A DNA stretch of 61,802 nt, from NCBI GenBank assembly GCA_944382845.1, contig CALWNN010000002.1, positions 1 to 61,802 of the forward strand. The letters run 5' to 3'. Below, piece after piece: positions 1 to 61,802 of the stretch. The stretch's first letter is position 1; every line of letters begins with the position of its first letter. The notes under the pieces were generated by a model. That model was not told where the DNA came from, did no database searches, and saw only the letters and a list, made by a program, of their open reading frames with translations. Both the position numbers and the translations under genes were made by a program. Source of the stretch: an uncultured Clostridia bacterium (GTDB taxonomy: Bacteria; Bacillota; Clostridia; Oscillospirales; Ruminococcaceae).

Positions 1-126
1 TATCTGCAGCTTGCTGCAGTCAGCGACAGATTGCTTTTCGTCGCAACGTGATTAAGCCGTCTGCTGAAAAGCAGACAATTCTGCTGAAAAGCAGACATCC
101 TTATCAACGCTTTGCTCCGATTTAAA
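1..126 (+). repeat. Modular leader repeat, copy R0 (5' end outside the window)
   Basis: This is the 3' part of the interspersed structured repeat found throughout the window. It ends in the shared 3' signature GCTTTGCTCCGATTTAAA at 109-126. Visible hairpins are CTGCAGC/GCTGCAG at 4-19, GCGAC/GTCGC around 24-45, and two tandem hairpins, each capped by a GAAA tetraloop, at 59-76 and 80-96. GNRA-type loops are typical of folded RNA. The downstream neighbour is a terminator-like hairpin, not a start codon. Confidence 0.65.
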
Positions 127-129
127 CGC

Positions 130-208
130 TAAAAAGGAGCGGCAGGCCGCTCCTTATTGTTAAAATCAACAAAACTCCGCCCCTGAAAAACGGGACGGAG
201 TTTTTTGC
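130..208. terminator. Two hairpins, the second a bidirectional terminator
   Basis: The first hairpin (132-153) is a perfect 10-bp stem AAGGAGCGGC/GCCGCTCCTT with a two-base loop. The second (172-208) pairs AAAACTCCG with CGGAGTTTT plus CCC/GGG and is followed by a T run on the plus strand, with A residues before it. It could end a transcript entering from the left of the window and also the minus-strand transcript of the small peptide gene at 390-527. Confidence 0.7.
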
Positions 209-210
209 AC

Positions 211-375
211 TATAATTAAATGACCGATGTCCCCCTGCCGAATATTCGGCAGGTCCCATTCGGTCTTTCAGTGGGGGTATAGAATCCTGAGTTGCCCCGC
301 CGAGGAGCAAACTCTAAACAATGACTTGTCATTGTTAATGACAAGTTGCTTTTCGTCGCAGTTTGCTCCTTTTAC
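211..375 (+). repeat. Modular leader repeat, copy R1
   Basis: The copy starts with a diverged 5' signature followed by GATGTCCCCCTGCC. It carries the first hairpin CTGCCGAATATTCGGCAG, the TTCGGTCTTTCAGTGGGG module, and a long palindromic module around AATGACTTGTCATT. It ends in a diverged 3' end (GTTTGCTCCTTTT). It lies in opposite orientation to, and just beyond the stop of, the minus-strand peptide gene at 390-527. It is therefore not a leader, and its two ends have lost their mutual complementarity. Confidence 0.75.
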
Positions 376-389
376 AAGTTGTTTTCAGC

Positions 390-527
390 TTAGCATCCGC
401 AATTGTTGGAGCAGCTGTTGTCACAGCCGCAACCGTTGCTGAATCCGCTGCCGAAGCCGTTGCCGCAGCAACCGATAATGAGAATGAGAATAATTATCCA
501 CCAGCATCCGCCAAATCCACAGTTCAT
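390..527 (-). CDS. Small Cys/Gly-rich hydrophobic peptide
   Basis: A 45-residue peptide starts with MNCGFGGCWW, followed by an isoleucine/leucine-rich membrane segment (residues 9-18) and a tail of Gly, Asn and paired Cys (about nine Cys in all). The start at 527 is chosen over the longer open frame because AAGGAG sits about 9-10 bases upstream. The composition resembles the tiny high-cysteine proteins often annotated in Clostridia as chorion-class HCB protein 13, and more loosely YjcZ-like sporulation peptides. The function is unknown. A spore-coat or membrane role is inference only. Confidence 0.6.
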   Translation of the reverse strand: MNCGFGGCWWIIILILIIGCCGNGFGSGFSNGCGCDNSCSNNCGC

Positions 528-677
528 ATAAAAGCACTCCTTTTTTGATATTTTAAGACGGTTTTGCGCCGCCTTATAGTACAGTTTATGGGGAAAGAAA
601 AAATGTGTTACAAAAAAATCAAAAGATAAAGATAAGGTGATACAAGCAAAATTTTTTTCTTTCAGCATAAAATATAG

Positions 678-707
678 TTGCAAACTTTTTTGCCTCTGCG
701 GTATAAG
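678..707 (+). promoter_or_regulatory. Sigma-A-type promoter for clpC
   Basis: TTGCAA at 678-683 and TATAAG at 702-707 are separated by 18 bp, about 85 bases before the clpC start. I see no clear CtsR heptad repeat (GGTCAAA) here, although CtsR commonly controls clpC in Firmicutes. The rest of the 528-791 gap is AT-rich, with no further gene. Confidence 0.5.
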
Positions 708-791
708 AAATGAAGTTTGTGCCAATTCTAAATATGCGTTGGGATGTACGGCGTGATAAGTCGTATGATTCCGGCGGTTAGGAGGAAAACT

Positions 792-3185
792 ATGGACAGC
801 TTTTTATTTTACTCGCAAACATTAACGGAAAAAGCGATACGGATATTGGAGCAGGCTGTAAAGAATGCCGGAAAGCTGGGTCACACTTTTGTGGGAAGCG
901 AGCATATCCTTCTTGCAATGTGCAGCAGCAGTGATAGCGCTGCCGGAACGATCCTGATGAAGCACGGCGTAACTAAAACTCTGGTGGAAAAGCTTATTGT
1001 TGAATCTGTTGGAAGAGGGACTCCCTGTGTACTTTCGATCGAAGAACTTACTCCTTCAGCGTCAAAGATAGTTGACGACGCAGTGCTGATCGGAAAAAGA
1101 TCGGGCTTCTGCCTTGCAGGAAGCGAACATCTTCTTTTTGCAATGCTCAGAAAAACCGACTGCTGCGGGTATTCTATACTGAAAAAGGCAGGCATAAATG
1201 TAGGGAAGGTCAGTTATGATATATGTTCCGGCAGCAATATCAGCGGCTTTTCAAAGCTTTCAAAGGAAAAACTCCCAAAACTCGAACGCTTCGGAAGAGA
1301 ACTTACAAAGGGATCGGAAGCCGAAAAATCAGACCCGCTGTTTTGCCGTGATAAAGAAATCGACCGGCTTGTTCAGATACTTTCAAGACGAACCAAAAAC
1401 AACCCCTGTCTTGTGGGAGAAGCGGGAGTCGGAAAAACAGCTGTAGTTGAGGGGCTTGCAAAACTGATCTTAGCGGGAAACGTTCCTGATGAGCTTTCTT
1501 CAAAACGAATTTTCACCCTTGATATGTCCCTTCTTCTTGCAGGGGCAAAGTACAGAGGGGATTTTGAGGAAAGACTGAGAAGCTGCATAGATGAAGCGTC
1601 CTCCTCAGGAAATGTTATACTTTTTATAGATGAGATTCATTCCGTTGTTGGGGCAGGAGCTGCCGACGGGGCAATTGACGCTGCAAATATTTTAAAGCCG
1701 CAGCTTGCAAGAGGCGAGCTTCAGGTCATTGGTGCGACAACATTTGAAGAGTACCGCCGCTACATTGAAAAGGATCCTGCCCTTGAAAGACGCTTTCAGC
1801 CGGTAATTATCAAGGAACCTGATAAAAATGAGGTTATTCACATATTGAAGGGGATAACTCCCAAGTACGAGGAATATCACGATGTAAAAGTTCCCGAAGA
1901 GGTCATTCTTGAAACGGTAAGGCTTGCGGACAGGTATATAAACGACAGGTTTTTTCCCGACAAGGCAATCGACATTATTGATGAGGCTTGTTCGAGAGTA
2001 CGTATTAAAAGCCGATCCAAAAACGAAAACGAGGACGTTTCACGTGCCTTTAACGACTATGTTTCCGGAAAGATAACAAAGCACGATTACCTTAACAGGC
2101 TTACTCAGAAAGTTGTCGGACAAAAAGCGGAGGTAACGGTAAATGATGTGGCTGAGGTGGTTTCTCAGTGGACAGGGATAGTGGCAGGACAGCTTTCCGA
2201 AGAGGAAAACATCAAGCTTTCAAGACTTGAAGCCGAGCTTTCAAAGGAAGTGGCAGGTCAGGCTGAAGCAATAAGGCTTCTTTCAGACGCAGTAAGGCGG
2301 GGAAGAACAGGCATAAGGGACAGCCGAAGACCGATAGGTTCCTTTGTATTTCTCGGAGCAAGCGGCGTAGGAAAGACAAAGCTTGCGAAAATTTTAGGGA
2401 AATGCGTGTTTGAAAGAGAAGATTCGGTAATACGGCTCGATATGTCAGAATACATGGAAAAGCACAGTATATCAAGGCTTGTGGGTTCTCCTCCGGGATA
2501 TGTGGGGTATGAAAGCGGGGGACAGCTTACTGAAAAGGTGAGGCGCAAGCCGTATTCGGTGGTGTTGTTTGACGAGATAGAAAAAGCTCACCCGGAGATA
2601 TCCAATATTCTTCTTCAGATACTTGAAGAGGGATTTCTTACGGATTCTCAAGGAAGAAAGGTTTCTTTTTCAAACACAATAATCATTATGACCTCCAATA
2701 TGGGAGCAAAATACCTTACTGAAAAAGCCTCAATGGGTTTTTCAACGCAAAACGGTCAAATGGGTGAACAGACTGAGCAGACAAGAAAAAATATTATGGG
2801 CGAGGTGAGAAAATTCTTTTCACCGGAACTATTAAATCGAATCGACGAAGTAATAATTTTCAAGAATCTTGGCAAAAAGGATTTTGAAGATATTGCTCTG
2901 ATGCAGCTTTCGAAATTAAAGACGAGAGTGGAGCTTATCGGAATAGAGCTTGATTATTCTCAGGAGGTGGCACAGCGGATTGCTGAGCTTTGTTGTGATA
3001 ATTCCTCTCTGCCGTATGCGGGAGCAAGAGAGGTAAGAAAAATAATTTCAAAGGAAATTGAAACCGAGCTTAGCAACTGCATAATAAACGGCGGCAAAAC
3101 CAAAAAGATGAAGATTTTTATCCGCAACGGAAGCTTCAAAGCAAAAGCGGAAAATCCTGATACTGAGCAGAGGCTGTTATCTTAA
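792..3185 (+). CDS. clpC: ATP-dependent Clp protease ATP-binding subunit ClpC
   Basis: A 797-residue class-1 Clp/Hsp100 unfoldase. In order it has a double Clp-N repeat (about residues 1-150), AAA+ domain 1 with Walker A GEAGVGKT (~209) and Walker B LFIDEIHS (~277), a short middle region, AAA+ domain 2 with GASGVGKT (~521) and VVLFDEIEKAH (~590), and a D2-small domain. An MGF tripeptide in D2 matches the ClpP-docking loop position. By family it unfolds substrates for ClpP. The start at 792 follows AGGAGG closely; the open frame extends 16 codons further upstream without a ribosome site. It is monocistronic: no ctsR, mcsA or mcsB is adjacent, and a strong terminator follows. Confidence 0.93.
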   Translation: MDSFLFYSQTLTEKAIRILEQAVKNAGKLGHTFVGSEHILLAMCSSSDSAAGTILMKHGVTKTLVEKLIVESVGRGTPCVLSIEELTPSASKIVDDAVLIGKRSGFCLAGSEHLLFAMLRKTDCCGYSILKKAGINVGKVSYDICSGSNISGFSKLSKEKLPKLERFGRELTKGSEAEKSDPLFCRDKEIDRLVQILSRRTKNNPCLVGEAGVGKTAVVEGLAKLILAGNVPDELSSKRIFTLDMSLLLAGAKYRGDFEERLRSCIDEASSSGNVILFIDEIHSVVGAGAADGAIDAANILKPQLARGELQVIGATTFEEYRRYIEKDPALERRFQPVIIKEPDKNEVIHILKGITPKYEEYHDVKVPEEVILETVRLADRYINDRFFPDKAIDIIDEACSRVRIKSRSKNENEDVSRAFNDYVSGKITKHDYLNRLTQKVVGQKAEVTVNDVAEVVSQWTGIVAGQLSEEENIKLSRLEAELSKEVAGQAEAIRLLSDAVRRGRTGIRDSRRPIGSFVFLGASGVGKTKLAKILGKCVFEREDSVIRLDMSEYMEKHSISRLVGSPPGYVGYESGGQLTEKVRRKPYSVVLFDEIEKAHPEISNILLQILEEGFLTDSQGRKVSFSNTIIIMTSNMGAKYLTEKASMGFSTQNGQMGEQTEQTRKNIMGEVRKFFSPELLNRIDEVIIFKNLGKKDFEDIALMQLSKLKTRVELIGIELDYSQEVAQRIAELCCDNSSLPYAGAREVRKIISKEIETELSNCIINGGKTKKMKIFIRNGSFKAKAENPDTEQRLLS

Positions 3186-3195
3186 TAAGACAAGA

Positions 3196-3227
3196 AAAGC
3201 CTGCGGTCATAATATACCGCAGGCTTT
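3196..3227. terminator. Intrinsic terminator after clpC
   Basis: A perfect 12-bp stem AAAGCCTGCGGT/ACCGCAGGCTTT with an 8-base loop. It sits between the convergent clpC and the cohesin-like gene and can work in both directions. Confidence 0.85.
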
Positions 3228-3237
3228 CTATATCAGT

Positions 3238-3295
3238 TTTTAAAATAGGATCAAAGCCGATTAATCGGCAGGGGGACAATTGCGAAATGGGTTAT
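3238..3295 (-). repeat. Modular leader repeat, minimal copy R2
   Basis: Read on the minus strand it runs from ATAACCCATTTCGC through TGTCCCCCTGCC and one hairpin (CTGCCGATTAATCGGC) straight into a diverged 3' signature (GCTTTGATCCTATTTTAAA). It is the shortest copy, about 58 bp, without the variable middle modules. Its first bases coincide with the TAA stop codon of the minus-strand gene at 3292-4629. It sits between convergent genes. Confidence 0.7.
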
Positions 3296-4629
3296 TTAGG
3301 TCTGTTTACTCCCGAAGGTCGGTCTGGACCGCTTTGTCTTGGTCTGTTCTGGTTTGGTGAATTTGTGCGTCTGGGCTGAGTATGCTGACCATTCGGACCG
3401 GAAGCTCTTTTTGCACCCTGAACGTTCTGACCTCCCTGAATTCTTGGCTGCTGAGGACGTCTTGGGTGCTGGGATGGCTGACGAGCAGGGTTGTTTATTC
3501 TGTTGTTATAGTCCTCCATCTGCTGAGCGGCGCGGCGTTTTTGCTGAGCCGTTCTTCTTCGTCTTTCCTCCTGCTCACGTTTTTTCTTGTCCGCACGGAG
3601 CTTCAGAGCTGAAATAACAACAAATATTACTATTGCAACAACAAAGATTCCTAAGATGACAATAGGGAATATGTCGTTCAAGATTTTATCGTTCTGAGGA
3701 CTTGTTGATGAAGATGACGATGGATTTGAAGCTGAAGTTACAAACAGGTTCATGTCGTTTTCTGATGAGCTTTCATCAGAAGTTCCTTCTGACGGCGTCT
3801 GGCTATTGCTTCCTACTGTGGAATCTGACGTTGGGGTCGTCAGAGAGGTCTGTTCACCTGCGGCAAGTCTTACAACCGTAATGGTGTAAGCTCTCTCATC
3901 GCCGTTTTCTGCGGTAACAGTGATTGTCTTGACGTTATCGCCTTCTCTCAGGCTGGTCTGACCTTCGTATATTTTTGGGGAAGTTCCGTCAAGCTCTTTA
4001 AGTCCGCCGTCAAATCCGCCGCTGAAGTAGATGTATGACTTGGTATTCGAGGTCTGTCCCTGAATACTGATAGTAGATACATCATTTGGAACTTCAACTG
4101 TATAAGCGGTTATTTCAGGGGAAAATGCCGGACTTAAAGTTCCCTCGCTTACGTTTATGGTTTTAAGTGTAGAGTCTGAATCAAGGTTGCTTTCATCTCC
4201 GATAGAAACAATTGCGTTTGCGGTAGGGCTTCCCAGACTGTTGTTTGACATATCTGTAGCCGATGAATCAGCGATGACAAGGTCGCAGGCGCCTTCTTTA
4301 AGCGCTGTGAATTTTACGTCAAAGGTAATGCTTGGAGCGTCCGAGGCATAGCCTCTGAGTCTTACTATTCCTCCTGAGCCTGATGTCTGTGAATCGGAAG
4401 CAACTTCTATAACCGAACTGTCATATTCAAGGTTTGCTTCGGCGTACTGGATATCCATATTGTCGGAAGTAAACTCGATATGTACGTTAATGGTTTCTCC
4501 CACTCCCGCATTTTTCGGGGAAACATTAAGGCTTACCGAGCCTGCCGCCGAGGCGCTTACAGTTGCAACTGCAAAAAAGCAGAGCATTACAGCGCACAGC
4601 GAAATTAGTTTAGTAAATACGGTTTTCAT
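3292..4629 (-). CDS. Secreted, membrane-anchored cohesin/cadherin-like protein with basic cytoplasmic tail
   Basis: 445 residues. There is a signal peptide (about 1-29, ending SASA), then a beta-sandwich resembling the cohesin/carbohydrate-binding fold (about 30-145). A cadherin-like beta-sandwich repeat follows (about 150-258), with the typical STLKTINVSEGTLSPAF...Y opening and YTITVVR ending. Next come a Ser/Thr-rich linker, one transmembrane segment (about 318-343), and a cytoplasmic tail of about 100 residues rich in Arg, Gln, Pro and Asn. The topology is type I. A strong promoter and ribosome site support expression. Cohesin-fold modules occur in cellulosome scaffolds and in unrelated surface proteins; no dockerin partner is seen here, so a role in polysaccharide binding is inference. 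Confidence 0.65.
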   Translation of the reverse strand: MKTVFTKLISLCAVMLCFFAVATVSASAAGSVSLNVSPKNAGVGETINVHIEFTSDNMDIQYAEANLEYDSSVIEVASDSQTSGSGGIVRLRGYASDAPSITFDVKFTALKEGACDLVIADSSATDMSNNSLGSPTANAIVSIGDESNLDSDSTLKTINVSEGTLSPAFSPEITAYTVEVPNDVSTISIQGQTSNTKSYIYFSGGFDGGLKELDGTSPKIYEGQTSLREGDNVKTITVTAENGDERAYTITVVRLAAGEQTSLTTPTSDSTVGSNSQTPSEGTSDESSSENDMNLFVTSASNPSSSSSTSPQNDKILNDIFPIVILGIFVVAIVIFVVISALKLRADKKKREQEERRRRTAQQKRRAAQQMEDYNNRINNPARQPSQHPRRPQQPRIQGGQNVQGAKRASGPNGQHTQPRRTNSPNQNRPRQSGPDRPSGVNRPK

Positions 4630-4670
4630 AATTGTCCTTTCTTTTATTTTGTACTGTTTAAGATAATCAT

Positions 4671-4699
4671 ATTATATAACATAAAAGTCCTTTCGTCAA
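4671..4699 (-). promoter_or_regulatory. Sigma-A promoter of the cohesin-like gene
   Basis: On the minus strand, TTGACG (4699-4694) and TATAAT (4676-4671) are spaced by 17 bp, about 42 bases before the start codon. Confidence 0.75.
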
Positions 4700-4859
4700 C
4701 AAATTTTTAATTTTTCCAGAAGATTTTCCTATTCAAAAACATTGTACGAGTCTGATGTGAAAAATATGCGTAAAGTATGTAAACAAAAAGCACAACACAT
4801 TTTACAATTAATACACATTATCAACACTTTTATTTAACATTGTTGAGTTACAATATATT

Positions 4860-5007
4860 TTGTCACAATGGGGTGGCTCCAATAGGGGCTGCTTTATTTT
4901 TTTGGAGAAATTTCATTTCCCGTGATGCAACTCACATTGTGGGTGTTTTAAAAATATTTTAAGTTCCAATAGTGGAGTTACTTTATTTGTCGGAGTTATT
5001 GTGACAA
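4860..5007. repeat. Inverted-repeat-bounded region with an internal direct repeat
   Basis: The 443-bp gap 4630-5072 holds no gene. Within it, TTGTCACAAT (4860-4869) and ATTGTGACAA (4998-5007) form a perfect 10-bp inverted repeat bounding about 148 bp. Inside, a 30-31-bp unit starting TCCAATAG and ending GGAG occurs twice in the same orientation (4878-4907 and 4965-4995), about 87 bp apart, with most positions identical. This could be a small inverted-repeat element or paired operators upstream of the cohesin-like gene. Confidence 0.45.
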
Positions 5008-5019
5008 TTGAATATCGAA

Positions 5020-5058
5020 AAATTTTCGCCTGCTTTTATATCTGAGCAGGCGTTTTTA
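5020..5058 (-). terminator. Terminator of the nadB-nadC-5073 transcript
   Basis: CGCCTGC/GCAGGCG stem with a 12-base AT-rich loop, flanked by T-rich sequence on both strands. It lies just after the stop of the gene at 5073-5672. Confidence 0.65.
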
Positions 5059-5072
5059 TTTTGTGTGACGAT

Positions 5073-5672
5073 TTAGCTTTCAGAGCTTTCGATTTTTGCG
5101 TTTGACGCATCAGCCTTTTGTTTTGCTTCCTGCTGAGCCTTAGCTTCTTCGGGAGTAACAAGCTTTATCTGCTTTACGTTATTTCTGAATCCTGCAAATA
5201 CCGTTCTGTCCTTTACTGCCAGCTTGTAATTTTCAATATTGAACTTTCTGTCAAAAATAGTAATTCCCAGATTGGCGGCGTTTACAAGTTTTTTATTTTC
5301 AGCGTCCAGGGTATTTACCGGCGTAAAGCAAAGCATTAGGTCGCTTGTATCCTGTTTGGGGATCTCTCGGAGAGAAAAGATCATATTTCCGTAAAGAAGT
5401 GCTTTTCTTGTAAACGAGCCTTCCGAAACATGTACCATTCTCTTTGCAACGGTGTCCCAAACGAAAATCGCACCCTTAACGCCGTTTGGATAGGTAAGCC
5501 AGCCTACTACTCCCGGGCCCTGTACAAATGCGCCCATGCCGTTGATTTTTCTTTTGTCGGCGCTTTGCCAGTATTTTAAAAGCTCATCCCAAGGGATACC
5601 ATGCTTTTCTCCGTCCACATCAACGATAAAAATGTTGTTTTCATCGCCTTTTTCAAGTTTAACTGTAGCCAT
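5073..5672 (-). CDS. Protein of unknown function in the nad operon
   Basis: 199 residues, soluble, with no signal peptide or membrane segment. It starts MATVKLEKGDEN after a GAAAGGAAT ribosome site. The N-terminal two thirds look beta-rich with many aromatic and glycine residues (GAFVQGPGVVGWLTYPNG). The last 30 residues are a charged Ala/Lys/Gln-rich helix. I do not recognise the family. It starts only 19 bases after nadC and shares a terminator with it, so it is probably co-transcribed. A link to NAD synthesis rests on position alone. Confidence 0.6.
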   Translation of the reverse strand: MATVKLEKGDENNIFIVDVDGEKHGIPWDELLKYWQSADKRKINGMGAFVQGPGVVGWLTYPNGVKGAIFVWDTVAKRMVHVSEGSFTRKALLYGNMIFSLREIPKQDTSDLMLCFTPVNTLDAENKKLVNAANLGITIFDRKFNIENYKLAVKDRTVFAGFRNNVKQIKLVTPEEAKAQQEAKQKADASNAKIESSES

Positions 5673-5691
5673 TATTTTTAATTCCTTTCGA

Positions 5692-6531
5692 TTATTTTTG
5701 TATCTTCATTGATATATCAAAAGCCTTTACCGAATGGGTAAGAGCGCCGAGAGATATTATATCCACTCCCGTTTCGGCAATAGCTCTTATATTTTCGGCA
5801 GTAACATTTCCGGACGCTTCAAGTTTTGCTCTGCCGTCGGTTATTTTGACTGCCTGAGCCATCATTTCACAGCTCATATTATCAAGCATAATGATCTCAC
5901 AGCCAACGTCAAGAGCTTCCTCAAGCTGTTCCAGGGTCTGGACCTCGATTTCGATTTTAACGGTATGACCGGTCTTTTCTCTCAGCGCCATTACAGCGTT
6001 TGTAATGCTTCCGTAAGCGTCAAGGTGAGTGTCCTTGAGCATTGCGCAGTCGGAAAGGTTATAGCGGTGATTTTTTCCTCCTCCTACGGTTACGGCATAT
6101 TTCTGCAATGCACGGAGTCCGGGAAGAGTTTTTCTTGTTTCGGCTATTGAAGCCTTTGTTCCGCTTACAAGGTCAACGCATCTTCTTGTTGCGGTAGCTA
6201 TCCCCGACATATGCTGGATAAGGTTCAGAGCGGTTCGTTCGCCTTTTAAGAGAGCCTTTGTTTTAGCTGTTATATCGGCGATTATATTTCCCCTTTCAAC
6301 ATATTCTCCGTCTTTTATAAATATTCTTGTTTCTGCCTCGCTGTCAAGAAGCTTGAAAACTCTCATTGCCACTTCTGTTCCGCACACGATTCCGCTGTCC
6401 TTTGCAACATACACGGCTTTTGAGATCTGGTTTTCATCGATAAGGTAGTCGGTGGTAACGTCTATGTAATTTATGTCCTCCATAAGAGCGGTTTTTATAA
6501 TGTCGTCAATATGAAACTGTAAAAGGTTCAT
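5692..6531 (-). CDS. nadC: Nicotinate-nucleotide pyrophosphorylase (quinolinate phosphoribosyltransferase)
   Basis: 279 residues, the usual length. It converts quinolinate and PRPP to nicotinate mononucleotide, CO2 and pyrophosphate in de novo NAD synthesis. Family signatures are visible: GERTALNLIQHMSGIAT (~97-113), ETRKTLPGLRALQKYAV (~131-147), the GGGKNHRYNLSD loop, then EIEVQTLEQ and the C-terminal GVDIISLGALTHS phosphate-binding segment. AAAGGAG precedes the start. It follows nadB by 5 bases. Confidence 0.95.
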   Translation of the reverse strand: MNLLQFHIDDIIKTALMEDINYIDVTTDYLIDENQISKAVYVAKDSGIVCGTEVAMRVFKLLDSEAETRIFIKDGEYVERGNIIADITAKTKALLKGERTALNLIQHMSGIATATRRCVDLVSGTKASIAETRKTLPGLRALQKYAVTVGGGKNHRYNLSDCAMLKDTHLDAYGSITNAVMALREKTGHTVKIEIEVQTLEQLEEALDVGCEIIMLDNMSCEMMAQAVKITDGRAKLEASGNVTAENIRAIAETGVDIISLGALTHSVKAFDISMKIQK

Positions 6532-6536
6532 GGCGT

Positions 6537-8036
6537 TTACTCCTTTTCTCTTTGATTTTCCGGAATTTCAGCGTTTTCCGAAAGAATTTTTTCAGCCTCC
6601 GACAAAACTATGAATGCAACGGTCGCAAGACTTTTGGCTTCAACATAATTTTGGTTTTTAAGGAATTTTCCCTCTTCAAGCATTTTCTTTATTTCAGTCA
6701 CTCTTTTAAGGCTTGAAGGGATTTTTGAAACATTCGGAATAACAAAATACGAGTCCTGCATAAGCTCTCTTATTTCAGTCTTTATTCCCTTCGGAATAGG
6801 CGGATATGAGCTTGTATCCTCAAACTGAGCCTGCCGGTAATCATCTCCTGCGTCCTTTATTCTTGAATTGATATCAGCCGCCGCTCTTCTTGAAAATACC
6901 AGAGCTTCAAGAAGAGAATTGCTTGCAAGGCGGTTGTTTCCATGCACTCCTGTGTGAGAACATTCACCGCAGGCGTAGAGCCTGTCCACCGTGGTCCTTG
7001 CGTTTGTGTCAACATCGATACCGCCCATAAGGTAGTGGTGGCATGGATAAACCGGAATAAGATCCTTCGTCATATCATATCCGACATCGAGGAGTTTCTG
7101 ATAAATCATAGGAAAACGGTTTTTAACAAATTCCGGATCCTTGTGGGTTATGTCAAGGTAAAAATTCTTGCTGCCCGTTTTCTTTGACTCGAAAATTATC
7201 GAATGTGAAACAACGTCACGCGGTGCAAGCTCAAGCCGTTTGTCGTAGTTGTGCATAAAGCGTTCTCCGTTGCAGTTTTTAAGATATGCGCCCTCGCCTC
7301 TTACCGCTTCGGAAATAAGGAAACATTCTCTTGACTTGTGGTCGTTAAACGCAGTGGGGTGAAACTGTATGTAGCTAAGATGCTTTATCCTTGCTCCCAG
7401 CTCATACGCAAATGTAATACCGTCGCCTGTAGCTATTGCAGAGTTTGTTGTGTACTTATAGACACGTCCTATTCCGCCTGTGCACAAAATGCCGAAGTGG
7501 CAGTTATACACTTGTTTTTTATTATCATGGATAATTTCGAAAGAAAATCCCGTGGAAGTCTTTTTTACATCGTCGATAACTGCGTTTTCGATTATATGTA
7601 CGTTTTTAAGGGTGCGGACATAAGCTATAAGCTTAGTAAGTATTTCAAATCCGGTAGCGTCCTTATGGTGGAATATCCTGTGTCTGCCGTGTCCGCCTTC
7701 AAGCGTTCTGTGATAATCTCCGTCAGGAGTCTTGTCAAAATCAACTCCGAGTTTAATTATCCTGTCAATGTCGATTTTGGCTTCATTAACAAGGATATCG
7801 GTAGACTCAGGGTCGTTTTCAAATCCGCCTGCGATAAAGGTATCCTGTTTGTGAAGTTCAGGCGAGTCGGAAGGGCTGTTATAAACTCCTGCGATACCTC
7901 CCTGTGCCAGAGCGGAGTTACACAAGGTAAGCTCTCTTTTTGAAACTAAAAGTATCTTAAGTGAAGGGTCAAGGTTTATCGCAGCATAAAGACCTGCTAC
8001 TCCTCCTCCTGCAATTATAACGTCATAATTATTCAT
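6537..8036 (-). CDS. nadB: L-aspartate oxidase
   Basis: 499 residues. A flavoprotein that oxidises L-aspartate to iminoaspartate, which quinolinate synthase (NadA) then condenses. The FAD-binding GGGVAGLYAA is at the N-terminus. ALAQGGIAGV (~43), the substrate-side GGHGRHRIFHHKDATG (~114) and the C-terminal helical domain all fit the succinate dehydrogenase/NadB flavoprotein family. Anaerobes use fumarate or other acceptors in place of oxygen. The ribosome site is weak. No nadA lies in this window, although nadA, nadB and nadC are often adjacent. A 22-bp palindrome overlaps the putative promoter region. Confidence 0.93.
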   Translation of the reverse strand: MNNYDVIIAGGGVAGLYAAINLDPSLKILLVSKRELTLCNSALAQGGIAGVYNSPSDSPELHKQDTFIAGGFENDPESTDILVNEAKIDIDRIIKLGVDFDKTPDGDYHRTLEGGHGRHRIFHHKDATGFEILTKLIAYVRTLKNVHIIENAVIDDVKKTSTGFSFEIIHDNKKQVYNCHFGILCTGGIGRVYKYTTNSAIATGDGITFAYELGARIKHLSYIQFHPTAFNDHKSRECFLISEAVRGEGAYLKNCNGERFMHNYDKRLELAPRDVVSHSIIFESKKTGSKNFYLDITHKDPEFVKNRFPMIYQKLLDVGYDMTKDLIPVYPCHHYLMGGIDVDTNARTTVDRLYACGECSHTGVHGNNRLASNSLLEALVFSRRAAADINSRIKDAGDDYRQAQFEDTSSYPPIPKGIKTEIRELMQDSYFVIPNVSKIPSSLKRVTEIKKMLEEGKFLKNQNYVEAKSLATVAFIVLSEAEKILSENAEIPENQREKE

Positions 8037-8064
8037 AATATCACGTCTTTCGATAAAGAAATTG

Positions 8065-8108
8065 ACCTTGTTTTTTTCTTTACAAGGTTATACTTATTTC
8101 AGTATAAC
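8065..8108 (-). promoter_or_regulatory. nadB control region: 22-bp palindrome plus leader hairpin
   Basis: GTTATACT-N6-AGTATAAC (8087-8108) is a perfect 8+8 inverted repeat. Read on the minus strand it contains TATACT, a plausible -10 element; no strong -35 is visible. Immediately downstream on the minus strand, ACCTTGT-N10-ACAAGGT (8065-8088) can form a hairpin in the nadB leader. Spacing and symmetry suggest a repressor operator over the promoter. It does not match a NiaR-type site that I recognise. Confidence 0.45.
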
Positions 8109-8205
8109 ATATTTTCGGTAAATTTTCCACAGCAAAAGGACACATAATGTAAATTTTATGTGAAGTATGGAGCCGAGGAGTTGCAATTTAGCTTGTTTTG
8201 TGGCG

Positions 8206-9033
8206 TCAATCCACTTTTCGGCGTTGTCTTATCTGAGATGGAGAAGAGCCGTAAGCTTTTTTGAAAAGCTTCAGAAACAGCTTGTAATTTGTAAAGCCGT
8301 GTTTGTCAAGGAGAGCCGTAAGGGTCGTATCCGTATAAACAAGGTCGTTGTAAATATGCTCAAGCCTTATGGAGTTTAGATATTCAAGGAAGGTCATTCC
8401 CATGTTTCTTTTGAAAAAGCGGCAGAAATATTCGGGAGTAAGCCCTGCGGTTGAAGCGGTATCCGAAAGTGAAATGGGGGAAGAGTAATTTTCCTTTATG
8501 TACCTCAGGGTCGGTTCGAGCCTGTCAAGAACAGAGCTTTCATTTTCCGTCTTTTTAATCGAAAAGCTGTCGCAGAGGATAAAAAGGAGCTTGAATATCT
8601 CAGAGAAAAACGAAAGAGCCATGTAATCTCCGCCGTCGTTGTAAATATCGGGGAGTCTCTTAAGGATCTCACAGCAAGCGTTGTATTTTTCCTCGTCCTT
8701 TTTCTTATCTGGGAAAAAGCTTATTCCCATTGCCTTTGGAGCGTACCTTTTTAAAAATTCCTGGGGTATCTGCAAAAGATACCAGTCAAGGGACTCGTTC
8801 CAGCGGGTGGAATGAACGGATTTTGAATTGATAAGGACAAAATCGCCGCCTGTTATGGTATGCTGTCCTGCATCCTCCGAAACGTCCATTTTACCATTTA
8901 TTACGTAAATAATCTCGACGCTTGAGTGCCAGTGGGGAGCTATGAAATTGGGGTCGCTCTTATAGCTCTGAAAGTTCAGTTCAAGGCTTTGCAGGGCTTT
9001 TATCTGCTCATGTATAAGCTGTTCTCCGTTCAT
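8206..9033 (-). CDS. AraC-family transcriptional regulator
   Basis: 275 residues. The N-terminal cupin-like sensor domain (about 20-110) carries the HWHSSVEIIYVINGKM strand pattern. The C-terminal pair of helix-turn-helix motifs (about 175-270) has SLSDTASTAGLTPEYFCRFF and the GFTNYKLFLKLFKKAYGSSP signature. The start at 9033 follows AAAGGAAGTG; the frame extends 11 codons further without a better site. It is divergent from the acetyltransferase and GH3 genes, so it probably controls them in response to a glycoside or oligosaccharide. Confidence 0.85.
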   Translation of the reverse strand: MNGEQLIHEQIKALQSLELNFQSYKSDPNFIAPHWHSSVEIIYVINGKMDVSEDAGQHTITGGDFVLINSKSVHSTRWNESLDWYLLQIPQEFLKRYAPKAMGISFFPDKKKDEEKYNACCEILKRLPDIYNDGGDYMALSFFSEIFKLLFILCDSFSIKKTENESSVLDRLEPTLRYIKENYSSPISLSDTASTAGLTPEYFCRFFKRNMGMTFLEYLNSIRLEHIYNDLVYTDTTLTALLDKHGFTNYKLFLKLFKKAYGSSPSQIRQRRKVD

Positions 9034-9138
9034 AAATACACTTCCTTTGTAATCAAATAACGTCAATTAATATTGTAGCACAATTTCTTTGTTATTTCAA
9101 TCGTTTTCGGCTGAATGTTAAAATAAAAAGTCAAAATC

Positions 9139-9195
9139 GACCTATAAAGAGGTCACGATTTGCACTATTAAATGGGAAAATAATTTATTATAATA
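9139..9195 (+). promoter_or_regulatory. Control region of the acetyltransferase/GH3 operon
   Basis: A TATAAT -10 element lies at about 9190-9195 without a good -35, as expected for an activator-dependent promoter. Upstream is an inverted repeat GACCT-N6-AGGTC (9139-9154), placed where an activator such as the divergent AraC protein could bind. Confidence 0.35.
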
Positions 9196-9236
9196 ATTTT
9201 GAATACAAGAATATTTTCACAAGGTGGTATCGTTTG

Positions 9237-9845
9237 ATGAATATGAAGGAAAGAATGCTTGCCGGTCTTCCTTATAAAGCATGGCTTGATGGACTGAGTG
9301 AAGAGCGAACCGCTTGCAAGGTGCTTTGTCACAAGTACAACCAGATTAGTCCGGACAAGTATGACGAGCTTGAGGAACTTGCAAAAAAAATCTTGGGAAG
9401 CTGCGGCAAAAAGGTCTATATCGAGCAGCCGATAAAGTTTGATTACGGGAAGAATATCCACGTAGGAGAAAATTTCTTTTCAAACTATAATTTCACCGTT
9501 CTTGACGTTGCAAAGGTAACTATAGGGGACAACTGCTTTATTGCGCCTAATGTCGCAATTTATACCGCCGGGCATCCTCTTCATCACGAATCAAGAAACA
9601 CAGGCTACGAGTATGGTATCCCCATAACTATCGGCGACAATGTGTGGATAGGCGGAAACGTTGTTATCTGTCCGGGAGTAACTATCGGGGATGGAGTCGT
9701 TATCGGCGCAGGAAGCGTTGTCACAAAGGATATTCCCGATTATTCACTTGCGGCGGGAAATCCTTGTAAGGTTATACGCAAGATAACGGAAGACGACAGG
9801 GAATACTATTATAAAGACAGGAAATTTGATGTTGAAATAATTTAA
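9237..9845 (+). CDS. Sugar O-acetyltransferase (maltose/galactoside acetyltransferase type)
   Basis: 202 residues. A trimeric left-handed beta-helix acetyltransferase that moves acetyl from acetyl-CoA to a sugar hydroxyl. It has the N-terminal maltose-acetyltransferase helical domain (MKERMLAGLPYKA), then hexapeptide repeats with the catalytic-His region IYTAGHPLHHESR (~115) and IGDNVWIGGNVVICPGVTIG (~137-156). The start at 9237 lies 9 bases after AAGGTGG; an ATG two codons later is also possible. It is 24 bases ahead of the GH3 gene, consistent with co-transcription. The physiological sugar cannot be read from sequence. Confidence 0.88.
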   Translation: MNMKERMLAGLPYKAWLDGLSEERTACKVLCHKYNQISPDKYDELEELAKKILGSCGKKVYIEQPIKFDYGKNIHVGENFFSNYNFTVLDVAKVTIGDNCFIAPNVAIYTAGHPLHHESRNTGYEYGIPITIGDNVWIGGNVVICPGVTIGDGVVIGAGSVVTKDIPDYSLAAGNPCKVIRKITEDDREYYYKDRKFDVEII

Positions 9846-9869
9846 ATCCGAAGAAAGGAAAGTGAAAAA

Positions 9870-12146
9870 ATGGACATTAAAGGCATTATCTCGAAAATGA
9901 CTGTTGAAGAAAAAGCCGGACTTTGTTCGGGAAAGGATTTCTGGAGGACTAAGGCTGTAGAGCGTCTGGGAGTTCCTCAGATCATGGTCAGCGACGGACC
10001 GCACGGGCTCAGAAAGCAGGATGATCAGGCGGATCACATGGGTGTAAACGACGCAATAAAGGCTGTATGTTTTCCTGCCGGCTGTGCGGCTTCCGCTACC
10101 TTTAACAGAGAGCTTATTGAAGAAATGGGCAAGGCTCTGGGTGACGAATGTCAGGCTGAAAACGTAGCTGTGATTTTAGGACCTGCGGTAAATATCAAGC
10201 GTTCTCCTTTATGCGGAAGAAATTTTGAATACTATTCCGAGGATCCTTATCTTGCGGGTGAAATTGCAAAAAGCCACATCAGGGGAGTACAGAGCAGAAA
10301 TGTCGGAACGAGTATTAAGCATTTTCTTGCAAATTCTCAGGAACACCGCAGACTTACATCAAGCTCTGAGATTGACGAAAGAACTATAAGAGAAATTTAC
10401 CTTCCTGCGTTTGAAACCGCTGTAAAGGAAGAGCAGCCGTGGACTGTCATGTGCAGCTACAATAGGATAAACGGGATTCACGCTTCGGAAAACAAGACCT
10501 ATCTTACAGATATTTTAAGAGAGGAATGGGGCTTTGAAGGGTTTGTTGTCAGCGACTGGGGAGCAGTTAATAACAGAGTAAAAGGACTTGAGGCGGGACT
10601 TGATCTTGAAATGCCTTCAACTATCGGAGACTATAACGATAAACTTATTGTTGACGCTGTTAAAAACGGTGAGCTTTCTGAAGAAGTGCTTGACAAAGCC
10701 TGCGAAAGAATTCTCAGGATAGTAGAAAGGTATACTGAAAACAGGGCAGAGGGAACAGAGTTTGACTATGACGCTCATCACAGCCTTGCAAGAAAAATCG
10801 CCGAGGAAGGCATAGTTCTTCTTAAAAACGAGGATAATATACTTCCTGTTAAAAAGGAAGAAAAGCTGGCTGTTATCGGAGCTTTTGCAAAAGTTCCCAG
10901 ATATCAGGGCGGGGGAAGCTCCCATATTAATTCCTATAAGGTAGACAGCGCCCTTGACTTTATCGGCGGACTTGAAAACGTGACTTTTGCTTTGGGTTAC
11001 GAGGCGGAAAGCGACCGGCCTGATGAAAAGCTTATTTCCGAAGCGGTGGAAACGGCGAAAAATGCTGACAAGGCAATAATTTTCGCAGGACTTCCCGACA
11101 GCTTTGAATCTGAAGGCTTTGACAGGGGACATATGAGGATGCCGGCTTGTCAGAACGAGCTTATCATGAGAGTGAGCAAGGTTCAGCCGAATGTTATCGT
11201 TGTTCTTCATAACGGCTCGCCTGTTGAAATGCCTTGGGTAAACGAGGTAAAGGGAATACTTGAAGCATATCTCGGAGGTCAGGCAATAGCGGGCGCAGTA
11301 TGCGATGTGCTTTTCGGAAATGTAAATCCAAGCGGAAAACTGGGAGAAACATTCCCGATACGCCTTGAGGATAACCCTTCATACCTTTATTATATCGGTG
11401 AAAAGGACAGGGTAGAGTACAGAGAGGGAGTATTTGTAGGCTACAGATACTATGACAAGAAGAAAATGGATGTGCTTTTCCCCTTTGGTCATGGGCTCAG
11501 CTATACAACATTTGGGTACAAATTCATCACTCTCGATAAGGAAACAATGTCGGACAAAGATGAACTCAGAGTAACTGTTACCGTTAAAAATACTGGCAAG
11601 GTTTACGGAAAAGAAACCGTTCAGCTTTATGTTGCGCCAAAGACGGAAGGAGTTATCAGACCGGTAAGAGAGCTTAAGGGCTTTGAGAAGGTATCGCTTA
11701 TGCCGGGAGAGGAAAAGGAAGTTACCTTTATCCTTTCAAAGAGAGATTTTTCTTACTGGAACACTGAGATACACGACTGGTTTGCGCAGAGCGGAGAGTA
11801 CGTTATTGAAGCGGGCTCGTCGTCAAGGGATATAAGGCTCGGAAAGTCTGTTGAAATGTGTTCGGGCGACAAGGTGCCTGTTGTATATGATCTTAACACT
11901 ACAGTAGGGGATCTTCTCAAGAACAAGGCGACAAGGGATATTTTCAAGGATTACGAGCATATGTTTGCTCTCGGAGTCGATTCTCATGATGTTGAAGAAG
12001 CAACTATGGGCGCAAGCACTCTTAAAATGCAGATATCTATTTTGGAGTGTCTGCCTTTGAGAAACGCTCTTAACTTCGGAACGGAATCTGCTGATTTTTC
12101 AAAAGTATTAGAGCTTATTCGCCGATTAAACGAGCATAAAGAATAA
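9870..12146 (+). CDS. Glycoside hydrolase family 3 beta-glucosidase, cytoplasmic
   Basis: 758 residues without a signal peptide, so it acts on imported glycosides. The GH3 N-terminal barrel carries KHFLANSQEHRR (~150) and the nucleophile aspartate in GFVVSDWGAVNN (~D229). The alpha/beta sandwich domain follows, then a C-terminal FN3-like domain beginning near LRVTVTVKNTGKVYGKETVQLYV (split GKVYG/KETVQLYV). An extra tail of about 90 residues follows the FN3-like domain. The pathway is presumably cellobiose or other beta-glucoside breakdown. The ribosome site GAAAGGAAAG precedes the start. Substrate preference is not determined. Confidence 0.92.
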   Translation: MDIKGIISKMTVEEKAGLCSGKDFWRTKAVERLGVPQIMVSDGPHGLRKQDDQADHMGVNDAIKAVCFPAGCAASATFNRELIEEMGKALGDECQAENVAVILGPAVNIKRSPLCGRNFEYYSEDPYLAGEIAKSHIRGVQSRNVGTSIKHFLANSQEHRRLTSSSEIDERTIREIYLPAFETAVKEEQPWTVMCSYNRINGIHASENKTYLTDILREEWGFEGFVVSDWGAVNNRVKGLEAGLDLEMPSTIGDYNDKLIVDAVKNGELSEEVLDKACERILRIVERYTENRAEGTEFDYDAHHSLARKIAEEGIVLLKNEDNILPVKKEEKLAVIGAFAKVPRYQGGGSSHINSYKVDSALDFIGGLENVTFALGYEAESDRPDEKLISEAVETAKNADKAIIFAGLPDSFESEGFDRGHMRMPACQNELIMRVSKVQPNVIVVLHNGSPVEMPWVNEVKGILEAYLGGQAIAGAVCDVLFGNVNPSGKLGETFPIRLEDNPSYLYYIGEKDRVEYREGVFVGYRYYDKKKMDVLFPFGHGLSYTTFGYKFITLDKETMSDKDELRVTVTVKNTGKVYGKETVQLYVAPKTEGVIRPVRELKGFEKVSLMPGEEKEVTFILSKRDFSYWNTEIHDWFAQSGEYVIEAGSSSRDIRLGKSVEMCSGDKVPVVYDLNTTVGDLLKNKATRDIFKDYEHMFALGVDSHDVEEATMGASTLKMQISILECLPLRNALNFGTESADFSKVLELIRRLNEHKE

Positions 12147-12155
12147 AATTAACAA

Positions 12156-12193
12156 AACAAGACTTATCGTGTGTTTGATAAGCCTTGTTTTTT
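12156..12193. terminator. Terminator between GH3 and rnhA
   Basis: AACAAG-A-CTTATC paired with GATAAG-C-CTTGTT, followed by a T run on the plus strand. It serves the GH3 operon and lies directly at the 3' end of the convergent rnhA gene. Confidence 0.8.
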
Positions 12194-12637
12194 TCAGATA
12201 TTCTGAAATTTTTTGCTTTCAGATACGGCAAGTCTGTCGCAACGCTCGTTTTCCGGATGCCCTGCATGACCCTTTATCCATACAAATTCTACCTTATGCC
12301 TTTCAAGGAGGGGCAAAAGCCGTTCCCACAAATCAACGTTCAGAGCAGGCTTTCCGTCTCCTTTTTTCCATCCTTTTTTCTTCCATGAGTAGACCCAACC
12401 CTTTGTTATTGAATCAATAACGTATCTGCTGTCGCTCTGAAGGGTCACCTCGCATGGCTCCTTTAACGCACAAAGCGCAGATATAACCCCGGTAAGTTCC
12501 ATTCGGTTGTTTGTAGTGAGAGCCTCTCCGCCGGAAAGTTCCTTCTCAGCTGTCCCGAAACGCAGTATCGCTCCCCAACCGCCGGGACCGGGATTTCCTG
12601 AACAGGCTCCGTCTGTATAAATGTAAACGTGTTTCAT
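12194..12637 (-). CDS. rnhA: Ribonuclease HI
   Basis: 147 residues. It degrades the RNA strand of RNA-DNA hybrids. The four catalytic acidic positions are visible: Asp in [16 protein letters not shown], Glu in [13 protein letters not shown], Asp in [11 protein letters not shown] and Asp in NERCDRLA. The length matches the classic bacterial enzyme, with the basic handle region [14 protein letters not shown] present. It is convergent with the GH3 gene and monocistronic. Confidence 0.95.
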
Positions 12638-12835
12638 ATTATTGTATTAATCACTCCCTATGTTATAGATACAAATTATCCGCATATGATTTTTTCTTTG
12701 CATAGTGTAAATGACTTTGGCATACCAATATACATTATACTATAATTTATTATTATTTACAAGTCTTTTCGCGATTGCAGGATAATTGTGCAAAACTACT
12801 AAATTATGAACGAAATAATTGTTATATTCCGTCAC

Positions 12836-12864
12836 TTGACAACGTTTACACGAGGGTTTATAAT
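12836..12864 (+). promoter_or_regulatory. Sigma-A promoter overlapped by a perfect cre-like site
   Basis: TTGACA (12836-12841) and TATAAT (12859-12864) are spaced by 17 bp. TGACAACGTTTACA (12837-12850) fits the CcpA cre consensus TGWNANCGNTNWCA at every defined position and covers the -35 and spacer, a geometry that predicts catabolite repression. The transcript would have a leader of about 210 bases before the solute-binding protein gene. The rest of the 442-bp gap 12638-13079 is AT-rich without another gene. Confidence 0.75.
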
Positions 12865-13079
12865 AATCTTGTAGTTTTAATGTTTCTTTTTTGCGGAAAA
12901 AATGTCCCGGATTTGTATGAATGACGATTTTGTTTAATATTTTTATATTTGTATTTAAATCGTATCACTTTTCAGCGGACTGTCCAAGGAGCAAAAACAG
13001 TGTAATTTCTTTGATAATCCATTGTTTTTTCGCTTGAAGCATTAAAAACCGATGAAAATATTTTAAAAAGGAGAATAAT

Positions 13080-14489
13080 ATGAAAGCTTACAAAAGATTT
13101 CTTGCAGGCTTGTGCGCTGTTGCTACAGTATTTTCAATAACTGCCTGCAGCAAGGACGATGAGCAGTCCTCAAGCGAATACAAGCAGCAGGTCAAGGTAG
13201 AGGTCACCGCTTCTGCAGAGGATATCGCTTCACTGCCCGGAGGAGAGGAAAGCACTATCCTGTACATGGGTGAAAACGACCTCAATCCTACAAGCGACGG
13301 TCAGGAAAAGAGCGTTGAGTTAAAGCTTTTTGAAGAAAAGGGCGGAAAGATCGAGTTCAGCAGAGTTGCAAACAAGGAAAGATTTGACAAGCTTGCCGCG
13401 GCGATAATTGCGCAGACCGATGTTCCCGATATATTCAAGTATGAGTGGCTTGCATTCCCGTCCCAGATCGTTCAGGAAAGATATCAGCCTATAAACGACC
13501 TTGTGGATTTTGAATCCCCTCTCTGGTCGGGAGTTAAGGAGACTGCGGATCAGTTTAATTTCAACGGGGATTATTATGTAGCTCCGCTTGATTTTGTTCC
13601 TTCGGCAATGATATTCTACGACAAGCAGATGATCGACGGTGAAAATCTTGAAGACCCGTATACTCTTTATTCAAACGGTGAATGGACATGGGATACTTTC
13701 AGGGAGCTTATGAACGAATATGTAAACAACGCTGCTGCCGATGAGGTAAGATACGGAATAAACGGCTTCTTCAAGCCTCATATAATTCAGCAGACAGGAA
13801 AGACCATGGTTATAAAGGACGGCGACACATTTATCAACAATACAGGCGACGCTGATATTGAGAAGGGTGAAAATTTCCTTTATGAGCTTTCAAAGGACGG
13901 ACTTGTACTTAACGAATGGATCGGCGGAGCCGCAAACTGCTTCTCTAAAAATTGTCTTTTCTACGGAATGGGCGAGTGGGCAGCTACCGGTCCTAACCAG
14001 CCTGAGGAAGATGACGAATGGGGAGTTGTACCTATGCCTGCATACCCTGACGATCCTCAGAAGATCACAACTTCCGATATGACCGCATATATGTGGGTAA
14101 GGGGTTCGACCAAGGGCGACGCAGTAAAGTGCTGGTTTGAGTGTGTAAGAGCTTCAAAGACAGACCCTGCTTATGTTGACGCAAACAAACAGACATTCTT
14201 TACAAACAATCCTTACTGGACAGAGGAGATGTATCAGGTAAAGATGGACATAGTAGGAGAGGATTATCTCCAGATATTTGACTATGGATTTGGTGTTTCA
14301 TCTGCGCTTGGCGACAGAAACTCTTTTGACGGAAATCAATGCCTTATTGACGCGCTTTACGGAGATGTTACCGTTGTAAATGAAGAGGGAGTACAGCAGA
14401 CATGGACTCAGGTTCGTGAGCAGTACAATTCTATCATAAATAATGAGATAACCAAGCTTAATGAAGAACTTGCAAAATACAAGGGCTGA
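13080..14489 (+). CDS. ABC transporter extracellular solute-binding lipoprotein
   Basis: 469 residues. The lipoprotein signal ends in the lipobox SITAC (Cys ~23) and is followed by an acidic Ser-rich linker. The body has the type-2 periplasmic-binding fold seen in sugar-binding proteins (family 1): a region like KLFEEKGGKIEF near the start, PDIFKYEWLAFP, and GEWTWDTFRELM mid-protein. It probably captures an oligosaccharide. No permease or ATPase genes are adjacent, so it is an orphan whose membrane partners are elsewhere. AAAAGGAG precedes the start and a perfect terminator follows. The cre-like site at its promoter fits a carbohydrate role. Confidence 0.85.
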   Translation: MKAYKRFLAGLCAVATVFSITACSKDDEQSSSEYKQQVKVEVTASAEDIASLPGGEESTILYMGENDLNPTSDGQEKSVELKLFEEKGGKIEFSRVANKERFDKLAAAIIAQTDVPDIFKYEWLAFPSQIVQERYQPINDLVDFESPLWSGVKETADQFNFNGDYYVAPLDFVPSAMIFYDKQMIDGENLEDPYTLYSNGEWTWDTFRELMNEYVNNAAADEVRYGINGFFKPHIIQQTGKTMVIKDGDTFINNTGDADIEKGENFLYELSKDGLVLNEWIGGAANCFSKNCLFYGMGEWAATGPNQPEEDDEWGVVPMPAYPDDPQKITTSDMTAYMWVRGSTKGDAVKCWFECVRASKTDPAYVDANKQTFFTNNPYWTEEMYQVKMDIVGEDYLQIFDYGFGVSSALGDRNSFDGNQCLIDALYGDVTVVNEEGVQQTWTQVREQYNSIINNEITKLNEELAKYKG

Positions 14490-14513
14490 TAAGGTTTATA
14501 CATACTAATTTCA

Positions 14514-14543
14514 GAGCAGGCGGTCAACCGCCTGCTCTTTTTT
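14514..14543 (+). terminator. Terminator of the solute-binding protein gene
   Basis: Perfect 11-bp stem GAGCAGGCGGT/ACCGCCTGCTC with a CA loop, followed by six T. Confidence 0.9.
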
Positions 14544-14575
14544 ATGATGATAAGGTGCAAGGACGCAAAAATACA

Positions 14576-14604
14576 AAATAAAAAGCCCCTGCAAAAGCAG
14601 AGGC
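14576..14604 (-). terminator. Terminator of the HU/DUF6465 transcript
   Basis: On the minus strand, GCCTCTGC/GCAGGGGC (one G-U pair) with a four-base loop, followed by a T-rich run. Confidence 0.8.
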
Positions 14605-14617
14605 GAAATGTGTGTGG

Positions 14618-14992
14618 TTAAAAATCTATCTTCTTTCCTTCAGCAAGATCGTTTATAACATAGTAAGCTTCACCTGTTTCAGGCTTAACGTAAATCTGAA
14701 CTTTTTTGACGGAGGTTCTCTTGTGCTCGTCCTTGAAAGCTTTCTTTGCCTGATCAACAAGGGCCTTCACATCAACAGATTTTCCGCCGAACTCAATATA
14801 TATCTCTTCTTCTGTCATAGCGGCTGAAGAAACCTTGGAAGCTTTTTTCGCAGCGGTGGCAGCGGCTTTCTTTGCGGCAGGAGCAGCTTTCCTTGCAGCA
14901 GTCTTTACTTCATCTGTTACTGCCTTTGCAGTCTTTGCAACCTTTTCTTCAACAGCTTTTGTAGTCTTTTTTAAATCCTTCTTCTGAGGCAT
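14618..14992 (-). CDS. DUF6465-type protein with histone-H1-like N-terminus
   Basis: 124 residues in two parts. Residues 1-57 are Lys/Ala-rich with KKAAATAAKKA-type repeats like the tail of histone H1 or bacterial H1-like proteins. Residues 58-124 form a compact domain (EEIYIEFGGKSVDVKALVDQ ... VQIYVKPETGEAYYVIND) typical of the DUF6465 family of Clostridia. It follows the HU gene by about 42 bases and shares its terminator. Nucleoid binding by the basic tail is a reasonable inference. The small domain has no known activity that I can name. Confidence 0.7.
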   Translation of the reverse strand: MPQKKDLKKTTKAVEEKVAKTAKAVTDEVKTAARKAAPAAKKAAATAAKKASKVSSAAMTEEEIYIEFGGKSVDVKALVDQAKKAFKDEHKRTSVKKVQIYVKPETGEAYYVINDLAEGKKIDF

Positions 14993-15034
14993 GATTAATC
15001 ACTGTTCCCTTCGGTATTGACCTTACTACTATTG

Positions 15035-15307
15035 TTATTTGGCGATTAGTTCTTTGAGAGCTTTTCCTGCTTTGAATACAGGCACCTTCTTTGCCGGAAC
15101 AATAACGGACTTCTTTGTCTGAGGATTGATAACCTTCTTCTCAGCTCTTTCTCTTACATCGAAAACTCCAAAATTTGAAACCGATACCTTTTCACCCTTT
15201 TCGAGAGTCTCTGTTATACAGCTGAATACGTCCGAAATAGCTTTTTCAGCGTCCTTCTTTGTGTAACCCTTTGCTGCAACAGCGGAAATGAGTTCTGCCT
15301 TTGTCAT
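15035..15307 (-). CDS. hup: HU family DNA-binding protein
   Basis: 90 residues, exactly the usual HU length when started at 15307 (MTKAELISAVA). This start lies about 9 bases after AAAGGA. The ATG three codons upstream abuts the ribosome site and is unlikely. Helical dimerisation part, then the beta-arm region with the FGVFDVRERAEKKVINPQT and VPVFKAGKALKE signatures. It binds and bends DNA without strict sequence preference. First gene of a two-gene unit with the H1-like DUF6465 gene. Confidence 0.95.
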   Translation of the reverse strand: MTKAELISAVAAKGYTKKDAEKAISDVFSCITETLEKGEKVSVSNFGVFDVRERAEKKVINPQTKKSVIVPAKKVPVFKAGKALKELIAK

Positions 15308-15350
15308 TTTAACCATCCTTTCTGAGGGAAAATCCCTTTAATCTAATTAA

Positions 15351-15379
15351 ATTATATCCTCTTTATTTTCAAATGTCAA
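15351..15379 (-). promoter_or_regulatory. Sigma-A promoter of hup
   Basis: On the minus strand TTGACA (15379-15374) and TATAAT (15356-15351) have a 17-bp spacer: a consensus promoter, as expected for an abundant nucleoid protein. The remainder of the 15308-15682 gap is AT-rich and shows no gene. Confidence 0.85.
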
Positions 15380-15623
15380 TTTGTTTGGATAAATTTTTGA
15401 GAACAAGTAAAATATTTGTGCAAAATAACAATTATTTTTATTTAGCGCAACGGATTTTTAGAGAATTTTCGGCGTATATTCCCAAAAAGATTAAACTTAT
15501 ATTAACAAAAAGTAACCTGAACGGTCTGCTTAGTTGTACTTATTCATGGGGAATGAAGCGAAATGGAAAATACCGCCTTAATAAAATAGGCAAATCAAGC
15601 CAGACTATAATGTGTATTTGTGA

Positions 15624-15651
15624 TTGACTTTTTGTTTTGTTGTGCTATAAT
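15624..15651 (+). promoter_or_regulatory. Promoter of ymdB
   Basis: TTGACT (15624-15629) and TATAAT (15646-15651) with a 16-bp spacer, about 30 bases before the start codon. Confidence 0.75.
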
Positions 15652-15682
15652 TAATACAGATCATTTGAGAAAGGAAATAATA

Positions 15683-16450
15683 ATGAGACTTTTGTTTGTC
15701 GGAGATGTTGTAGGAAGATCCGGATGTGATTTTCTGAAAAAACATCTCGGAAATATAAAAAGAGAATATCGGATAGATTTTACTGTTATAAACGGGGAAA
15801 ACTCTGCGCCGGGAAACGGTGTGACCAGAAAATCGGTTGAGGAGCTTATAACAAGCGGCGCAGATGTGGTAACAACGGGAAACCACTGCTTCAGACGGCG
15901 TGAAGCAACAGATATTTACGACAGCGTTGATACTCTGCTTCGTCCTGCAAATTATCCCGAGGGAGTATGCGGAAAGGGAGTATATACGGCTGATCTCGGG
16001 TTTACTTCTCTTGCGGTTGTCAACCTTCAGGGAGTGGTTTATCTCGAGCCTCTTGAAAACCCCTTTGAAACTGTTGACAGAATAATAGACGGACTTGATA
16101 CCCCGAATATCTTCGTTGATTTTCATGCGGAGGCTACATCGGAAAAAAAGGCAATGGGTCACTATCTTGCGGGAAGGGTAACCGCTGTGTTCGGAACGCA
16201 TACTCATGTTCAGACTGCCGATGAAATAATATTGAATGGTCATACCGCATATATTACCGATGCAGGAATGACCGGCCCTGAGCTTTCGGTTCTTGGAGTT
16301 GATATACGGCCTGCTGTGGATAAACAGAGATTTCACTATCCGGTAATGTTTACCGAAAGCAAAAATCCTGCATTTTTAAACGGCGCAGTGGTCGAATTTG
16401 ATGAGAAATTGGGCAAAGCGACTAAAATTCAGAGGATTATTAAGCGGTAA
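15683..16450 (+). CDS. ymdB: YmdB-family metallophosphoesterase
   Basis: 255 residues. A binuclear-metal phosphoesterase; the Bacillus homologue hydrolyses 2',3'-cyclic nucleotides and affects biofilm and motility decisions. Motifs: FVGDVVGRSG (~5), VINGENSAPGNGVT (~37), TTGNHCF (~66), DFHAEATSEK (~150), FGTHTHVQTAD (~173). The start at 15683 follows GAAAGGAAATA; the open frame reaches 21 codons further upstream through the promoter and is not used. The next gene is spoVS, as in Bacillus. The Y-family RNase rny that usually precedes them is not here. Confidence 0.93.
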   Translation: MRLLFVGDVVGRSGCDFLKKHLGNIKREYRIDFTVINGENSAPGNGVTRKSVEELITSGADVVTTGNHCFRRREATDIYDSVDTLLRPANYPEGVCGKGVYTADLGFTSLAVVNLQGVVYLEPLENPFETVDRIIDGLDTPNIFVDFHAEATSEKKAMGHYLAGRVTAVFGTHTHVQTADEIILNGHTAYITDAGMTGPELSVLGVDIRPAVDKQRFHYPVMFTESKNPAFLNGAVVEFDEKLGKATKIQRIIKR

Positions 16451-16472
16451 TCAACAAAAAATCAATTTGCTA

Positions 16473-16581
16473 TTGCATAACGTTTATAAATTTGTTATAA
16501 TAAAAAGCAATGATAATTTATAAGTTTCTGACGAAATATGTGGGATTTATGTTTTGGCAGAAAATCCGGCAGATTTTGAAT
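16473..16581 (+). promoter_or_regulatory. Promoters upstream of spoVS
   Basis: A sigma-A promoter is clear: TTGCAT (16473-16478), 17 bp, TATAAT (16496-16501). A weaker sigma-H-like pair, AGAAAAT-N12-GAAT (16559-16581), lies nearer the gene; spoVS is a sigma-H gene in Bacillus, but the match here has a mismatch in the -35 box. Both precede repeat copy R3, so R3 would be transcribed in the spoVS leader. Confidence 0.5.
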
Positions 16582-16598
16582 TGGCTGTCAAGGCTTTT

Positions 16599-16806
16599 AT
16601 AACTATGTCGCCGATGTCCCCCTGCCAAGTATTCGGCAGGTATGCCTCATATTAGGCGGGTCCGCCTCCTATGGGATGATCTGCCTCCTATAGGAGGCAG
16701 GGTTTGATTTGGGGTTTCAGAGGAGGCCGTCAGGCAGGTAGAAATCCTGACTTGTCCCCTGAGGAGCAAACTGCGATGGGATGCAATCGCCGCAGCCAAT
16801 TTTAAG
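16599..16806 (+). repeat. Modular leader repeat, copy R3 (spoVS leader)
   Basis: The 5' end is ATAACTATGTCGCCGATGTC, then the first hairpin (CTGCCAAGTATTCGGCAG, one internal mismatch). A block of short stems from GCCTC/TAGGCGG units follows (16643-16703), then a GTCAGGCAGG...TCCTGAC stem and the GAGGAGCAAACTG block. The 3' signature is diverged. It lies about 55 bases before the spoVS start. Confidence 0.75.
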
Positions 16807-16861
16807 TAAGCTTAATCGGCTTTGCTGTATAAAATATCTGTCGGAGAAAGGATGGGTAGAA

Positions 16862-17122
16862 ATGGAAATATTAAAGGTTTCATCAAGGTCTACGCCTAAC
16901 GCTGTTGCGGGTGCGATATCCGGAGTGCTGAGAACAGACGGAGCTGTAGAGGTTCAGGCAGTGGGAGCCGGCGCTACAAATCAGGCGATTAAGGCTATTG
17001 CTATTGCAAGGGGATACCTTGCTCCCTTGGGCATTGACGTTATATGTATACCGGCATTTGCCAACGTTGAAATAGACGGTGATGAAAGAACAGCAATCAA
17101 GCTTATCTGCGAAGTAAGATAA
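16862..17122 (+). CDS. spoVS: Stage V sporulation protein S
   Basis: 86 residues, the exact family length. The Alba-like fold signature is visible: MEILKVSSRSTPNAVAGAIS, GAVEVQAVGAGATNQAIKAI, and IDGDERTAIKLICEVR at the end. It is needed for late sporulation in Bacillus and probably binds nucleic acid. The start at 16862 follows GAAAGGATGG; the frame extends 27 codons upstream into repeat R3, which is not coding. It follows ymdB, the conserved order. Confidence 0.96.
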   Translation: MEILKVSSRSTPNAVAGAISGVLRTDGAVEVQAVGAGATNQAIKAIAIARGYLAPLGIDVICIPAFANVEIDGDERTAIKLICEVR

Positions 17123-17184
17123 TGAAAGCGAATAAAGGCGGCTTCTGATGTTTTAAGTCGGAAGCCCCTTCGTGTTTTAAAAGA

Positions 17185-17220
17185 AAAGCCCGGAGCAGTG
17201 AGTTCCGGGCTTTGTTTTTA
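17185..17220. terminator. Bidirectional terminator after spoVS
   Basis: Perfect 10-bp stem AAAGCCCGGA/TCCGGGCTTT with an 8-9-base loop, T-rich on the plus side. It separates convergent spoVS and the baseplate-like gene. Confidence 0.85.
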
Positions 17221-17844
17221 CATGACGATGTAAAGTGTATCCGATGACGGAACAGCTATATCATCGTATTCTTCGGAGGTCAGAACTACGATCTCCCTGA
17301 CGTCATCGCTTGTAACAAGATTATCAGGAATACAGCTTTCTACGATGGGAGTGGGATCAAAATTGTCAACAAACGCCTGAGTCTTTTCGTTTACGGCCTG
17401 TGTCGCAATGTCGTCGATGGAGGCAATGGAAGCTTCTATTTGTGAAAGAAGCTGTTCTTTGACATCTGTCGGCAGAAGATCTTCAGTGTTTTCTCCGCAG
17501 ACCTGGATTTCGCCTCCGTCAAATAAAATGATTACTTCATTGTCTGAAGACACCGCTTTCAGAGTGATCTTTAAAGGTCCGGATACCGCTGTAAAATCGG
17601 AGGTTATTTTCCAGTAAAGCTCAAGACCGTTTTCGGTGACGGAAGATGAAAGCATTTGCACCGCGCAAGTCCCCATGCTGTTTACAGCCTCTATTACAAA
17701 TCCGCAGAGGGAAAGATCTGTGCCACCGTAAAACCGCTCTGTGATAATGGTTATTTCGTCAGCATTTTTCTCTCCGTTTCGTATAAGGGTTTTGATAGGA
17801 GATGTAACAAGGGTTTTGTTGTGTGTGTAAAGAGTAATAATCAA
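17218..17844 (-). CDS. Orphan phage baseplate/tail-like protein
   Basis: About 208 residues. The N-terminal 95 residues (YTHNKTLVTSPIKTLIRNGE, then EITIITERFYGGTDLSLCGF) look like the immunoglobulin-like N-domain of BppU-type upper baseplate proteins. The C-terminus VVLTSEEYDDIAVPSSDTLY resembles the LTxEEYDAL...TLYI ends common in phage tail-fibre proteins. The middle is a helical linker. The start is probably TTG at 17844, 6 bases after AGAAAGG; the ATG at 17850 touches the ribosome site. No capsid, integrase or other tail gene is nearby, so it is a stray or domesticated gene. The family call is tentative. Confidence 0.5.
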   Translation of the reverse strand: MIITLYTHNKTLVTSPIKTLIRNGEKNADEITIITERFYGGTDLSLCGFVIEAVNSMGTCAVQMLSSSVTENGLELYWKITSDFTAVSGPLKITLKAVSSDNEVIILFDGGEIQVCGENTEDLLPTDVKEQLLSQIEASIASIDDIATQAVNEKTQAFVDNFDPTPIVESCIPDNLVTSDDVREIVVLTSEEYDDIAVPSSDTLYIVM

Positions 17845-18045
17845 AATCATCCTTTCTTTAAAACTGAAAGCTTTTACGACCCGGAAAAAAGCTTTCTATA
17901 AACAGCCTGAATCAGTGGGAAAGTTGCACGCTTTAATGCAACTCACGATAAAAATTCACAACTGATATTTTGATTTTGTATATTTTCACAAAATTAAACC
18001 GTCTGTTTTATCTGTTTTGACAAGCTGTATTTGCTTATGTAATTC

Positions 18046-18074
18046 TTGACGAGAAAGCGTAAAAGTTTTATACT
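18046..18074 (+). promoter_or_regulatory. Sigma-A promoter of malQ
   Basis: TTGACG (18046-18051), a 17-bp spacer, TATACT (18069-18074). The expected start of transcription falls within a base or two of the 5' end of repeat R4, so the malQ mRNA would begin with the repeat. The 17845-18080 part of the gap is otherwise AT-rich, with a small hairpin GTTGCA/TGCAAC near 17925-17942. Confidence 0.85.
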
Positions 18075-18079
18075 TAATT

Positions 18080-18147
18080 ATAACCAAGTCGCCTATGTCC
18101 CCCTGCCGACTAATCGGCAGGTCTGCCACATTGGTCGGCGATTTAAA
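18080..18147 (+). repeat. Modular leader repeat, short intact copy R4 (malQ leader)
   Basis: Only 68 bp: ATAACCAAGTCGCC, the CCCCCTGCC hairpin (CTGCCGACTAATCGGCAG), a short linker, and GGCGATTTAAAT. As RNA, AAGUCGCC can pair with GGCGAUUU over eight positions, including one G-U, closing the whole element. It ends 33 bases before the malQ start codon. Confidence 0.85.
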
Positions 18148-18180
18148 TAGTGAATAATTCAGGTCTTAAGGAGAGATATT

Positions 18181-19662
18181 ATGAAAACGAAACGCTGTTC
18201 AGGTGTGATAATGCATATTTCAAGTCTTCCGGATAAGCATGGTACGGGAAAAATGGGAAGGGCAGCCTACGGCTTTGCTGACTGGCTTGAAAAAGCAGGG
18301 CAGAGCATATGGCAGATACTTCCCCTTTCTCCTACAAGCTTCGGCGACTCGCCGTATCAGAGCTTTTCTGTTAATGCCGGAAATCCGTATTTTATCGACT
18401 TTGAAACTCTTGAAAAAGAGGGACTTCTCGAAAGCAAGGAATATGAAAGTCTTGATTGGGGAAAGTGCGGCGATATAGATTATGAAAAGGTGTTTAAAAA
18501 TACCTTTCCTGTGCTTAAAAAAGCCTATGACAGGTTTGCAAAAAAGCCTGATATTGAGTATAACAAATTCTGCGAAGAAAATAAGTGGCTTGGCTCTTAC
18601 AGCCTTTTTATGGCTTTGAAGGACGAACACAAGGGCGCTTCATGGGATAAATGGGAAAAGGAGCTTGTATTCAGAAAGCCGTCTGCAATTAAAGCCGCGC
18701 AAAAAAGACTTGCAAAGGAAATAGATTTTTACAACTTTTTGCAATACGAATTTTTCAAACAATGGGAAGAACTGAGGAGTTATGCAAACTCAAAGGGAAT
18801 CGAGATATTAGGAGATATTCCCATTTATGTGGCATATGACAGCGTTGAGGTCTGGGAACGCCCGGAACTTTTTTACCTTGACCGGGATAAAAAGCCTGTT
18901 GAAGTCGCCGGTTGTCCTCCCGACTGTTTTACGCCGCTTGGGCAGCTCTGGGGAAACCCTATTTATAACTGGGAGGAGATAAAAAAAGACGGCTATAGGT
19001 TCTGGATAGACAGAATAGCCGCCGCACAGAAGCTCTACGATATAATAAGGATCGACCATTTCAGGGGCTTTGACAGTTTTTATTCAATTCCCTTCGGAAG
19101 TGAAAACGCAATTAACGGTAAATGGAACAAGGGCGTCGGGATAGATCTTTTCAAGGCGGTAAAGGAAGCATTGGGACAAGTAAATATAGTTGCCGAGGAT
19201 TTGGGTTTTATAACAAAGTCGGTTGAGAGGCTTCTTAAAAAGAGCGGATATCCCGGTATGAAAGTTCTTGAATTCGGTTTTGAGCCGGGAGGGAAAAGCG
19301 AATACCTTCCCCATAATTTCAAAAGTTCAAACTGCGTATGCTACACAGGAACTCACGACAACGACACAGCGCTTGGCTGGGCAAACACTTTAAAGGGCGA
19401 AGAGCTTAAATATGCCAAAGAGATATTGGGAGTTAAAACAAGAAACGCTATGCCCCAAGCAATGATTAAGCTTGCGTGGAGCAGCATTGCAGACAGGGCA
19501 ATTGCGCAGATGCAGGATATTTTAGGCCTTGACAGCAAGGCGAGAATGAATATCCCCTCTACCTTGGGAACAAACTGGAAATGGCAGGCGGATCCTGAGG
19601 ATTTTACGGACGAACTTGCAATAAAGCTTCATAGATTGACGGAAAATTACAACAGGATTTAA
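18181..19662 (+). CDS. malQ: 4-alpha-glucanotransferase (amylomaltase, GH77)
   Basis: 493 residues. It transfers alpha-1,4-glucan segments between malto-oligosaccharides in maltodextrin or glycogen metabolism. Family signatures: HISSLPDKHGTGKMG near the N-terminus, LPLSPTSFGDSPYQS (~45), catalytic nucleophile in IIRIDHFRGFDSF (~D291), acid/base in NIVAEDLGFI (~E338), and TGTHDNDTALGW (~388). AAGGAGAG precedes the start. The last four bases overlap the convergent deacetylase gene. A 68-bp structured repeat forms its leader. Confidence 0.95.
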   Translation: MKTKRCSGVIMHISSLPDKHGTGKMGRAAYGFADWLEKAGQSIWQILPLSPTSFGDSPYQSFSVNAGNPYFIDFETLEKEGLLESKEYESLDWGKCGDIDYEKVFKNTFPVLKKAYDRFAKKPDIEYNKFCEENKWLGSYSLFMALKDEHKGASWDKWEKELVFRKPSAIKAAQKRLAKEIDFYNFLQYEFFKQWEELRSYANSKGIEILGDIPIYVAYDSVEVWERPELFYLDRDKKPVEVAGCPPDCFTPLGQLWGNPIYNWEEIKKDGYRFWIDRIAAAQKLYDIIRIDHFRGFDSFYSIPFGSENAINGKWNKGVGIDLFKAVKEALGQVNIVAEDLGFITKSVERLLKKSGYPGMKVLEFGFEPGGKSEYLPHNFKSSNCVCYTGTHDNDTALGWANTLKGEELKYAKEILGVKTRNAMPQAMIKLAWSSIADRAIAQMQDILGLDSKARMNIPSTLGTNWKWQADPEDFTDELAIKLHRLTENYNRI

Positions 19663-20564
19663 GCCTTATCACCGGATATACGGCTCATAAACTCCTCTGT
19701 TGAAATATTTCCGGGGCGGTTGAATCTTCCCATATTGTAAAGGCACTCCGGGTCGGGAGTAAGATAGTTTACTCTTTCCTCACAGGTTAGACTTGATAAA
19801 AAGCCTGCGCTTTTTATGATTCGCTGTGAGGCTTCGCAGTAAAATCCGTAAGGATAAGTAAAAACCTTCGGTACGATAGAGCAGTTTTGAGAAAGATAAT
19901 CCTGGCAAAGTTTTATATCCCCCAGAAGTGCGCTTCGGTACTCTTCGTAGCTTTCGCCGTAGTTAATAAGACAGCCTCTTCTTTCTCCGTTCAGGTTGTG
20001 CATATCGTAGGTGTGGTTTGCAAACTCCACAAGGGAGGATTCAAATAAAATGTTGATCTTCTGACTTGTAAGATATGAAAAGTCGGAGATGTTTAAACCC
20101 TCTTTGTCCGCTTTTTCACTGTACGAGCCCACAACAGAAACGGTTGCCTTGAATTTATATTTTTCAAGAAGCGGAAGAAGATATTCCGTTAAATTTCCAA
20201 AGCCGTCGTCAAAGGTTATAACAACAGGCTTTTTTGGAAGTTCTCCGCCACAGTGAACAAAATCTATTGCCTGACTTAAAAAAACAGGAGTATATCCGTT
20301 TTCCTTGAGGTATAAAAAATCCTTTTCAAGACTTTCAGGGGTTACCACATAGTCGTTTACCATATTTGTATCCTCGCTTATGCCGTGATACATGATGATG
20401 GGGAGAGACGCTCCCTCCGGCCTTGCGGCTACGGCTTCATACAGGCTGTCTTTGTAAATAAGCGAGTAAATCATATGAAACAGCAAAAGCATTGCCGCAA
20501 GAAGAAATGCGGCATACAAGCTTTTTCTTTCGAGAAAGCTTTTGAAAGAACAAAATTTTTGCAT
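19659..20564 (-). CDS. Membrane-anchored polysaccharide deacetylase (NodB domain, CE4)
   Basis: 301 residues. A single N-terminal membrane anchor (about 13-34) is followed by an extracytoplasmic NodB-type domain: PIIMYHGISED (~50), the metal-site motif VVITFDDGFGN (~113) and VEFANHTYDMHNL (~181). The family removes acetyl groups from peptidoglycan or other N-acetylated glycans. AAAGGAG lies upstream of the start. It overlaps the malQ end by four bases in convergent orientation. The substrate is not predictable. Confidence 0.85.
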   Translation of the reverse strand: MQKFCSFKSFLERKSLYAAFLLAAMLLLFHMIYSLIYKDSLYEAVAARPEGASLPIIMYHGISEDTNMVNDYVVTPESLEKDFLYLKENGYTPVFLSQAIDFVHCGGELPKKPVVITFDDGFGNLTEYLLPLLEKYKFKATVSVVGSYSEKADKEGLNISDFSYLTSQKINILFESSLVEFANHTYDMHNLNGERRGCLINYGESYEEYRSALLGDIKLCQDYLSQNCSIVPKVFTYPYGFYCEASQRIIKSAGFLSSLTCEERVNYLTPDPECLYNMGRFNRPGNISTEEFMSRISGDKA

Positions 20565-20954
20565 AAACTTCTCCTTTTATTATTTTTGTACTATATATAT
20601 TTTCGCTTAGTTGTAAAAATGCAAAAATAATAATCTTCCCTGAGAAGGAATAACACTAAGCTCTGAGATCTCGGTATGAATTTTGCCGATTTGCGATTTG
20701 ATAATTAAATTTTTTTCCAAACGACTTTCTTATACAATAAAATCGGGGAATAATTTGTTGAAAAGTTAATAGTTCTTTTAAAGAAGGGTTGCGCTCGTCT
20801 GTTAAAGCCGGACATTGTTTTTTAAATCGGAATAATTTCTGCCGTGGGCCGGTTCTTAACGGAAAATTCAAAGATTATCCTTGATTTTCCGAGGAAACTG
20901 TGAGAAAATAAAATCAGATAACAATTTGTAAAGAAAATACGTCTGAGTTTGAAT
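20565..20954. other. Gene-free region before repeat R5
   Basis: About 390 AT-rich bases between the deacetylase start and repeat R5. Read on the minus strand near 20600 there is only a weak promoter (TTTACA-N16-TATAGT). A GGAAAA...TTTTCC imperfect hairpin lies around 20860-20890. No convincing coding frame or pfkA promoter of consensus quality is visible. Confidence 0.4.
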
Positions 20955-21091
20955 ATAACCAAGTCGCCCATGTCCCCTTGCCTAAACGGCAAGACTGCAA
21001 TCATTTGGCAGGTTCTGTTCAGTCTTTCAGTGGGGGAAGCCTTTGAGGAGCAAACTGTGACGAGTTGCTTTTCGTCGCAGTGTGATTTAAA
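20955..21091 (+). repeat. Modular leader repeat, copy R5 (pfkA leader)
   Basis: 5' ATAACCAAGTCGCC, then a first hairpin whose stem reads TTGCC/GGCAA where other copies have CTGCC/GGCAG, a compensated change. The TTCAGTCTTTCAGTGGGG module follows, then GAGGAGCAAACTG and an 8-bp stem CTGTGACG/CGTCGCAG (one G-U). It ends GTGATTTAAAT, 56 bases before pfkA. Confidence 0.85.
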
Positions 21092-21147
21092 TATATAAAT
21101 TACAATGACGATAAATATAAGGAATATAAAACAGGAGATGATTTTGT

Positions 21148-22227
21148 ATGAGAAGAATTGGCATTTTAACAAGCGGCGGAGATTGCCCGGGACTTAACGC
21201 AACAATAAGAGGAGCGGCAAAGGCGTGCTATCAGCTTTTCGGAACTGAAAACGTTGAGATAGTGGGCATAAGTGACGGTTATGCAGGGCTTATCAACAAT
21301 ATGTGCAAGGATATGAAGCCTTCGGATTTCTCCGGAATACTCACCCGCGGAGGAACTATTTTCGGCACAAAGAGAACTCCGTATAAAAAGATGAGAGTTA
21401 TTGAAGAGGATAACGTTGACAAGGTAAAGGCTATGAAGGAAACCTATAAGAAACAGCGTCTTGACTGCCTCCTTACACTTGGAGGAAACGGAACGCATAA
21501 AACTGCCAATCTTCTTTCTCAGGAGGGTCTTAACGTTATCGGACTTCCAAAGACTATCGACAATGATATTTACGGTACTTCGGTTACATTCGGATTTCAC
21601 ACTGCCGTTGACATTGCAACAGATGTGATTGACAGGCTTCATTCAACCGCCGATTCCCACGACAGGATAATGGTTGTTGAAATTATGGGAAACAAGGCAG
21701 GCTGGCTTACTCTTTATTCGGGAATAGCAGGGGGAGCGGATATGATAGTTATTCCGGAGATTCCTTTTGACACGGATAAGCTTGCTGAGGCTTGCGTAAA
21801 GCGTGCTCAGTCGGGAAAGGCTTTTTCGATTCTTGCCGTTGCAGAAGGGGCATACGATAAAGAAGAAGCGAAGCTCAAGAAAAAGGAAAGAGCAAGGCTT
21901 CGTGCTGAAAAAGGAGAAGTTACGGCTTCAAACAGGATTGCTAAGGAAATAGAAGCAAAAACGGGAATGGAAACAAGAGTTTGCGTGCCGGGACATATGT
22001 TAAGAGGAGGAAGTCCTTCGGCTTACGACAGAGTTCTTGCAACAAAGTTCGGCGTAAGAGCGGCTCAACTTATAAAAGAGGGCAAATTTGGCTATACGGT
22101 CGCTATGGTAAAGTCTGTTGTTACCGAAAACAAGCTTGAGGATATTGCCGGCAAACCCAAGCTTGTGCCGATGGACGATCAGCTTGTGATAACCGCAAGA
22201 GATATTGGCATTTCGTTCGGCGACTGA
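21148..22227 (+). CDS. pfkA: 6-phosphofructokinase
   Basis: 359 residues. It phosphorylates fructose 6-phosphate to fructose 1,6-bisphosphate in glycolysis. GILTSGGDCPGLNA at the N-terminus, GGNGTHKTA (~112), PKTIDNDI (~134), IVEIMGNKAGWL-type helix (VVEIMGNKAGWLTLY) and PGHMLRGGSPSAYDR (~290). The phosphoryl-donor loop has Gly as in ATP enzymes, but Asn replaces the usual metal-binding Asp (GGNG for GGDG) and Lys occupies PKTIDND as in pyrophosphate or mixed-type enzymes. The donor (ATP or PPi) is therefore uncertain. AGGAGATGAT precedes the start. Repeat R5 forms its leader and a terminator follows. Confidence 0.93.
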   Translation: MRRIGILTSGGDCPGLNATIRGAAKACYQLFGTENVEIVGISDGYAGLINNMCKDMKPSDFSGILTRGGTIFGTKRTPYKKMRVIEEDNVDKVKAMKETYKKQRLDCLLTLGGNGTHKTANLLSQEGLNVIGLPKTIDNDIYGTSVTFGFHTAVDIATDVIDRLHSTADSHDRIMVVEIMGNKAGWLTLYSGIAGGADMIVIPEIPFDTDKLAEACVKRAQSGKAFSILAVAEGAYDKEEAKLKKKERARLRAEKGEVTASNRIAKEIEAKTGMETRVCVPGHMLRGGSPSAYDRVLATKFGVRAAQLIKEGKFGYTVAMVKSVVTENKLEDIAGKPKLVPMDDQLVITARDIGISFGD

Positions 22228-22306
22228 GTTAAAACAACTAATGACAGTTGTGGTGTTTATTTGCAGGGACGATTTTAAGGCTGACGAAAATTTTTATTAA
22301 GAAAGT

Positions 22307-22337
22307 AAAAAGCACAAGGTGAGTAAGCCCTCGCCTT
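22307..22337 (+). terminator. Terminator after pfkA
   Basis: AAAAGCACAAGG/CCTTGTGCTTTT stem with a 14-base loop and T run. The rest of 22228-22438 shows no gene. Confidence 0.9.
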
Positions 22338-22438
22338 GTGCTTTTTTATTTATCCGGAAAAAAATTATCGTCAGCAGTTAATTATAGTGATTTTCAGTTA
22401 ATAGAATTTAATAAATTCATGCGGTTTTCTGCCTTTTG

Positions 22439-22800
22439 TCAGCCAATTGCACTTTCAAATTCTGTCTGAGTCATGCTGTCTATCTGTTCCGGGGTGTAAT
22501 CTTTCTCCACAAGTTCCTTGTACTGGGAATAATTCATCTCAACCTTATTCGGATTCCGGTAAAAGAGGTCCTCGTCCCCTCTGGGTGCAGTTGTATAAAG
22601 AGTTGTGTCATCAGCATAAGTCTCAACAATATCTGCAGGCATCATATAGATATTGGTCGGATCAAAACCAGCTAGAAGATTCAGATACTGCTCCTTTGTA
22701 ATCTGAGCGCCATTATAATTTGTCAGATAAACCTCTTCCGGCGCAAGCTGCTGCATAGGCTTCTGTTCGCTTTGCCCCTTGTTTGCAAGGGTAAAACCAC
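22439..22800 (-). pseudogene. 3' remnant of an unknown gene, cut by repeat R6
   Basis: From about 22756 down to the stop at 22439 the frame encodes 105 protein-like residues (MQQLAPEEVYLTNYNGAQIT ... MTQTEFESAIG). They include acidic, tyrosine-rich helices and two internal segments of the form (Q/S)xxExLxxxx(Y/F). No ribosome site precedes the first Met. The frame continues upstream to about 22800 and then runs into repeat R6, whose sequence supplies an artificial N-terminus. The simplest reading is a truncated gene whose 5' part was lost or displaced at the repeat. I do not recognise the family. Confidence 0.5.
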
Positions 22801-22802
22801 AA

Positions 22803-22899
22803 AGCAAAGCTCCTCGGCGACAGATTGCAATCGTCGCAACGTGATTAAGCACAGCTCCGAAGGAGATGTAATTATCAACGCTTTGCTCCGATTTAAACC
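22803..22899 (+). repeat. Modular leader repeat, 5'-truncated copy R6
   Basis: It has GCTCCTCGG, the GCGAC...GTCGC hairpin, an AGCTCCGAAGGAG hairpin, and the intact 3' signature GCTTTGCTCCGATTTAAA (22881-22898). The 5' signature and first hairpin are missing. It abuts a gene remnant. It is about 200 bases before fhs, but a promoter lies between, so it is not in the fhs leader. Confidence 0.7.
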
Positions 22900-23026
22900 A
22901 TAAATTCCAGATTCTGCAAAGCTGTTTCCATATGCAAGTATTTCGTAAGCTTTAAAGCGTATTGCCTTCAGGCGACACCGCAGTTATTCACTATTGATTA
23001 TTCATTGATGAATGAAAATCTTTTAC

Positions 23027-23055
23027 TTGAAAAAGCTTGCGGAATATGCTACAAT
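23027..23055 (+). promoter_or_regulatory. Sigma-A promoter of fhs
   Basis: TTGAAA (23027-23032), a 17-bp spacer, TACAAT (23050-23055), about 42 bases before the start. The leader is too short for a tetrahydrofolate riboswitch and none is visible. Confidence 0.8.
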
Positions 23056-23096
23056 AAAAGGGATGAATTGAATTTGATATATGGAGGTTTAACACT

Positions 23097-24773
23097 ATGC
23101 TTAGCGATATCGAAATTGCGCAGAATGCGAAAATGAAGACGATAACTGAAATTGCCGCCCGGATAGGGGTTTCTTCCGAGGATCTTGAACCGTACGGTCA
23201 CTATAAGGCAAAGCTTTCCGAGAAGCTTTTTGTAAAGCTCAAAGACAAAAAGGACGGCAAGCTTATACTTGTTACCGCTATCAACCCAACTCCCGCAGGA
23301 GAAGGAAAAACTACAATATCCGTAGGACTTGCCGAAGCTATGGCTAAAATCGGCAAAAACGCTGTCCTTGCACTGAGAGAACCTTCTTTAGGTCCTGTTT
23401 TCGGAATTAAAGGCGGCGCGGCAGGGGGAGGCTATGCTCAGGTAGTTCCTATGGAGGACATTAATCTCCATTTTACAGGAGATATGCACGCTATTACCGC
23501 CGCAAATAATCTTCTTTGCGCTCTTATCGATAACCATCTCCAGCAGGGAAATTCTATTGGCATCGACCCGAGAAGAATTATGTTCAAGCGCTGCATGGAT
23601 ATGAACGACAGAGCGCTGAGAAATATTATCGTCGGTCTTGGAGGAAAAATAAACGGCGTTCCGAGAGAGGACGGATTTCAGATAACAGTCGCTTCTGAAA
23701 TTATGGCTATACTATGCCTGGCTTCCGACCTTTCAGACTTGAAGGCAAGACTTGAACGAATACTTGTAGGATATACTTACGATGGAAGAGCCGTATACGC
23801 AAAGGAACTTGGGGGCTGCGGAGCAATGACCGCCCTATTAAAGGATGCTTTGAAGCCTAACCTTGTACAGACTCTGGAAAATACTCCGGCTATTATGCAC
23901 GGAGGACCTTTTGCCAATATCGCTCACGGCTGTAACTCGGTAAGAGCAACAAAGCTTGCCCTTAAGCTCGGTGATTATACAATAACCGAAGCGGGCTTCG
24001 GTTCTGACCTTGGAGCTGAAAAATTCTTTGACATAAAGTGCAGATATGCAGGTCTTGCTCCTGACTGCGTCGTACTTGTTGCAACAATAAGAGCGCTTAA
24101 ATATAACGGCGGTGTGGCAAAGGATGCACTTACAGCCGAAAACGTCAATGCGCTTGAAAAGGGAATTGTAAATCTCAAGACCCATATTGAAAATATGCAG
24201 AAATTCGGCGTTCCTGTTGTTGTTGCGATTAACAGATTCCATACTGACACAGAGGCTGAGATAGACGTTGTAAAACGGGTTTGCAAAGAAATGGGAGTTG
24301 AGGTTTCACTTGCCGAGGTCTTTGCAAAAGGCGGCGAAGGCGGAACAGACCTTGCTGAAAAGGTTTGCGCAACAATAGAAAAAAGCGGAGAAAAATCTGA
24401 TTTCCACCTTCTTTACGACGAAAAGCTTCCTATCAAGGAGAAAATCGAAACCGTTGCAAGAGAGATCTACAGAGCGGACGGAGTTGTTTATACAAAGCAG
24501 GCCGAAAAGGCAATCGACGAGATAACTGCACTGGGATTTGGTGAAATTCCAATTTGCGTTGCCAAAACTCAGTATTCACTTTCCGACGACCCTGCAAAGC
24601 TTGGAAAACCCGAAGGCTTTGAAATAACAGTCCGCGATGTCAAGCTTTCGGCAGGCGCAGGATTTGTTGTTGTTTATACAGGAGATATTATGACGATGCC
24701 GGGACTTCCCAAGGTTCCTGCGGCAAACAAGATCGACTGCGACAACAGCGGTAATATTTCGGGATTGTTCTAA
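23097..24773 (+). CDS. fhs: Formate-tetrahydrofolate ligase
   Basis: 558 residues. It makes 10-formyl-tetrahydrofolate from formate, THF and ATP, feeding purine synthesis or the Wood-Ljungdahl methyl branch. The N-terminal P-loop is [18 protein letters not shown] (~64). [20 protein letters not shown] (split: [20 protein letters not shown]) follows, then NMTLRAL-like DMNDRALR, and the glycine-rich [13 protein letters not shown]-terminus. GGAGG lies 10 bases upstream of the start. It heads a run of plus-strand genes to rpiB. Confidence 0.96.
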
Positions 24774-24809
24774 AAAACAGATGAGCAAAAGAAAACAGCG
24801 GAGAAAACA

Positions 24810-25931
24810 ATGAAAGCTTTAAAAAATATAAAAAAGTCAACATGGTGTCTTGTTGGAATAATGATACTGGCAATACTTCTCAATGTTATTGCATGGAACA
24901 GCAGGACATTCTGCGACTTTTATGTAAAAAACATATTCCCCTTGTGGCTTAATACCTATTCGAGATTTACCTCGGTTTTTCCTTTTTCCGTGGGAGAAAT
25001 ATTAATTATTGCAGGATTGCTTCTTGTAGCTTTCGGGATAATTTCTTTTATTGTACTTATGATATGGAAAAAAGGAAAACGGCGTAAAATCGCTAAGATT
25101 TACGGTAAAACCGCCGCATGGATAATTGCCTGCGTGTTTCTTATCCAGACGCTGAACTGCTTTATCCTTTATCATTGCACAACCTTCGGTGACAAGTACG
25201 GAATTAAAACCGAGGAGCATACCTTTGACGACCTTTTAAGCCTTGGGGATATTGTAATTGAAATAGCAAATGATTATTCAAAACAGGTAGAGCGTGACGA
25301 TGAAGGCAGGTTTGTACTTAATTCTGATTTGAATGAAGGTTCAAAGGCGGCAATGAGAAATTTAGGAGAAACCTATCCTCAGTTAAAAGGGTTTTATCCC
25401 AATCCGAAACCGATAATGAACTCCTTTTTCATGAGCCAGCAATATCTTATGGGGATATACTTTCCTTTTACTCTTGAGGCCAATTATAATAAGGGAATGT
25501 ACTCTTCTAACCTTCCCGAAACGATCTGTCATGAGCTTGCGCACCTTAAAGGCTTTATTCTTGAAGATGAGGCGAATTTTATAGCTTATCTTGCCTGCAT
25601 AAATTCGGGGGACGTTGATTTTGCATACAGCGGCGCAATTTCTGCCTTAAAGTACATAAGAAATAACGTCCTTGATTACGGGACGGATGAACAGATCGAG
25701 GAATTTTACAGCAAGATTGACAGAGGAATATTGATCGACTGGTACGGCAACAGCGAATACTGGCAGTCGGTACAGGAGGACGATTCCGCTCTTATTCCAA
25801 GCGATGTGGTAAATGAAGTGGCAGACGCCGCAACAGAAGCCAGTCTTAAACTTAACGGCGTTGAGGACGGAATGAGAAGCTACGGAAGAATGGTGGACCT
25901 TCTTCTTGATTATTATGCCGACCGACTTTGA
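24810..25931 (+). CDS. DUF3810-family membrane protein with zincin motif
   Basis: 373 residues. Three N-terminal transmembrane segments (about 13-32, 55-82, 95-113) are followed by a large extracytoplasmic domain with ICHELAHLKGF (~237), an HExxH metal site, and a downstream conserved acidic helix EDEANFIAYLACINSG (~249-264) that may give the third ligand. It is probably a membrane metallopeptidase; no substrate is known. Ribosome site GCGGAGAAAAC. It starts 36 bases after fhs and 29 before tsaE, so co-transcription is likely. Family assignment is by recognition of the overall pattern. Confidence 0.75.
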   Translation: MKALKNIKKSTWCLVGIMILAILLNVIAWNSRTFCDFYVKNIFPLWLNTYSRFTSVFPFSVGEILIIAGLLLVAFGIISFIVLMIWKKGKRRKIAKIYGKTAAWIIACVFLIQTLNCFILYHCTTFGDKYGIKTEEHTFDDLLSLGDIVIEIANDYSKQVERDDEGRFVLNSDLNEGSKAAMRNLGETYPQLKGFYPNPKPIMNSFFMSQQYLMGIYFPFTLEANYNKGMYSSNLPETICHELAHLKGFILEDEANFIAYLACINSGDVDFAYSGAISALKYIRNNVLDYGTDEQIEEFYSKIDRGILIDWYGNSEYWQSVQEDDSALIPSDVVNEVADAATEASLKLNGVEDGMRSYGRMVDLLLDYYADRL

Positions 25932-25960
25932 AATAATTAACATAACAGAGGAAGAACATT

Positions 25961-26398
25961 ATGGAGTTTATAAGTAATTCTCCCGAAGAAACCATAGAAA
26001 TTGCAACGAGGATAGGAAAAAAACTTAAGGGCGGAGAAATAGTCGCCTACAGGGGAGGACTGGGCGCCGGCAAGACTACATTTACAAGAGGGCTTGCCCA
26101 AGGATTCGGAGTAGGGGACGTTGTGACATCTCCTACATTTGCTCTTGTGAACGAGTACAGAAAAAAAGACAAGTGTCTTTGTCATTTTGATATGTACAGA
26201 ATATCAAACGAGGACGACCTTGAAACTACCGGTTTTTTTGACTACATGGACGGACAAACCGTTCTTGCGATTGAATGGAGCGAAAATATAACGGGGGCTC
26301 TTCCTGAGGAAACGATTTTTGTGGACATTGAAAGAATTGATGAAAACAGGCGTAAAATCACTGTAAGAGGGATGGACCCGGAGGAGATGATAGATTGA
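25961..26398 (+). CDS. tsaE: tRNA threonylcarbamoyladenosine biosynthesis ATPase TsaE
   Basis: 145 residues. The ATPase partner of the TsaB-TsaD complex that makes t6A37 in ANN-decoding tRNAs. Walker A GGLGAGKTTFTRGLAQGFG (~35), SPTFALVNEY (~56), the HFDMYRI motif (~71) and IEWSENI (~96) are all typical. RBS GAGGAAGAAC precedes the start. It overlaps tsaB by four bases, the common arrangement. tsaD is not in this window. Confidence 0.95.
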   Translation: MEFISNSPEETIEIATRIGKKLKGGEIVAYRGGLGAGKTTFTRGLAQGFGVGDVVTSPTFALVNEYRKKDKCLCHFDMYRISNEDDLETTGFFDYMDGQTVLAIEWSENITGALPEETIFVDIERIDENRRKITVRGMDPEEMID

Positions 26399-27081
26399 TA
26401 ATTCTTGGAATTGACACTTCAGGTAAAACCGCTTCTGTGGCTGTTCTTAAAGACGGGCGGATATTAGGGGAATTTACTTACCTTACAAGGCTTACACATT
26501 CGCAGATAATTCTTCCCCTTGTAACAGAACTTTTAAAGCGACTTGATATCGGACTTGAACAAATAGACTGCATTGCCGTTGCAGACGGTCCGGGGTCGTA
26601 TACGGGACTGAGAATAGGGGTCGCCGCTGTAAAGGGAATGACCTTTAACAAGAATACTAAATGCTTTGGAGTTTCAACTCTGAAATCTCTTGCCAATAAT
26701 GTAAACGCTGCGGAATGTACGGTGTTTTCCGTAATGAACGCAAGGCAGGGTATTGCGTATTTCGGCTGCTACAAGACAGGCAGGGGAACTGTGACGGAAA
26801 TTTTCCCTGACAAGGTTTGCTCCTTTACTGAAATTTCGGAATGTGCAAAAAGTATTTCGGGAAGAATAATTCTTGTTGGGGATATTTGCGAGAAGATCAA
26901 GGAAGAATTGTTTTCGGGTGAGGACAGAATCGAGATCGCACCTGATTCGCTGAAGCTTCAGAGGGCTGCTTCCCTTTGCGAGATAGCACAAAGCTGTCCC
27001 GAAAAATGGACAGGCGGAGATGAACTTCAGGCAAGATATTTACAAGCGGTTAAAGCTGAAAAGGACAAGCATTTTGCTTGA
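26395..27081 (+). CDS. tsaB: tRNA threonylcarbamoyladenosine biosynthesis protein TsaB
   Basis: 228 residues. ASKHA-fold scaffold partner of TsaD in t6A synthesis. ILGIDTSGKTASVAV at the N-terminus, LTHSQIILPLV (~33), the conserved VADGPGSYTGLRIGVAAVKG (~62-81), and a degenerate C-terminal half as usual. The start codon is TTG at 26395, overlapping the tsaE stop, with GGAGG 11 bases upstream inside tsaE, implying translational coupling. Confidence 0.93.
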   Translation: MIILGIDTSGKTASVAVLKDGRILGEFTYLTRLTHSQIILPLVTELLKRLDIGLEQIDCIAVADGPGSYTGLRIGVAAVKGMTFNKNTKCFGVSTLKSLANNVNAAECTVFSVMNARQGIAYFGCYKTGRGTVTEIFPDKVCSFTEISECAKSISGRIILVGDICEKIKEELFSGEDRIEIAPDSLKLQRAASLCEIAQSCPEKWTGGDELQARYLQAVKAEKDKHFA

Positions 27082-27117
27082 CAAGACGCTGTATTAAAGT
27101 TTGAAAGGAAGAAAAAA

Positions 27118-27555
27118 ATGAGAGTTGCAATAGGAAACGACCATGCTGCGGTTGAACTTAAAAAGGAGCTTTGCGTTCTTTTTCAGGAAAAGGGAATAGA
27201 ATACAAGGATTTCGGTTGTGCGGAGGGCGAGAAGTGCCAGTATCCCGACAAAGCAAAAGAAGTGTGCGAAGCTGTGGTTTCAAAAGAATTTGACCTTGGG
27301 ATACTATGTTGCGGAACGGGGGTAGGAATGTCAATTGCCGCAAACAAGATAAAGGGAATACGTGCGGCTTGCTGTTCCGATTATTTTACCGCAAAGTATA
27401 CAAGAGCCCACAATGACGCAAATATTCTTTGCATGGGTGCAAGGGTGATAGGTGCAGGACTTGCAAGAGAACTGACGGAGGTTTTTCTTGAAACCGCTTT
27501 TGAGGGCGGCAGACACAAAACAAGAGTCGATCTTATTACAGAACTCGAAAAATAA
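27118..27555 (+). CDS. rpiB: Ribose-5-phosphate isomerase B
   Basis: 145 residues. It interconverts ribose 5-phosphate and ribulose 5-phosphate (RpiB/LacAB fold). IGNDHAAVELKKEL at the N-terminus, GILCCGTGVGMSIAANKIKG (catalytic Cys region, ~63-82), YTARHN-like KYTRAHNDANILCMGARVIG (~95-114) and the C-terminal HKTRVDLI. GAAAGGAAG precedes the start. Last gene of the fhs-to-rpiB run; a terminator follows. Confidence 0.95.
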   Translation: MRVAIGNDHAAVELKKELCVLFQEKGIEYKDFGCAEGEKCQYPDKAKEVCEAVVSKEFDLGILCCGTGVGMSIAANKIKGIRAACCSDYFTAKYTRAHNDANILCMGARVIGAGLARELTEVFLETAFEGGRHKTRVDLITELEK

Positions 27556-27582
27556 AGATAAGGAATAAAACATTTACATAAC

Positions 27583-27615
27583 AGACGTTGTTTCTTCTTG
27601 GAATAACGTCTTTTT
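27583..27615 (+). terminator. Terminator after rpiB
   Basis: AGACGTT/AACGTCT stem with a 15-base loop followed by TTTT. Confidence 0.75.
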
Positions 27616-27640
27616 GTTGACCTGAAACAGATTAAAAATG

Positions 27641-27669
27641 TTGACATCATAAGTGAAAAGTGATATAAT
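27641..27669 (+). promoter_or_regulatory. Sigma-A promoter of the diaminopimelate decarboxylase gene
   Basis: TTGACA (27641-27646), 17 bp, TATAAT (27664-27669): full consensus. The leader is about 68 bases, without an obvious lysine riboswitch. Confidence 0.9.
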
Positions 27670-27743
27670 AAAAAGGTATTTCCGAAATCAGATTGGGACT
27701 TTGAAAAAATAAAGCTGAATCGCTATGAAAGGTACGAATAAAT

Positions 27744-29009
27744 ATGAAAAGACCCTTTATTACAAAGCAACAGGCAGAGAAAATAATTGAAAAGTATCCT
27801 ACACCTTTTCACATTTATGACGAAAAGGGAATAAGAGAAAATGCAAGAAACCTCTATAAGGCTTTTTCATGGAACAAAGGCTTCAAAGAGTATTTTGCTG
27901 TTAAGGCTACTCCGAATCCGTTTATTCTTAAGATACTTCAGGAAGAAGGCTGCGGAACAGACTGCTCCTCCCTTACTGAACTTATGATGTCCGATGTGTG
28001 CGGATTTAAGGGACATGACATAATGTTTTCTTCAAATGTCACTCCGGAAGCTGACATGAAGCTTGCATATGAACTCGGCGCAATTATTAACCTTGACGAT
28101 TTTACTCATATAGAGTGGCTTGACAAGCTTTGCGGAATCCCTGAAACTATCTGCTGTCGCTATAATCCGGGCGGACATTTTAAAATTGAAAACCAGATTA
28201 TGGACAACCCCGGCGAAGCTAAATACGGATTCACAAAAGAGCAGATAATAGAGGGTTATAAAATTCTGAAGAAAAAGGGCGCAAAATATTTTGGAATACA
28301 CGCTTTTCTTGCTTCAAACACTGTTACAAACGACTACTATCCTAATCTTGCCGCAACTCTTTTTGAACTTGCTGTTGAATTAAAGGAAAAGACAGGCTGC
28401 GATATCAGATTTATTAACCTTTCCGGCGGCGTGGGAGTAAACTATCTTCCCGACCAGCCTGCAAACGATATTTTTGCAATCGGTGAAGGCGTAAGACAGG
28501 CATATGAAAGAATTCTTGTTCCGAACGGAATGGGTGACGTTGCGATTTTCACAGAGCTTGGAAGATTTATGCTTGCGCCATATGGACATCTTGTAACAAA
28601 GGCTGTTCACGAAAAGCATACATACAAGGAGTATATCGGTGTTGACGCTTGTGCGGCAAACCTTATGAGACCTGCAATGTACGGTTCGTATCATCACATT
28701 ACCGTGCTTGGCAAGGAGGACGCTCCGTGCGATCATAAGTACGACGTAACAGGAGGTCTTTGTGAAAATAACGACAAGTTTGCAATAGACAGAATGTTGC
28801 CGAAAATCGATATCGGCGATATTCTTGTGATTCACGATACAGGCGCTCACGGATTTTCAATGGGCTATAACTACAACGGAAAACTTCGCTCGGCGGAGCT
28901 TCTCCTTAAAGAGGACGGCAGCGTTGAGATGATCAGACGTGCGGAAACTCCTGCGGACTACTTTGCAACATTCGATTTCACTCATTTGTTTGATAAGTAT
29001 TGTAAGTAA
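27744..29009 (+). CDS. lysA: Diaminopimelate decarboxylase
   Basis: 421 residues. A PLP enzyme of the alanine-racemase-fold (type III) decarboxylases that converts meso-diaminopimelate to lysine. The PLP lysine lies in KEYFAVKATPNP (~52). Other motifs are FSSNVTP (~95), SGGVGVNYLPDQ (phosphate-binding Gly loop, ~230), FTELGRFMLAP (~272), and the catalytic-Cys region TGGLCENNDKFA (~338). GAAAGGTACG precedes the start. It has its own promoter and terminator. A related decarboxylase specificity (ornithine or carboxynorspermidine) is possible but less likely. Confidence 0.88.
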   Translation: MKRPFITKQQAEKIIEKYPTPFHIYDEKGIRENARNLYKAFSWNKGFKEYFAVKATPNPFILKILQEEGCGTDCSSLTELMMSDVCGFKGHDIMFSSNVTPEADMKLAYELGAIINLDDFTHIEWLDKLCGIPETICCRYNPGGHFKIENQIMDNPGEAKYGFTKEQIIEGYKILKKKGAKYFGIHAFLASNTVTNDYYPNLAATLFELAVELKEKTGCDIRFINLSGGVGVNYLPDQPANDIFAIGEGVRQAYERILVPNGMGDVAIFTELGRFMLAPYGHLVTKAVHEKHTYKEYIGVDACAANLMRPAMYGSYHHITVLGKEDAPCDHKYDVTGGLCENNDKFAIDRMLPKIDIGDILVIHDTGAHGFSMGYNYNGKLRSAELLLKEDGSVEMIRRAETPADYFATFDFTHLFDKYCK

Positions 29010-29045
29010 CAACAAAAGATTTTCAGTAGGATAACTGTCAATTTC

Positions 29046-29082
29046 TTGCAGCATAACTTAATGGTTGTGCTGCAATTTTTTT
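29046..29082 (+). terminator. Terminator after lysA
   Basis: TTGCAGCA/TGCTGCAA stem with inner AAC/GTT pairing, followed by seven T. Confidence 0.88.
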
Positions 29083-29109
29083 AAAAGGGAAAAATTGTTG
29101 TTCTGATAC

Positions 29110-29138
29110 TTGAAAAGCAGGAACAAATAGTGTATAAT
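29110..29138 (+). promoter_or_regulatory. Sigma-A promoter of prfC
   Basis: TTGAAA (29110-29115), 17 bp, TATAAT (29133-29138), about 40 bases before the TTG start. Confidence 0.82.
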
Positions 29139-29178
29139 AAATAAGTTAATCACAAAATTATTTTCGGAGGAATTAGAT

Positions 29179-30774
29179 TTGAATAATCTTGAACATGAGA
29201 TAGGACGCAGACGTACCTTTGCAATAATCTCTCACCCTGACGCCGGTAAAACAACTCTCAGCGAAAAATTCCTGCTTTACGGAGGAGCAATTGCTCAGGC
29301 GGGTGCGGTAAAGGGCAAAAAATCTGCAAGACACGCCGTTTCCGACTGGATGGAAATTGAAAAGCAAAGAGGAATTTCCGTCACCTCGTCTGTTATGCAG
29401 TTTCAGTACAACAATTACTGCATAAATATTCTTGACACCCCCGGACACCAGGACTTTTCCGAGGACACATACCGCACTCTTATGGCGGCAGACTCTGCGG
29501 TAATGGTCATAGACGCTTCCAAGGGTGTTGAAAACCAGACGAGAAAGCTTTTTAAAGTCTGCGCTATGCGGCATATACCCATTTTTACCTTTATTAACAA
29601 AATGGACAGAGAGTCGAAAAATCCTTTCGACCTTATTGATGAGATTGAAAACGAGCTTGGAATGCCGACTTATCCGGTAAACTGGCCGATAAGTTCAGGC
29701 AAGGACTTCCGTGGAGTCTACGACAGAAGAAAAAGGCATATTATTTCATTTGAAGCAACAGGCGGTCATCATCAGGTGGCGGCAACTGAAGTTGATCTTT
29801 CCGACCCCTCCCTTTCAGAGCTTATCGGAGAGGAAAACAGGGCGTCAATTATGGAGGATATTGAGCTTCTTGACGGAGCAAGCGACGAGTTTGACCTTAA
29901 AGCTGTTCATGAGGGAAGGCTTTCTCCTGTATTCTTTGGGTCTGCTCTTACAAATTTTGGAGTTGAGCCGTTTTTGGAAAACTTCCTTGAGATGACTCCT
30001 CCGCCTCTTGCAAGAAAAACAGCAGAGGGTGAAATTGATCCCTTTGACAAGAATTTTTCGGCATTTGTCTTTAAAATTCAGGCAAATATGAACAAGGCTC
30101 ATCGAGACAGACTTACTTTCATGAGAATATGTTCCGGAAAATTCGACAGGGAAATGGAAGTATACCACGTTCAGAGCGGTAAGAAAATGCGCCTTTCTCA
30201 GCCTCAGCAGCTAATGGCTCAGGACAGGGAAATCATAAGCGAGGCATATGCAGGGGACATTATCGGAGTTTTTGACCCGGGGATATTCTCTATCGGGGAT
30301 ACAGTGTGCGCAGTGGGAAAGAAATTTGAATTTGAGGGGATACCGACATTTGCTCCCGAACACTTCCAGAGGGTCTATCCCAAGGATACAATGAAGCGTA
30401 AGCAGTTCGTAAAGGGAGTTACTCAGATTGCTCAGGAGGGAGCTATACAGATTTTCCATGAGCCCGATACGGGAATGGAAGAGGTTATAGTTGGTGTAGT
30501 AGGCGTATTGCAGTTTGACGTTTTTGACTACAGAATGAAAAACGAATATAATGTTGATCTTGTTAAAACGGGACTGCCTTATTCCTATATAAGATGGATA
30601 GAAAACAAGGATATCGACCCCAAGACCCTTAAAATAAGCAGTGATACAAAGCTTGTACAGGACTTTAAAGGAAATTATCTTCTTTTATTTACAAGCGAAT
30701 GGAACATACGTTGGGCTCTTGAAAAGAATGAAGGACTTGTTCTTTCTGAATTCAGCAGAGGGGATCTTCAGTGA
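29179..30774 (+). CDS. prfC: Peptide chain release factor 3
   Basis: 531 residues. A GTPase that recycles RF1/RF2 from terminated ribosomes. G1 SHPDAGKTTLSEK (~17), the switch II DTPGHQDFSEDT (~83), NKMDRESK (~138), and the RF3-type domains II and III (GVVGVLQFDVFDYRMKNEY, ~433). The start is TTG at 29179, 8 bases after GGAGG. The following lipoprotein gene begins 38 bases after its stop and has no promoter of its own that I can see. Confidence 0.96.
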   Translation: MNNLEHEIGRRRTFAIISHPDAGKTTLSEKFLLYGGAIAQAGAVKGKKSARHAVSDWMEIEKQRGISVTSSVMQFQYNNYCINILDTPGHQDFSEDTYRTLMAADSAVMVIDASKGVENQTRKLFKVCAMRHIPIFTFINKMDRESKNPFDLIDEIENELGMPTYPVNWPISSGKDFRGVYDRRKRHIISFEATGGHHQVAATEVDLSDPSLSELIGEENRASIMEDIELLDGASDEFDLKAVHEGRLSPVFFGSALTNFGVEPFLENFLEMTPPPLARKTAEGEIDPFDKNFSAFVFKIQANMNKAHRDRLTFMRICSGKFDREMEVYHVQSGKKMRLSQPQQLMAQDREIISEAYAGDIIGVFDPGIFSIGDTVCAVGKKFEFEGIPTFAPEHFQRVYPKDTMKRKQFVKGVTQIAQEGAIQIFHEPDTGMEEVIVGVVGVLQFDVFDYRMKNEYNVDLVKTGLPYSYIRWIENKDIDPKTLKISSDTKLVQDFKGNYLLLFTSEWNIRWALEKNEGLVLSEFSRGDLQ

Positions 30775-30812
30775 TTTTGGAAAGACGACAAGGATTACGA
30801 AAGGAGCGGTTC

Positions 30813-31652
30813 ATGAAAAAACTGATAACTTTTGCGCTTGCAGCAATATTGTGCATATCCATGTGCGGATGCAGCGACAAGGAAGAATCTTCATCCGATA
30901 AATCCGACTCAAAGCAGACGGAGCAGGCAGAAAAATTCAACACAGGGGGATTTGAAACCGCTGTTTCGGAAAATACGTTTCCTTGGCTTGAGGATTTCTA
31001 TCTCAATTCATCTCATGAGTCTGTTTATGTTGCCACTCTTTCATGCGTGAAGCCGGATAACGCAGAGGACGGGGTTTACGGCTGTGAGGAATTAAGCGTT
31101 AATGTAAACGGCGTAGAGGCGAGAGATTCGCTTTGCTATCTTCTGATAAACGGAAATACCGCTGCCGTCAATATCAGCTTTTTTAACGGTTTTGTGGAAG
31201 AAGGATCTGAAATTGAAATATCCGCTGAAAACTTCAACGAGCTGAACGAACCAGAAGAAGGAGAAGAACAGAACGATTACACAGATATAAGCGATAACGT
31301 TGCCTTTGAAGGAAGGCTTCAACTTGATGTTACTGTAAACGAAAGCTTTGGATACCTTCTTTTTGAGCCTGAAAACAAGGGCGTTGCTTCTATTACCGTT
31401 TCGGATACCGCTCTTCACTTTGAACAAGCCCTTGAGCTTTTCGGTGAGGAACCCACAAAAGATAGCGTTAAAATCATTCTTTCTGACGGAACAGATATAA
31501 GCTTTGACAGGTGCGTTGTATTCCATAGGGTTGATGAAGAGGGTAATGATCTTGATGAATTTGACGCGGCGTTTAATTTTAATGACGATGAAAAAACTAT
31601 CGACCTTTCAAAGGTATCTGAAATTATTGTAAACGGCGAAAATATTATCTGA
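30813..31652 (+). CDS. Lipoprotein of unknown function
   Basis: 279 residues. The lipoprotein signal ends in a lipobox SMCGC (Cys ~21), followed by a Ser/Asp/Lys linker. The mature part is acidic and predicted beta-rich, with repeated short strands (GVEARDSLCYLLINGN, FGYLLFEPENKGVASITV). No enzymatic motif is visible. The start at 30813 is chosen for the AAAGGAG site; the frame extends 14 codons upstream to overlap prfC. Probably read through from prfC. A terminator follows. Confidence 0.7.
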   Translation: MKKLITFALAAILCISMCGCSDKEESSSDKSDSKQTEQAEKFNTGGFETAVSENTFPWLEDFYLNSSHESVYVATLSCVKPDNAEDGVYGCEELSVNVNGVEARDSLCYLLINGNTAAVNISFFNGFVEEGSEIEISAENFNELNEPEEGEEQNDYTDISDNVAFEGRLQLDVTVNESFGYLLFEPENKGVASITVSDTALHFEQALELFGEEPTKDSVKIILSDGTDISFDRCVVFHRVDEEGNDLDEFDAAFNFNDDEKTIDLSKVSEIIVNGENII

Positions 31653-31671
31653 ATAAATATATTTTTCTTGA

Positions 31672-31698
31672 AAACTCCTCGTATCGGGGAGTTTTTTG
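31672..31698. terminator. Bidirectional terminator between lipoprotein and WYL genes
   Basis: AAAACTCC/GGAGTTTT stem with T run on the plus strand and A run before it, so it can serve both convergent transcripts. Confidence 0.85.
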
Positions 31699-31748
31699 TT
31701 TGTAAGACGGGCGCTCAAAAAAAATGATCTGTAGCCGATAAGCTAAGA

Positions 31749-32753
31749 TCATTGATACATTTTGTAAATCATTTCAGCATATGCTTTGGCATCGTCTGCG
31801 ACGCACTTTGGTGAAATTACTTTCATTTTGTTTCCGAAAGTAAAAAGCCATCCCCAGAATGTGGGACTTATCTGAACGTCAACGGAACATACAAAAGTGT
31901 CGTCGCTGTTTTTTCTTAAAATCGTTTTGTCCCCGAAACGGTCAATAATTACATCCGCCAGACTTTCAGCCACTTCAAGTGTTATCCTTGCGGGAGTGCC
32001 CGAATACATATCAAATGAAGTCCTCAGATTCTTTGCGATCTCCTGCTGGTCAACAGGGAGAACTCTGCGCTTTTGCTCCGATACATTAACGGAGGTCATT
32101 CTGTCAACTCTGAAATACACAATCTTTTCGTGCTTTTCGGAATAGCAGATAAGGTAATATCTGTCGTTTTTCCATACGAGATAATAAGGGGAGGCTTTGT
32201 AAATTTCTCCGTCATGACGGTAGTGCTTTTTTCGGTCGCTTCCGTAAGTGTAATAGCGGAAGTCTATCATCTTCTTTTCAAAAATAGCCTGATTGATGCG
32301 GTTTATTGCATAAAAGATGCCCTCGTTATAGGCTTTTACCCTCGACTCAACAAATACCTGACGCCTTAGATTCTTAGCTTTCTGTCTTGATGTAAGCGAC
32401 TGAAGCTTCTCAATAAGCTGAGAGGATTTTTTCTGTGTGAGAAACTTTGACGAAGCAACGGCATCCGCAAGAACATAAAGCTCCTCATCGGTGAAAAGAC
32501 GGTCGGATATGTAGTATGCGTTTGAATGTCCCTTTTTTGTCACTTCGATTGAAAGTCCGCTTTCACTTAATGTGGCAATATCGTCATAAAGGGTTTTGCG
32601 CTCTTCCTTTATGCCGTTGCTTTCAAGTATCTCTATGATCTCTTTACCTGTAAGGGGATTTTCTTCGTCTGTGCGCTCCATAAGCAATTCTCTTAAAAAC
32701 AAAAGCTTTTGCTTCTGCCGTGAAACGCCGATATTTGTAACTTCGCTGTACAT
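31749..32753 (-). CDS. WYL-domain transcriptional regulator
   Basis: 334 residues. The N-terminal winged helix (about 10-75, with LTGKEIIEIL and ERKTLYDDIATL) is followed by a WYL domain (about 140-230, HYRHDGEIYKASPYYLVWKNDRYYL in pieces: YKASPYYLVWKNDRYYL) and a C-terminal WCX extension (about 235-330). WYL regulators sense ligands such as nucleic acid; several (PafBC, DriD) control DNA-damage genes. It follows DUF896 by 6 bases in one transcript and lies next to a LexA-type promoter on the other strand. Confidence 0.9.
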   Translation of the reverse strand: MYSEVTNIGVSRQKQKLLFLRELLMERTDEENPLTGKEIIEILESNGIKEERKTLYDDIATLSESGLSIEVTKKGHSNAYYISDRLFTDEELYVLADAVASSKFLTQKKSSQLIEKLQSLTSRQKAKNLRRQVFVESRVKAYNEGIFYAINRINQAIFEKKMIDFRYYTYGSDRKKHYRHDGEIYKASPYYLVWKNDRYYLICYSEKHEKIVYFRVDRMTSVNVSEQKRRVLPVDQQEIAKNLRTSFDMYSGTPARITLEVAESLADVIIDRFGDKTILRKNSDDTFVCSVDVQISPTFWGWLFTFGNKMKVISPKCVADDAKAYAEMIYKMYQ

Positions 32754-32759
32754 GGTATA

Positions 32760-32972
32760 TCAGTCCTTTTTCATGTCCTTGACATTTATCTTCGAGCCGT
32801 CCGGTTCAAGTATTACCGTGTGTTCCAGTTGGGCGGTAAGATTTGCCACAATACTTCTGCGGTATTCATTTCGCAGAGCTGCCTGCTCCTTTTTTTCATC
32901 TTCCGAAAGCCCTTCGGGAGTTTTTGATTTTATGTAAAGTTCGTTTATTCTGTCAAGTTTTATTTGTTCCAT
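32760..32972 (-). CDS. DUF896 (YnzC-type) protein
   Basis: 70 residues: a two-helix antiparallel domain with the family pattern RINELYIKSKTPEGLSEDEK and EQAALRNEYRRSIVANL, then the short tail with EPDGS. The Bacillus member ynzC lies in the lexA-yneA SOS region. A ribosome site AAAGGAG precedes the start. It forms a two-gene unit with the downstream WYL regulator. Confidence 0.85.
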   Translation of the reverse strand: MEQIKLDRINELYIKSKTPEGLSEDEKKEQAALRNEYRRSIVANLTAQLEHTVILEPDGSKINVKDMKKD

Positions 32973-33033
32973 AGCTTATTCTCCTTTCGTTTTATAACTG
33001 CGTCACAGCAGATTCTAAAAATAATTTAAAACA

Positions 33034-33062
33034 AGTATATCACACTTTTTCCCTTTACGCAA
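33034..33062 (-). promoter_or_regulatory. Sigma-A promoter of DUF896-WYL
   Basis: On the minus strand TTGCGT (33062-33057), 17 bp, TATACT (33039-33034), about 62 bases before the DUF896 start. Confidence 0.7.
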
Positions 33063-33157
33063 GGGCTTTTTTTATTTTAAGTCCAAAAAATCTCCCTGTT
33101 TTATTTTTTTCACAAAAATCATTGTTTATTTCAGTGCAAAATTTTTTTGAATCCACC

Positions 33158-33209
33158 TTGACAAACATTTGTTCGCAGAGTATAATTAAATTATAAGGAA
33201 CAAACGTTC
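33158..33209 (+). promoter_or_regulatory. Consensus promoter with LexA-type boxes
   Basis: TTGACA (33158-33163), 17 bp, TATAAT (33181-33186). GAACAAACGTTC (33198-33209) fits the Gram-positive LexA/DinR core GAAC-RNRY-GTTC perfectly, just downstream of the -10. A second, imperfect box AAACATTTGTTC (33163-33174) lies in the spacer. Binding at either would block transcription, so the two small genes after it are probably SOS-induced. The rest of the 32973-33318 gap shows no gene. Confidence 0.7.
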
Positions 33210-33318
33210 TTTGGGTTTTGGGAAACCGAAGTTACCCGTGCTTTGGAATCTGCAAAACCGCAAAACAAAAGCCGTGTTTTAAGGGATTTCCACGGAATAA
33301 GAGGAAAGGAATGAAATT

Positions 33319-33531
33319 ATGGACGCAATGATAAACGCATACAAAAAAGATATAGCAAGCCTTGAAAAAAGGATTTCACGGCTTCTGTTGGAAAACGACG
33401 ACTTATGCAGCATGGAAATTGATAAGCGTATCGACCTGCTGAGATGCGAGCGGTGGGAGCTTATGGCTTCCCTGCGTTCAATGGAGGAATACATGGCTTG
33501 TGTGAGACAAAGAGAAGAGAGGGGAGCATAA
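33319..33531 (+). CDS. Small coiled-coil protein, possibly SOS-induced
   Basis: 70 residues, almost entirely helical with a heptad-like pattern (ASLEKRISRLLLENDDLCSM, KRIDLLRCERWELMASLRSM). No membrane segment or metal motif. Start at 33319 after GAGGAAAGGAATG. It is separated from the HTH gene by 3 bases, so the two are surely co-expressed and may interact. Small gene pairs of this kind occur in Clostridia phages and mobile elements. No function is assigned. Confidence 0.65.
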   Translation: MDAMINAYKKDIASLEKRISRLLLENDDLCSMEIDKRIDLLRCERWELMASLRSMEEYMACVRQREERGA

Positions 33532-33534
33532 AAT

Positions 33535-33810
33535 ATGAAAAGGACTTTTATTGATGTTTCAAGATTAGGAAATCTGAGTTTTTTAAACCCGCAAGAGCCG
33601 CAGCAGGGTCTGAGGGTAAAGGTAAATGTTGCGGCAATGCTTGAAGAAAGTTTGACAAAAACTCAAAAAAGCTATATCATGTTATATTATACGGAGAAGC
33701 GTTCGATTCCTGAGATTGCAAATCTTTTCGGCGTGAACAAATCTACTGTTTCAAGAACCATACGACGCGGGCGCAAAAACCTTGAAAAGGCGCTTGGAAT
33801 GGTAAGCTGA
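33535..33810 (+). CDS. Sigma-70 region-4-like helix-turn-helix protein
   Basis: 91 residues. The C-terminal half (about 40-85) is a sigma region 4-type HTH: LTKTQKSYIMLYYTEKRSIP then EIANLFGVNKSTVSRTIRRG. There is no region 2, so it cannot act as a complete sigma factor. It resembles the phage late-gene and ArpU-like activators annotated as sigma-factor-like proteins. GGGAGC lies in front of the start. Together with the preceding coiled-coil gene it sits behind a LexA-boxed promoter. Repeat R7 begins 7 bases after its stop. Confidence 0.75.
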   Translation: MKRTFIDVSRLGNLSFLNPQEPQQGLRVKVNVAAMLEESLTKTQKSYIMLYYTEKRSIPEIANLFGVNKSTVSRTIRRGRKNLEKALGMVS

Positions 33811-33817
33811 GATATTT

Positions 33818-33905
33818 ATAACCAAGTCGCCGATGTCTCCCTGCCGAATATTCGGCAGGTCTGACCGCAAGCAAACATCATTATCACGCTTTGCTCCGAT
33901 TCAAA
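33818..33905 (+). repeat. Modular leader repeat, copy R7
   Basis: 88 bp: ATAACCAAGTCGCC, the CTGCCGAATATTCGGCAG hairpin, a short linker, ATTATCACGCTTTGCTCCGATTCAAA. It starts 7 bases after the stop of the HTH gene and ends 18 bases before the next start codon, so it is intercistronic or a leader. No separate promoter is evident. Confidence 0.85.
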
Positions 33906-33923
33906 CCATAGGGAGGAAAAATA

Positions 33924-35294
33924 ATGCCGTCTGTAAATTCATTCAAAAGCCTGACTCCTTTAAATGATTTTATTGAAAACTATGTGAATTCAGACTTTTC
34001 AAGGTTTCATATGCCGGGACATAAGGGAAATGGAATTTATAATATATCAGTGGCGCAGGATATTACTGAAATAAAAGGAGCAGATTATCTTTTTGAAGCG
34101 TCGGGCATAATAGGAGAAAGCGAAAGGATAGCCTCCGATATTTTTCAAAGCGCTTATACTTTATATTCCGCCGAAGGTTCCAGCCTTTCCATAAAAACAA
34201 TGGTGGCGCTTGCCGCAATGAACAACCAAAAGCAGGGGCTTGCTCCGGAAATAATCGCCCCCAGAAACTGCCACAAGGCGTTTGTTGACGGATGTATACT
34301 TTCAGATGTTACTCCTGTGTGGGTTTTTCCGAAAGAGAAAAGCTATTCAATATGCACGTCCCTTGTAACTGCCGGAGAAATTGAAGAAGCGATACATAAA
34401 AGCCAAAACCCCTGCGGAGTTTATATCACATCTCCCGATTACTGCGGAAATATTGCTGATATAAAGGGTATATCGGAAGTGTGCAGAAAGCATGGCGTTC
34501 CTCTTCTGGTGGACAACGCTCACGGAGCATATCTGAAATTTACAGAGCCTGACATTCATCCTATAACTCTCGGAGCGGATATATGCTGTGATTCAGCTCA
34601 CAAGACCCTGCCTGTGCTTACGGGGGGAGGATATCTTCACATTTCACATTCCGCTCCGTTGTTTTTTAAGGAAAACGCTAAAAATGTCATGTCTCTTTTT
34701 GCTTCAACAAGCCCGTCGTTTCTTATTTTGGCTTCTCTTGACAGATGCAACGGGATTCTTGCCGATGATTTCAGAAAGAGAGTCGCCGTTTGCTCTGAAC
34801 GTCTTGAAAGATGCGCTGAAACAATTAGAGAAAAAGGGTTTGAAGCTGTGCTGAACGAGCCTTTGAAGCTTACGATTCATACGACCGACTGCGGATACAC
34901 CGGGGAAGAAACCGCCGACTTTTTAAGGAGCGAAAAAATAGAGCCTGAGTATTCAGACGGAGAGTGCGTTGTGCTTATGGCGTCTCCTTTTAATCGTGAG
35001 CAGGATTTTCTGCGGCTCGAAAAGGCTTTTCGTGATATCAAGCCAATAAGAAAGCGTGTGCTTCACATTCCTTTGGAGTTTGAAAGGCCGAAGGTCAGAT
35101 TGACCCCGAGGCAGGCGGCGTTTTCTCGTTTTGAAACAATTGAAACGGATAAGGCTGAGGGAAGAATATGCGCCCTTACGGTTACTTCCTGCCAGCCGTC
35201 GATTCCTGTTGCCGTTCCGGGAGAGGAAATAAGTGATAATATAATAAAAATTCTAAAAAGGTATAGCATTTTTCAGATGAATGTGCTAAAATAA
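33924..35294 (+). CDS. Orn/Lys/Arg decarboxylase family PLP protein (YaaO-like)
   Basis: 456 residues. Fold-type I PLP enzyme with the family opening RFHMPGHKGN (~28), LLVDNAHGAYLKF (~194) and the PLP-lysine segment CCDSAHKTLPVLTGGGYLHI (~217-236). The short form, as in Bacillus YaaO/SpeA-type proteins, lacks the large N-terminal wing of inducible enterobacterial enzymes. Likely a lysine or arginine decarboxylase. AGGGAGGAAAA precedes the start. Its position before the DarA, HolB and RicT genes matches Bacillus gene order, but tmk and yaaR are missing from between them. Confidence 0.85.
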   Translation: MPSVNSFKSLTPLNDFIENYVNSDFSRFHMPGHKGNGIYNISVAQDITEIKGADYLFEASGIIGESERIASDIFQSAYTLYSAEGSSLSIKTMVALAAMNNQKQGLAPEIIAPRNCHKAFVDGCILSDVTPVWVFPKEKSYSICTSLVTAGEIEEAIHKSQNPCGVYITSPDYCGNIADIKGISEVCRKHGVPLLVDNAHGAYLKFTEPDIHPITLGADICCDSAHKTLPVLTGGGYLHISHSAPLFFKENAKNVMSLFASTSPSFLILASLDRCNGILADDFRKRVAVCSERLERCAETIREKGFEAVLNEPLKLTIHTTDCGYTGEETADFLRSEKIEPEYSDGECVVLMASPFNREQDFLRLEKAFRDIKPIRKRVLHIPLEFERPKVRLTPRQAAFSRFETIETDKAEGRICALTVTSCQPSIPVAVPGEEISDNIIKILKRYSIFQMNVLK

Positions 35295-35350
35295 AGTAAG
35301 CTTAATCTTAGCGACAAATAGTTTTTCAATAGATGAAAGGAAGGAATCTT

Positions 35351-35671
35351 ATGAAACTTGTATTTGCAATTGTAAATAACGATGACAGCCACTCTGTTCA
35401 GGACGCTGTTACAGAAGCGGGATTTCAGGCTACAAAGCTTGCGTCCACCGGCGGATTTCTGAAGTCGGGCAATACTACCTTCATGCTTGCTGTGGACGAT
35501 AGCAGAGTTGACGAGATAATTGAAGTCATCAGAAAGCACTCAAGAAAGAGAAAGCAGATGATGCCGTCAAACCCTTCTTACGGAAGCTCATATGCCAGCT
35601 TTCCGGTTGAGATCTCAATCGGCGGCGCAACTATCATAGTTACCGATATTGACAGGTTTGAGAAAGTTTAA
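35351..35671 (+). CDS. darA: c-di-AMP receptor DarA (PII-like, YaaQ)
   Basis: 106 residues. A trimeric PII-like protein of the PstA/DarA family that binds cyclic di-AMP. MKLVFAIVNNDDSHSVQDAV at the N-terminus, ATKLASTGGFLKSGNTTFML (the characteristic TGGFL loop, ~31-50), DEIIEVIRKHSRKRKQ and the C-terminal VGGATIFV-like IGGATIIVTDIDRFEK. The start at 35351 follows AAAGGAAGG. It is followed 6 bases later by holB. Confidence 0.92.
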   Translation: MKLVFAIVNNDDSHSVQDAVTEAGFQATKLASTGGFLKSGNTTFMLAVDDSRVDEIIEVIRKHSRKRKQMMPSNPSYGSSYASFPVEISIGGATIIVTDIDRFEKV

Positions 35672-35677
35672 GCCGGT

Positions 35678-36685
35678 ATGGGAAATCACGAAAACTTTAT
35701 TCTTTGCGGTGAAAAAAAGTTCAAGGAAAATGTTTCAAGGCTTTTAAAAGAAAACAAATTCCCCAATTCTGTAATCATTACAGGCGAAAAGGGGATAGGA
35801 AAGAAAACCGCTGCGGCTTATATTGCAGCAAGTCTGCTTTGCGAGGACATAAAGGATGGGATGCCATGTGGAAGCTGTCCTTCATGCAGAATGGTGAAAA
35901 AATCGGGGCATCCTGATTTTATAAAAGTTGCACCAAGCGGAAAAAACGGAATGTATCTTCTTGACAGCGATCTTCGCCCGGTTATCAGTCAAGCCTATAT
36001 CAAGCCCAACCAGTCAAAATACAAGGTCGTGCTTATCGCTGACGTTGACTCCAATCGTCCCGATACGCAGAATGTTCTTCTTAAGCTTGTAGAGGAACCC
36101 CCGGAATATCTTGTTATAATCATGACAGCAAAAAGCAGGGAGGCTTTTTTAAAGACAATTCTTTCGAGAGTTACTCCGTTTATTCTTGACGAGGTGGAGA
36201 AGAACGTGTGTTATGAAGCTGTGAAGGAAATTGCTGGGCAGGATTTCACCGACAAGGCATTTGAAAAGGCTTACGGCGCATTCGGGGGAAATATCGGAAG
36301 ATGCGCAGGTTTTATGACTGACAGGAATCTGTCAAAGGCTTGCGAGGTTACGGAAAACGCAGTGAAAGCAATTGCCAAAAGAGATGAGTATTCCCTTTTG
36401 TCGTCGCTGAGCATGATTGTCGGCGAAAGAGATATAATGGCTCAGACTTTAAAGCTTTTGTCTAACGTTTTTCGTGATACCACTTATATACGAAAAGGAG
36501 CAGAAGGAGTAAAAATGCTTTCAAGCTGTCGTGAAGAAACTGCCGAGCTTGCAAAGAAGCTTTCCGCCTCAAAATCAATGCTTCTTTTTGAACTTTGCGA
36601 GGAGTACTCCTCAAGGCTTTCGGGCAATGCGAATATGACGCTTCTTGTAAACGCATTCTGCGCCGGGATTATGGATATAGTATAA
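35678..36685 (+). CDS. holB: DNA polymerase III delta-prime subunit
   Basis: 335 residues. AAA+ clamp-loader subunit. Walker A-like GEKGIGKKTAAAYIA (~35), the zinc module CEDIKDGMPCGSCPSC (~55-70), the SRC-like arginine region ILSRVTPFIL (~165) and a C-terminal collar domain. The Lys-Lys in the P-loop is slightly off the GKT/S consensus, in line with reduced nucleotide binding by delta-prime. It is tightly spaced after darA and before ricT. Confidence 0.88.
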   Translation: MGNHENFILCGEKKFKENVSRLLKENKFPNSVIITGEKGIGKKTAAAYIAASLLCEDIKDGMPCGSCPSCRMVKKSGHPDFIKVAPSGKNGMYLLDSDLRPVISQAYIKPNQSKYKVVLIADVDSNRPDTQNVLLKLVEEPPEYLVIIMTAKSREAFLKTILSRVTPFILDEVEKNVCYEAVKEIAGQDFTDKAFEKAYGAFGGNIGRCAGFMTDRNLSKACEVTENAVKAIAKRDEYSLLSSLSMIVGERDIMAQTLKLLSNVFRDTTYIRKGAEGVKMLSSCREETAELAKKLSASKSMLLFELCEEYSSRLSGNANMTLLVNAFCAGIMDIV

Positions 36686-36705
36686 ATAAATGAAAGGAAA
36701 ATTCT

Positions 36706-37569
36706 ATGGCTGAAATAATCGGAGTGAGATTTAAAACCGCAGGAAAGGTATATTATTTTTCTCCTGCCGGACTTGACATAAAAATGGGCGACGATGTTAT
36801 TGTTGAAACTGCAAGGGGAGTTGAATGCGGGGAAGTTGTTCTTGCAAAAAGGGAGGTAAAAGACGAAGAGCTTGCCGCACCTTTAAAGCCTGTTATACGG
36901 ATTGCGAACGAAAGGGACTATAAAATAATTGAGCAGAACAAGAAAAAGGAAAGTGATGCATTTAAGATATGCGAGGAGAAAATTGCTGCTCACAGGCTTA
37001 AAATGAACCTTATCGATGTTGAATGTACTTATGACAACAATAAGCTGCTGTTTTATTTTACAGCGGAAAACAGAGTTGATTTTCGTGAGCTTGTAAAGGA
37101 CCTTGCAGCGGTTTTCAGAACAAGGATAGAATTAAGGCAGATAGGCGTGAGAGACGAAGCTAAAATGCTTGGGGGACTTGGAATATGCGGACAGCCCTTT
37201 TGCTGTTCAACATTTTTGGGCGAGTTTCAGCCTGTTTCAATAAAAATGGCAAAGGAACAGGGACTTTCTCTCAATCCCACAAAAATCTCAGGCACCTGCG
37301 GAAGGCTTATGTGCTGTCTGAAATACGAGCAGGAAAGCTATGAGGAGCTTTTGAGGACAACCCCGAAGGTGGGGGCTATTGTTAAGACCCCGGAGGGAAG
37401 GGGAGTTGTTGAGGAGGTAAACCTTTTAACCGGAAAGCTCAGAGTTAAAAATGACGAAACGGAAGCGGTAAACACCTTTGACAAAAAAGATGTTCATGTT
37501 ATCAAGGACGCGGTAATCAAACTTGACAGAGAAGAAATCAAGGCTCTTAAAGGGCTTGAGGATAAGTAG
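36706..37569 (+). CDS. ricT: RicT / PSP1-domain protein (YaaT)
   Basis: 287 residues. A PSP1 domain protein; in Bacillus RicT works with RicA and RicF, carries Fe-S clusters through Cys residues, and influences RNase Y and sporulation phosphorelay. KTAGKVYYFSP (~10), ETARGVECGEVV (~33), GICGQPFCCSTFLGEFQPVS (~158) and CGRLMCCLKYEQ (~197) give the conserved Cys set. GAAAGGAAAA precedes the start. Gene order after holB is as in Bacillus. Confidence 0.93.
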   Translation: MAEIIGVRFKTAGKVYYFSPAGLDIKMGDDVIVETARGVECGEVVLAKREVKDEELAAPLKPVIRIANERDYKIIEQNKKKESDAFKICEEKIAAHRLKMNLIDVECTYDNNKLLFYFTAENRVDFRELVKDLAAVFRTRIELRQIGVRDEAKMLGGLGICGQPFCCSTFLGEFQPVSIKMAKEQGLSLNPTKISGTCGRLMCCLKYEQESYEELLRTTPKVGAIVKTPEGRGVVEEVNLLTGKLRVKNDETEAVNTFDKKDVHVIKDAVIKLDREEIKALKGLEDK

Positions 37570-37608
37570 GAAAAACGTTTTGAAAACTTGACGAAAGGAG
37601 AGCTACAT

Positions 37609-38430
37609 ATGAAAAAAAGAATTATTATTGCGGTTCTCTGTTTTGCCGTTGCAACAGCCATGTGCGGTTGCGGGTTAAGAGAGGACGAGAGTCAAAGCGG
37701 CGGAAATGCTGCTGTTCAGTCATCAGATTATATAGGTATGGATAAGGCTGAGGAAATAGTCCTTGAGCATTCGGGATATACCGCTGATGATGTCAGATTT
37801 ACAAAAGAAAAACTTGATACCGACGACGGAAAAGCAGAGTATGATATTGAGTTTTTTGCTGACGGCGCAGATTACGAATATGAGATAGACGCTGTTACAG
37901 GGGATATTCTCAAAGCCGAACGTGAAGGAAAGGTCATTGATGAAAATCAGAGCACTGACAAAACAGACCCTGACGGCTATATAGGAACAGAAAAAGCAAA
38001 GGAGATTGCTCTTGAGCATTCGGGATATACCGCTGATGATGTCAGATTTACAAAGGAAAAACTTGATACCGACGACGGAAAAGCAGAGTATGATATTGAG
38101 TTTTTTGCTGACGGCGTAGATTACGAATATGAGATAGACGCTGTTACAGGGGATATTCTCAAAGCCGAACGTGAAGGGAACAATACGAATCAGAACGTTT
38201 CGGGAGATAATTCCTCTCAGACAAGCTATATCGGGGCGGACAGGGCTAAGGAGATAGCTCTTTCTGATGCGGGGCTTAATGCTTCGGATGTAAGGTTTAC
38301 TAAAGAGGAACTTGACGCAGACGATATAAGACCTGATTACGATATTGAATTTATAGCAGACGGAATTGAATACGAGTATGAGATTGACGCTGTTACAGGG
38401 GAAATTTTAAGCTCTGAAAAAGATCGGTAG
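37609..38430 (+). CDS. Lipoprotein with three tandem PepSY domains
   Basis: 273 residues. Lipoprotein signal with MCGC lipobox (Cys ~22), then three PepSY-type repeats of about 80 residues, each opening YIG(M/T/A)(D/E)(K/R)A and ending YEYEIDAVTGDIL. The first two are almost identical in DNA: 37762-37928 and 38011-38177 differ at about two of 167 bases, a recent internal duplication. PepSY domains are extracytoplasmic and often inhibit peptidases. AAAGGAG precedes the start at 37609. Confidence 0.85.
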   Translation: MKKRIIIAVLCFAVATAMCGCGLREDESQSGGNAAVQSSDYIGMDKAEEIVLEHSGYTADDVRFTKEKLDTDDGKAEYDIEFFADGADYEYEIDAVTGDILKAEREGKVIDENQSTDKTDPDGYIGTEKAKEIALEHSGYTADDVRFTKEKLDTDDGKAEYDIEFFADGVDYEYEIDAVTGDILKAEREGNNTNQNVSGDNSSQTSYIGADRAKEIALSDAGLNASDVRFTKEELDADDIRPDYDIEFIADGIEYEYEIDAVTGEILSSEKDR

Positions 38431-38452
38431 ATCTGATTATTTATTTGAATTA

Positions 38453-38494
38453 AAGGGAAGCTCTTATTATTGGGGCTTCCCCTTGATTTTTTTT
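38453..38494 (+). terminator. Terminator after the PepSY gene
   Basis: GGGAAGC/GCTTCCC stem followed by a T-rich run. The T run overlaps the -35 of the next gene. Confidence 0.8.
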
Positions 38495-38511
38495 ATGCGC
38501 TTTGATATAAT
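38483..38511 (+). promoter_or_regulatory. Promoter of the ClC gene
   Basis: TTGATT (38483-38488), 17 bp, TATAAT (38506-38511), about 40 bases before the start. Confidence 0.7.
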
Positions 38512-38551
38512 TAATTAGTATGCAGTTATGCTTATCCGGGGAGTGGGAAAA

Positions 38552-39817
38552 ATGAAAAGTATAGATCTTCGACGGCGTATCCATGCCATAGCAGGCTTTG
38601 TCCTGACTTTTATAAAGTGGCTTGTTATTGCAGGAGCGACAGGAGTTATAACCGGACTTATAGGTTCGTTTTTTAATATAACCATAAGCCGTGTGACTGA
38701 ATTTAGAAAGGCGCACGATTATATAATTTATCTTCTTCCTGTAGCAGGGGTAGTGATAGTCGGAATGTACCACCTTTGCAAAGTAGATCCTCAGACCGGA
38801 ACAAACCTTATAATCTCATCTGTCAGAAGTCATGAAAAAATTCCGGCTCTGCTTGTTCCTCTTATTTTTATCTCTGCAGCTTTTACTCATCTTTTCGGCG
38901 GTTCGGCAGGACGTGAGGGAGCGGCTTTGCAGATAGGCGGAACTATCGGATTTGAGATAGGACGTGTTCTGAAACTTGAACAGCGTGATATGAGCATTAT
39001 GCTTATATGCGGAATGGCAGGACTTTTTTCGGCTCTTTTCGGAACTCCTCTTGCTGCCTCCTTTTTTGCAATGGAAGTGATAAGCGTGGGAGTGATTTAT
39101 TACGCAGGCCTTATACCGAGTCTTGTTTCTTCTCTGACAGCTTACGGGATAGCGCTGTTATTTAAAATTTCACCGGAAAGGTTTGAGGTGGAAAAAATCC
39201 CCGGTTTTTCAGCTCATGTGCTTTTTAAAGTCGTGCTTCTTGCGGCATTTACGGCTGTGGTAAGCATTGTGTTCTGTCTTATGATGGAGTACGGCGCAAT
39301 ATATATGAAAAAGTTCATTAAAAACGACTATTTAAAGGCGTTTGCAGGAGGACTTGCAGTTGTTGCTCTTACCGTTATTTCAGGAACAACGGATTATAAC
39401 GGAGCGGGAATGGATATAGTTGAAAAGGCTGTAACCGAAGGACAGGCAAGACCGGAAGCGTTCGCACTTAAAATGATTTTCACCTGCATTACCATAAGTG
39501 CAGGCTTTAAAGGCGGCGAGATAGTTCCTACATTTTTTATAGGCGCAACATTCGGATGCGCTATGGGTTCGATACTGGGACTTCCGGCAGGCTTCGGAGC
39601 GGCTCTGGGTCTTGCGGCAATGTTCTGCGGCTGCGTCAACTGCCCTGCGGCTTCAATAATTCTGAGCGTTGAACTCTTCGGGGCTGAAGGAATGATATAT
39701 TTTGCAGTCGCATGCGCTGTTTCGTATATGCTTTCGGGATATTACGGGCTTTATTCAAGCCAGAAAATAGTTTATTCAAAGCTTAAAACGGAATTTATTA
39801 ATATTAATGCAAAATAA
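38552..39817 (+). CDS. ClC-family chloride channel or H+/Cl- antiporter
   Basis: 421 residues, about ten hydrophobic segments. ClC signatures: GGSAGREGAALQIGG (~120, the GREG gating-Glu loop), GLFSALFGTPLAA (~157), and FKGGEIVPTFFIGATFG (~318). Anion passage through a homodimeric membrane protein is the family role. Whether it is a channel, a Cl-/H+ exchanger or a fluoride exporter cannot be settled, though the GREGA loop is of the chloride type. The start at 38552 follows GGGGAGTGGG; the frame extends 8 codons upstream. Confidence 0.88.
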   Translation: MKSIDLRRRIHAIAGFVLTFIKWLVIAGATGVITGLIGSFFNITISRVTEFRKAHDYIIYLLPVAGVVIVGMYHLCKVDPQTGTNLIISSVRSHEKIPALLVPLIFISAAFTHLFGGSAGREGAALQIGGTIGFEIGRVLKLEQRDMSIMLICGMAGLFSALFGTPLAASFFAMEVISVGVIYYAGLIPSLVSSLTAYGIALLFKISPERFEVEKIPGFSAHVLFKVVLLAAFTAVVSIVFCLMMEYGAIYMKKFIKNDYLKAFAGGLAVVALTVISGTTDYNGAGMDIVEKAVTEGQARPEAFALKMIFTCITISAGFKGGEIVPTFFIGATFGCAMGSILGLPAGFGAALGLAAMFCGCVNCPAASIILSVELFGAEGMIYFAVACAVSYMLSGYYGLYSSQKIVYSKLKTEFININAK

Positions 39818-39851
39818 TTAGGCTATTTGATTAAAAAACTCCGTTTCTATC

Positions 39852-39880
39852 TTGTCAAGAACGAAAAAATAGTGTATAAT
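39852..39880 (+). promoter_or_regulatory. Sigma-A promoter of gatC
   Basis: TTGTCA (39852-39857), 17 bp, TATAAT (39875-39880). The leader contains a hairpin TGCGCC...GGCGCA (39901-39933) followed by A/T-rich bases; its role is unclear. It is not a T-box: no specifier or T-box sequence is visible. Confidence 0.78.
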
Positions 39881-39971
39881 ATAGTTTTAGTATGGGATAA
39901 CTGCGCCCTTGAATTGGTATTAAGGCGCAAAAATTTATCTATAACAATCTGAGCTGAAAGGAAGTAAATTT

Positions 39972-40250
39972 ATGGATCTTGAAATGGTAAAATACCTTGC
40001 CGACTTAGGAAAGCTTTACTTTACAGATGAAGAACTTGAGGAAAATTCCCGACACATGACAAGTATTGTTGAGCTTATGGATACCATCAAGGAAATAGAC
40101 ATCACTTACGACCCTTTAAAGGACAACAAGAACGTTTATCTGCCTGATCTTAGAAAGGACAACTGCGAGCCGTCTATGGAAACAGAGAAGGTGTTAAAAA
40201 ACGCTGTCAACAGAAACAATTGCTTTGTTGTTCCGAAGGTAGTAGAATAA
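39972..40250 (+). CDS. gatC: Asp/Glu-tRNA amidotransferase subunit C
   Basis: 92 residues. Wraps around GatA and GatB in the GatCAB amidotransferase, which converts Asp-tRNA(Asn) to Asn-tRNA(Asn) and/or Glu-tRNA(Gln) to Gln-tRNA(Gln). The family pattern KYLADLGKLYFTDEELEE and the tail LRKDNCEPSM are visible. GAAAGGAAG precedes the start. First gene of gatC-gatA-gatB/aspS. Confidence 0.92.
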   Translation: MDLEMVKYLADLGKLYFTDEELEENSRHMTSIVELMDTIKEIDITYDPLKDNKNVYLPDLRKDNCEPSMETEKVLKNAVNRNNCFVVPKVVE

Positions 40251-40268
40251 GAAAGGCGGCATACATCA

Positions 40269-41720
40269 ATGGATATGAAAAACGCTAAAATAAGTGAACT
40301 CAGAAAACTTCTTGACGAGAAAAAGGTTTCTGCGGCGGAGCTTTGCAAGGAATGCTTTGACAACATCAAGGCAAACGACGATACCTATAAGTGCTATATA
40401 ACCCTGACCGAAGAGCTTGCCTATGAACAGGCGGAAAAGGCGCAGAAAAAAATAAACGAGTCAAAAGCTTCCGCTCTTACCGGAATCCCTATGGCGATAA
40501 AAGATAACATATGCACAGACGGAGTAAAAACTACCTGCGCAAGCAAGATGCTTGAGGATTTTGTTCCTCCTTATAACGCTACGGTCATGGAGAAACTCAA
40601 CAGCGAAAATATCGTTATGCTGGGAAAGACTTCTATGGACGAATTTGCGATGGGAGGTTCAACTCAGACCTCGGCTTTTGCAAAGACAAAGAATCCCTTT
40701 GACAGTGAGCGTGTTCCGGGAGGATCTTCGGGAGGAAGCGCCGCCGCTGTTTCGGCAGGCTTTTGTGCTGCGGCATTAGGCTCTGATACGGGCGGATCGA
40801 TAAGACAGCCTGCTGCTTTTTGTGGAATTACCGGCATGAAACCCACTTACGGCAGAGTTTCAAGATACGGACTTGTGGCGTTTGCTTCTTCACTTGACCA
40901 GATAGGACCAATGGCAAGAAGCGCCGAGGACTGTGGAATTATTTTGAATTCAATATGCGGATTTGACATTCACGACGGAACCAGCGCAAGAAATGAGGTT
41001 CCCGATTTTACCGCTAAAATAGGCAAGGATATAAAGGGAATGAAAATTGCTCTTCCCAAGGAGTTTTTTGACAAGGGTATTGACGAGGAGATAAGCGGAG
41101 CTGTTATGAAGGCGGCTGAAACCTATAAGTCGATGGGCGCAGAAATAATTGAATGCTCTATGCCTTCTCTTAAATATGCCGTTCCTGCTTATTATCTTAT
41201 CGCCTGCGCCGAGGCTTGCTCAAACCTTTCGAGATATGACGGTATCAAATACGGTCATCGTTCAGAAATAGGGGACAGCTATGAGGAGCTTATAATGCAT
41301 TCGAGAGCGGAAGGCTTCGGAGAGGAAGTAAAGAGAAGGATTCTTCTTGGAAACTATGCTCTTTCAAGCGGATACTATGACGCATACTACGGAAAGGCAA
41401 TGGCTTTAAAGCAGCTTATCAGAGAAGAATATGCGGCTATCTTTGAAAAGTGCGACATTATTCTTACTCCTACCACTCCCACTACGGCTTACAGATGCGA
41501 TGAAAATATAAGCGACCCTGTAAAAATGTATCAGGCTGATATTTGTACCGTTACCGTTAATATCGCAGGACTTCCCGCTGTTTCAACTCCGTGCGGATAC
41601 GACGCAAAGGGACTTCCTGTGGGAATGTCTGTAATAGGCAGACAGTTTGACGAACAGACTGTTATCCAGGCGGCGGACGCTTTTGAAAAAACTTTTACAA
41701 GAGTTTCCCCGAAGCTCTGA
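40269..41720 (+). CDS. gatA: Asp/Glu-tRNA amidotransferase subunit A
   Basis: 483 residues. Amidase-signature glutaminase subunit that supplies ammonia to GatB. Catalytic triad of Lys in MAIKDNICTDG (~K78), Ser in the GGSSGGSAAA loop (~150) and Ser in LGSDTGGSIRQPA (~175). FCGITGMKPTYGRVSRYG (~183) follows. AAAGGCGG lies 9 bases before the start. It lies 18 bases after gatC and 25 bases before the gatB/aspS fusion. Confidence 0.96.
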   Translation: MDMKNAKISELRKLLDEKKVSAAELCKECFDNIKANDDTYKCYITLTEELAYEQAEKAQKKINESKASALTGIPMAIKDNICTDGVKTTCASKMLEDFVPPYNATVMEKLNSENIVMLGKTSMDEFAMGGSTQTSAFAKTKNPFDSERVPGGSSGGSAAAVSAGFCAAALGSDTGGSIRQPAAFCGITGMKPTYGRVSRYGLVAFASSLDQIGPMARSAEDCGIILNSICGFDIHDGTSARNEVPDFTAKIGKDIKGMKIALPKEFFDKGIDEEISGAVMKAAETYKSMGAEIIECSMPSLKYAVPAYYLIACAEACSNLSRYDGIKYGHRSEIGDSYEELIMHSRAEGFGEEVKRRILLGNYALSSGYYDAYYGKAMALKQLIREEYAAIFEKCDIILTPTTPTTAYRCDENISDPVKMYQADICTVTVNIAGLPAVSTPCGYDAKGLPVGMSVIGRQFDEQTVIQAADAFEKTFTRVSPKL

Positions 41721-41745
41721 ATTTTAGATGAAAGGAATGTAACTA

Positions 41746-44619
41746 ATGAGTAACTATAAAACCGTCATCGGTCTTGAAATTCACGCTGAGCTTCTTACAA
41801 AATCAAAGGTATTCTGTACTTGCAGCGCAGAATTCGGCGGAGCTCAGAACTCACGCTGCTGCCCTGTCTGCACAGGTATGCCGGGAACTCTGCCCGTAAT
41901 AAATCAGACTGCTGTTGAATATGCGGTAAAAGCAGGTTTTGCTTTAAACTGCGGAATAAATAAATTTTCGGTCTTTGACAGAAAAAATTACTTTTATCCC
42001 GACCTTCCAAAGGCTTATCAGATATCTCAGTTAAATCTTCCTCTCTGCATTAACGGACTTGTTCCCATTGAGGTAAACGGAGTGGAAAAGAACATAAGAA
42101 TTAACCGTATCCACCTTGAGGAGGACGCCGGAAAGCTTGTTCATGATGATTTTAACGGAGTTTCTCTTGCTGACTATAACAGATGCGGAATACCTCTTAT
42201 TGAGATTGTTACCGAGCCTGACATTTCTTCCGCCGAAGAAGCTATGGCTTTTGTAGAAAAGATTTCACTTCTTCTTCAGTACGCGGGAGTGTGCGACTGT
42301 AAAATGGAACAGGGCTCTTTAAGATGCGACGTTAATATATCCATCATGAAGCCTGACGCAAAGGAATTTGGTACAAGAGCGGAAATAAAGAACTTAAACT
42401 CTATCAAATCTGTCGGACGTGCTATAAAATATGAGGAAAGACGTCAGGCTCTTCTTCTTGACGCGGGAAAGAGAGTTGTGCAGGAAACAAGACGTTATGA
42501 CGCAAACAGAGATACCACAAAGTCTATGAGATCAAAGGAAAATGCTCATGACTACAGATATTTTCCCGAGCCTGACATATTGCAGGTTAATTTCACAGAT
42601 GAGATGCTCGATGAAATAAGAGCGAAGCTTCCTGAAATGCCTCACGAAAGATACAAGAGATATACGGAAGAATATGGGCTTTCGGAGGTGGACGCTAAGA
42701 TCATCATCAACAACAAGATAATTTCTGATTTCTTTAACAGCGCAGTTGCGGTTTATAACAGTCCCAAGAGCATTTGCACATTTATCCTTACCGAATTTAT
42801 GCGCCGTGTAAATCTTGGGGAAATTGATATCAATAACATTGATTTTGCTCCGGAGGATCTGGCACAGCTTATTATGATGGCTGACACTGAAAAGGTTTCA
42901 AAGAACGACGCAAAGACTATATTCAGAAAAATGGTCGAAACGGGTGAGAAGCCTGAAAAGATTGCTAAGGATAACGGCTTGCTTATCGTTGTTGACGTTA
43001 AGAAGGTTTTGGACACCATTGACGAGATTTTAGCAAATAACAAGGCTCAGACCGAACAGTATGCAAAGGGCGAAACGAAAGTGTTCGGATTCCTTATGGG
43101 TCAGTGTACAAAGGCGCTTAAGGGTTCGGCTACTCCTAAGGTTATCAAGGAAGCGCTTGAAGAAAAGCTTAAAAATATTGCTGCCGGAGAGGAAACGCCA
43201 CAGACTGACGAGCAACAGACCGAAGCGTCATTTGAAGCCGATACTTCCAAGCTTACAAAGTACGAAAACAAGGACAAATATGTTCCCGAAAGCGATGGCA
43301 ACTTCCTGTTTATAGGAGGAAAAGACCTTATCGACGAGTTTGACGCTGAAGACGTTGACATCGGGGATGTGGTTGAACTTTCGGGTTGCGTTCATAAAAT
43401 AAGAAAAATGGGAAGCGTTTCATTTGTTCTTGTGAGAACTGCAAGGGACGTTGTCCAGACAGTTTACAGTCCCGACAGGTGCAAAGATTCTATCGAGGGA
43501 TTGAGAGAAGGATTTTACGTTCATGTAAAGGGAAAAGCAAAGAAGAACGAAAGAGAAATAACAGGCTTTGAGATTGAGCTTGACAAGATATCTCTTATAA
43601 GCGTTCCTGCGGAGGAATATCCCCTTAAGATATCACAAGGCAGACTCAACTGTTCCCTTGACGTAAATCTTGACAACAGATCTGTGTCCTTGAGAAATCC
43701 TTACGAAAAGGCAGTGTTCAAAATTCAGGAAGCCGTTGTCGGCGGAACTCATAAGTTCATGCGTAAAAACGGATTTACGGAAATTCATACTCCAAAGATA
43801 GTTGCTCAGGGAGCCGAGGGCGGAGCTAACATTTTCCGTCTTGATTATTTTCAGAAAAACGCTTTCTTAAACCAGTCTCCGCAGTTCTATAAACAGGCGT
43901 CTATCGCCTTCTTTGACAGGGTTTACGAGATAGCTCCCGTTTACAGGGCAGAAAAGCACGCAACATCTCGTCACATTAACGAGTATATCGGACTGGATTT
44001 TGAAATGGGCTATATTGACAGTATGTATGACGTTATGAACATGGAAATCGCTATGATAAGGTATATCATGAAGTACGTCAAGAAACATTGTCAGAGAGAA
44101 ATCGAGCTTCTGGGAGTTGATATTCCGGAGGTGGGAAATATCCCAAGCATCAAGTTCTCAAAGTGCCTTGAAATTTTAAGAGGAGAGGACGGAGGAGCAG
44201 GTAAGAAGTTTGATCTTGACCCTGAGGACGAGGTTAAACTTGGGGAATACGCAAAGGAAAAGTACGGAAGCGACTTTGTTTTCGTAACACACTTCCCAAG
44301 CTCAAAGCCTCCGTTTTACGCTATGAATTCAAGAGAGGACAGCAGAGAGGCATACAAGTTTGACCTGCTTTTCAGAGGTCTTGAAATAACCTCCGGCGGT
44401 CAGAGAATCCACGACTATAACGAACAGGTGGAAAAAATGAAGGCCCAGGGACTTGACCCCAAGGACTTTGAAAGCTACCTTGAATCCCACAAATATGGAC
44501 TTCCCCCCCACGGAGGACTTGGTATCGGACTTGAAAGATTTGTTATGAAGCTTTGCGGACTTCCTAATATCAGAAACGCTTCAATGTTCCCGAGAGATAT
44601 CAACAGACTTATTCCATAA
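41746..44619 (+). CDS. gatB-aspS: Fused GatB amidotransferase subunit and archaeal-type aspartyl-tRNA synthetase
   Basis: One uninterrupted frame of 957 residues. Residues 1-~480 are a complete GatB: VIGLEIHAEL at the N-terminus, the zinc Cys set CTCSAEF/CCPVCTGMPG (~25-47), AYQISQLNLPLC, and the C-terminal YqeY tail (~410-480). An acidic 40-residue linker follows. Residues ~520-957 are a complete AspRS of the archaeal/eukaryal type, without the bacterial GAD insertion: OB fold GCVHKIRKMG (~547), YEIAPVYRAEKHATSRHINE (motif 2, ~730), GGQRIHDY, and GGLGIGLERFVMKL (motif 3, ~924). His after GCV sits where non-discriminating enzymes carry His and discriminating ones Trp. The pair could charge tRNA(Asn) with Asp and amidate it within one chain. 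A terminator follows. Confidence 0.93.
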   Translation: MSNYKTVIGLEIHAELLTKSKVFCTCSAEFGGAQNSRCCPVCTGMPGTLPVINQTAVEYAVKAGFALNCGINKFSVFDRKNYFYPDLPKAYQISQLNLPLCINGLVPIEVNGVEKNIRINRIHLEEDAGKLVHDDFNGVSLADYNRCGIPLIEIVTEPDISSAEEAMAFVEKISLLLQYAGVCDCKMEQGSLRCDVNISIMKPDAKEFGTRAEIKNLNSIKSVGRAIKYEERRQALLLDAGKRVVQETRRYDANRDTTKSMRSKENAHDYRYFPEPDILQVNFTDEMLDEIRAKLPEMPHERYKRYTEEYGLSEVDAKIIINNKIISDFFNSAVAVYNSPKSICTFILTEFMRRVNLGEIDINNIDFAPEDLAQLIMMADTEKVSKNDAKTIFRKMVETGEKPEKIAKDNGLLIVVDVKKVLDTIDEILANNKAQTEQYAKGETKVFGFLMGQCTKALKGSATPKVIKEALEEKLKNIAAGEETPQTDEQQTEASFEADTSKLTKYENKDKYVPESDGNFLFIGGKDLIDEFDAEDVDIGDVVELSGCVHKIRKMGSVSFVLVRTARDVVQTVYSPDRCKDSIEGLREGFYVHVKGKAKKNEREITGFEIELDKISLISVPAEEYPLKISQGRLNCSLDVNLDNRSVSLRNPYEKAVFKIQEAVVGGTHKFMRKNGFTEIHTPKIVAQGAEGGANIFRLDYFQKNAFLNQSPQFYKQASIAFFDRVYEIAPVYRAEKHATSRHINEYIGLDFEMGYIDSMYDVMNMEIAMIRYIMKYVKKHCQREIELLGVDIPEVGNIPSIKFSKCLEILRGEDGGAGKKFDLDPEDEVKLGEYAKEKYGSDFVFVTHFPSSKPPFYAMNSREDSREAYKFDLLFRGLEITSGGQRIHDYNEQVEKMKAQGLDPKDFESYLESHKYGLPPHGGLGIGLERFVMKLCGLPNIRNASMFPRDINRLIP

Positions 44620-44643
44620 AGCTATTTAAAATGTAAGTTCAAA

Positions 44644-44668
44644 GGGCTGCGGTTTCGCGGCTCTTTTT
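44644..44668 (+). terminator. Terminator of the gat operon
   Basis: GGGCTGCG/CGCGGCTC stem (two G-U pairs) with a TTT-containing loop, followed by five T. Confidence 0.75.
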
Positions 44669-44688
44669 ACTTTCAGAAAAGAAATCAA

Positions 44689-44717
44689 TTGACTTTTGCG
44701 GCTATGCGTGGTATAAT
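44689..44717 (+). promoter_or_regulatory. Sigma-A promoter of manA
   Basis: TTGACT (44689-44694), 17 bp, TATAAT (44712-44717). The predicted transcript includes repeat R8, starting about 25 bases downstream of the start site. Confidence 0.85.
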
Positions 44718-44749
44718 TTAATGAATATATATTGTTGAGTTGTTCGGCA

Positions 44750-44877
44750 ATAACCAAGTCGCCGATGTTCCCCCTGCCGAGTATTCGGCAGGTCCGCCTC
44801 ATATTAGGCGGGGCCGCATTCTATGGGATGATCTGCCTCCTGTGGGATGATCTGAGGAGCTTTGCTCTGATTTAAAA
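44750..44877 (+). repeat. Modular leader repeat, copy R8 (manA leader)
   Basis: 128 bp: ATAACCAAGTCGCC, the CTGCCGAGTATTCGGCAG hairpin, the GCCTCATATTAGGCGG hairpin shared with R3, repeated (C)TATGGGATGATCTG units, then GAGGAGCTTTGCTCTGATTTAAA. It ends 23 bases before the manA start. Confidence 0.85.
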
Positions 44878-44900
44878 AATTAACCGAAAGGAAAGTGTTT

Positions 44901-45863
44901 ATGGCAATTTTAAAGCTTGAACCTGCATTTAAAGACTATATCTGGGGCGGAACAAAGCTCCGTGATGTTTATAACAAAAACTGCGACTATGAAAAGGTGG
45001 CTGAAAGCTGGGAGCTTTCCTGTCACAAGGACGGAAATTCAACCGTTGCAACGGGAGAGGATAAGGGTCTTACTCTTGCTCAGTATATTGAAAAGTACGG
45101 GAAAGGCATACTTGGAACGGACTGCGAAAAGTTTGAAAGCTTTCCGATTTTAATCAAACTTATAGACGCTAAGGACAACCTTTCCGTTCAGGTCCACCCA
45201 AATAACGAATACGCTATGAGAGTTGAGGGAGAATACGGAAAGACCGAAATGTGGTATGTTGTTGACTGCGACCCGGGAGCAACTCTTCTTTACGGCTTTA
45301 AGCATGAAATATCAAAGGACGAATTTGCAAGAAGGATTGCCGATAACACCCTTCTTGAAGTAACTAATGCTGTTCCTGTAAAAAAAGGCGACGTGTTCTT
45401 TATTGAGGCGGGGACATTACACGCTATCGGCAAGGGAATCTTAATTGCTGAGATTCAGCAGAATTCAAATACTACATACCGAATTTATGACTACGGAAGA
45501 GTCGGCAATGACGGAAAGCCGAGAGAACTTCACGTTGAAAAGGCTAAGGACGTTACAGACCTGCGCCCTGCAAAGGCTTACCCGGAAACTCCTGTGGAGG
45601 ACTGCGGAGGGTACAAGAAAAAGCTCCTTGCTTCATGCGAGTATTTTACAACATACGCTGTTGACGTTAATGACAAGGCTGAACTTGTTTGTGATGAAAA
45701 ATCATTTAACAGCCTTCTTTTCCTTGAGGGCAATGGTGAAGTCAAATGCGAAAAATGCGGTATGACCGTTGATTTTAAAATGGGCGACAGTGTTTTTGTT
45801 ACTGCCGAAACAGGAAAATATACTGTGTCGGGAAAGTGCAGATTTGTGCTTACCAAGGTTTGA
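44901..45863 (+). CDS. manA: Mannose-6-phosphate isomerase (class I, zinc)
   Basis: 320 residues, the short Firmicutes form. It interconverts mannose 6-phosphate and fructose 6-phosphate. LEPAFKDYIWGGTKLRD at the N-terminus, the zinc-binding VQVHPNNEYA (~97) and the EAGTLHAIGKG / IQQNSNTTYRIYDYGR region (~170-200) identify the family. The start at 44901 lies 8 bases after AAAGGA; the GTG two codons upstream is too close to it. Leader repeat R8. The methyltransferase gene follows 21 bases later. Confidence 0.94.
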   Translation: MAILKLEPAFKDYIWGGTKLRDVYNKNCDYEKVAESWELSCHKDGNSTVATGEDKGLTLAQYIEKYGKGILGTDCEKFESFPILIKLIDAKDNLSVQVHPNNEYAMRVEGEYGKTEMWYVVDCDPGATLLYGFKHEISKDEFARRIADNTLLEVTNAVPVKKGDVFFIEAGTLHAIGKGILIAEIQQNSNTTYRIYDYGRVGNDGKPRELHVEKAKDVTDLRPAKAYPETPVEDCGGYKKKLLASCEYFTTYAVDVNDKAELVCDEKSFNSLLFLEGNGEVKCEKCGMTVDFKMGDSVFVTAETGKYTVSGKCRFVLTKV

Positions 45864-45884
45864 GATTAAAAAAAGAGGACCGAA

Positions 45885-46727
45885 ATGGGTGGGGAAATGC
45901 TTGAGGATATTCTGGCAATTTACAGTAATGATATTGTGACTCAGCAGATACAGAGAGCTGAAACGACGCACAGGCTCAAGCTTGTGGATTTCTGGGGAAT
46001 AAAAGAGGGAGACCGTGTTCTTGAAATAGGCTGCGGTCAGGGAGATACTACTCTTGCCCTTGCCTTTTCAGTGGGCAAAAACGGCTTTGTTCACGGAATA
46101 GACCTTGCAGATGAAAATTACGGTTCTCCGGAAACCATAGGAAAAGCAAGAAAACGCATACTTTCAAGCCCTGTGGGCGACAGGATAGAAATGACTTTTA
46201 AGTGCGATATACTGGGAGAAAATATTGACTTTGAGGAAAACAGCTTTGACTGTGTTGTGCTTTCACATTGTTTATGGTATTTTTCAGAGTATGAAACTCT
46301 TGAAAGGATTCTTCGCAAGGTGAAAAGGTATGCACCCAAAGTTTGTATTGCCGAATGGGATCCGGGAATAACCGATTGCGACCAGCTTGCGCATTTGCAG
46401 GCTGTGAAGATACAGTCTGTGTGCGAAAGCTTCAGGCAGGACAGCGACTCTAATATAAGAACTCTTTTTTATCCTGAGGACATACTTATGTCTGTTGCCG
46501 CAGGGGGATATAAGGTAGATAAGACCGCAAGGATAAGCTCTCCGGAGGTTTACGACGGAAAGTGGGAGGTTGAAATGACCTTGGCCGAATACCCAAGCAT
46601 AATCAGACGGCAGAAGGATATGCCCGACAGATTAAAGGAGCTTCTTCTCTCCGAAATACATACCTTGAGAAAAGCAACAAAAATAAAACCTCTTTCTTCA
46701 TTTGCCCTTACTGCTGAAAGAGCGTGA
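45885..46727 (+). CDS. Class I SAM-dependent methyltransferase
   Basis: 280 residues. Rossmann-fold methyltransferase with motif I VLEIGCGQGDTTLALA (~45), an acidic end of strand 2 in HGIDLADENYG (~70), and motif IV-like FDCVVLSHCLWYFS (~115). Small-molecule methylation is likely; the substrate is unknown. AAGAGG lies before the start at 45885, and an internal ATG (45897) with GGTGGGG is an alternative. It is sandwiched between manA and the glucokinase gene, probably in the same transcript. Confidence 0.82.
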   Translation: MGGEMLEDILAIYSNDIVTQQIQRAETTHRLKLVDFWGIKEGDRVLEIGCGQGDTTLALAFSVGKNGFVHGIDLADENYGSPETIGKARKRILSSPVGDRIEMTFKCDILGENIDFEENSFDCVVLSHCLWYFSEYETLERILRKVKRYAPKVCIAEWDPGITDCDQLAHLQAVKIQSVCESFRQDSDSNIRTLFYPEDILMSVAAGGYKVDKTARISSPEVYDGKWEVEMTLAEYPSIIRRQKDMPDRLKELLLSEIHTLRKATKIKPLSSFALTAERA

Positions 46728-46783
46728 AATTTCAGGCTTTAAGTTTTACAGGCAAGTAAATTATTAATAAGGAGCTGTACTCT

Positions 46784-47743
46784 ATGAAATATTATATCGG
46801 GATTGACCTTGGCGGAACAAATATCAAAGCAGGCGTTGTAAACGAAAATTATGAGATCGTGTCAACTGCAAGAGTTAAGACGAATCTTCCCAGACCTGCT
46901 GAAGATGTTTGTGAGGATATGGCAAAAACAGCTTTACAGGCTGTTGAAAACGCAAAACTTACAATTGACGATATTGAAAGCATCGGAATAGGAACCCCCG
47001 GTACTGCAAATTCGGCAACAGGTGTGGTTGAGTATTCAAATAATTTGGGTTTTAAGGATTTCCATATGGCTGAGCTTATGGGAAAATTCATCAAGAATAA
47101 GCCTGTATATGTTGAAAACGACGCAAATGCGGCAGCTTACGGCGAGTATGTTGCCGGGGCGGCAAAGGGGGCAAACGACGCTGTTTGTATAACCTTGGGA
47201 ACAGGAGTAGGCGGCGGAATAATCATTAACGGAAAAATATATTCCGGATTTAATTTTGCCGGAGCGGAAATCGGTCATACTGTTATCGAGGTGGACGGAC
47301 CGCAGTGCACATGCGGAAGGAAAGGCTGCTTTGAGGTATTCTCGTCTGCTACGGGTCTTGTGAGAATGACAAAGGAAGCAATGGACGAGGACAAGAATTC
47401 AAAAATGTGGGAAATGATGAAGGAGGACGGAAATAAGGTTTCCGCACGCCTTGCATTTAACGCAATGAGAGCCGGAGATGAAACAGCAAAGAAGGTAGTT
47501 GACAAGTATATCAAGTATCTTGCTGCCGGAATTACAAATACAATAAACACATTCCAGCCTGATATCCTTTGTATCGGCGGCGGAGTGTGCAACGAGGGAG
47601 ATCCTCTTCTTGTTCCGCTTAAGGAACTTGTAAAAAAGGAAGTCTACACAAGAAATTCCGCAAAGAATACCGAGATAGTTATTGCAAAGCTTGGAAACGA
47701 TGCGGGAATTATCGGTGCGGCATTCTTAGGACTCAGCAAGTAA
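46784..47743 (+). CDS. glk: ROK-family glucokinase
   Basis: 319 residues. Phosphorylates glucose to glucose 6-phosphate. ATP site YYIGIDLGGTNIKAGVV at the N-terminus, VENDANAAAYGEY with catalytic Asp (~106), GTGVGGGIIING (~138), the ROK zinc motif CTCGRKGCFEVFSSATG (~175). AAGGAGC precedes the start. Its closeness to manA suggests joint hexose handling. Confidence 0.93.
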   Translation: MKYYIGIDLGGTNIKAGVVNENYEIVSTARVKTNLPRPAEDVCEDMAKTALQAVENAKLTIDDIESIGIGTPGTANSATGVVEYSNNLGFKDFHMAELMGKFIKNKPVYVENDANAAAYGEYVAGAAKGANDAVCITLGTGVGGGIIINGKIYSGFNFAGAEIGHTVIEVDGPQCTCGRKGCFEVFSSATGLVRMTKEAMDEDKNSKMWEMMKEDGNKVSARLAFNAMRAGDETAKKVVDKYIKYLAAGITNTINTFQPDILCIGGGVCNEGDPLLVPLKELVKKEVYTRNSAKNTEIVIAKLGNDAGIIGAAFLGLSK

Positions 47744-47803
47744 GGTATTTCTTATCCGGCTTAAAGTAAAGCAACAAATTTAATATAAAAGAGGTAATAT
47801 AAA

Positions 47804-49501
47804 ATGTCACAATGCAATAACCAGTGTAAAGATTGTAATGAAAAGAGCTTTTTCTGCGATGGAGCAGATAAGGCTCCTCAGCGTTCGCTGTTTAATGCTC
47901 TGGGAATAACCAGGGAGGAACTTGAAAGGCCTCTTGTGGGGATTGTTTCTTCTTACAACGAGATAGTTCCCGGTCACATGAATATCGATAAGATAACAGA
48001 GGCTGTAAAAATCGGCGTTGCTATGGCAGGCGGAACACCTATCGTATTTCCTGCAATCGCAGTCTGTGACGGTATCGCTATGGGTCATCAGGGAATGAAA
48101 TATTCTCTTGTTACCCGTGACCTTATTGCAGACAGTACAGAATGTATGGCTCTCGCTCATCATTTTGACGCTCTTGTTATGATTCCAAACTGCGATAAGA
48201 ATGTTCCCGGACTTCTTATGGCCGCGGCAAGAGTAAATGTTCCGACTATCTTCGTTTCGGGCGGACCTATGCTTGCGGGACGTGTTCAGGGAAAGAAAAC
48301 TTCTCTTTCAAGTATGTTTGAAGCGGTAGGCTCACACGCTGCGGGAAGCCTTGATGACGACGGACTTGAGGAATTTGAAAACAAGGCTTGTCCTACCTGC
48401 GGATCCTGCTCGGGAATGTATACCGCAAACTCAATGAACTGCCTTACAGAGGTTCTCGGCATGGGACTGAGAGGAAACGGAACGATCCCTGCTGTTTATT
48501 CCGAAAGAATCAAGCTTGCCAAAAAGGCAGGAATGCAGGTTATGGAGCTTTACAGAAAGAACATCAGACCAAGAGATATTATGACAGAAAAGGCTTTCAG
48601 AAACGCTCTTACAATGGATATGGCTCTTGGCTGTTCCACAAACTCAATGCTTCACCTTCCTGCGATCGCTCATGAGTGCGGAATTGACCTTAATCTTGAC
48701 ATTGCCAATGAAATATCATCCAAGACCCCGAACCTTTGTCATCTTGCTCCGGCAGGTCATACCTATATGGAGGATCTTAACGAGGCAGGCGGAGTTTACA
48801 CGGTTATGAACGAAATAAACAAGCTTGGACTTCTTAACACAGACTGCATTACCTGCACAGGAAAGACTGTGGGAGAAAACATAGCAGGCTTTGAAAACAC
48901 TCATCACGATATTATAAGACCTGTTACAGATCCTTACTCAAAGACGGGCGGAATTGCGGTTTTAAGAGGAAATCTTGCTCCGGACACCTGCGTTGTAAAG
49001 CGTGCGGCGGTAGCTCCGGAAATGCTGGTTCACGAAGGACCTGCAAGAGTTTTTGACTGCGAAGAGGACGCAATGGAAGCTATTCTTGGCGGCGAGATCA
49101 AATCGGGAGATGTTGTTGTTATCAGATACGAAGGACCAAAGGGAGGTCCGGGAATGAGAGAAATGCTCAATCCTACATCTGCTATTATGGGAATGGGACT
49201 CGGCTCATCTGTTGCTCTTATTACCGATGGACGTTTCAGCGGTGCTACAAGAGGCGCTTCTATCGGTCACGTTTCCCCGGAAGCCGCAGTTGGAGGACCT
49301 ATCGCACTTATCCGTGACGGAGATATCATAAAGATCAATATTCCTGAAAATTCTATTAACGTTGATCTTTCAGATGAAGAGCTTGCTCAAAGAAAGGCTC
49401 AGTGGCAGCCAAGACAGCCTAAAATCACAACAGGCTATCTTGCAAGATATGCGTCGCTTGTTACTTCCGGAAACAGGGGAGCTGTACTTGAGGTCAAATA
49501 A
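47804..49501 (+). CDS. ilvD: Dihydroxy-acid dehydratase
   Basis: 565 residues. Fe-S enzyme of branched-chain amino acid synthesis that makes 2-keto acids from 2,3-dihydroxy acids. Cluster cysteines lie in [18 protein letters not shown] (~124) and [17 protein letters not shown] (~196). C-terminal [12 protein letters not shown] (~445) and [18 protein letters not shown] (~470) are typical. The first 25 residues are an unusual Cys-rich extension ([20 protein letters not shown]) before the normal start of the fold. AGAGGTAA lies upstream. Confidence 0.95.
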
Positions 49502-49510
49502 AAAAACAGC

Positions 49511-49539
49511 GTTGACAAAAAATCATGACTGTGTTATAA
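49511..49539 (+). promoter_or_regulatory. Sigma-A promoter of the pyrC operon
   Basis: TTGACA (49511-49516), 17 bp, TATAAT (49534-49539): full consensus, 10 bases after the ilvD stop. It makes a leader of about 115 bases before pyrC. Confidence 0.88.
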
Positions 49540-49555
49540 TTTTTTGTGTAAATGC

Positions 49556-49660
49556 TGTGACTATGTGCTTATCCGGTCACTGTTTTTAAGAAAATCAGCC
49601 TTGCCGTTTTGCAAGGCTTTTTCTGTATAGACGATATATTGCCTTGAAAGGAATGATAAA
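49556..49660 (+). promoter_or_regulatory. Attenuator-like leader of pyrC
   Basis: Between the promoter and the pyrC start lie a GTGAC...GTCAC hairpin (about 49556-49580) and an intrinsic-terminator-shaped hairpin AGCCTTGC/GCAAGGCT with a T run (49597-49623). A second GCCTTG (about 49642-49647), directly before the AAAGG ribosome site, could pair with the CAAGGC strand of that hairpin, giving a mutually exclusive fold. I do not see a PyrR anti-antiterminator consensus. Regulation of pyrimidine synthesis by termination is inferred. Confidence 0.5.
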
Positions 49661-50932
49661 ATGACTATCCTGATAAAAAAAGCCCATGTGATTGACAGTG
49701 TAAGCCGTAAAGATGAAATACTTGACATATTTATTTCTGAGGGAATAATTTCGGAGGTCGGCAGGAATATTGACAGACAAGCTGACAGAATTATCGACTG
49801 TAAGGGCGAATTTGCGGTGATTCCGGGAATGATGGATATGCACGTTCATCTTCGCGACCCGGGCTTCACTTATAAAGAGGACATCAAGACTGGAACCGAC
49901 GCTGCAAAGGCGGGGGGCTTTACAGCTGTTGCTTGTATGCCGAACACAAAACCCGCGGCTGACAGTCCTGAAATTATAAAATACATTGTTGACAAGGCAA
50001 AAAAGACCGGAATAGACGTTTATCCTGTGGCTTGTATAACCAAGGGAATGAAGGGCGATGAACTTTGCAATTATGATGAACTTATAAAAGCCGGAGTAAA
50101 AGCTGTTTCAGACGACGGCAGGCCTGTTGAAAATGCTGAGCTTATGAGACAAGCACTTGAGCTTTCCGCCCAAAACGGGTTGACTGTGATTTCGCACTGT
50201 GAGGATTTGAACATAATAAACGGCGGTATAATGAACAAAGGCGAGGTCGCTGAAAAGATCGGCGCAAAAGGCATGGACAGAGCAAGCGAGGATTACGTTA
50301 CCGCAAGAGAAATAGCCCTTGCGGCTTCATGCGGTGCGCATATCCATATTGCTCATGTTTCAACGGAAGGCTCGGTGAATATTATTCGTGCCGCAAAAAA
50401 GGACGGAGTAAATGTTACCTGCGAGACTTGTCCGCACTATTTTACCTACACGGATCAAAAGCTGTTTACCAAGGACGCAGATTACAGAATGAATCCTCCT
50501 TTAAGAACCGAAAAAGACAGGGCGGCGGTAATGGAGGCTGTTCTTGACGGAACAATAGACTGTATAGTTACAGACCACGCTCCTCACACAAAAGAGGAAA
50601 AAGCCGACTTTTTCAAGGCTCCAAACGGCGTTGTGGGACTTGAGACATCACTTGCGGTAACTCTTACTCAGCTTTATCATACAAATAAATGCACGCTTAT
50701 GGATATTGTAAGGCTGATGAGTGAAAATCCGAGAAGGATAATGGGGCTTGAGCCTGTTTCAATTCAAGCCGGAAGCATAGCGGATATAACTGTCTTTGAC
50801 CCGAATCTGAAGTGGGAAGTCATTCCTGAGGAGCTTCATTCAAAATCAAAGAATACAGTTTTCAAGGGCGAAAAATTAACCGGAAGAACGTTATACACGA
50901 TCTCAAAGGGCATTGTGGTTTACGAGTTATAA
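49661..50932 (+). CDS. pyrC: Dihydroorotase
   Basis: 423 residues, class I (PyrC of Gram-positives). It closes carbamoyl-aspartate to dihydroorotate. Zinc motif GMMDMHVHLRDPGFTYKED (~57-75), SHCEDLNI (~174), IHIAHVSTEGS (~226), and the catalytic-Asp CIVTDHAPHTKEEK (~300). GAAAGGAATG precedes the start. Its TAA stop codon is contained in the first bases of repeat R9. Confidence 0.95.
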   Translation: MTILIKKAHVIDSVSRKDEILDIFISEGIISEVGRNIDRQADRIIDCKGEFAVIPGMMDMHVHLRDPGFTYKEDIKTGTDAAKAGGFTAVACMPNTKPAADSPEIIKYIVDKAKKTGIDVYPVACITKGMKGDELCNYDELIKAGVKAVSDDGRPVENAELMRQALELSAQNGLTVISHCEDLNIINGGIMNKGEVAEKIGAKGMDRASEDYVTAREIALAASCGAHIHIAHVSTEGSVNIIRAAKKDGVNVTCETCPHYFTYTDQKLFTKDADYRMNPPLRTEKDRAAVMEAVLDGTIDCIVTDHAPHTKEEKADFFKAPNGVVGLETSLAVTLTQLYHTNKCTLMDIVRLMSENPRRIMGLEPVSIQAGSIADITVFDPNLKWEVIPEELHSKSKNTVFKGEKLTGRTLYTISKGIVVYEL

Positions 50933-51046
50933 CCAAGTCGCCGATGTCCCCCCCCTGCCGAATATTCGGCAGGGTTCCATTCAGTTTTTCAGTGGGAGGG
51001 GGTTAATCCCCCGCTGAAACCCTGAGGAGCTTTGCTCCGATTTAAA
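50929..51046 (+). repeat. Modular leader repeat, copy R9 (between pyrC and pyrF)
   Basis: 118 bp: ATAACCAAGTCGCC, seven to eight C, the CTGCCGAATATTCGGCAG hairpin, TTCAGTTTTTCAGTGGGAGG with a GGGGGTTAATCCCCC hairpin, GCTGAAACCC, then GAGGAGCTTTGCTCCGATTTAAA. Its first TAA is the pyrC stop codon, and it ends 20 bases before pyrF. It is intercistronic with no promoter of its own. Confidence 0.88.
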
Positions 51047-51066
51047 ATTATAAAGGAGATGATCTT

Positions 51067-51999
51067 ATGTCATTTGACAGACTTATTGAAAAAATTATTA
51101 AAACACAGAACCCCACCGTTGTGGGACTTGACCCCAGACTTGAATATATTCCTGAATATATCAAGGCGAAGAAATTTCAGAAGTACGGAAAGACTTTCAA
51201 GGGTGCGGCTAAGGCAATACTTACATTCAACAAGAAAATTATTGATGAGATCTACGATATTGTTCCTGCAATAAAGCCACAGGCTGCGTATTATGAAATG
51301 TACGGCTGGGAGGGAGTAAAGACCCTTGCAAAAACAATAGAATACGCAAAGTCGATGGGAATGTACGTTATCACAGACGGAAAAAGAAACGATATAGGCG
51401 CTACTATGGAGGCATACGCTGCGGCACATATCGGTCAAACCGATATCGATGGGGAAATGTGCGAGGCTTTCGGAGCTGACGCACTTACTGTTAACGGCTA
51501 TCTTGGAACTGACGGTATCTCCCCTCTTCTTGAAATTTGCAGAAATGCAGATAAAGGAATCTTCGTTCTTGTAAAAACTTCAAACAAGTCAAGCGGCGAG
51601 CTTCAGGACAAGCTTATCGGCGATAAGCCTGTTTATGGAGTTATGGGCGATATGTGCGAACAGTGGGGAGCCGGAGCTATGGGGAAATACGGTTATTCCT
51701 CGGTTGGAGCCGTAGTGGGAGCAACTTACCCTGAACAGCTTGCCGAAATGAGAAAAGCCCTTCCTCACACATTTTTCCTCGTTCCCGGATATGGCGCTCA
51801 GGGAGGCGGTGCAGAAGGAGTTTCCAAGGGGTTTGACGAAAACGGACTTGGAGCTATCGTAAATTCTTCAAGAGCCGTTATGTGCGCATACAAAAAAGAA
51901 GAGTGCGATGAAAGGGATTTTGCAAAGGCCGCAAGAAGAGAAGTTATAAGAATGAAAGAGGATATAATATCATACCTTCCTAAAATTTCACTTGAATAA
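51067..51999 (+). CDS. pyrF: Orotidine 5'-phosphate decarboxylase (PyrF type 2)
   Basis: 310 residues, the longer type-2 form. It decarboxylates OMP to UMP. VVGLDPRLEYIPEY (~18), KPQAAYYEMYGWEG (~72), and the catalytic Lys/Asp block VITDGKRNDIGATMEAYA (~100-117). Phosphate loop PGYGAQGGGAEGV (~240). AAAGGAGATGAT precedes the start. Repeat R9 fills the gap from pyrC; pyrK follows after 25 bases. Confidence 0.95.
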   Translation: MSFDRLIEKIIKTQNPTVVGLDPRLEYIPEYIKAKKFQKYGKTFKGAAKAILTFNKKIIDEIYDIVPAIKPQAAYYEMYGWEGVKTLAKTIEYAKSMGMYVITDGKRNDIGATMEAYAAAHIGQTDIDGEMCEAFGADALTVNGYLGTDGISPLLEICRNADKGIFVLVKTSNKSSGELQDKLIGDKPVYGVMGDMCEQWGAGAMGKYGYSSVGAVVGATYPEQLAEMRKALPHTFFLVPGYGAQGGGAEGVSKGFDENGLGAIVNSSRAVMCAYKKEECDERDFAKAARREVIRMKEDIISYLPKISLE

Positions 52000-52024
52000 A
52001 ATCAGAAGAGAAAGGAAGAAATTT

Positions 52025-52792
52025 ATGTACAAGCACGGAAAATATCCTGTCACAGAAAAGAAAGCAGTCGCAAAAGGAATTTTTGACTTTACTATTTCCT
52101 GCAAAGAGGTGGCTGAGATAGCTCAGTGCGGACAGTTCGTTCACGTTGCCGCCGAGGGATTTATGCTCAGACGTCCTATTTCTATCTGTGATATCGATAA
52201 GGAAAAAGGAACTATCCGCATCGTCTTTGAAGTAAGAGGAAAGGGAACAGAGAAAATTTCCGATATCAAAAAGGGAGATCTTATTGATATGATAGCTCCT
52301 CTCGGCAAGGGATTTAAAATTCTTGAAAAAGGAAAGAAAGCAGTTTGCATAGGCGGAGGTATAGGTACTCCTCCAATGGTGGCTGTTGCAAAAGAATACG
52401 GAGAAAACGCAACGGTCATATCAGGATTTCGAAGCGCGTCTGCTGTTATTTTGCAGGAGGACTTCAAGGCTCAGGGCAATAACACGATCCTTTGCACCGA
52501 CGACGGAACAGCAGGTATGAAAGGTTTTGTTACAACTGCCCTTGAAGAGTGTCTCGATAAGGAAAAGCCTGATATAATTTACGCCTGCGGACCTTCTGCA
52601 ATGCTCAAAGCTGTGGTTGATATTGCAAAGAAAAACGGAGTTTATTGTCAGGTTTCTCTGGAGGAAAGAATGGGCTGCGGAGTGGGAGCCTGTCTTGTGT
52701 GTGCGTGCAAGGTAGTTAAAGACGGAGAGGAATTTTACGCCCACGTCTGCAAGGACGGACCTGTATTTTCTGCTGAGGAGGTAGTTTTCTGA
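52025..52792 (+). CDS. pyrK: Dihydroorotate dehydrogenase B electron-transfer subunit
   Basis: 255 residues. FAD and [2Fe-2S] protein that passes electrons from PyrD to NAD+. FAD-binding RRPISICDID (~46), NAD-binding GGGIGTPPMVAVAKE (~107), YACGPSAMLKAV (~190), and cluster cysteines in ERMGCGVGACLVCACKV and HVCKDGP (~217-246). The start at 52025 follows GAAAGGAAG; the frame extends 11 codons into the pyrF end. The stop overlaps the pyrD start (TGATG). Confidence 0.95.
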   Translation: MYKHGKYPVTEKKAVAKGIFDFTISCKEVAEIAQCGQFVHVAAEGFMLRRPISICDIDKEKGTIRIVFEVRGKGTEKISDIKKGDLIDMIAPLGKGFKILEKGKKAVCIGGGIGTPPMVAVAKEYGENATVISGFRSASAVILQEDFKAQGNNTILCTDDGTAGMKGFVTTALEECLDKEKPDIIYACGPSAMLKAVVDIAKKNGVYCQVSLEERMGCGVGACLVCACKVVKDGEEFYAHVCKDGPVFSAEEVVF

Positions 52793-53703
52793 TGGCTGAT
52801 CTTAAAGTGAATTTCGCAGGAGTTGAATTTAAAAACCCTGTTATACCTGCAAGCGGAGCTTACGGATACGGAAGAGAATACGAGGACCTTTATCCTGTTT
52901 CTCTTCTTGGAGGAATTTCCGTAAAGGGAACGACTCTTAATAAAAAGGACGGGAATCCGCCGCCGAGAATTGCGGAAACTTATGCCGGAATGTTAAATTC
53001 GGTGGGACTTCAGAACGGCGGAGTTAAAAAGTTTCTAAATACTGAGCTTCCTTATCTTAAAACAAAGGATATCGTTGTCATTTCAAATATAGCAGGGGCA
53101 ACAGTCGAGGAGTGCAGGGAGCTTGCCGCTCTTATAGACAACTCAGACGCCGATATGATCGAACTTAATATTTCCTGCCCCAACGTAAAGCAGGGGGGAG
53201 CTGCATTCGGAACAAAATGCGACTCTGCCGCAGCTATTACAAGGGCGGTGAGAAGCGCAACAACCAAGCCTCTTATGGTTAAGCTGTCACCAAATGTAAC
53301 AAGTATAGTTGATATTGCAAAGGCAGTTGAGGCGGAAGGTGCAGACGCTGTTTCTTTGATTAACACTCTTCTTGGAATGAGAATAGACATTAAGACAAAG
53401 CGTCCTATACTTAAAAACAATGTTGGCGGACTTTCGGGCCCTGCGGTTTTCCCTGTGGCTGTAAGAATGGTATGGCAGGTTGCAAATGCGGTAAGTATCC
53501 CTGTTTGCGGAATGGGAGGAATATCCTGCGCCGAGGACGCAATTGAAATGATGATGGCGGGAGCGCAGACAATTCAGCTTGGAGCAGCTATTTTCAATAA
53601 CCCGTATGCGCCTGTTGAAATTATAGAAGGCATGAATAAGTGGTGTGACGAAAACGGCGTCAGATCAATTACCGAAATTATAGGCGCAGTCAAGCCTTGG
53701 TAA
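52792..53703 (+). CDS. pyrD: Dihydroorotate dehydrogenase B catalytic subunit
   Basis: 303 residues, class 1B. FMN barrel oxidising dihydroorotate to orotate. NPVIPASGAYGYG (~16), catalytic Cys in ELNISCPNVKQGG (~129), SLINTLLGMRID (~188), and CGMGGISCAEDAIEMM (~240) with GAxTIQLGAAIF (~262). Translationally coupled to pyrK by a one-base overlap. ruvX follows after 27 bases. Confidence 0.96.
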   Translation: MADLKVNFAGVEFKNPVIPASGAYGYGREYEDLYPVSLLGGISVKGTTLNKKDGNPPPRIAETYAGMLNSVGLQNGGVKKFLNTELPYLKTKDIVVISNIAGATVEECRELAALIDNSDADMIELNISCPNVKQGGAAFGTKCDSAAAITRAVRSATTKPLMVKLSPNVTSIVDIAKAVEAEGADAVSLINTLLGMRIDIKTKRPILKNNVGGLSGPAVFPVAVRMVWQVANAVSIPVCGMGGISCAEDAIEMMMAGAQTIQLGAAIFNNPYAPVEIIEGMNKWCDENGVRSITEIIGAVKPW

Positions 53704-53730
53704 TAATTAAATGAAAAGAGGAAGCTTATA

Positions 53731-54165
53731 TTGAAAATAATGGCAGTTGATTACGGCGACGCAAGAACAGGTCTTGCCGTTTGCGACAGAACTGAATTTT
53801 TGGCCTCTCCAATAGGCACTGTTGAGGAAAAGGATTTTAACAGGCTTGTTGAAAAGGTAGCATACATGGCAGTCCAGTACGAGGTGGGGGAAATAGTTGT
53901 GGGACTTCCCCTTAATATGAACGGTTCAAAAGGGCCGAGGGCGTCTCTTGCTGAAAGTTTTGCAAAGGCTTTGAACGAGGCGACGGATATTCCCGTTAAT
54001 ATGTGGGACGAGCGTTCCACCACCGTTCAGGCGGCAGGTTATCTCAATGAAACAAATACAAGGGGTAAAAAGCGCAAAAAGGTAATAGACACCGTTTCGG
54101 CGACTATTATACTTGAAGCATACCTTGAATTTCGCCGCAAAAAGAAGGAAAGGGAAAATTCATAA
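53731..54165 (+). CDS. ruvX: Putative pre-16S rRNA nuclease / Holliday junction resolvase YqgF
   Basis: 144 residues. RNase-H-fold nuclease, linked to 16S rRNA 5'-end maturation in E. coli. Acidic active-site motifs MAVDYGDARTGLAV, EIVVGLPLNMNGSKGPRA (~52), NMWDERSTTVQA (~92) and IDTVSATIILEAYLE (~121). The start is TTG at 53731, 8 bases after AGAGGA; an ATG three codons later is possible. End of the pyr transcript. Confidence 0.93.
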   Translation: MKIMAVDYGDARTGLAVCDRTEFLASPIGTVEEKDFNRLVEKVAYMAVQYEVGEIVVGLPLNMNGSKGPRASLAESFAKALNEATDIPVNMWDERSTTVQAAGYLNETNTRGKKRKKVIDTVSATIILEAYLEFRRKKKERENS

Positions 54166-54178
54166 TCTATAGATTTCT

Positions 54179-54212
54179 AACCGTCGGGGTTTAGTCATCC
54201 GGCGGTTTTTTG
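54179..54212. terminator. Bidirectional terminator at the pyr operon end
   Basis: AACCGTCGG/CCGGCGGTT stem (one T-G) with T run. Its 3' arm overlaps the last codons of the convergent transporter gene. Confidence 0.8.
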
Positions 54213-54565
54213 TTTTTTGAAAAAAACTGTTTTACGCCTATAAGAAAGATAAATGCCGCAAAAATTTTTCTTAATAGATAGGTGTGGATAAAAGATGCGG
54301 CAAACGCGGAGATTATAACCGCTAAAAGTCCGGGGACGGCGGATATTGCTACGGCTTTTTTGTCAACAAGCTTATTTTTGCAGTGAAATACAAGGGAAAG
54401 AAGAGCAATCGGAATGAAAAAAACAAGGTTTATTCCTTGTGCTTCAAGCTGAGAAAGAGAGGTGAAAAGTCCGAGATAAATAATAAGGATCATACCTCCG
54501 CCGAGACCCATTGAAGCGGTGAGTCCCGACAGAAAGGAGACAAGAATTATGCTTAGAGTTTCCAT
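54191..54565 (-). CDS. Half-size TSUP (TauE/SafE) transporter, second half
   Basis: 124 residues with four hydrophobic segments. The opening LSGLTASMGLGGGMILIIYL matches the repeated glycine-rich half of the TauE/SafE sulfite/organic-anion exporter family, which normally has two homologous halves in one chain of about 250 residues. The start at 54565 follows GAGGTG. It lies 3 bases after the other half-size gene, so the two are co-translated and probably assemble as a heterodimer. Confidence 0.8.
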   Translation of the reverse strand: METLSIILVSFLSGLTASMGLGGGMILIIYLGLFTSLSQLEAQGINLVFFIPIALLSLVFHCKNKLVDKKAVAISAVPGLLAVIISAFAASFIHTYLLRKIFAAFIFLIGVKQFFSKNKKPPDD

Positions 54566-54568
54566 GCT

Positions 54569-54922
54569 TCACCTCAGAAACAGCTTTAATCCTGAAATGA
54601 TAAGAAATATGGCGAAAATTTTCTTTAGCAGGCTGTTTGATATTTTTTTCATAAGAATTGCTCCTGCCGCCGCTCCTGCAAGTCCTCCCGGAATAAGCTT
54701 TAGTGCAAGTGATATGTCGACGCTTCCCTTTAAAAGATAAATAACGGCACTTGCAATGCTTAAAACAAGAGTTATCCCAATGGAAGTGCCATGGGCGCTT
54801 TTGGCGTCAAGTCCCGATTTTTCAAGAAACGGAACTGATATCAGCCCTCCTCCTGAGCCGAAAAGTCCGTTTGCGATGCCGCTTGAAATTCCTGTAATAA
54901 GATAATGTAATCCCGATCTCAT
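54569..54922 (-). CDS. Half-size TSUP (TauE/SafE) transporter, first half
   Basis: 117 residues with four hydrophobic segments. ITGISSGIANGLFGSGGGLI is the N-terminal half-repeat signature, and AHGTSIGITLVLSIASAVIY follows. It ends cleanly with a TGA stop 3 bases before the next gene, and each half has its own ribosome site (AAGGAG here). This is two genes rather than a frameshifted one. The transported anion is unknown. Confidence 0.8.
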   Translation of the reverse strand: MRSGLHYLITGISSGIANGLFGSGGGLISVPFLEKSGLDAKSAHGTSIGITLVLSIASAVIYLLKGSVDISLALKLIPGGLAGAAAGAILMKKISNSLLKKIFAIFLIISGLKLFLR

Positions 54923-55054
54923 TTTAAAAGCTCCTTTTTTGTTAGTGTCTGCTTTTTCACATGGATTATTTGTTGAATTTGTATAAAAATCAGGGTTGTT
55001 TGTCTTTTTATCTGAAGTTTAGTTAGTAAAATTTCACAAAAAATCGATTGAATG

Positions 55055-55083
55055 TTGAAAGTGGAGAAAAATTATGATATAAT
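55055..55083 (+). promoter_or_regulatory. Sigma-A promoter of the FN3/serine-hydrolase gene
   Basis: TTGAAA (55055-55060), 17 bp, TATAAT (55078-55083), giving a leader of about 220 bases. The 54923-55054 part of the gap is AT-rich, without a gene. Confidence 0.82.
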
Positions 55084-55119
55084 AACCGTAAGCAAATAGC
55101 AAGAGATTATTAATCTTAT

Positions 55120-55234
55120 GCCCAACGGCCCGCCTCTAAAGACTAAAGAGGCAAATGCCGTTTGATGGGCAATTTTGTCATACAGCTTTGGTATTATGAT
55201 AAAACATTCGCAAGCAAATCATGTTTTATTTTTA
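55120..55234 (+). ncRNA. Structured leader RNA with attenuator-like hairpin
   Basis: A three-step hairpin: GCCC/GGGC (55120-55123 with 55167-55170), AACGGC/GCCGTT (55124-55129 with 55157-55162) and GCCTCT/AGAGGC (55132-55137 with 55147-55152), with asymmetric internal loops and a purine-rich loop AAAGACTAA. About 30 bases on, TAAAACAT/ATGTTTTA with a T-rich tail (55200-55234) looks like a weak terminator; its loop AAGCAA can pair with TTGCTT further down. I could not match it to a riboswitch class I know. Confidence 0.45.
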
Positions 55235-55313
55235 AGGGGAAACTTGCTTTGCAGGACGGCGGAGTTATACTTGTCGCTCTGTCTGAAGCTTTTGTTAGAC
55301 TTTGGAGGTTAGT

Positions 55314-57899
55314 ATGAAAAAATTCTGCAAATCACTTTGCGTATGTGCGGCGTTTATATTTGCTGCGGTATTTTATTTTTCGGCGTGTGCCGATGAATTC
55401 TATAATGTTACATATCGAACCGACGGCGAAAATATCACACTTATTTTTGATACAAAAGAAGATCGTTTCTATGAAATTCATGTAAGCAAAAACGGCGGCG
55501 AATTTGTACTTGCAGGCGAGACGGAATCTGGACAATTTGAATTTCAGGGAGAGTCCGGCTGCGACTATATTTTTAAGATATCGGATTATGTTGTTTCTGA
55601 GGACTCGGAAGGAAATGCAGAGAGGGTTTATGATGAATCTGTAAGAGAAACAGAAGTGGGAACCGCACCTCAGACCCCGATAGGCGGCACGGCAGAATAC
55701 AATAGCGGAAAAATAACTTTCAGCTGGGAGGCTGTAAAAGGTGCGGACATATATGAAATATACAGGGCGGACGGTAAGAATGAGCCTGTATATATCGGTG
55801 AAACAGCCGATACATCATTCAAGACGGATTGCGACATATTCGGAGAAAAATGTTATTTCACGGTAAGAGCTTGTAATAAATGCGGACAAGAAAAGATATA
55901 CAGCGGATTTTCCGAGACTTTCAGCGTTATAACTCCTCCTCAGAAGGTTTCGGGCCTTGGACTTGTAAAGTATAATTCCTCGTCAATGAAGGTTAAGTGG
56001 AATGCTTCTAAGGGCGCGGACGGTTATGCAGTTTACAGGCGTGGACCTGACACAAACAGCAAGTATGTTTTTCTTGGATTTACCACGGCAACTACTTATG
56101 AGGTAAAGGGTATTCCTGCGGGACGTCTGCAGAAAGTAAATATTTATCCATATTCGATAATAAACGGTAAAAAGATTTATGGAGAAAATATGGTTATAAC
56201 AAGGTCTGCGGCTCCTGCAACGCCTACTCTTAAGCAGACTTCGGCTACTACAAAATCTGTAAAACTTTCATGGAACAAGGTAACTTGCGCTACGGCATAC
56301 AGAATTTATCTTTACAACTCAAAAACCAATAAGTACGAACTTAAAGATACCGTTAAGGGAACGTCAAAGACAATTTCCGGACTTTCAGCCGGAACTTCCT
56401 ACAAGGCAAGGATTATTGCCATCAGGGAATATGACGGAAGAACATATCAGTCCGGAACAAGGACGATTACTGTTTATACCACTCCCGGAAAGGTTACGGG
56501 AACAACCGTATCCTCAAGGACTACTACAAGCTATACCTTCAAGTGGTCGAAGACCAAGGGTGCGTCGGGTTATGATATATTCAGGTACAATTCCAAGACA
56601 AAAAAATATGACAAGATAAAAAGCTCGGTAACGTCCACCGGTTATACCGTTAAATCTCTTTCTCCCGGAACGGTATATTATTACAGGGTTAAGGCTTACA
56701 AAACAATAAACGGCAAAAAGTATTACAGCGATTATTCTGACAAAATAACCTGCGTTACAAAGCTTAAAGCAACATCATCGCTCAAGAGAGAAAACTTCAT
56801 AAACGGAGTAAATCTAAGCTGGAGCAAGATATCGGGAACTCAGGGATATCGGATATATGTTTCCCAGAAAAAGAACGGAACATACAAATGTATTAAAACC
56901 ATTGCCAATGCAAAGACAACGTCATACAAGATAACAGGACTTACCGGAGGAAAGACCTACTATTACAAGGTTGCGGGATATAAAAAGTCTGATGGCAAAT
57001 ATTATATTGGAGATACTAAGCTCATTACAGTTCAGCCTTACAAAAATCACAATTTTGTAAAGATTTTGAACTCCTACAAGTCAAGCAAAAGTCTTCAGGT
57101 TCTCAACTCAAAATTCAAAATAAGTGAGAGCCGCAAAAAGGCAATTATGAATATTGTAAACAAGTACAGCCGTTATCATACTACAGGGTTTGCACTTGTG
57201 GACATTAAATCCGGAGCGGCGATCATGTACAACGCAAACTGGTACGTTCCTACCGCAAGCACAGCCAAGGCTCCGTATATGATGTACGTCCTTTCTCAAC
57301 AGATAGACAAAGGAAAAGGCTCTCTTAGTGAAATACTCACATATCAGGCAAAGCAGAAGCACGGCGGAAGCGGTATCATTCAGTATTCTAAAATAGGTAC
57401 AAAATACAGCATCAAGACGGTTATACATAATATCTGCAAATACAGCGACAATGTGGGTTATTATATGCTTCAGGACAGATTTTCATATGTGGGGTTCAAC
57501 AAGTGGATGAAGTCCCTTGGAAACCAGACATTTATTAACGGCAAGGGCATACGCTGGGGAAAGGTATCTGCAAGGGATTCCGCAAAGATATGGTCAGAGA
57601 TCTACAAGTATTTTTACACGGGTAAAAACGGAAGCTTCTTCAAAAGCGAACTTCTTGCGTCCGGATATCCTAACTTCAGAGATATATTGGGAGGAAAATA
57701 CAAGATCGCAAGCAAATCGGGCTCTACGGAAGTAGGCTGGCACGACACGGGGATCGTTTTCAAGGGAGATAATCCTTACATCCTTATTCTTCTTACAAAC
57801 GACAACTATCTCCACCCTGATTACGCTTTCCAGAAAAATCTCACTCTCCAGCTTGATGCGCTTCACACTGAACTTGTAAATTACAACAATAAAAAATAA
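55314..57899 (+). CDS. Surface protein with FN3 repeats and class-A beta-lactamase-like serine hydrolase domain
   Basis: 861 residues. N-terminal signal with a lipobox-like FSAC (~30). About five fibronectin-III-type repeats of roughly 90 residues (about 120-580) follow, rich in Lys, Thr and Tyr (e.g. KVKWNASKGADGYAVYR). The C-terminal domain (about 600-861) has the penicillin-recognising triad: STAK (SxxK) in YVPTASTAKAPYMM, SDN in CKYSDNVGYYML, and KSGS in IASKSGSTEVGWHDTG. It could be a cell-wall carboxypeptidase or a lactamase-like protein; resistance cannot be inferred. The start at 55314 follows GGAGG. Confidence 0.85.
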   Translation: MKKFCKSLCVCAAFIFAAVFYFSACADEFYNVTYRTDGENITLIFDTKEDRFYEIHVSKNGGEFVLAGETESGQFEFQGESGCDYIFKISDYVVSEDSEGNAERVYDESVRETEVGTAPQTPIGGTAEYNSGKITFSWEAVKGADIYEIYRADGKNEPVYIGETADTSFKTDCDIFGEKCYFTVRACNKCGQEKIYSGFSETFSVITPPQKVSGLGLVKYNSSSMKVKWNASKGADGYAVYRRGPDTNSKYVFLGFTTATTYEVKGIPAGRLQKVNIYPYSIINGKKIYGENMVITRSAAPATPTLKQTSATTKSVKLSWNKVTCATAYRIYLYNSKTNKYELKDTVKGTSKTISGLSAGTSYKARIIAIREYDGRTYQSGTRTITVYTTPGKVTGTTVSSRTTTSYTFKWSKTKGASGYDIFRYNSKTKKYDKIKSSVTSTGYTVKSLSPGTVYYYRVKAYKTINGKKYYSDYSDKITCVTKLKATSSLKRENFINGVNLSWSKISGTQGYRIYVSQKKNGTYKCIKTIANAKTTSYKITGLTGGKTYYYKVAGYKKSDGKYYIGDTKLITVQPYKNHNFVKILNSYKSSKSLQVLNSKFKISESRKKAIMNIVNKYSRYHTTGFALVDIKSGAAIMYNANWYVPTASTAKAPYMMYVLSQQIDKGKGSLSEILTYQAKQKHGGSGIIQYSKIGTKYSIKTVIHNICKYSDNVGYYMLQDRFSYVGFNKWMKSLGNQTFINGKGIRWGKVSARDSAKIWSEIYKYFYTGKNGSFFKSELLASGYPNFRDILGGKYKIASKSGSTEVGWHDTGIVFKGDNPYILILLTNDNYLHPDYAFQKNLTLQLDALHTELVNYNNKK

Positions 57900-57905
57900 A
57901 GCATA

Positions 57906-57940
57906 AACTCCCGACAGTTTTTCTGCCGGGAGCTTGTTGT
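57906..57940. terminator. Bidirectional terminator between FN3 and J-like genes
   Basis: CTCCCGACAG/CTGCCGGGAG stem (one mismatch) with a T-rich loop, followed by T-rich sequence on the plus strand. Confidence 0.72.
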
Positions 57941-57950
57941 TTAAAATGTT

Positions 57951-59228
57951 CTATTTGTCAAGCAGGGATCTTACTAATTCTACAATGTCATTCCAGAAAA
58001 CTATTCCAAGAGTAACAAGGGTCGCAACTATAATAACGAAGATAGTAAATTTCAGAAGAGCCTTGCCTTTGCGCTTGAGCTTTGCATCTACTATATCGTT
58101 TGCAACATCTTCTCCTGTTGCAAATCTGTCCCTGATATCGGCTATGCCCTTCTGAGAAAAACTTATCTGAGGATTTAACATATCTGAAATATCAACGTTC
58201 TGAGGACCTTCGGGAGAGTCAAGATCATATGGAGAGTAAAGTTTTGCTTCGTCGTAGACCTTGACGTTAACCTTGTCCATGGTAAGTTCGGCTTCTTCTT
58301 CTTTTCCCAGATTTCCGCCACCGAAAACCTTTGAGGTGTCTACTGATTTGATCTCCTGATTTTTTGCTCTGTTTGACTTTATCATTCGGTTAAGCGCTTC
58401 GGTATAGATGTTTTCTTCATCGGAAGTCGCACTTTCTACAAGTCCGACATTTACTTTGGCCTCATCGCTTTCTTCCGTGGCTTCAAGTGTATCAAGACCT
58501 GCAATGGTTGGCATTTGCGGAGCTTTTCTTCCGATAACTTTCTTTGATTTCTTTTCTGATGTTTTAAGTTCGCTCATAAAGGCGGTAACATCACCGTCAA
58601 AAAGTGCGATCGAAAGGATTTCTGACGCGTTTACGGCGTCAATTGAACCCTTTACAAGTTCCTTCATGGGAAGAAGTATTATTTCGGAGAAGGTAGTATA
58701 AAAGCCCTTTAAAATGTCGATCTGATCCTTGTATACTTCTTTGGGAAAACGGTGATCGAAAAGAATCTCCCATTCATCGGGCGTCGAGCAAATAAGAGAG
58801 TCTATGTGTCTTGATATTTTGAACCAGAGATTTTTGTATGTAAGCCTTCTGTCGTTTATTATAAGCCACATATAACAACTTAAAAACTTGTCGTAGCTGT
58901 CAATATTGCTTATCTGTATCTCAACGTCGGCTCTTGAAAGGTTTACGGCGTAAAGACTTTCGGAAAAAGCAAAACAACGGTAAACGTCTCCCGAAAGCTT
59001 GTTGTAGGCAGTTTCAAGAGAGTCGGAATTTCTTTCGAATGACGGAAGCGATGGAAAGTCGAAAGGCGACTTGTATGAATCGATAGTTCCGTTTTCGCAC
59101 ATTGCAAGAAGTGCATGATATGTTTGGTCAATTTCTTTCTGCGTTGAGTCAACGGCTATGCCGAGTATTCTGTACGGATTGTACGCAAAAAGTTCCATGA
59201 CCGTTACGCCAAGCTTATCTGTTGCCAT
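57951..59228 (-). CDS. Tail-anchored protein with J-domain-like N-terminus
   Basis: 425 residues. Residues 12-45 (YNPYRILGIAVDSTQKEIDQ, TYHALLAMCENG) resemble helices I-II of a DnaJ domain, but there is no HPD motif, so stimulation of a DnaK is doubtful. The middle (about 60-200) is helical and aromatic-rich. Residues 215-385 are acidic and probably disordered. A single transmembrane segment near the C-terminus (about 393-416) leaves a short tail, giving a tail-anchored topology. GGGGGAGATGAT precedes the start. Unknown function; it stands divergent from two further unknown genes and a cyclophilin. Confidence 0.65.
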   Translation of the reverse strand: MATDKLGVTVMELFAYNPYRILGIAVDSTQKEIDQTYHALLAMCENGTIDSYKSPFDFPSLPSFERNSDSLETAYNKLSGDVYRCFAFSESLYAVNLSRADVEIQISNIDSYDKFLSCYMWLIINDRRLTYKNLWFKISRHIDSLICSTPDEWEILFDHRFPKEVYKDQIDILKGFYTTFSEIILLPMKELVKGSIDAVNASEILSIALFDGDVTAFMSELKTSEKKSKKVIGRKAPQMPTIAGLDTLEATEESDEAKVNVGLVESATSDEENIYTEALNRMIKSNRAKNQEIKSVDTSKVFGGGNLGKEEEAELTMDKVNVKVYDEAKLYSPYDLDSPEGPQNVDISDMLNPQISFSQKGIADIRDRFATGEDVANDIVDAKLKRKGKALLKFTIFVIIVATLVTLGIVFWNDIVELVRSLLDK

Positions 59229-59442
59229 AAAATCATCTCCCCCTGATTTATTGAAAATGATTAATATTTCAAAATAATATAAATTATATATTATTAATTA
59301 TAACTAAAGTCCGTCTTTTATATATCAACAATATATGAACCGAATATTATATATTTATTAATGAAAAATCCGTTTTGTAAATTCGGGTAAAAGGATTTGC
59401 AATTTCAAACAAAATGTAGTATAATAAAAATATATTAGTTTA
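59229..59442. other. AT-rich divergent intergenic region with promoter of the 59712 gene
   Basis: A clear plus-strand promoter: TTGCAA (59397-59402), 17 bp, TATAAT (59420-59425), starting transcription just before repeat R10. For the minus-strand J-like gene only weak -10-like AT-rich sites are visible. No gene is present. Confidence 0.7.
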
Positions 59443-59679
59443 ATAACCAAGTCGCCCATGTCCCCCCTGCAGATTAATCTGCAGGTTTGCCGTATTAATA
59501 GGCAGGTATGCCTCTATAGGCGGATCTGCTTCCTATAAGGAGGCGGGTTCCGTTTAGTTTTTCAGTGGGGTGGTGGGCAGGTGGGAATCCCAACTTGCCC
59601 ACCTGAGGAGCAAGTTCTAAACAATTACTTGTCATTGATAATGACGAGTTGTAATCGTTGCGGCTTGCTTCGATTTAAA
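59443..59679 (+). repeat. Modular leader repeat, longest copy R10
   Basis: 237 bp: ATAACCAAGTCGCC; a first hairpin CTGCAGATTAATCTGCAG in which both arms changed together against CTGCCGA/TCGGCAG; several GCC(T)/AGGC stems; TTTAGTTTTTCAGTGGGG; a long GGTGGGCAGGTGGG / CCCAACTTGCCCACC stem; GAGGAGCAAG; an AATTACTTGTCATT palindromic module shared with R1; and TTGCTTCGATTTAAA. It ends 32 bases before the 59712 start. Confidence 0.87.
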
Positions 59680-59711
59680 GATAAATAATATTACTGACAG
59701 GGAGTGTTTAT

Positions 59712-60500
59712 ATGGGTCTGTTCGGCAAGAAAAATAATAAGACGATTTCTGCGGCGGAGGAAAAAAAGCCGAAAGCGGCTGAGGCTGTGGGAAGCTCTGT
59801 TTCTGCAGATGAGATCTGGAGCCGGCCGGTAAGGAATACTGCCGACAGGGTAAGGACAGATGTAAAGATCAAAGAAAATATTACTTCCACTCCGTCAGTG
59901 TTCAATGGTCCGAAGGGCATCAGTCAAAAGATGCTTGAAGAAAAGATGGCTGAGCTCGAAAAGGAAATTGAGGAGCGTGAGAAACAAGCTCCCGAGCATT
60001 ATATTCTCGACGAGATAACTCCTTCTGCAATGAACAGAGCAAATGCCGAATTTGAAAAGACTGTTGAGGAAATAACTTTCAGGCGTGATAATACAACTTA
60101 CGGGAATATACTTCCGGCAAGCGTTGACGGAATCGAAGAGAAGGTAAAGAAACTTGACGAGCAGTATGGTGATATTGTAAACAAGGCGTCTGCGGAAATC
60201 GATATTCAGGGAATTTCAAAAGAGGATTACGAGAAACAGCTTGACGAGTATCAAGAGAAAATATCACAGAAACGCCATGAGATTATCAGAAAAATGCCGG
60301 GACTTACGGAAACGCAGAAAGAAGCTATAAGAAAATTTTTCGAGCTTGACATAGTTGCAAAGCCTCTTGAGTATGTAAACAGCATCCCGGAGCTTTCTCA
60401 GAAAGATCTTGACAGGATAAGAAAACAGCTTGAAGAAATATATGCACTTGAAAATGCGGCTCCGACCATAAACGAAATGGAAAGCGCTGAAAACAAGTAG
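59712..60500 (+). CDS. Coiled-coil protein of unknown function
   Basis: 262 residues, no signal or membrane segment. Starts MGLFGKKNNK, a short basic patch that recurs as GLFGKKHK in the next gene. Residues 75-105 and 145-205 are charged coiled-coil (KMLEEKMAELEKEIEEREKQ; EKQLDEYQEKISQKRHEIIR). The rest is loop-rich, with IPELSQKDLDRIRKQLEEIY at the C-terminus. AGGGAG lies about 9 bases upstream of the start. It is followed by the 60559 gene after 58 bases, probably in one transcript. I do not recognise the family. Confidence 0.65.
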   Translation: MGLFGKKNNKTISAAEEKKPKAAEAVGSSVSADEIWSRPVRNTADRVRTDVKIKENITSTPSVFNGPKGISQKMLEEKMAELEKEIEEREKQAPEHYILDEITPSAMNRANAEFEKTVEEITFRRDNTTYGNILPASVDGIEEKVKKLDEQYGDIVNKASAEIDIQGISKEDYEKQLDEYQEKISQKRHEIIRKMPGLTETQKEAIRKFFELDIVAKPLEYVNSIPELSQKDLDRIRKQLEEIYALENAAPTINEMESAENK

Positions 60501-60558
60501 CTGATAAGCGCTTGAACGTTTTGACAAAAAAATTAATTTCAAAAAGGGGATATATAGT

Positions 60559-61077
60559 ATGAACATCAAACTTGACAATCCGATCATTACCTATTCGGAA
60601 AAGGGGAAGCCGTTTATTTACGACAAATTGTTTCTGAAGACTTTTGCTCCTTATATCGAGGAATACAAGAACGTTCCCTACGAAAGGCTTACCGAAAAGG
60701 ATCAGTCGGTGGCTCTTGCAAGGATAATAAAAAAGCTTTACTGCAACGGAGTTCTTGTTACAGAATTTTTCAGCAAAGAAATGGCTCAGTGGGACGGACT
60801 TGAAAATCATGAGAGGATCCATAACCTTCTTGATATTGTCACAAGGGATATGTTCTGCTGTTTTGATAAGAATCTTGAAAGCGACGACGGTGAATTTGCA
60901 AAAGTGAACAGGATCTATTATGTTGATAATAACGGAACTAAAGATTACGTTATGTGCAACGAAACAGAGAAGAAGGGGCTGTTCGGAAAAAAGCACAAAT
61001 CGCCGTACACAGTATACTTTGAAGATCTCATTGAAAGGTTTGAAAAGGGAGAACTTCCCAAGTCTTCGCAGGAATAA
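60559..61077 (+). CDS. Protein of unknown function
   Basis: 172 residues, soluble, mixed alpha/beta. Aromatic and charged segments include FIYDKLFLKTFAPYIEEYKN and HERIHNLLDIVTRDMFCCFD; a GLFGKKHKSPYTVYF stretch lies near the C-terminus. No recognisable catalytic motif. AAAAAGGGG precedes the start. It sits 21 bases before the cyclophilin gene and after a coiled-coil gene, so the three are likely one operon. Confidence 0.62.
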   Translation: MNIKLDNPIITYSEKGKPFIYDKLFLKTFAPYIEEYKNVPYERLTEKDQSVALARIIKKLYCNGVLVTEFFSKEMAQWDGLENHERIHNLLDIVTRDMFCCFDKNLESDDGEFAKVNRIYYVDNNGTKDYVMCNETEKKGLFGKKHKSPYTVYFEDLIERFEKGELPKSSQE

Positions 61078-61098
61078 TAATTAAAAGGAGAATTGAAA

Positions 61099-61569
61099 AT
61101 GGTAGTTATAGAAATGGAAAACGGAAAGAAAATGAAGATCGAGCTTTATCCGGAGTATGCTCCTATCACTGTTGCAAATTTTGAAAAGCTTGTAAAGGAA
61201 GGATTTTACGACGGGCTCATATTCCATAGAGTGATTTCAGGTTTTATGATTCAAGGCGGCGACCCGGAAGGAACCGGTATGGGCGGACCCAAGGAAAGAA
61301 TCAAGGGTGAATTTGCGGCAAACGGTGTAAACAACCCTCTGAAGCATGAAAGAGGAGTTATTTCAATGGCGAGAACTCAGATGCCCGACTCGGCCGGATC
61401 TCAGTTTTTTATTATGCATAAGGATGCCTCGTATCTTGACGGTCAGTATGCTGCTTTCGGCAAAGTCGTGGAGGGTATTGAAGTGGTTGACGAAATCGCT
61501 GCTGTTGATACCGACTGGAATGACAGACCACTTACCGAACAGAAAATGAAAAGGGTAACTATTGAATAA
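61099..61569 (+). CDS. Peptidyl-prolyl cis-trans isomerase (cyclophilin type)
   Basis: 156 residues. Catalyses proline isomerisation; cytoplasmic as no signal is present. Cyclophilin motifs: APITVANFEKLVKEGFYDG (~18), the catalytic FHRVISGFMIQGGDPEGTG (~39-57), SAGSQFFIMHKDASYLDG (~95), and YAAFGKVVEGIEVVD (~115). The start at 61099 lies 9 bases after AAGGAG; the TTG two codons upstream is too close. A terminator follows. Confidence 0.95.
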   Translation: MVVIEMENGKKMKIELYPEYAPITVANFEKLVKEGFYDGLIFHRVISGFMIQGGDPEGTGMGGPKERIKGEFAANGVNNPLKHERGVISMARTQMPDSAGSQFFIMHKDASYLDGQYAAFGKVVEGIEVVDEIAAVDTDWNDRPLTEQKMKRVTIE

Positions 61570-61585
61570 TTTCAGATAATATGAA

Positions 61586-61620
61586 CTCTCCTTTTTGCTT
61601 AAAGAGGAGAGCTTTGTTTT
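61586..61620 (+). terminator. Terminator after the cyclophilin gene
   Basis: CTCTCC/GGAGAG stem with a 14-base loop, followed by CTTTGTTTT. Confidence 0.75.
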
Positions 61621-61718
61621 GAAAACCCGTTGAGAGCGAATTGTTACAAAAAATTCATGCAAAAAAATTGATGTTATGTCCGTTTGTCAATGATGTGAGA
61701 CCAAGAAAAATAAAAAAA

Positions 61719-61773
61719 AGAAAGATTCTGTTGAAGTGAGGAGCGCAGCGACGAACGGAGACATAATCTTTCT
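61719..61773. repeat. Inverted repeat around a GAGGAGCGCAGCGACGAACG-type core
   Basis: AGAAAGATT (61719-61727) and AATCTTTCT (61765-61773) form a perfect 9-bp inverted repeat around a GC-rich core. It lies at the window edge after the cyclophilin gene. It is either a short dispersed element or the leader of a gene outside the window. Confidence 0.35.
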
Positions 61774-61802
61774 TGCCGCCGTCAGCCGCCCATCTCGGTG
61801 TG

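Follow-up and report, generated by a model that had tools for sequence, protein, structure and literature searches.

Repeats in the window

The window, that is, the whole analysed stretch of 61,802 nucleotides from contig CALWNN010000002.1 of an uncultured Ruminococcaceae bacterium, contains a number of related repeats, seven of which carry a left end and precede a gene (Table 1). All repeats that an earlier note on this DNA had placed here were found, and as seven left ends stand against none in each of 100 shuffled sequences, chance is excluded. The description of similar ends around a hairpin interior of variable, modular length is borne out in these copies, and the seven with a left end are indeed all in the sense of the gene that they precede. 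Six of the target genes had been named correctly according to Pfam (SpoVS, GH77, PFK, Orn/Lys/Arg decarboxylase, phosphomannose isomerase and OMP decarboxylase), and the protein of the 59712 gene has no Pfam match at E<=1e-5.

Table 1. Repeat copies in the window
Feature	Position	Strand	Remarks
Right part of a copy truncated at the contig start	1..126	+	right end 109-126 exact
Diverged copy	211..375	+	by-eye comparison with the consensus
Diverged short copy	3238..3295	-	begins at the TAA stop codon of the gene at 3292-4629
Copy upstream of spoVS (start 16862)	16599..16834	+	left end with 2 mismatches; approximate boundary at the diverged right end
Copy upstream of malQ (start 18181)	18080..18147	+	68 bp, shortest complete copy
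Copy upstream of pfkA (start 21148)	20955..21091	+	
Right part only, without left end	22803..22899	+	
Copy upstream of Orn/Lys/Arg decarboxylase-like (yaaO-like) gene (start 33924)	33818..33905	+	
Copy upstream of manA (predicted start 44901)	44750..44876	+	leader of relatives without the copy
Copy upstream of pyrF (51067)	50929..51046	+	located at the TAA stop (50930-50932) of a dihydroorotase-like gene (49661-50932)
Copy upstream of the 59712 gene of unknown function	59443..59679	+	longest window copy

Some boundaries and placements need to be read differently than before. The first 4-5 bases of the noted copies (TATAA) look like an insertion target rather than a part of the element, and comparison with sister copies indicates that the spoVS copy probably ends at about 16834 and not at 16806. 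The repeat at 3238-3295 is a diverged member of the family that begins, on the minus strand, at a stop codon, and it is no leader. The pyrF copy covers the stop codon of the upstream gene and hence lies within a gene pair and not in a fresh leader. Window positions 1-126 may be an assembly overlap, because contig C72 begins with the same 126 bases. As a side observation, a promoter-like match recognised by eye upstream of malQ would put a putative transcript start at the first base of the element.

A family of about 150 modular copies

The Ruminococcus-like gut bacterium carries about 150 copies of this small hairpin-rich element, which has no gene of its own. In the 2.14-Mb genome, the 20-base left end has 149 matches with at most three mismatches (reversed control: 1), and the right end has 157 (control: 2). 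The detailed counts below refer to 110 copies in 709 kb, among the matches listed out of the 149; four of 114 left ends, with four mismatches, were left out of most counts and kept in one orientation count. Complete units are directional and span 68-302 bp. In a further 25 copies no right end was recognised, 16 of them not at a contig edge and with the left end preserved, and there are 28 right ends without a left end nearby. No autonomous parent was recognised when the 16 unpaired non-edge left ends were read by eye over about 460 bases, nor in contig L032, where a left-only and a right-only end about 3 kb apart were likewise judged by eye only.

Like in the case of BOX elements, fixed end modules enclose variable inner modules. 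Palindromes or hairpins are found near both ends, at a greater distance from the cut at the left than at the right, and stems make up 18% of the length compared to 1.5% in shuffled sequence (86 copies). Just inside the ends, an imperfect 6-base pairing AAGTCG/CGATTT appears in many folds. The covariation term is near zero, with two of 36 pairs compensatory. The ratio of G-T to A-C mismatches, taken as a sign of top-strand structure, was 11 to 4 (p=0.12), and in alignment A2 it was 16 to 9 by positions (p=0.23) and 28 to 9 by cells (p=0.003). In the same alignment, no guide tetranucleotide 5' of a hairpin foot that matches the target or the right end was seen by eye. No Rfam family reached its gathering score in the window, and neither did any of the 13 matches of a lax search.

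Target site

The left flank of the 110 copies is (T)ATAA, with the T in 84% and ATAA in 98-100%, whereas the right ends are GATTTAAA and nothing is conserved beyond GATTTAAA (88 copies). The short fixed target thus flanks the left end only, a feature of PATEs and of IS200/IS605 elements. Copies inside genes had been proposed as the sign of a neutral element, and none of the 110 lies within a predicted gene, an indication that insertions disrupting genes are selected against. Exactly on the TAA stop of the upstream gene are 21 of the 110, 14 lie between convergent genes, and 11 are antisense between tandem genes.

A target duplication of at least four bases does not fit the flanks, and one of 2-3 bases is unreadable from them because the right end is an invariant TTTAAA. 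Both flanks are present in congener stretches for 16 of 89 copies, of which one pair joins without gaps and the others are too diverged for counting bases. At this gapless empty site (L056:4927-5028) the flanks join without an extra base, and the gene of the relative reads about ten codons further, the stop not being at the same point. It is mainly this one clean empty site that suggests the absence of a short target duplication, and the same single site disfavours a TAA duplication hidden in the right TTTAAA.

Orientation follows replication

The copies are not randomly oriented. Along the leading strand, as assigned by the GC3 skew of partial contigs and not by a mapped origin, run 85 of 105 copies (81%), compared to 377 of 593 genes (64%); five of the 110 copies, on contigs with a skew under 0.02, were left out. 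TATAA sites outside genes are balanced between the strands (427:403). With stop-codon sites excluded, copies in leading-strand tandem gene pairs are 31 sense to 1 antisense, and in lagging-strand pairs they are 4 sense to 10 antisense. The effect of replication direction given gene direction is strong (p=1.6e-8), that of gene direction given replication direction is weak (p=0.014), and the bias is present also at convergent sites. Also in a second genus (genome G190), 13 of 14 callable copies show the same strand pattern, or 14 of 15 if one weak call is included, with two of 17 rows left out for six mismatches and one further BLAST-only copy (L277) uncounted.

The orientation of the copies thus follows replication more than the downstream gene. 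The non-random strand noted earlier is real, but it exists mainly relative to replication, and the sense-leader pattern looks like a by-product. The residual sense preference leaves some room, weakly, for an effect of co-transcription.

Proposed movement as single-stranded DNA

With some confidence we favour a non-autonomous mobile DNA family that moves as single strands during chromosome replication, like IS200/IS605 elements and their transposase-free derivatives, the PATEs, and that would depend on an enzyme supplied in trans. The strand that carries the subterminal hairpins would be joined 3' to TATAA on the exposed lagging-strand template, by which the copies would come to face the direction of fork movement. 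Selection would then purge insertions within genes and leave copies between genes, often exactly on TAA stops, and ahead of the ribosome-binding site in 5' leaders.

It is rather unlikely that the family is a classical MITE, moved by a DDE (double-strand) transposase, with AAGTCG/CGATTT as terminal repeats, a TA or TAA duplication and a strand bias from selection. The ends do pair over about six bases in many folds, the unreadable 2-3 base duplication would suit this reading, and BOX, the closest modular repeat, is reported to have terminal repeats and duplications (PMC3049150), but the strand bias at convergent sites and in lagging-strand tandem pairs, for which the sense of the neighbouring genes gives no explanation, and the clean join at the empty site argue against it.

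Distribution and the question of a regulatory role

Matches were found in two of 397 genomes of the family and two of 394 of the order, this genome being counted in both. At the pyrF site, the element is absent in all seven aligned relatives, and further comparable sites and leaders of relatives are also without it. These sites and the patchy presence in other genera support mobility of the element. Of the earlier proposal that a mobile element survives solely in transcribed leaders, the mobility is supported, but the orientation follows replication more than the downstream gene. A 253-base query had no match in the phage collection and a 168-base query none in the phage and plasmid collections; of three exact patterns, two had no match in phage, plasmid and viral collections and the third had one chance coding match (L287). 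The exact left-end pattern had no match in a contig collection that may leave out this genome.

A recurrent cis-acting leader RNA (an attenuator, or an element that binds a ligand or protein) that stands in sense ahead of genes under its control is improbable. Where both neighbours are known, the downstream gene runs in sense in 73 cases of 98, the distance from the end of the element to the start is at most 60 bases in 29 of the 64 complete sense copies and in none below 14, the structures are strong, and the weak gene effect remains, but the copies orient with replication, and the other 25 of the 98 face away from the downstream gene, which makes the window atypical. Covariation and Rfam do not speak for a conserved RNA either. 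A regulon was considered and rejected, as Pfam searches of the seven window leader genes and of 20 of the 25 other close sense-leader genes, 19 of these 20 with a match, gave no common function. The suggested regulatory part is unsupported as a general role, because comparable leaders of relatives lack the element, the target functions are mixed, and convergent and antisense copies exist. Effects on downstream genes would be incidental, although dozens of leaders carry strong hairpins, which may still affect expression.

Mobile DNA can thus mimic a family of regulatory leaders: with most genes on the leading strand, replication-directed insertion and purging from genes suffice to leave an element in sense before genes. 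Only genes that run opposite to replication can tell the two explanations apart, and this test fits any intergenic repeat.

An RNA-mediated element (group II intron-like or reverse-transcribed) that enters the lagging-strand template is very improbable, for although the same polarity and an upstream target recognition would be expected of it, neither intron-like ends nor an Rfam match that reached gathering score were seen in the window, and the 5' end is commonly lost in reverse transcription, the opposite of the 16 non-edge copies that keep the left end, an argument weakened by the 28 right ends without a nearby left end.

Known systems and the mover

The family resembles PATEs and IS200/IS605 elements in behaviour and BOX elements inside. 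PATEs of Haloquadratum (PMC3119063) are likewise too short for a gene, numerous, and have near-terminal palindromes, farther from the 5' cut, a short 5' target and hosts with mostly broken transposases; the family differs from them in its Ruminococcus-like bacterial host, its modular interior, the pairing of its ends over about six bases, and in that no related IS605 element was found. IS200/IS605 elements (PMC6006769, PMC7290912) share the fixed tetra- or pentanucleotide 3' of which they insert, the subterminal hairpins and the expected lagging-strand-template bias, seen here in 85 of 105 copies and in 13 of 14 in G190, whereas the present copies contain neither tnpA nor tnpB, show no evident guide pairing, and no intact Y1 gene was found in either well-populated host. 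One published IS605 set, as described in PMC7290912, has no strand preference (10 of 22 leading).

BOX of Streptococcus pneumoniae (PMC3049150) is alike by description only, with fixed end modules, a variable number of hairpin modules, intergenic location, patchiness among relatives and a comparable number of about 125 copies, but it is reported to have terminal repeats and target duplications, and its 60.8% leading copies mirror the gene bias, unlike the 81% against 64% of genes here. REP/REPIN sequences with TnpA-REP (PMC6006769) are also intergenic hairpin DNA in many copies, with a presumed single-strand movement, yet they are palindromes of 21-65 nt with a GT[AG]G foot, whereas the units here are directional and 68-302 bp long, and no intact Y1 protein was found. 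PATE-like insertion and BOX-like modular growth, designs known apart, are thus united in one family, and in the literature searched neither is found for this bacterial group, nor is such a repeat reported for Ruminococcus or Clostridia.

The family raises the concrete question of a mover without an intact Y1 gene in either host searched. The single Y1 transposase match in this genome (G000) is broken and has no left end nearby, four congeners and G190 have none, and TnpB (PF07282) is found in none of five genomes of the genus. Because the sole Y1 is broken, the second host lacks one, no guide pairing is evident and the absence of a duplication depends mainly on one site, PATE/IS200-IS605 membership stays a candidate assignment. 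A transient or lost Y1 enzyme may have moved the copies. Tentatively, the mover may instead be an undescribed replication-coupled single-strand system other than a Y1 transposase, which would recognise a folded unit of about 165-250 nt, join it after TATAA with a preference for TATAA stop codons, and have crossed genus and family borders inside one order without its own gene travelling along.

Copy number and architecture

That the repeats form a real multi-copy family, as the earlier note had claimed, was borne out by a search of the whole genome (2,135,633 bases, 93 contigs), in which the left 20-mer gave 149 matches (reversed control 1) and the right 18-mer gave 157 (reversed control 2); in the window, the left end (24 bases) matched 7 times with at most 3 mismatches and never in 100 shuffles. 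Fifty-seven stretches (L numbers) were fetched around copies among the matches listed, and together with the window these 709,279 bases contain 114 left ends at ≤4 mismatches and 110 at ≤3. Where a right end was recognised (89 copies), the element is 68 to 302 bp long, and stems make up 18% of element length versus 1.5% after shuffling (86 copies).

The body is preceded by T (84%) and ATAA (98-100%) and begins with C[CT]AAGTCGCC; its right end reads GATTTAAA, beyond which no base is conserved. L031 has two copies in tandem, the second starting directly after the TTTAAA of the first, which suggests that the left ATAA belongs to the target and not to the element. The left hairpin is followed by a long hairpin (CAGTGGGGG/CCCCCACTG), then by a stem (GGAGCAAAGC..GCTTTGCTCC) around two further hairpins, and finally by the right end. 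The part enclosed by this stem is missing from many short copies, and in long copies small hairpins are repeated within a loop. Tandem units in L046 show that modules have grown within a single element.

Locations of individual features in the window and the fetched stretches
Location	Strand	Feature
L046:11620 onward	+	Left hairpin unit (~21 bp, TCTGCCGCAGTATTCGGCAGG) about 5 times in tandem
L037 ~610-731		Right end at both sides (TTTAAATCGGAGC...GCTCCGATTTAAA), giving palindromic ends
L061:7801, L066:14389, L081:7569	minus-strand coordinates	Very short or left-degenerate relatives, down to ~36-50 bp, retaining TATAACC and the right end
L063 5313 (near)		Flank that we take to resemble the complement of a cobalamin riboswitch; a copy adjoins
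L118:251-484	-	Y1 transposase match with two stops, broken; unrelated hairpin GCACCCGCATAGCGGGTG upstream
Window 61676-61802		Last 126-127 bases, 99-100% identical to ends of contigs C24, C29 and C36; as for the copy at the contig start (1-126), apparently an overlap from assembly at repeats

Orientation and position relative to genes

GC3 skew was used to call the leading strand, along which 85 of 105 copies run (p=1e-10); genes in the examined stretches are distributed 377 leading to 216 lagging, and for TATAA sites that lie outside genes the two strands count 427 and 403. Between leading-strand tandem genes 42 copies are sense and 1 antisense, between lagging-strand tandem genes 9 and 10 (31 and 1, and 4 and 10, when stop-codon sites are left out). 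When the two were modelled jointly for 76 copies, replication had an effect given genes (p=1.6e-8), whereas genes given replication contributed weakly (p=0.014). The sense placement in leaders described in the earlier note thus stands as an excess (upstream and downstream gene relative to the element: ++ 53, -+ 20, +- 14, -- 11, neighbour unknown 12), but its likely cause is the orientation of the copies along the leading strand. Random strand and position or many copies within genes, which that note would have taken for a neutral element, were not the pattern found: strand is non-random, though mainly relative to replication, and not one of the 110 copies falls inside a predicted gene, compared with 74.5% of TATAA sites.

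A general role as a regulatory leader RNA, the other reading proposed, is not supported. Copies do occupy leaders, the right end lying at most 60 bases from the start in 29 of 64 complete sense copies (minimum 14), but those leaders of relatives that could be compared are without the element, the leader genes examined (7 in the window and 20 of 25 others) have no function in common, and the covariation term is about zero. A G-U excess is significant by cells, not by position. The hairpins may locally change the expression of downstream genes.

Stop-codon and empty sites

In 21 of 110 copies the TAA stop of the upstream gene is the left flank of the element. Within the fetched DNA an element occupies 16 of 29 TATAA stop codons versus 69 of the 906 remaining TATAA sites that lie outside genes (odds ratio 15), absolute occupancy being inflated because the stretches were chosen for holding copies; behind the contrast may be the safety of the site, a genuine preference, or the two together. 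Five such copies were comparable with relatives, whose gene ends at the identical codon at window 50929 and in L064, one codon earlier in both L078 and L075, and some ten codons later in L056. At this last site the TGA used by the relative lies in frame here as well, beyond the element, and the TAA therefore arose in the element-bearing lineage.

For empty sites, ~960 kb from four congeners (G003 for the most part) were compared. Of the 89 complete copies, 16 had both flanks within one congener stretch, 10 of them already in the first 614 kb. The join is gapless at L056 alone; elsewhere the spacers are 1 to 353 bases apart in length, and at L050:14046, L076 and L077 the spacing is too unlike for judging the join. 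If the invariant TTTAAA at the right concealed a TAA duplication, L056 should show one extra base, and it shows none, so that by this single site such a duplication appears disfavoured. The pyr site lacks the element in 7 of 7 relatives aligned, and a left-end profile (E<=0.001) gave no match in the 1.07 Mb examined from relatives versus 116 in the genome's own stretches.

A probable mode of movement

On balance, the family is best explained as a non-autonomous mobile element that moves as a single strand, coupled to replication, in the manner of IS200/IS605 elements and PATEs (palindrome-associated transposable elements). The element has a target at its left side, hairpins near its ends and an orientation that follows the fork, features by which IS200/IS605 elements, transposing as single strands into the lagging-strand template, are recognised (PMC6006769, PMC7290912); PATEs are their transposase-free form (PMC3119063). 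In one published IS605 set neither strand was preferred, 10 of 22 being leading (PMC7290912). The modular design recurs in BOX elements, but these are reported to have terminal repeats, duplications and 60.8% leading-strand insertions (PMC3049150).

The sole Y1 transposase match in the genome, in L118, has no left end nearby and one right-end-like match with 4 mismatches. No Y1 transposase was found in the four congeners or in G190, a host of another genus, and no TnpB in 5 genomes of the genus; the mover enzyme may be lost, transient or of another kind. Because the cognate transposase was sought without success, guide pairing is not evident and duplication-free insertion is thinly supported, the element is not filed as a member of the IS200/IS605-PATE group.

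Other hosts

Within the family 2 of 397 genomes match, the present one and G190, and within the order 2 of 394 (a separate draw without G190), the present one and G512 of another family, which has one copy of 167 bp. The 15 counted copies of G190 have the same modules, right end and left target (in one copy C replaces the T); none is in a predicted gene and 3 are on TAA stops. Along the leading strand run 13 of 14 callable copies (p=0.0018; 14 of 15 with one weak call), and as 111 genes of G190 are leading and 43 lagging, replication and gene direction cannot be told apart as the cause from these copies by themselves. So patchy a host range would suit horizontal spread, with loss elsewhere as the alternative.
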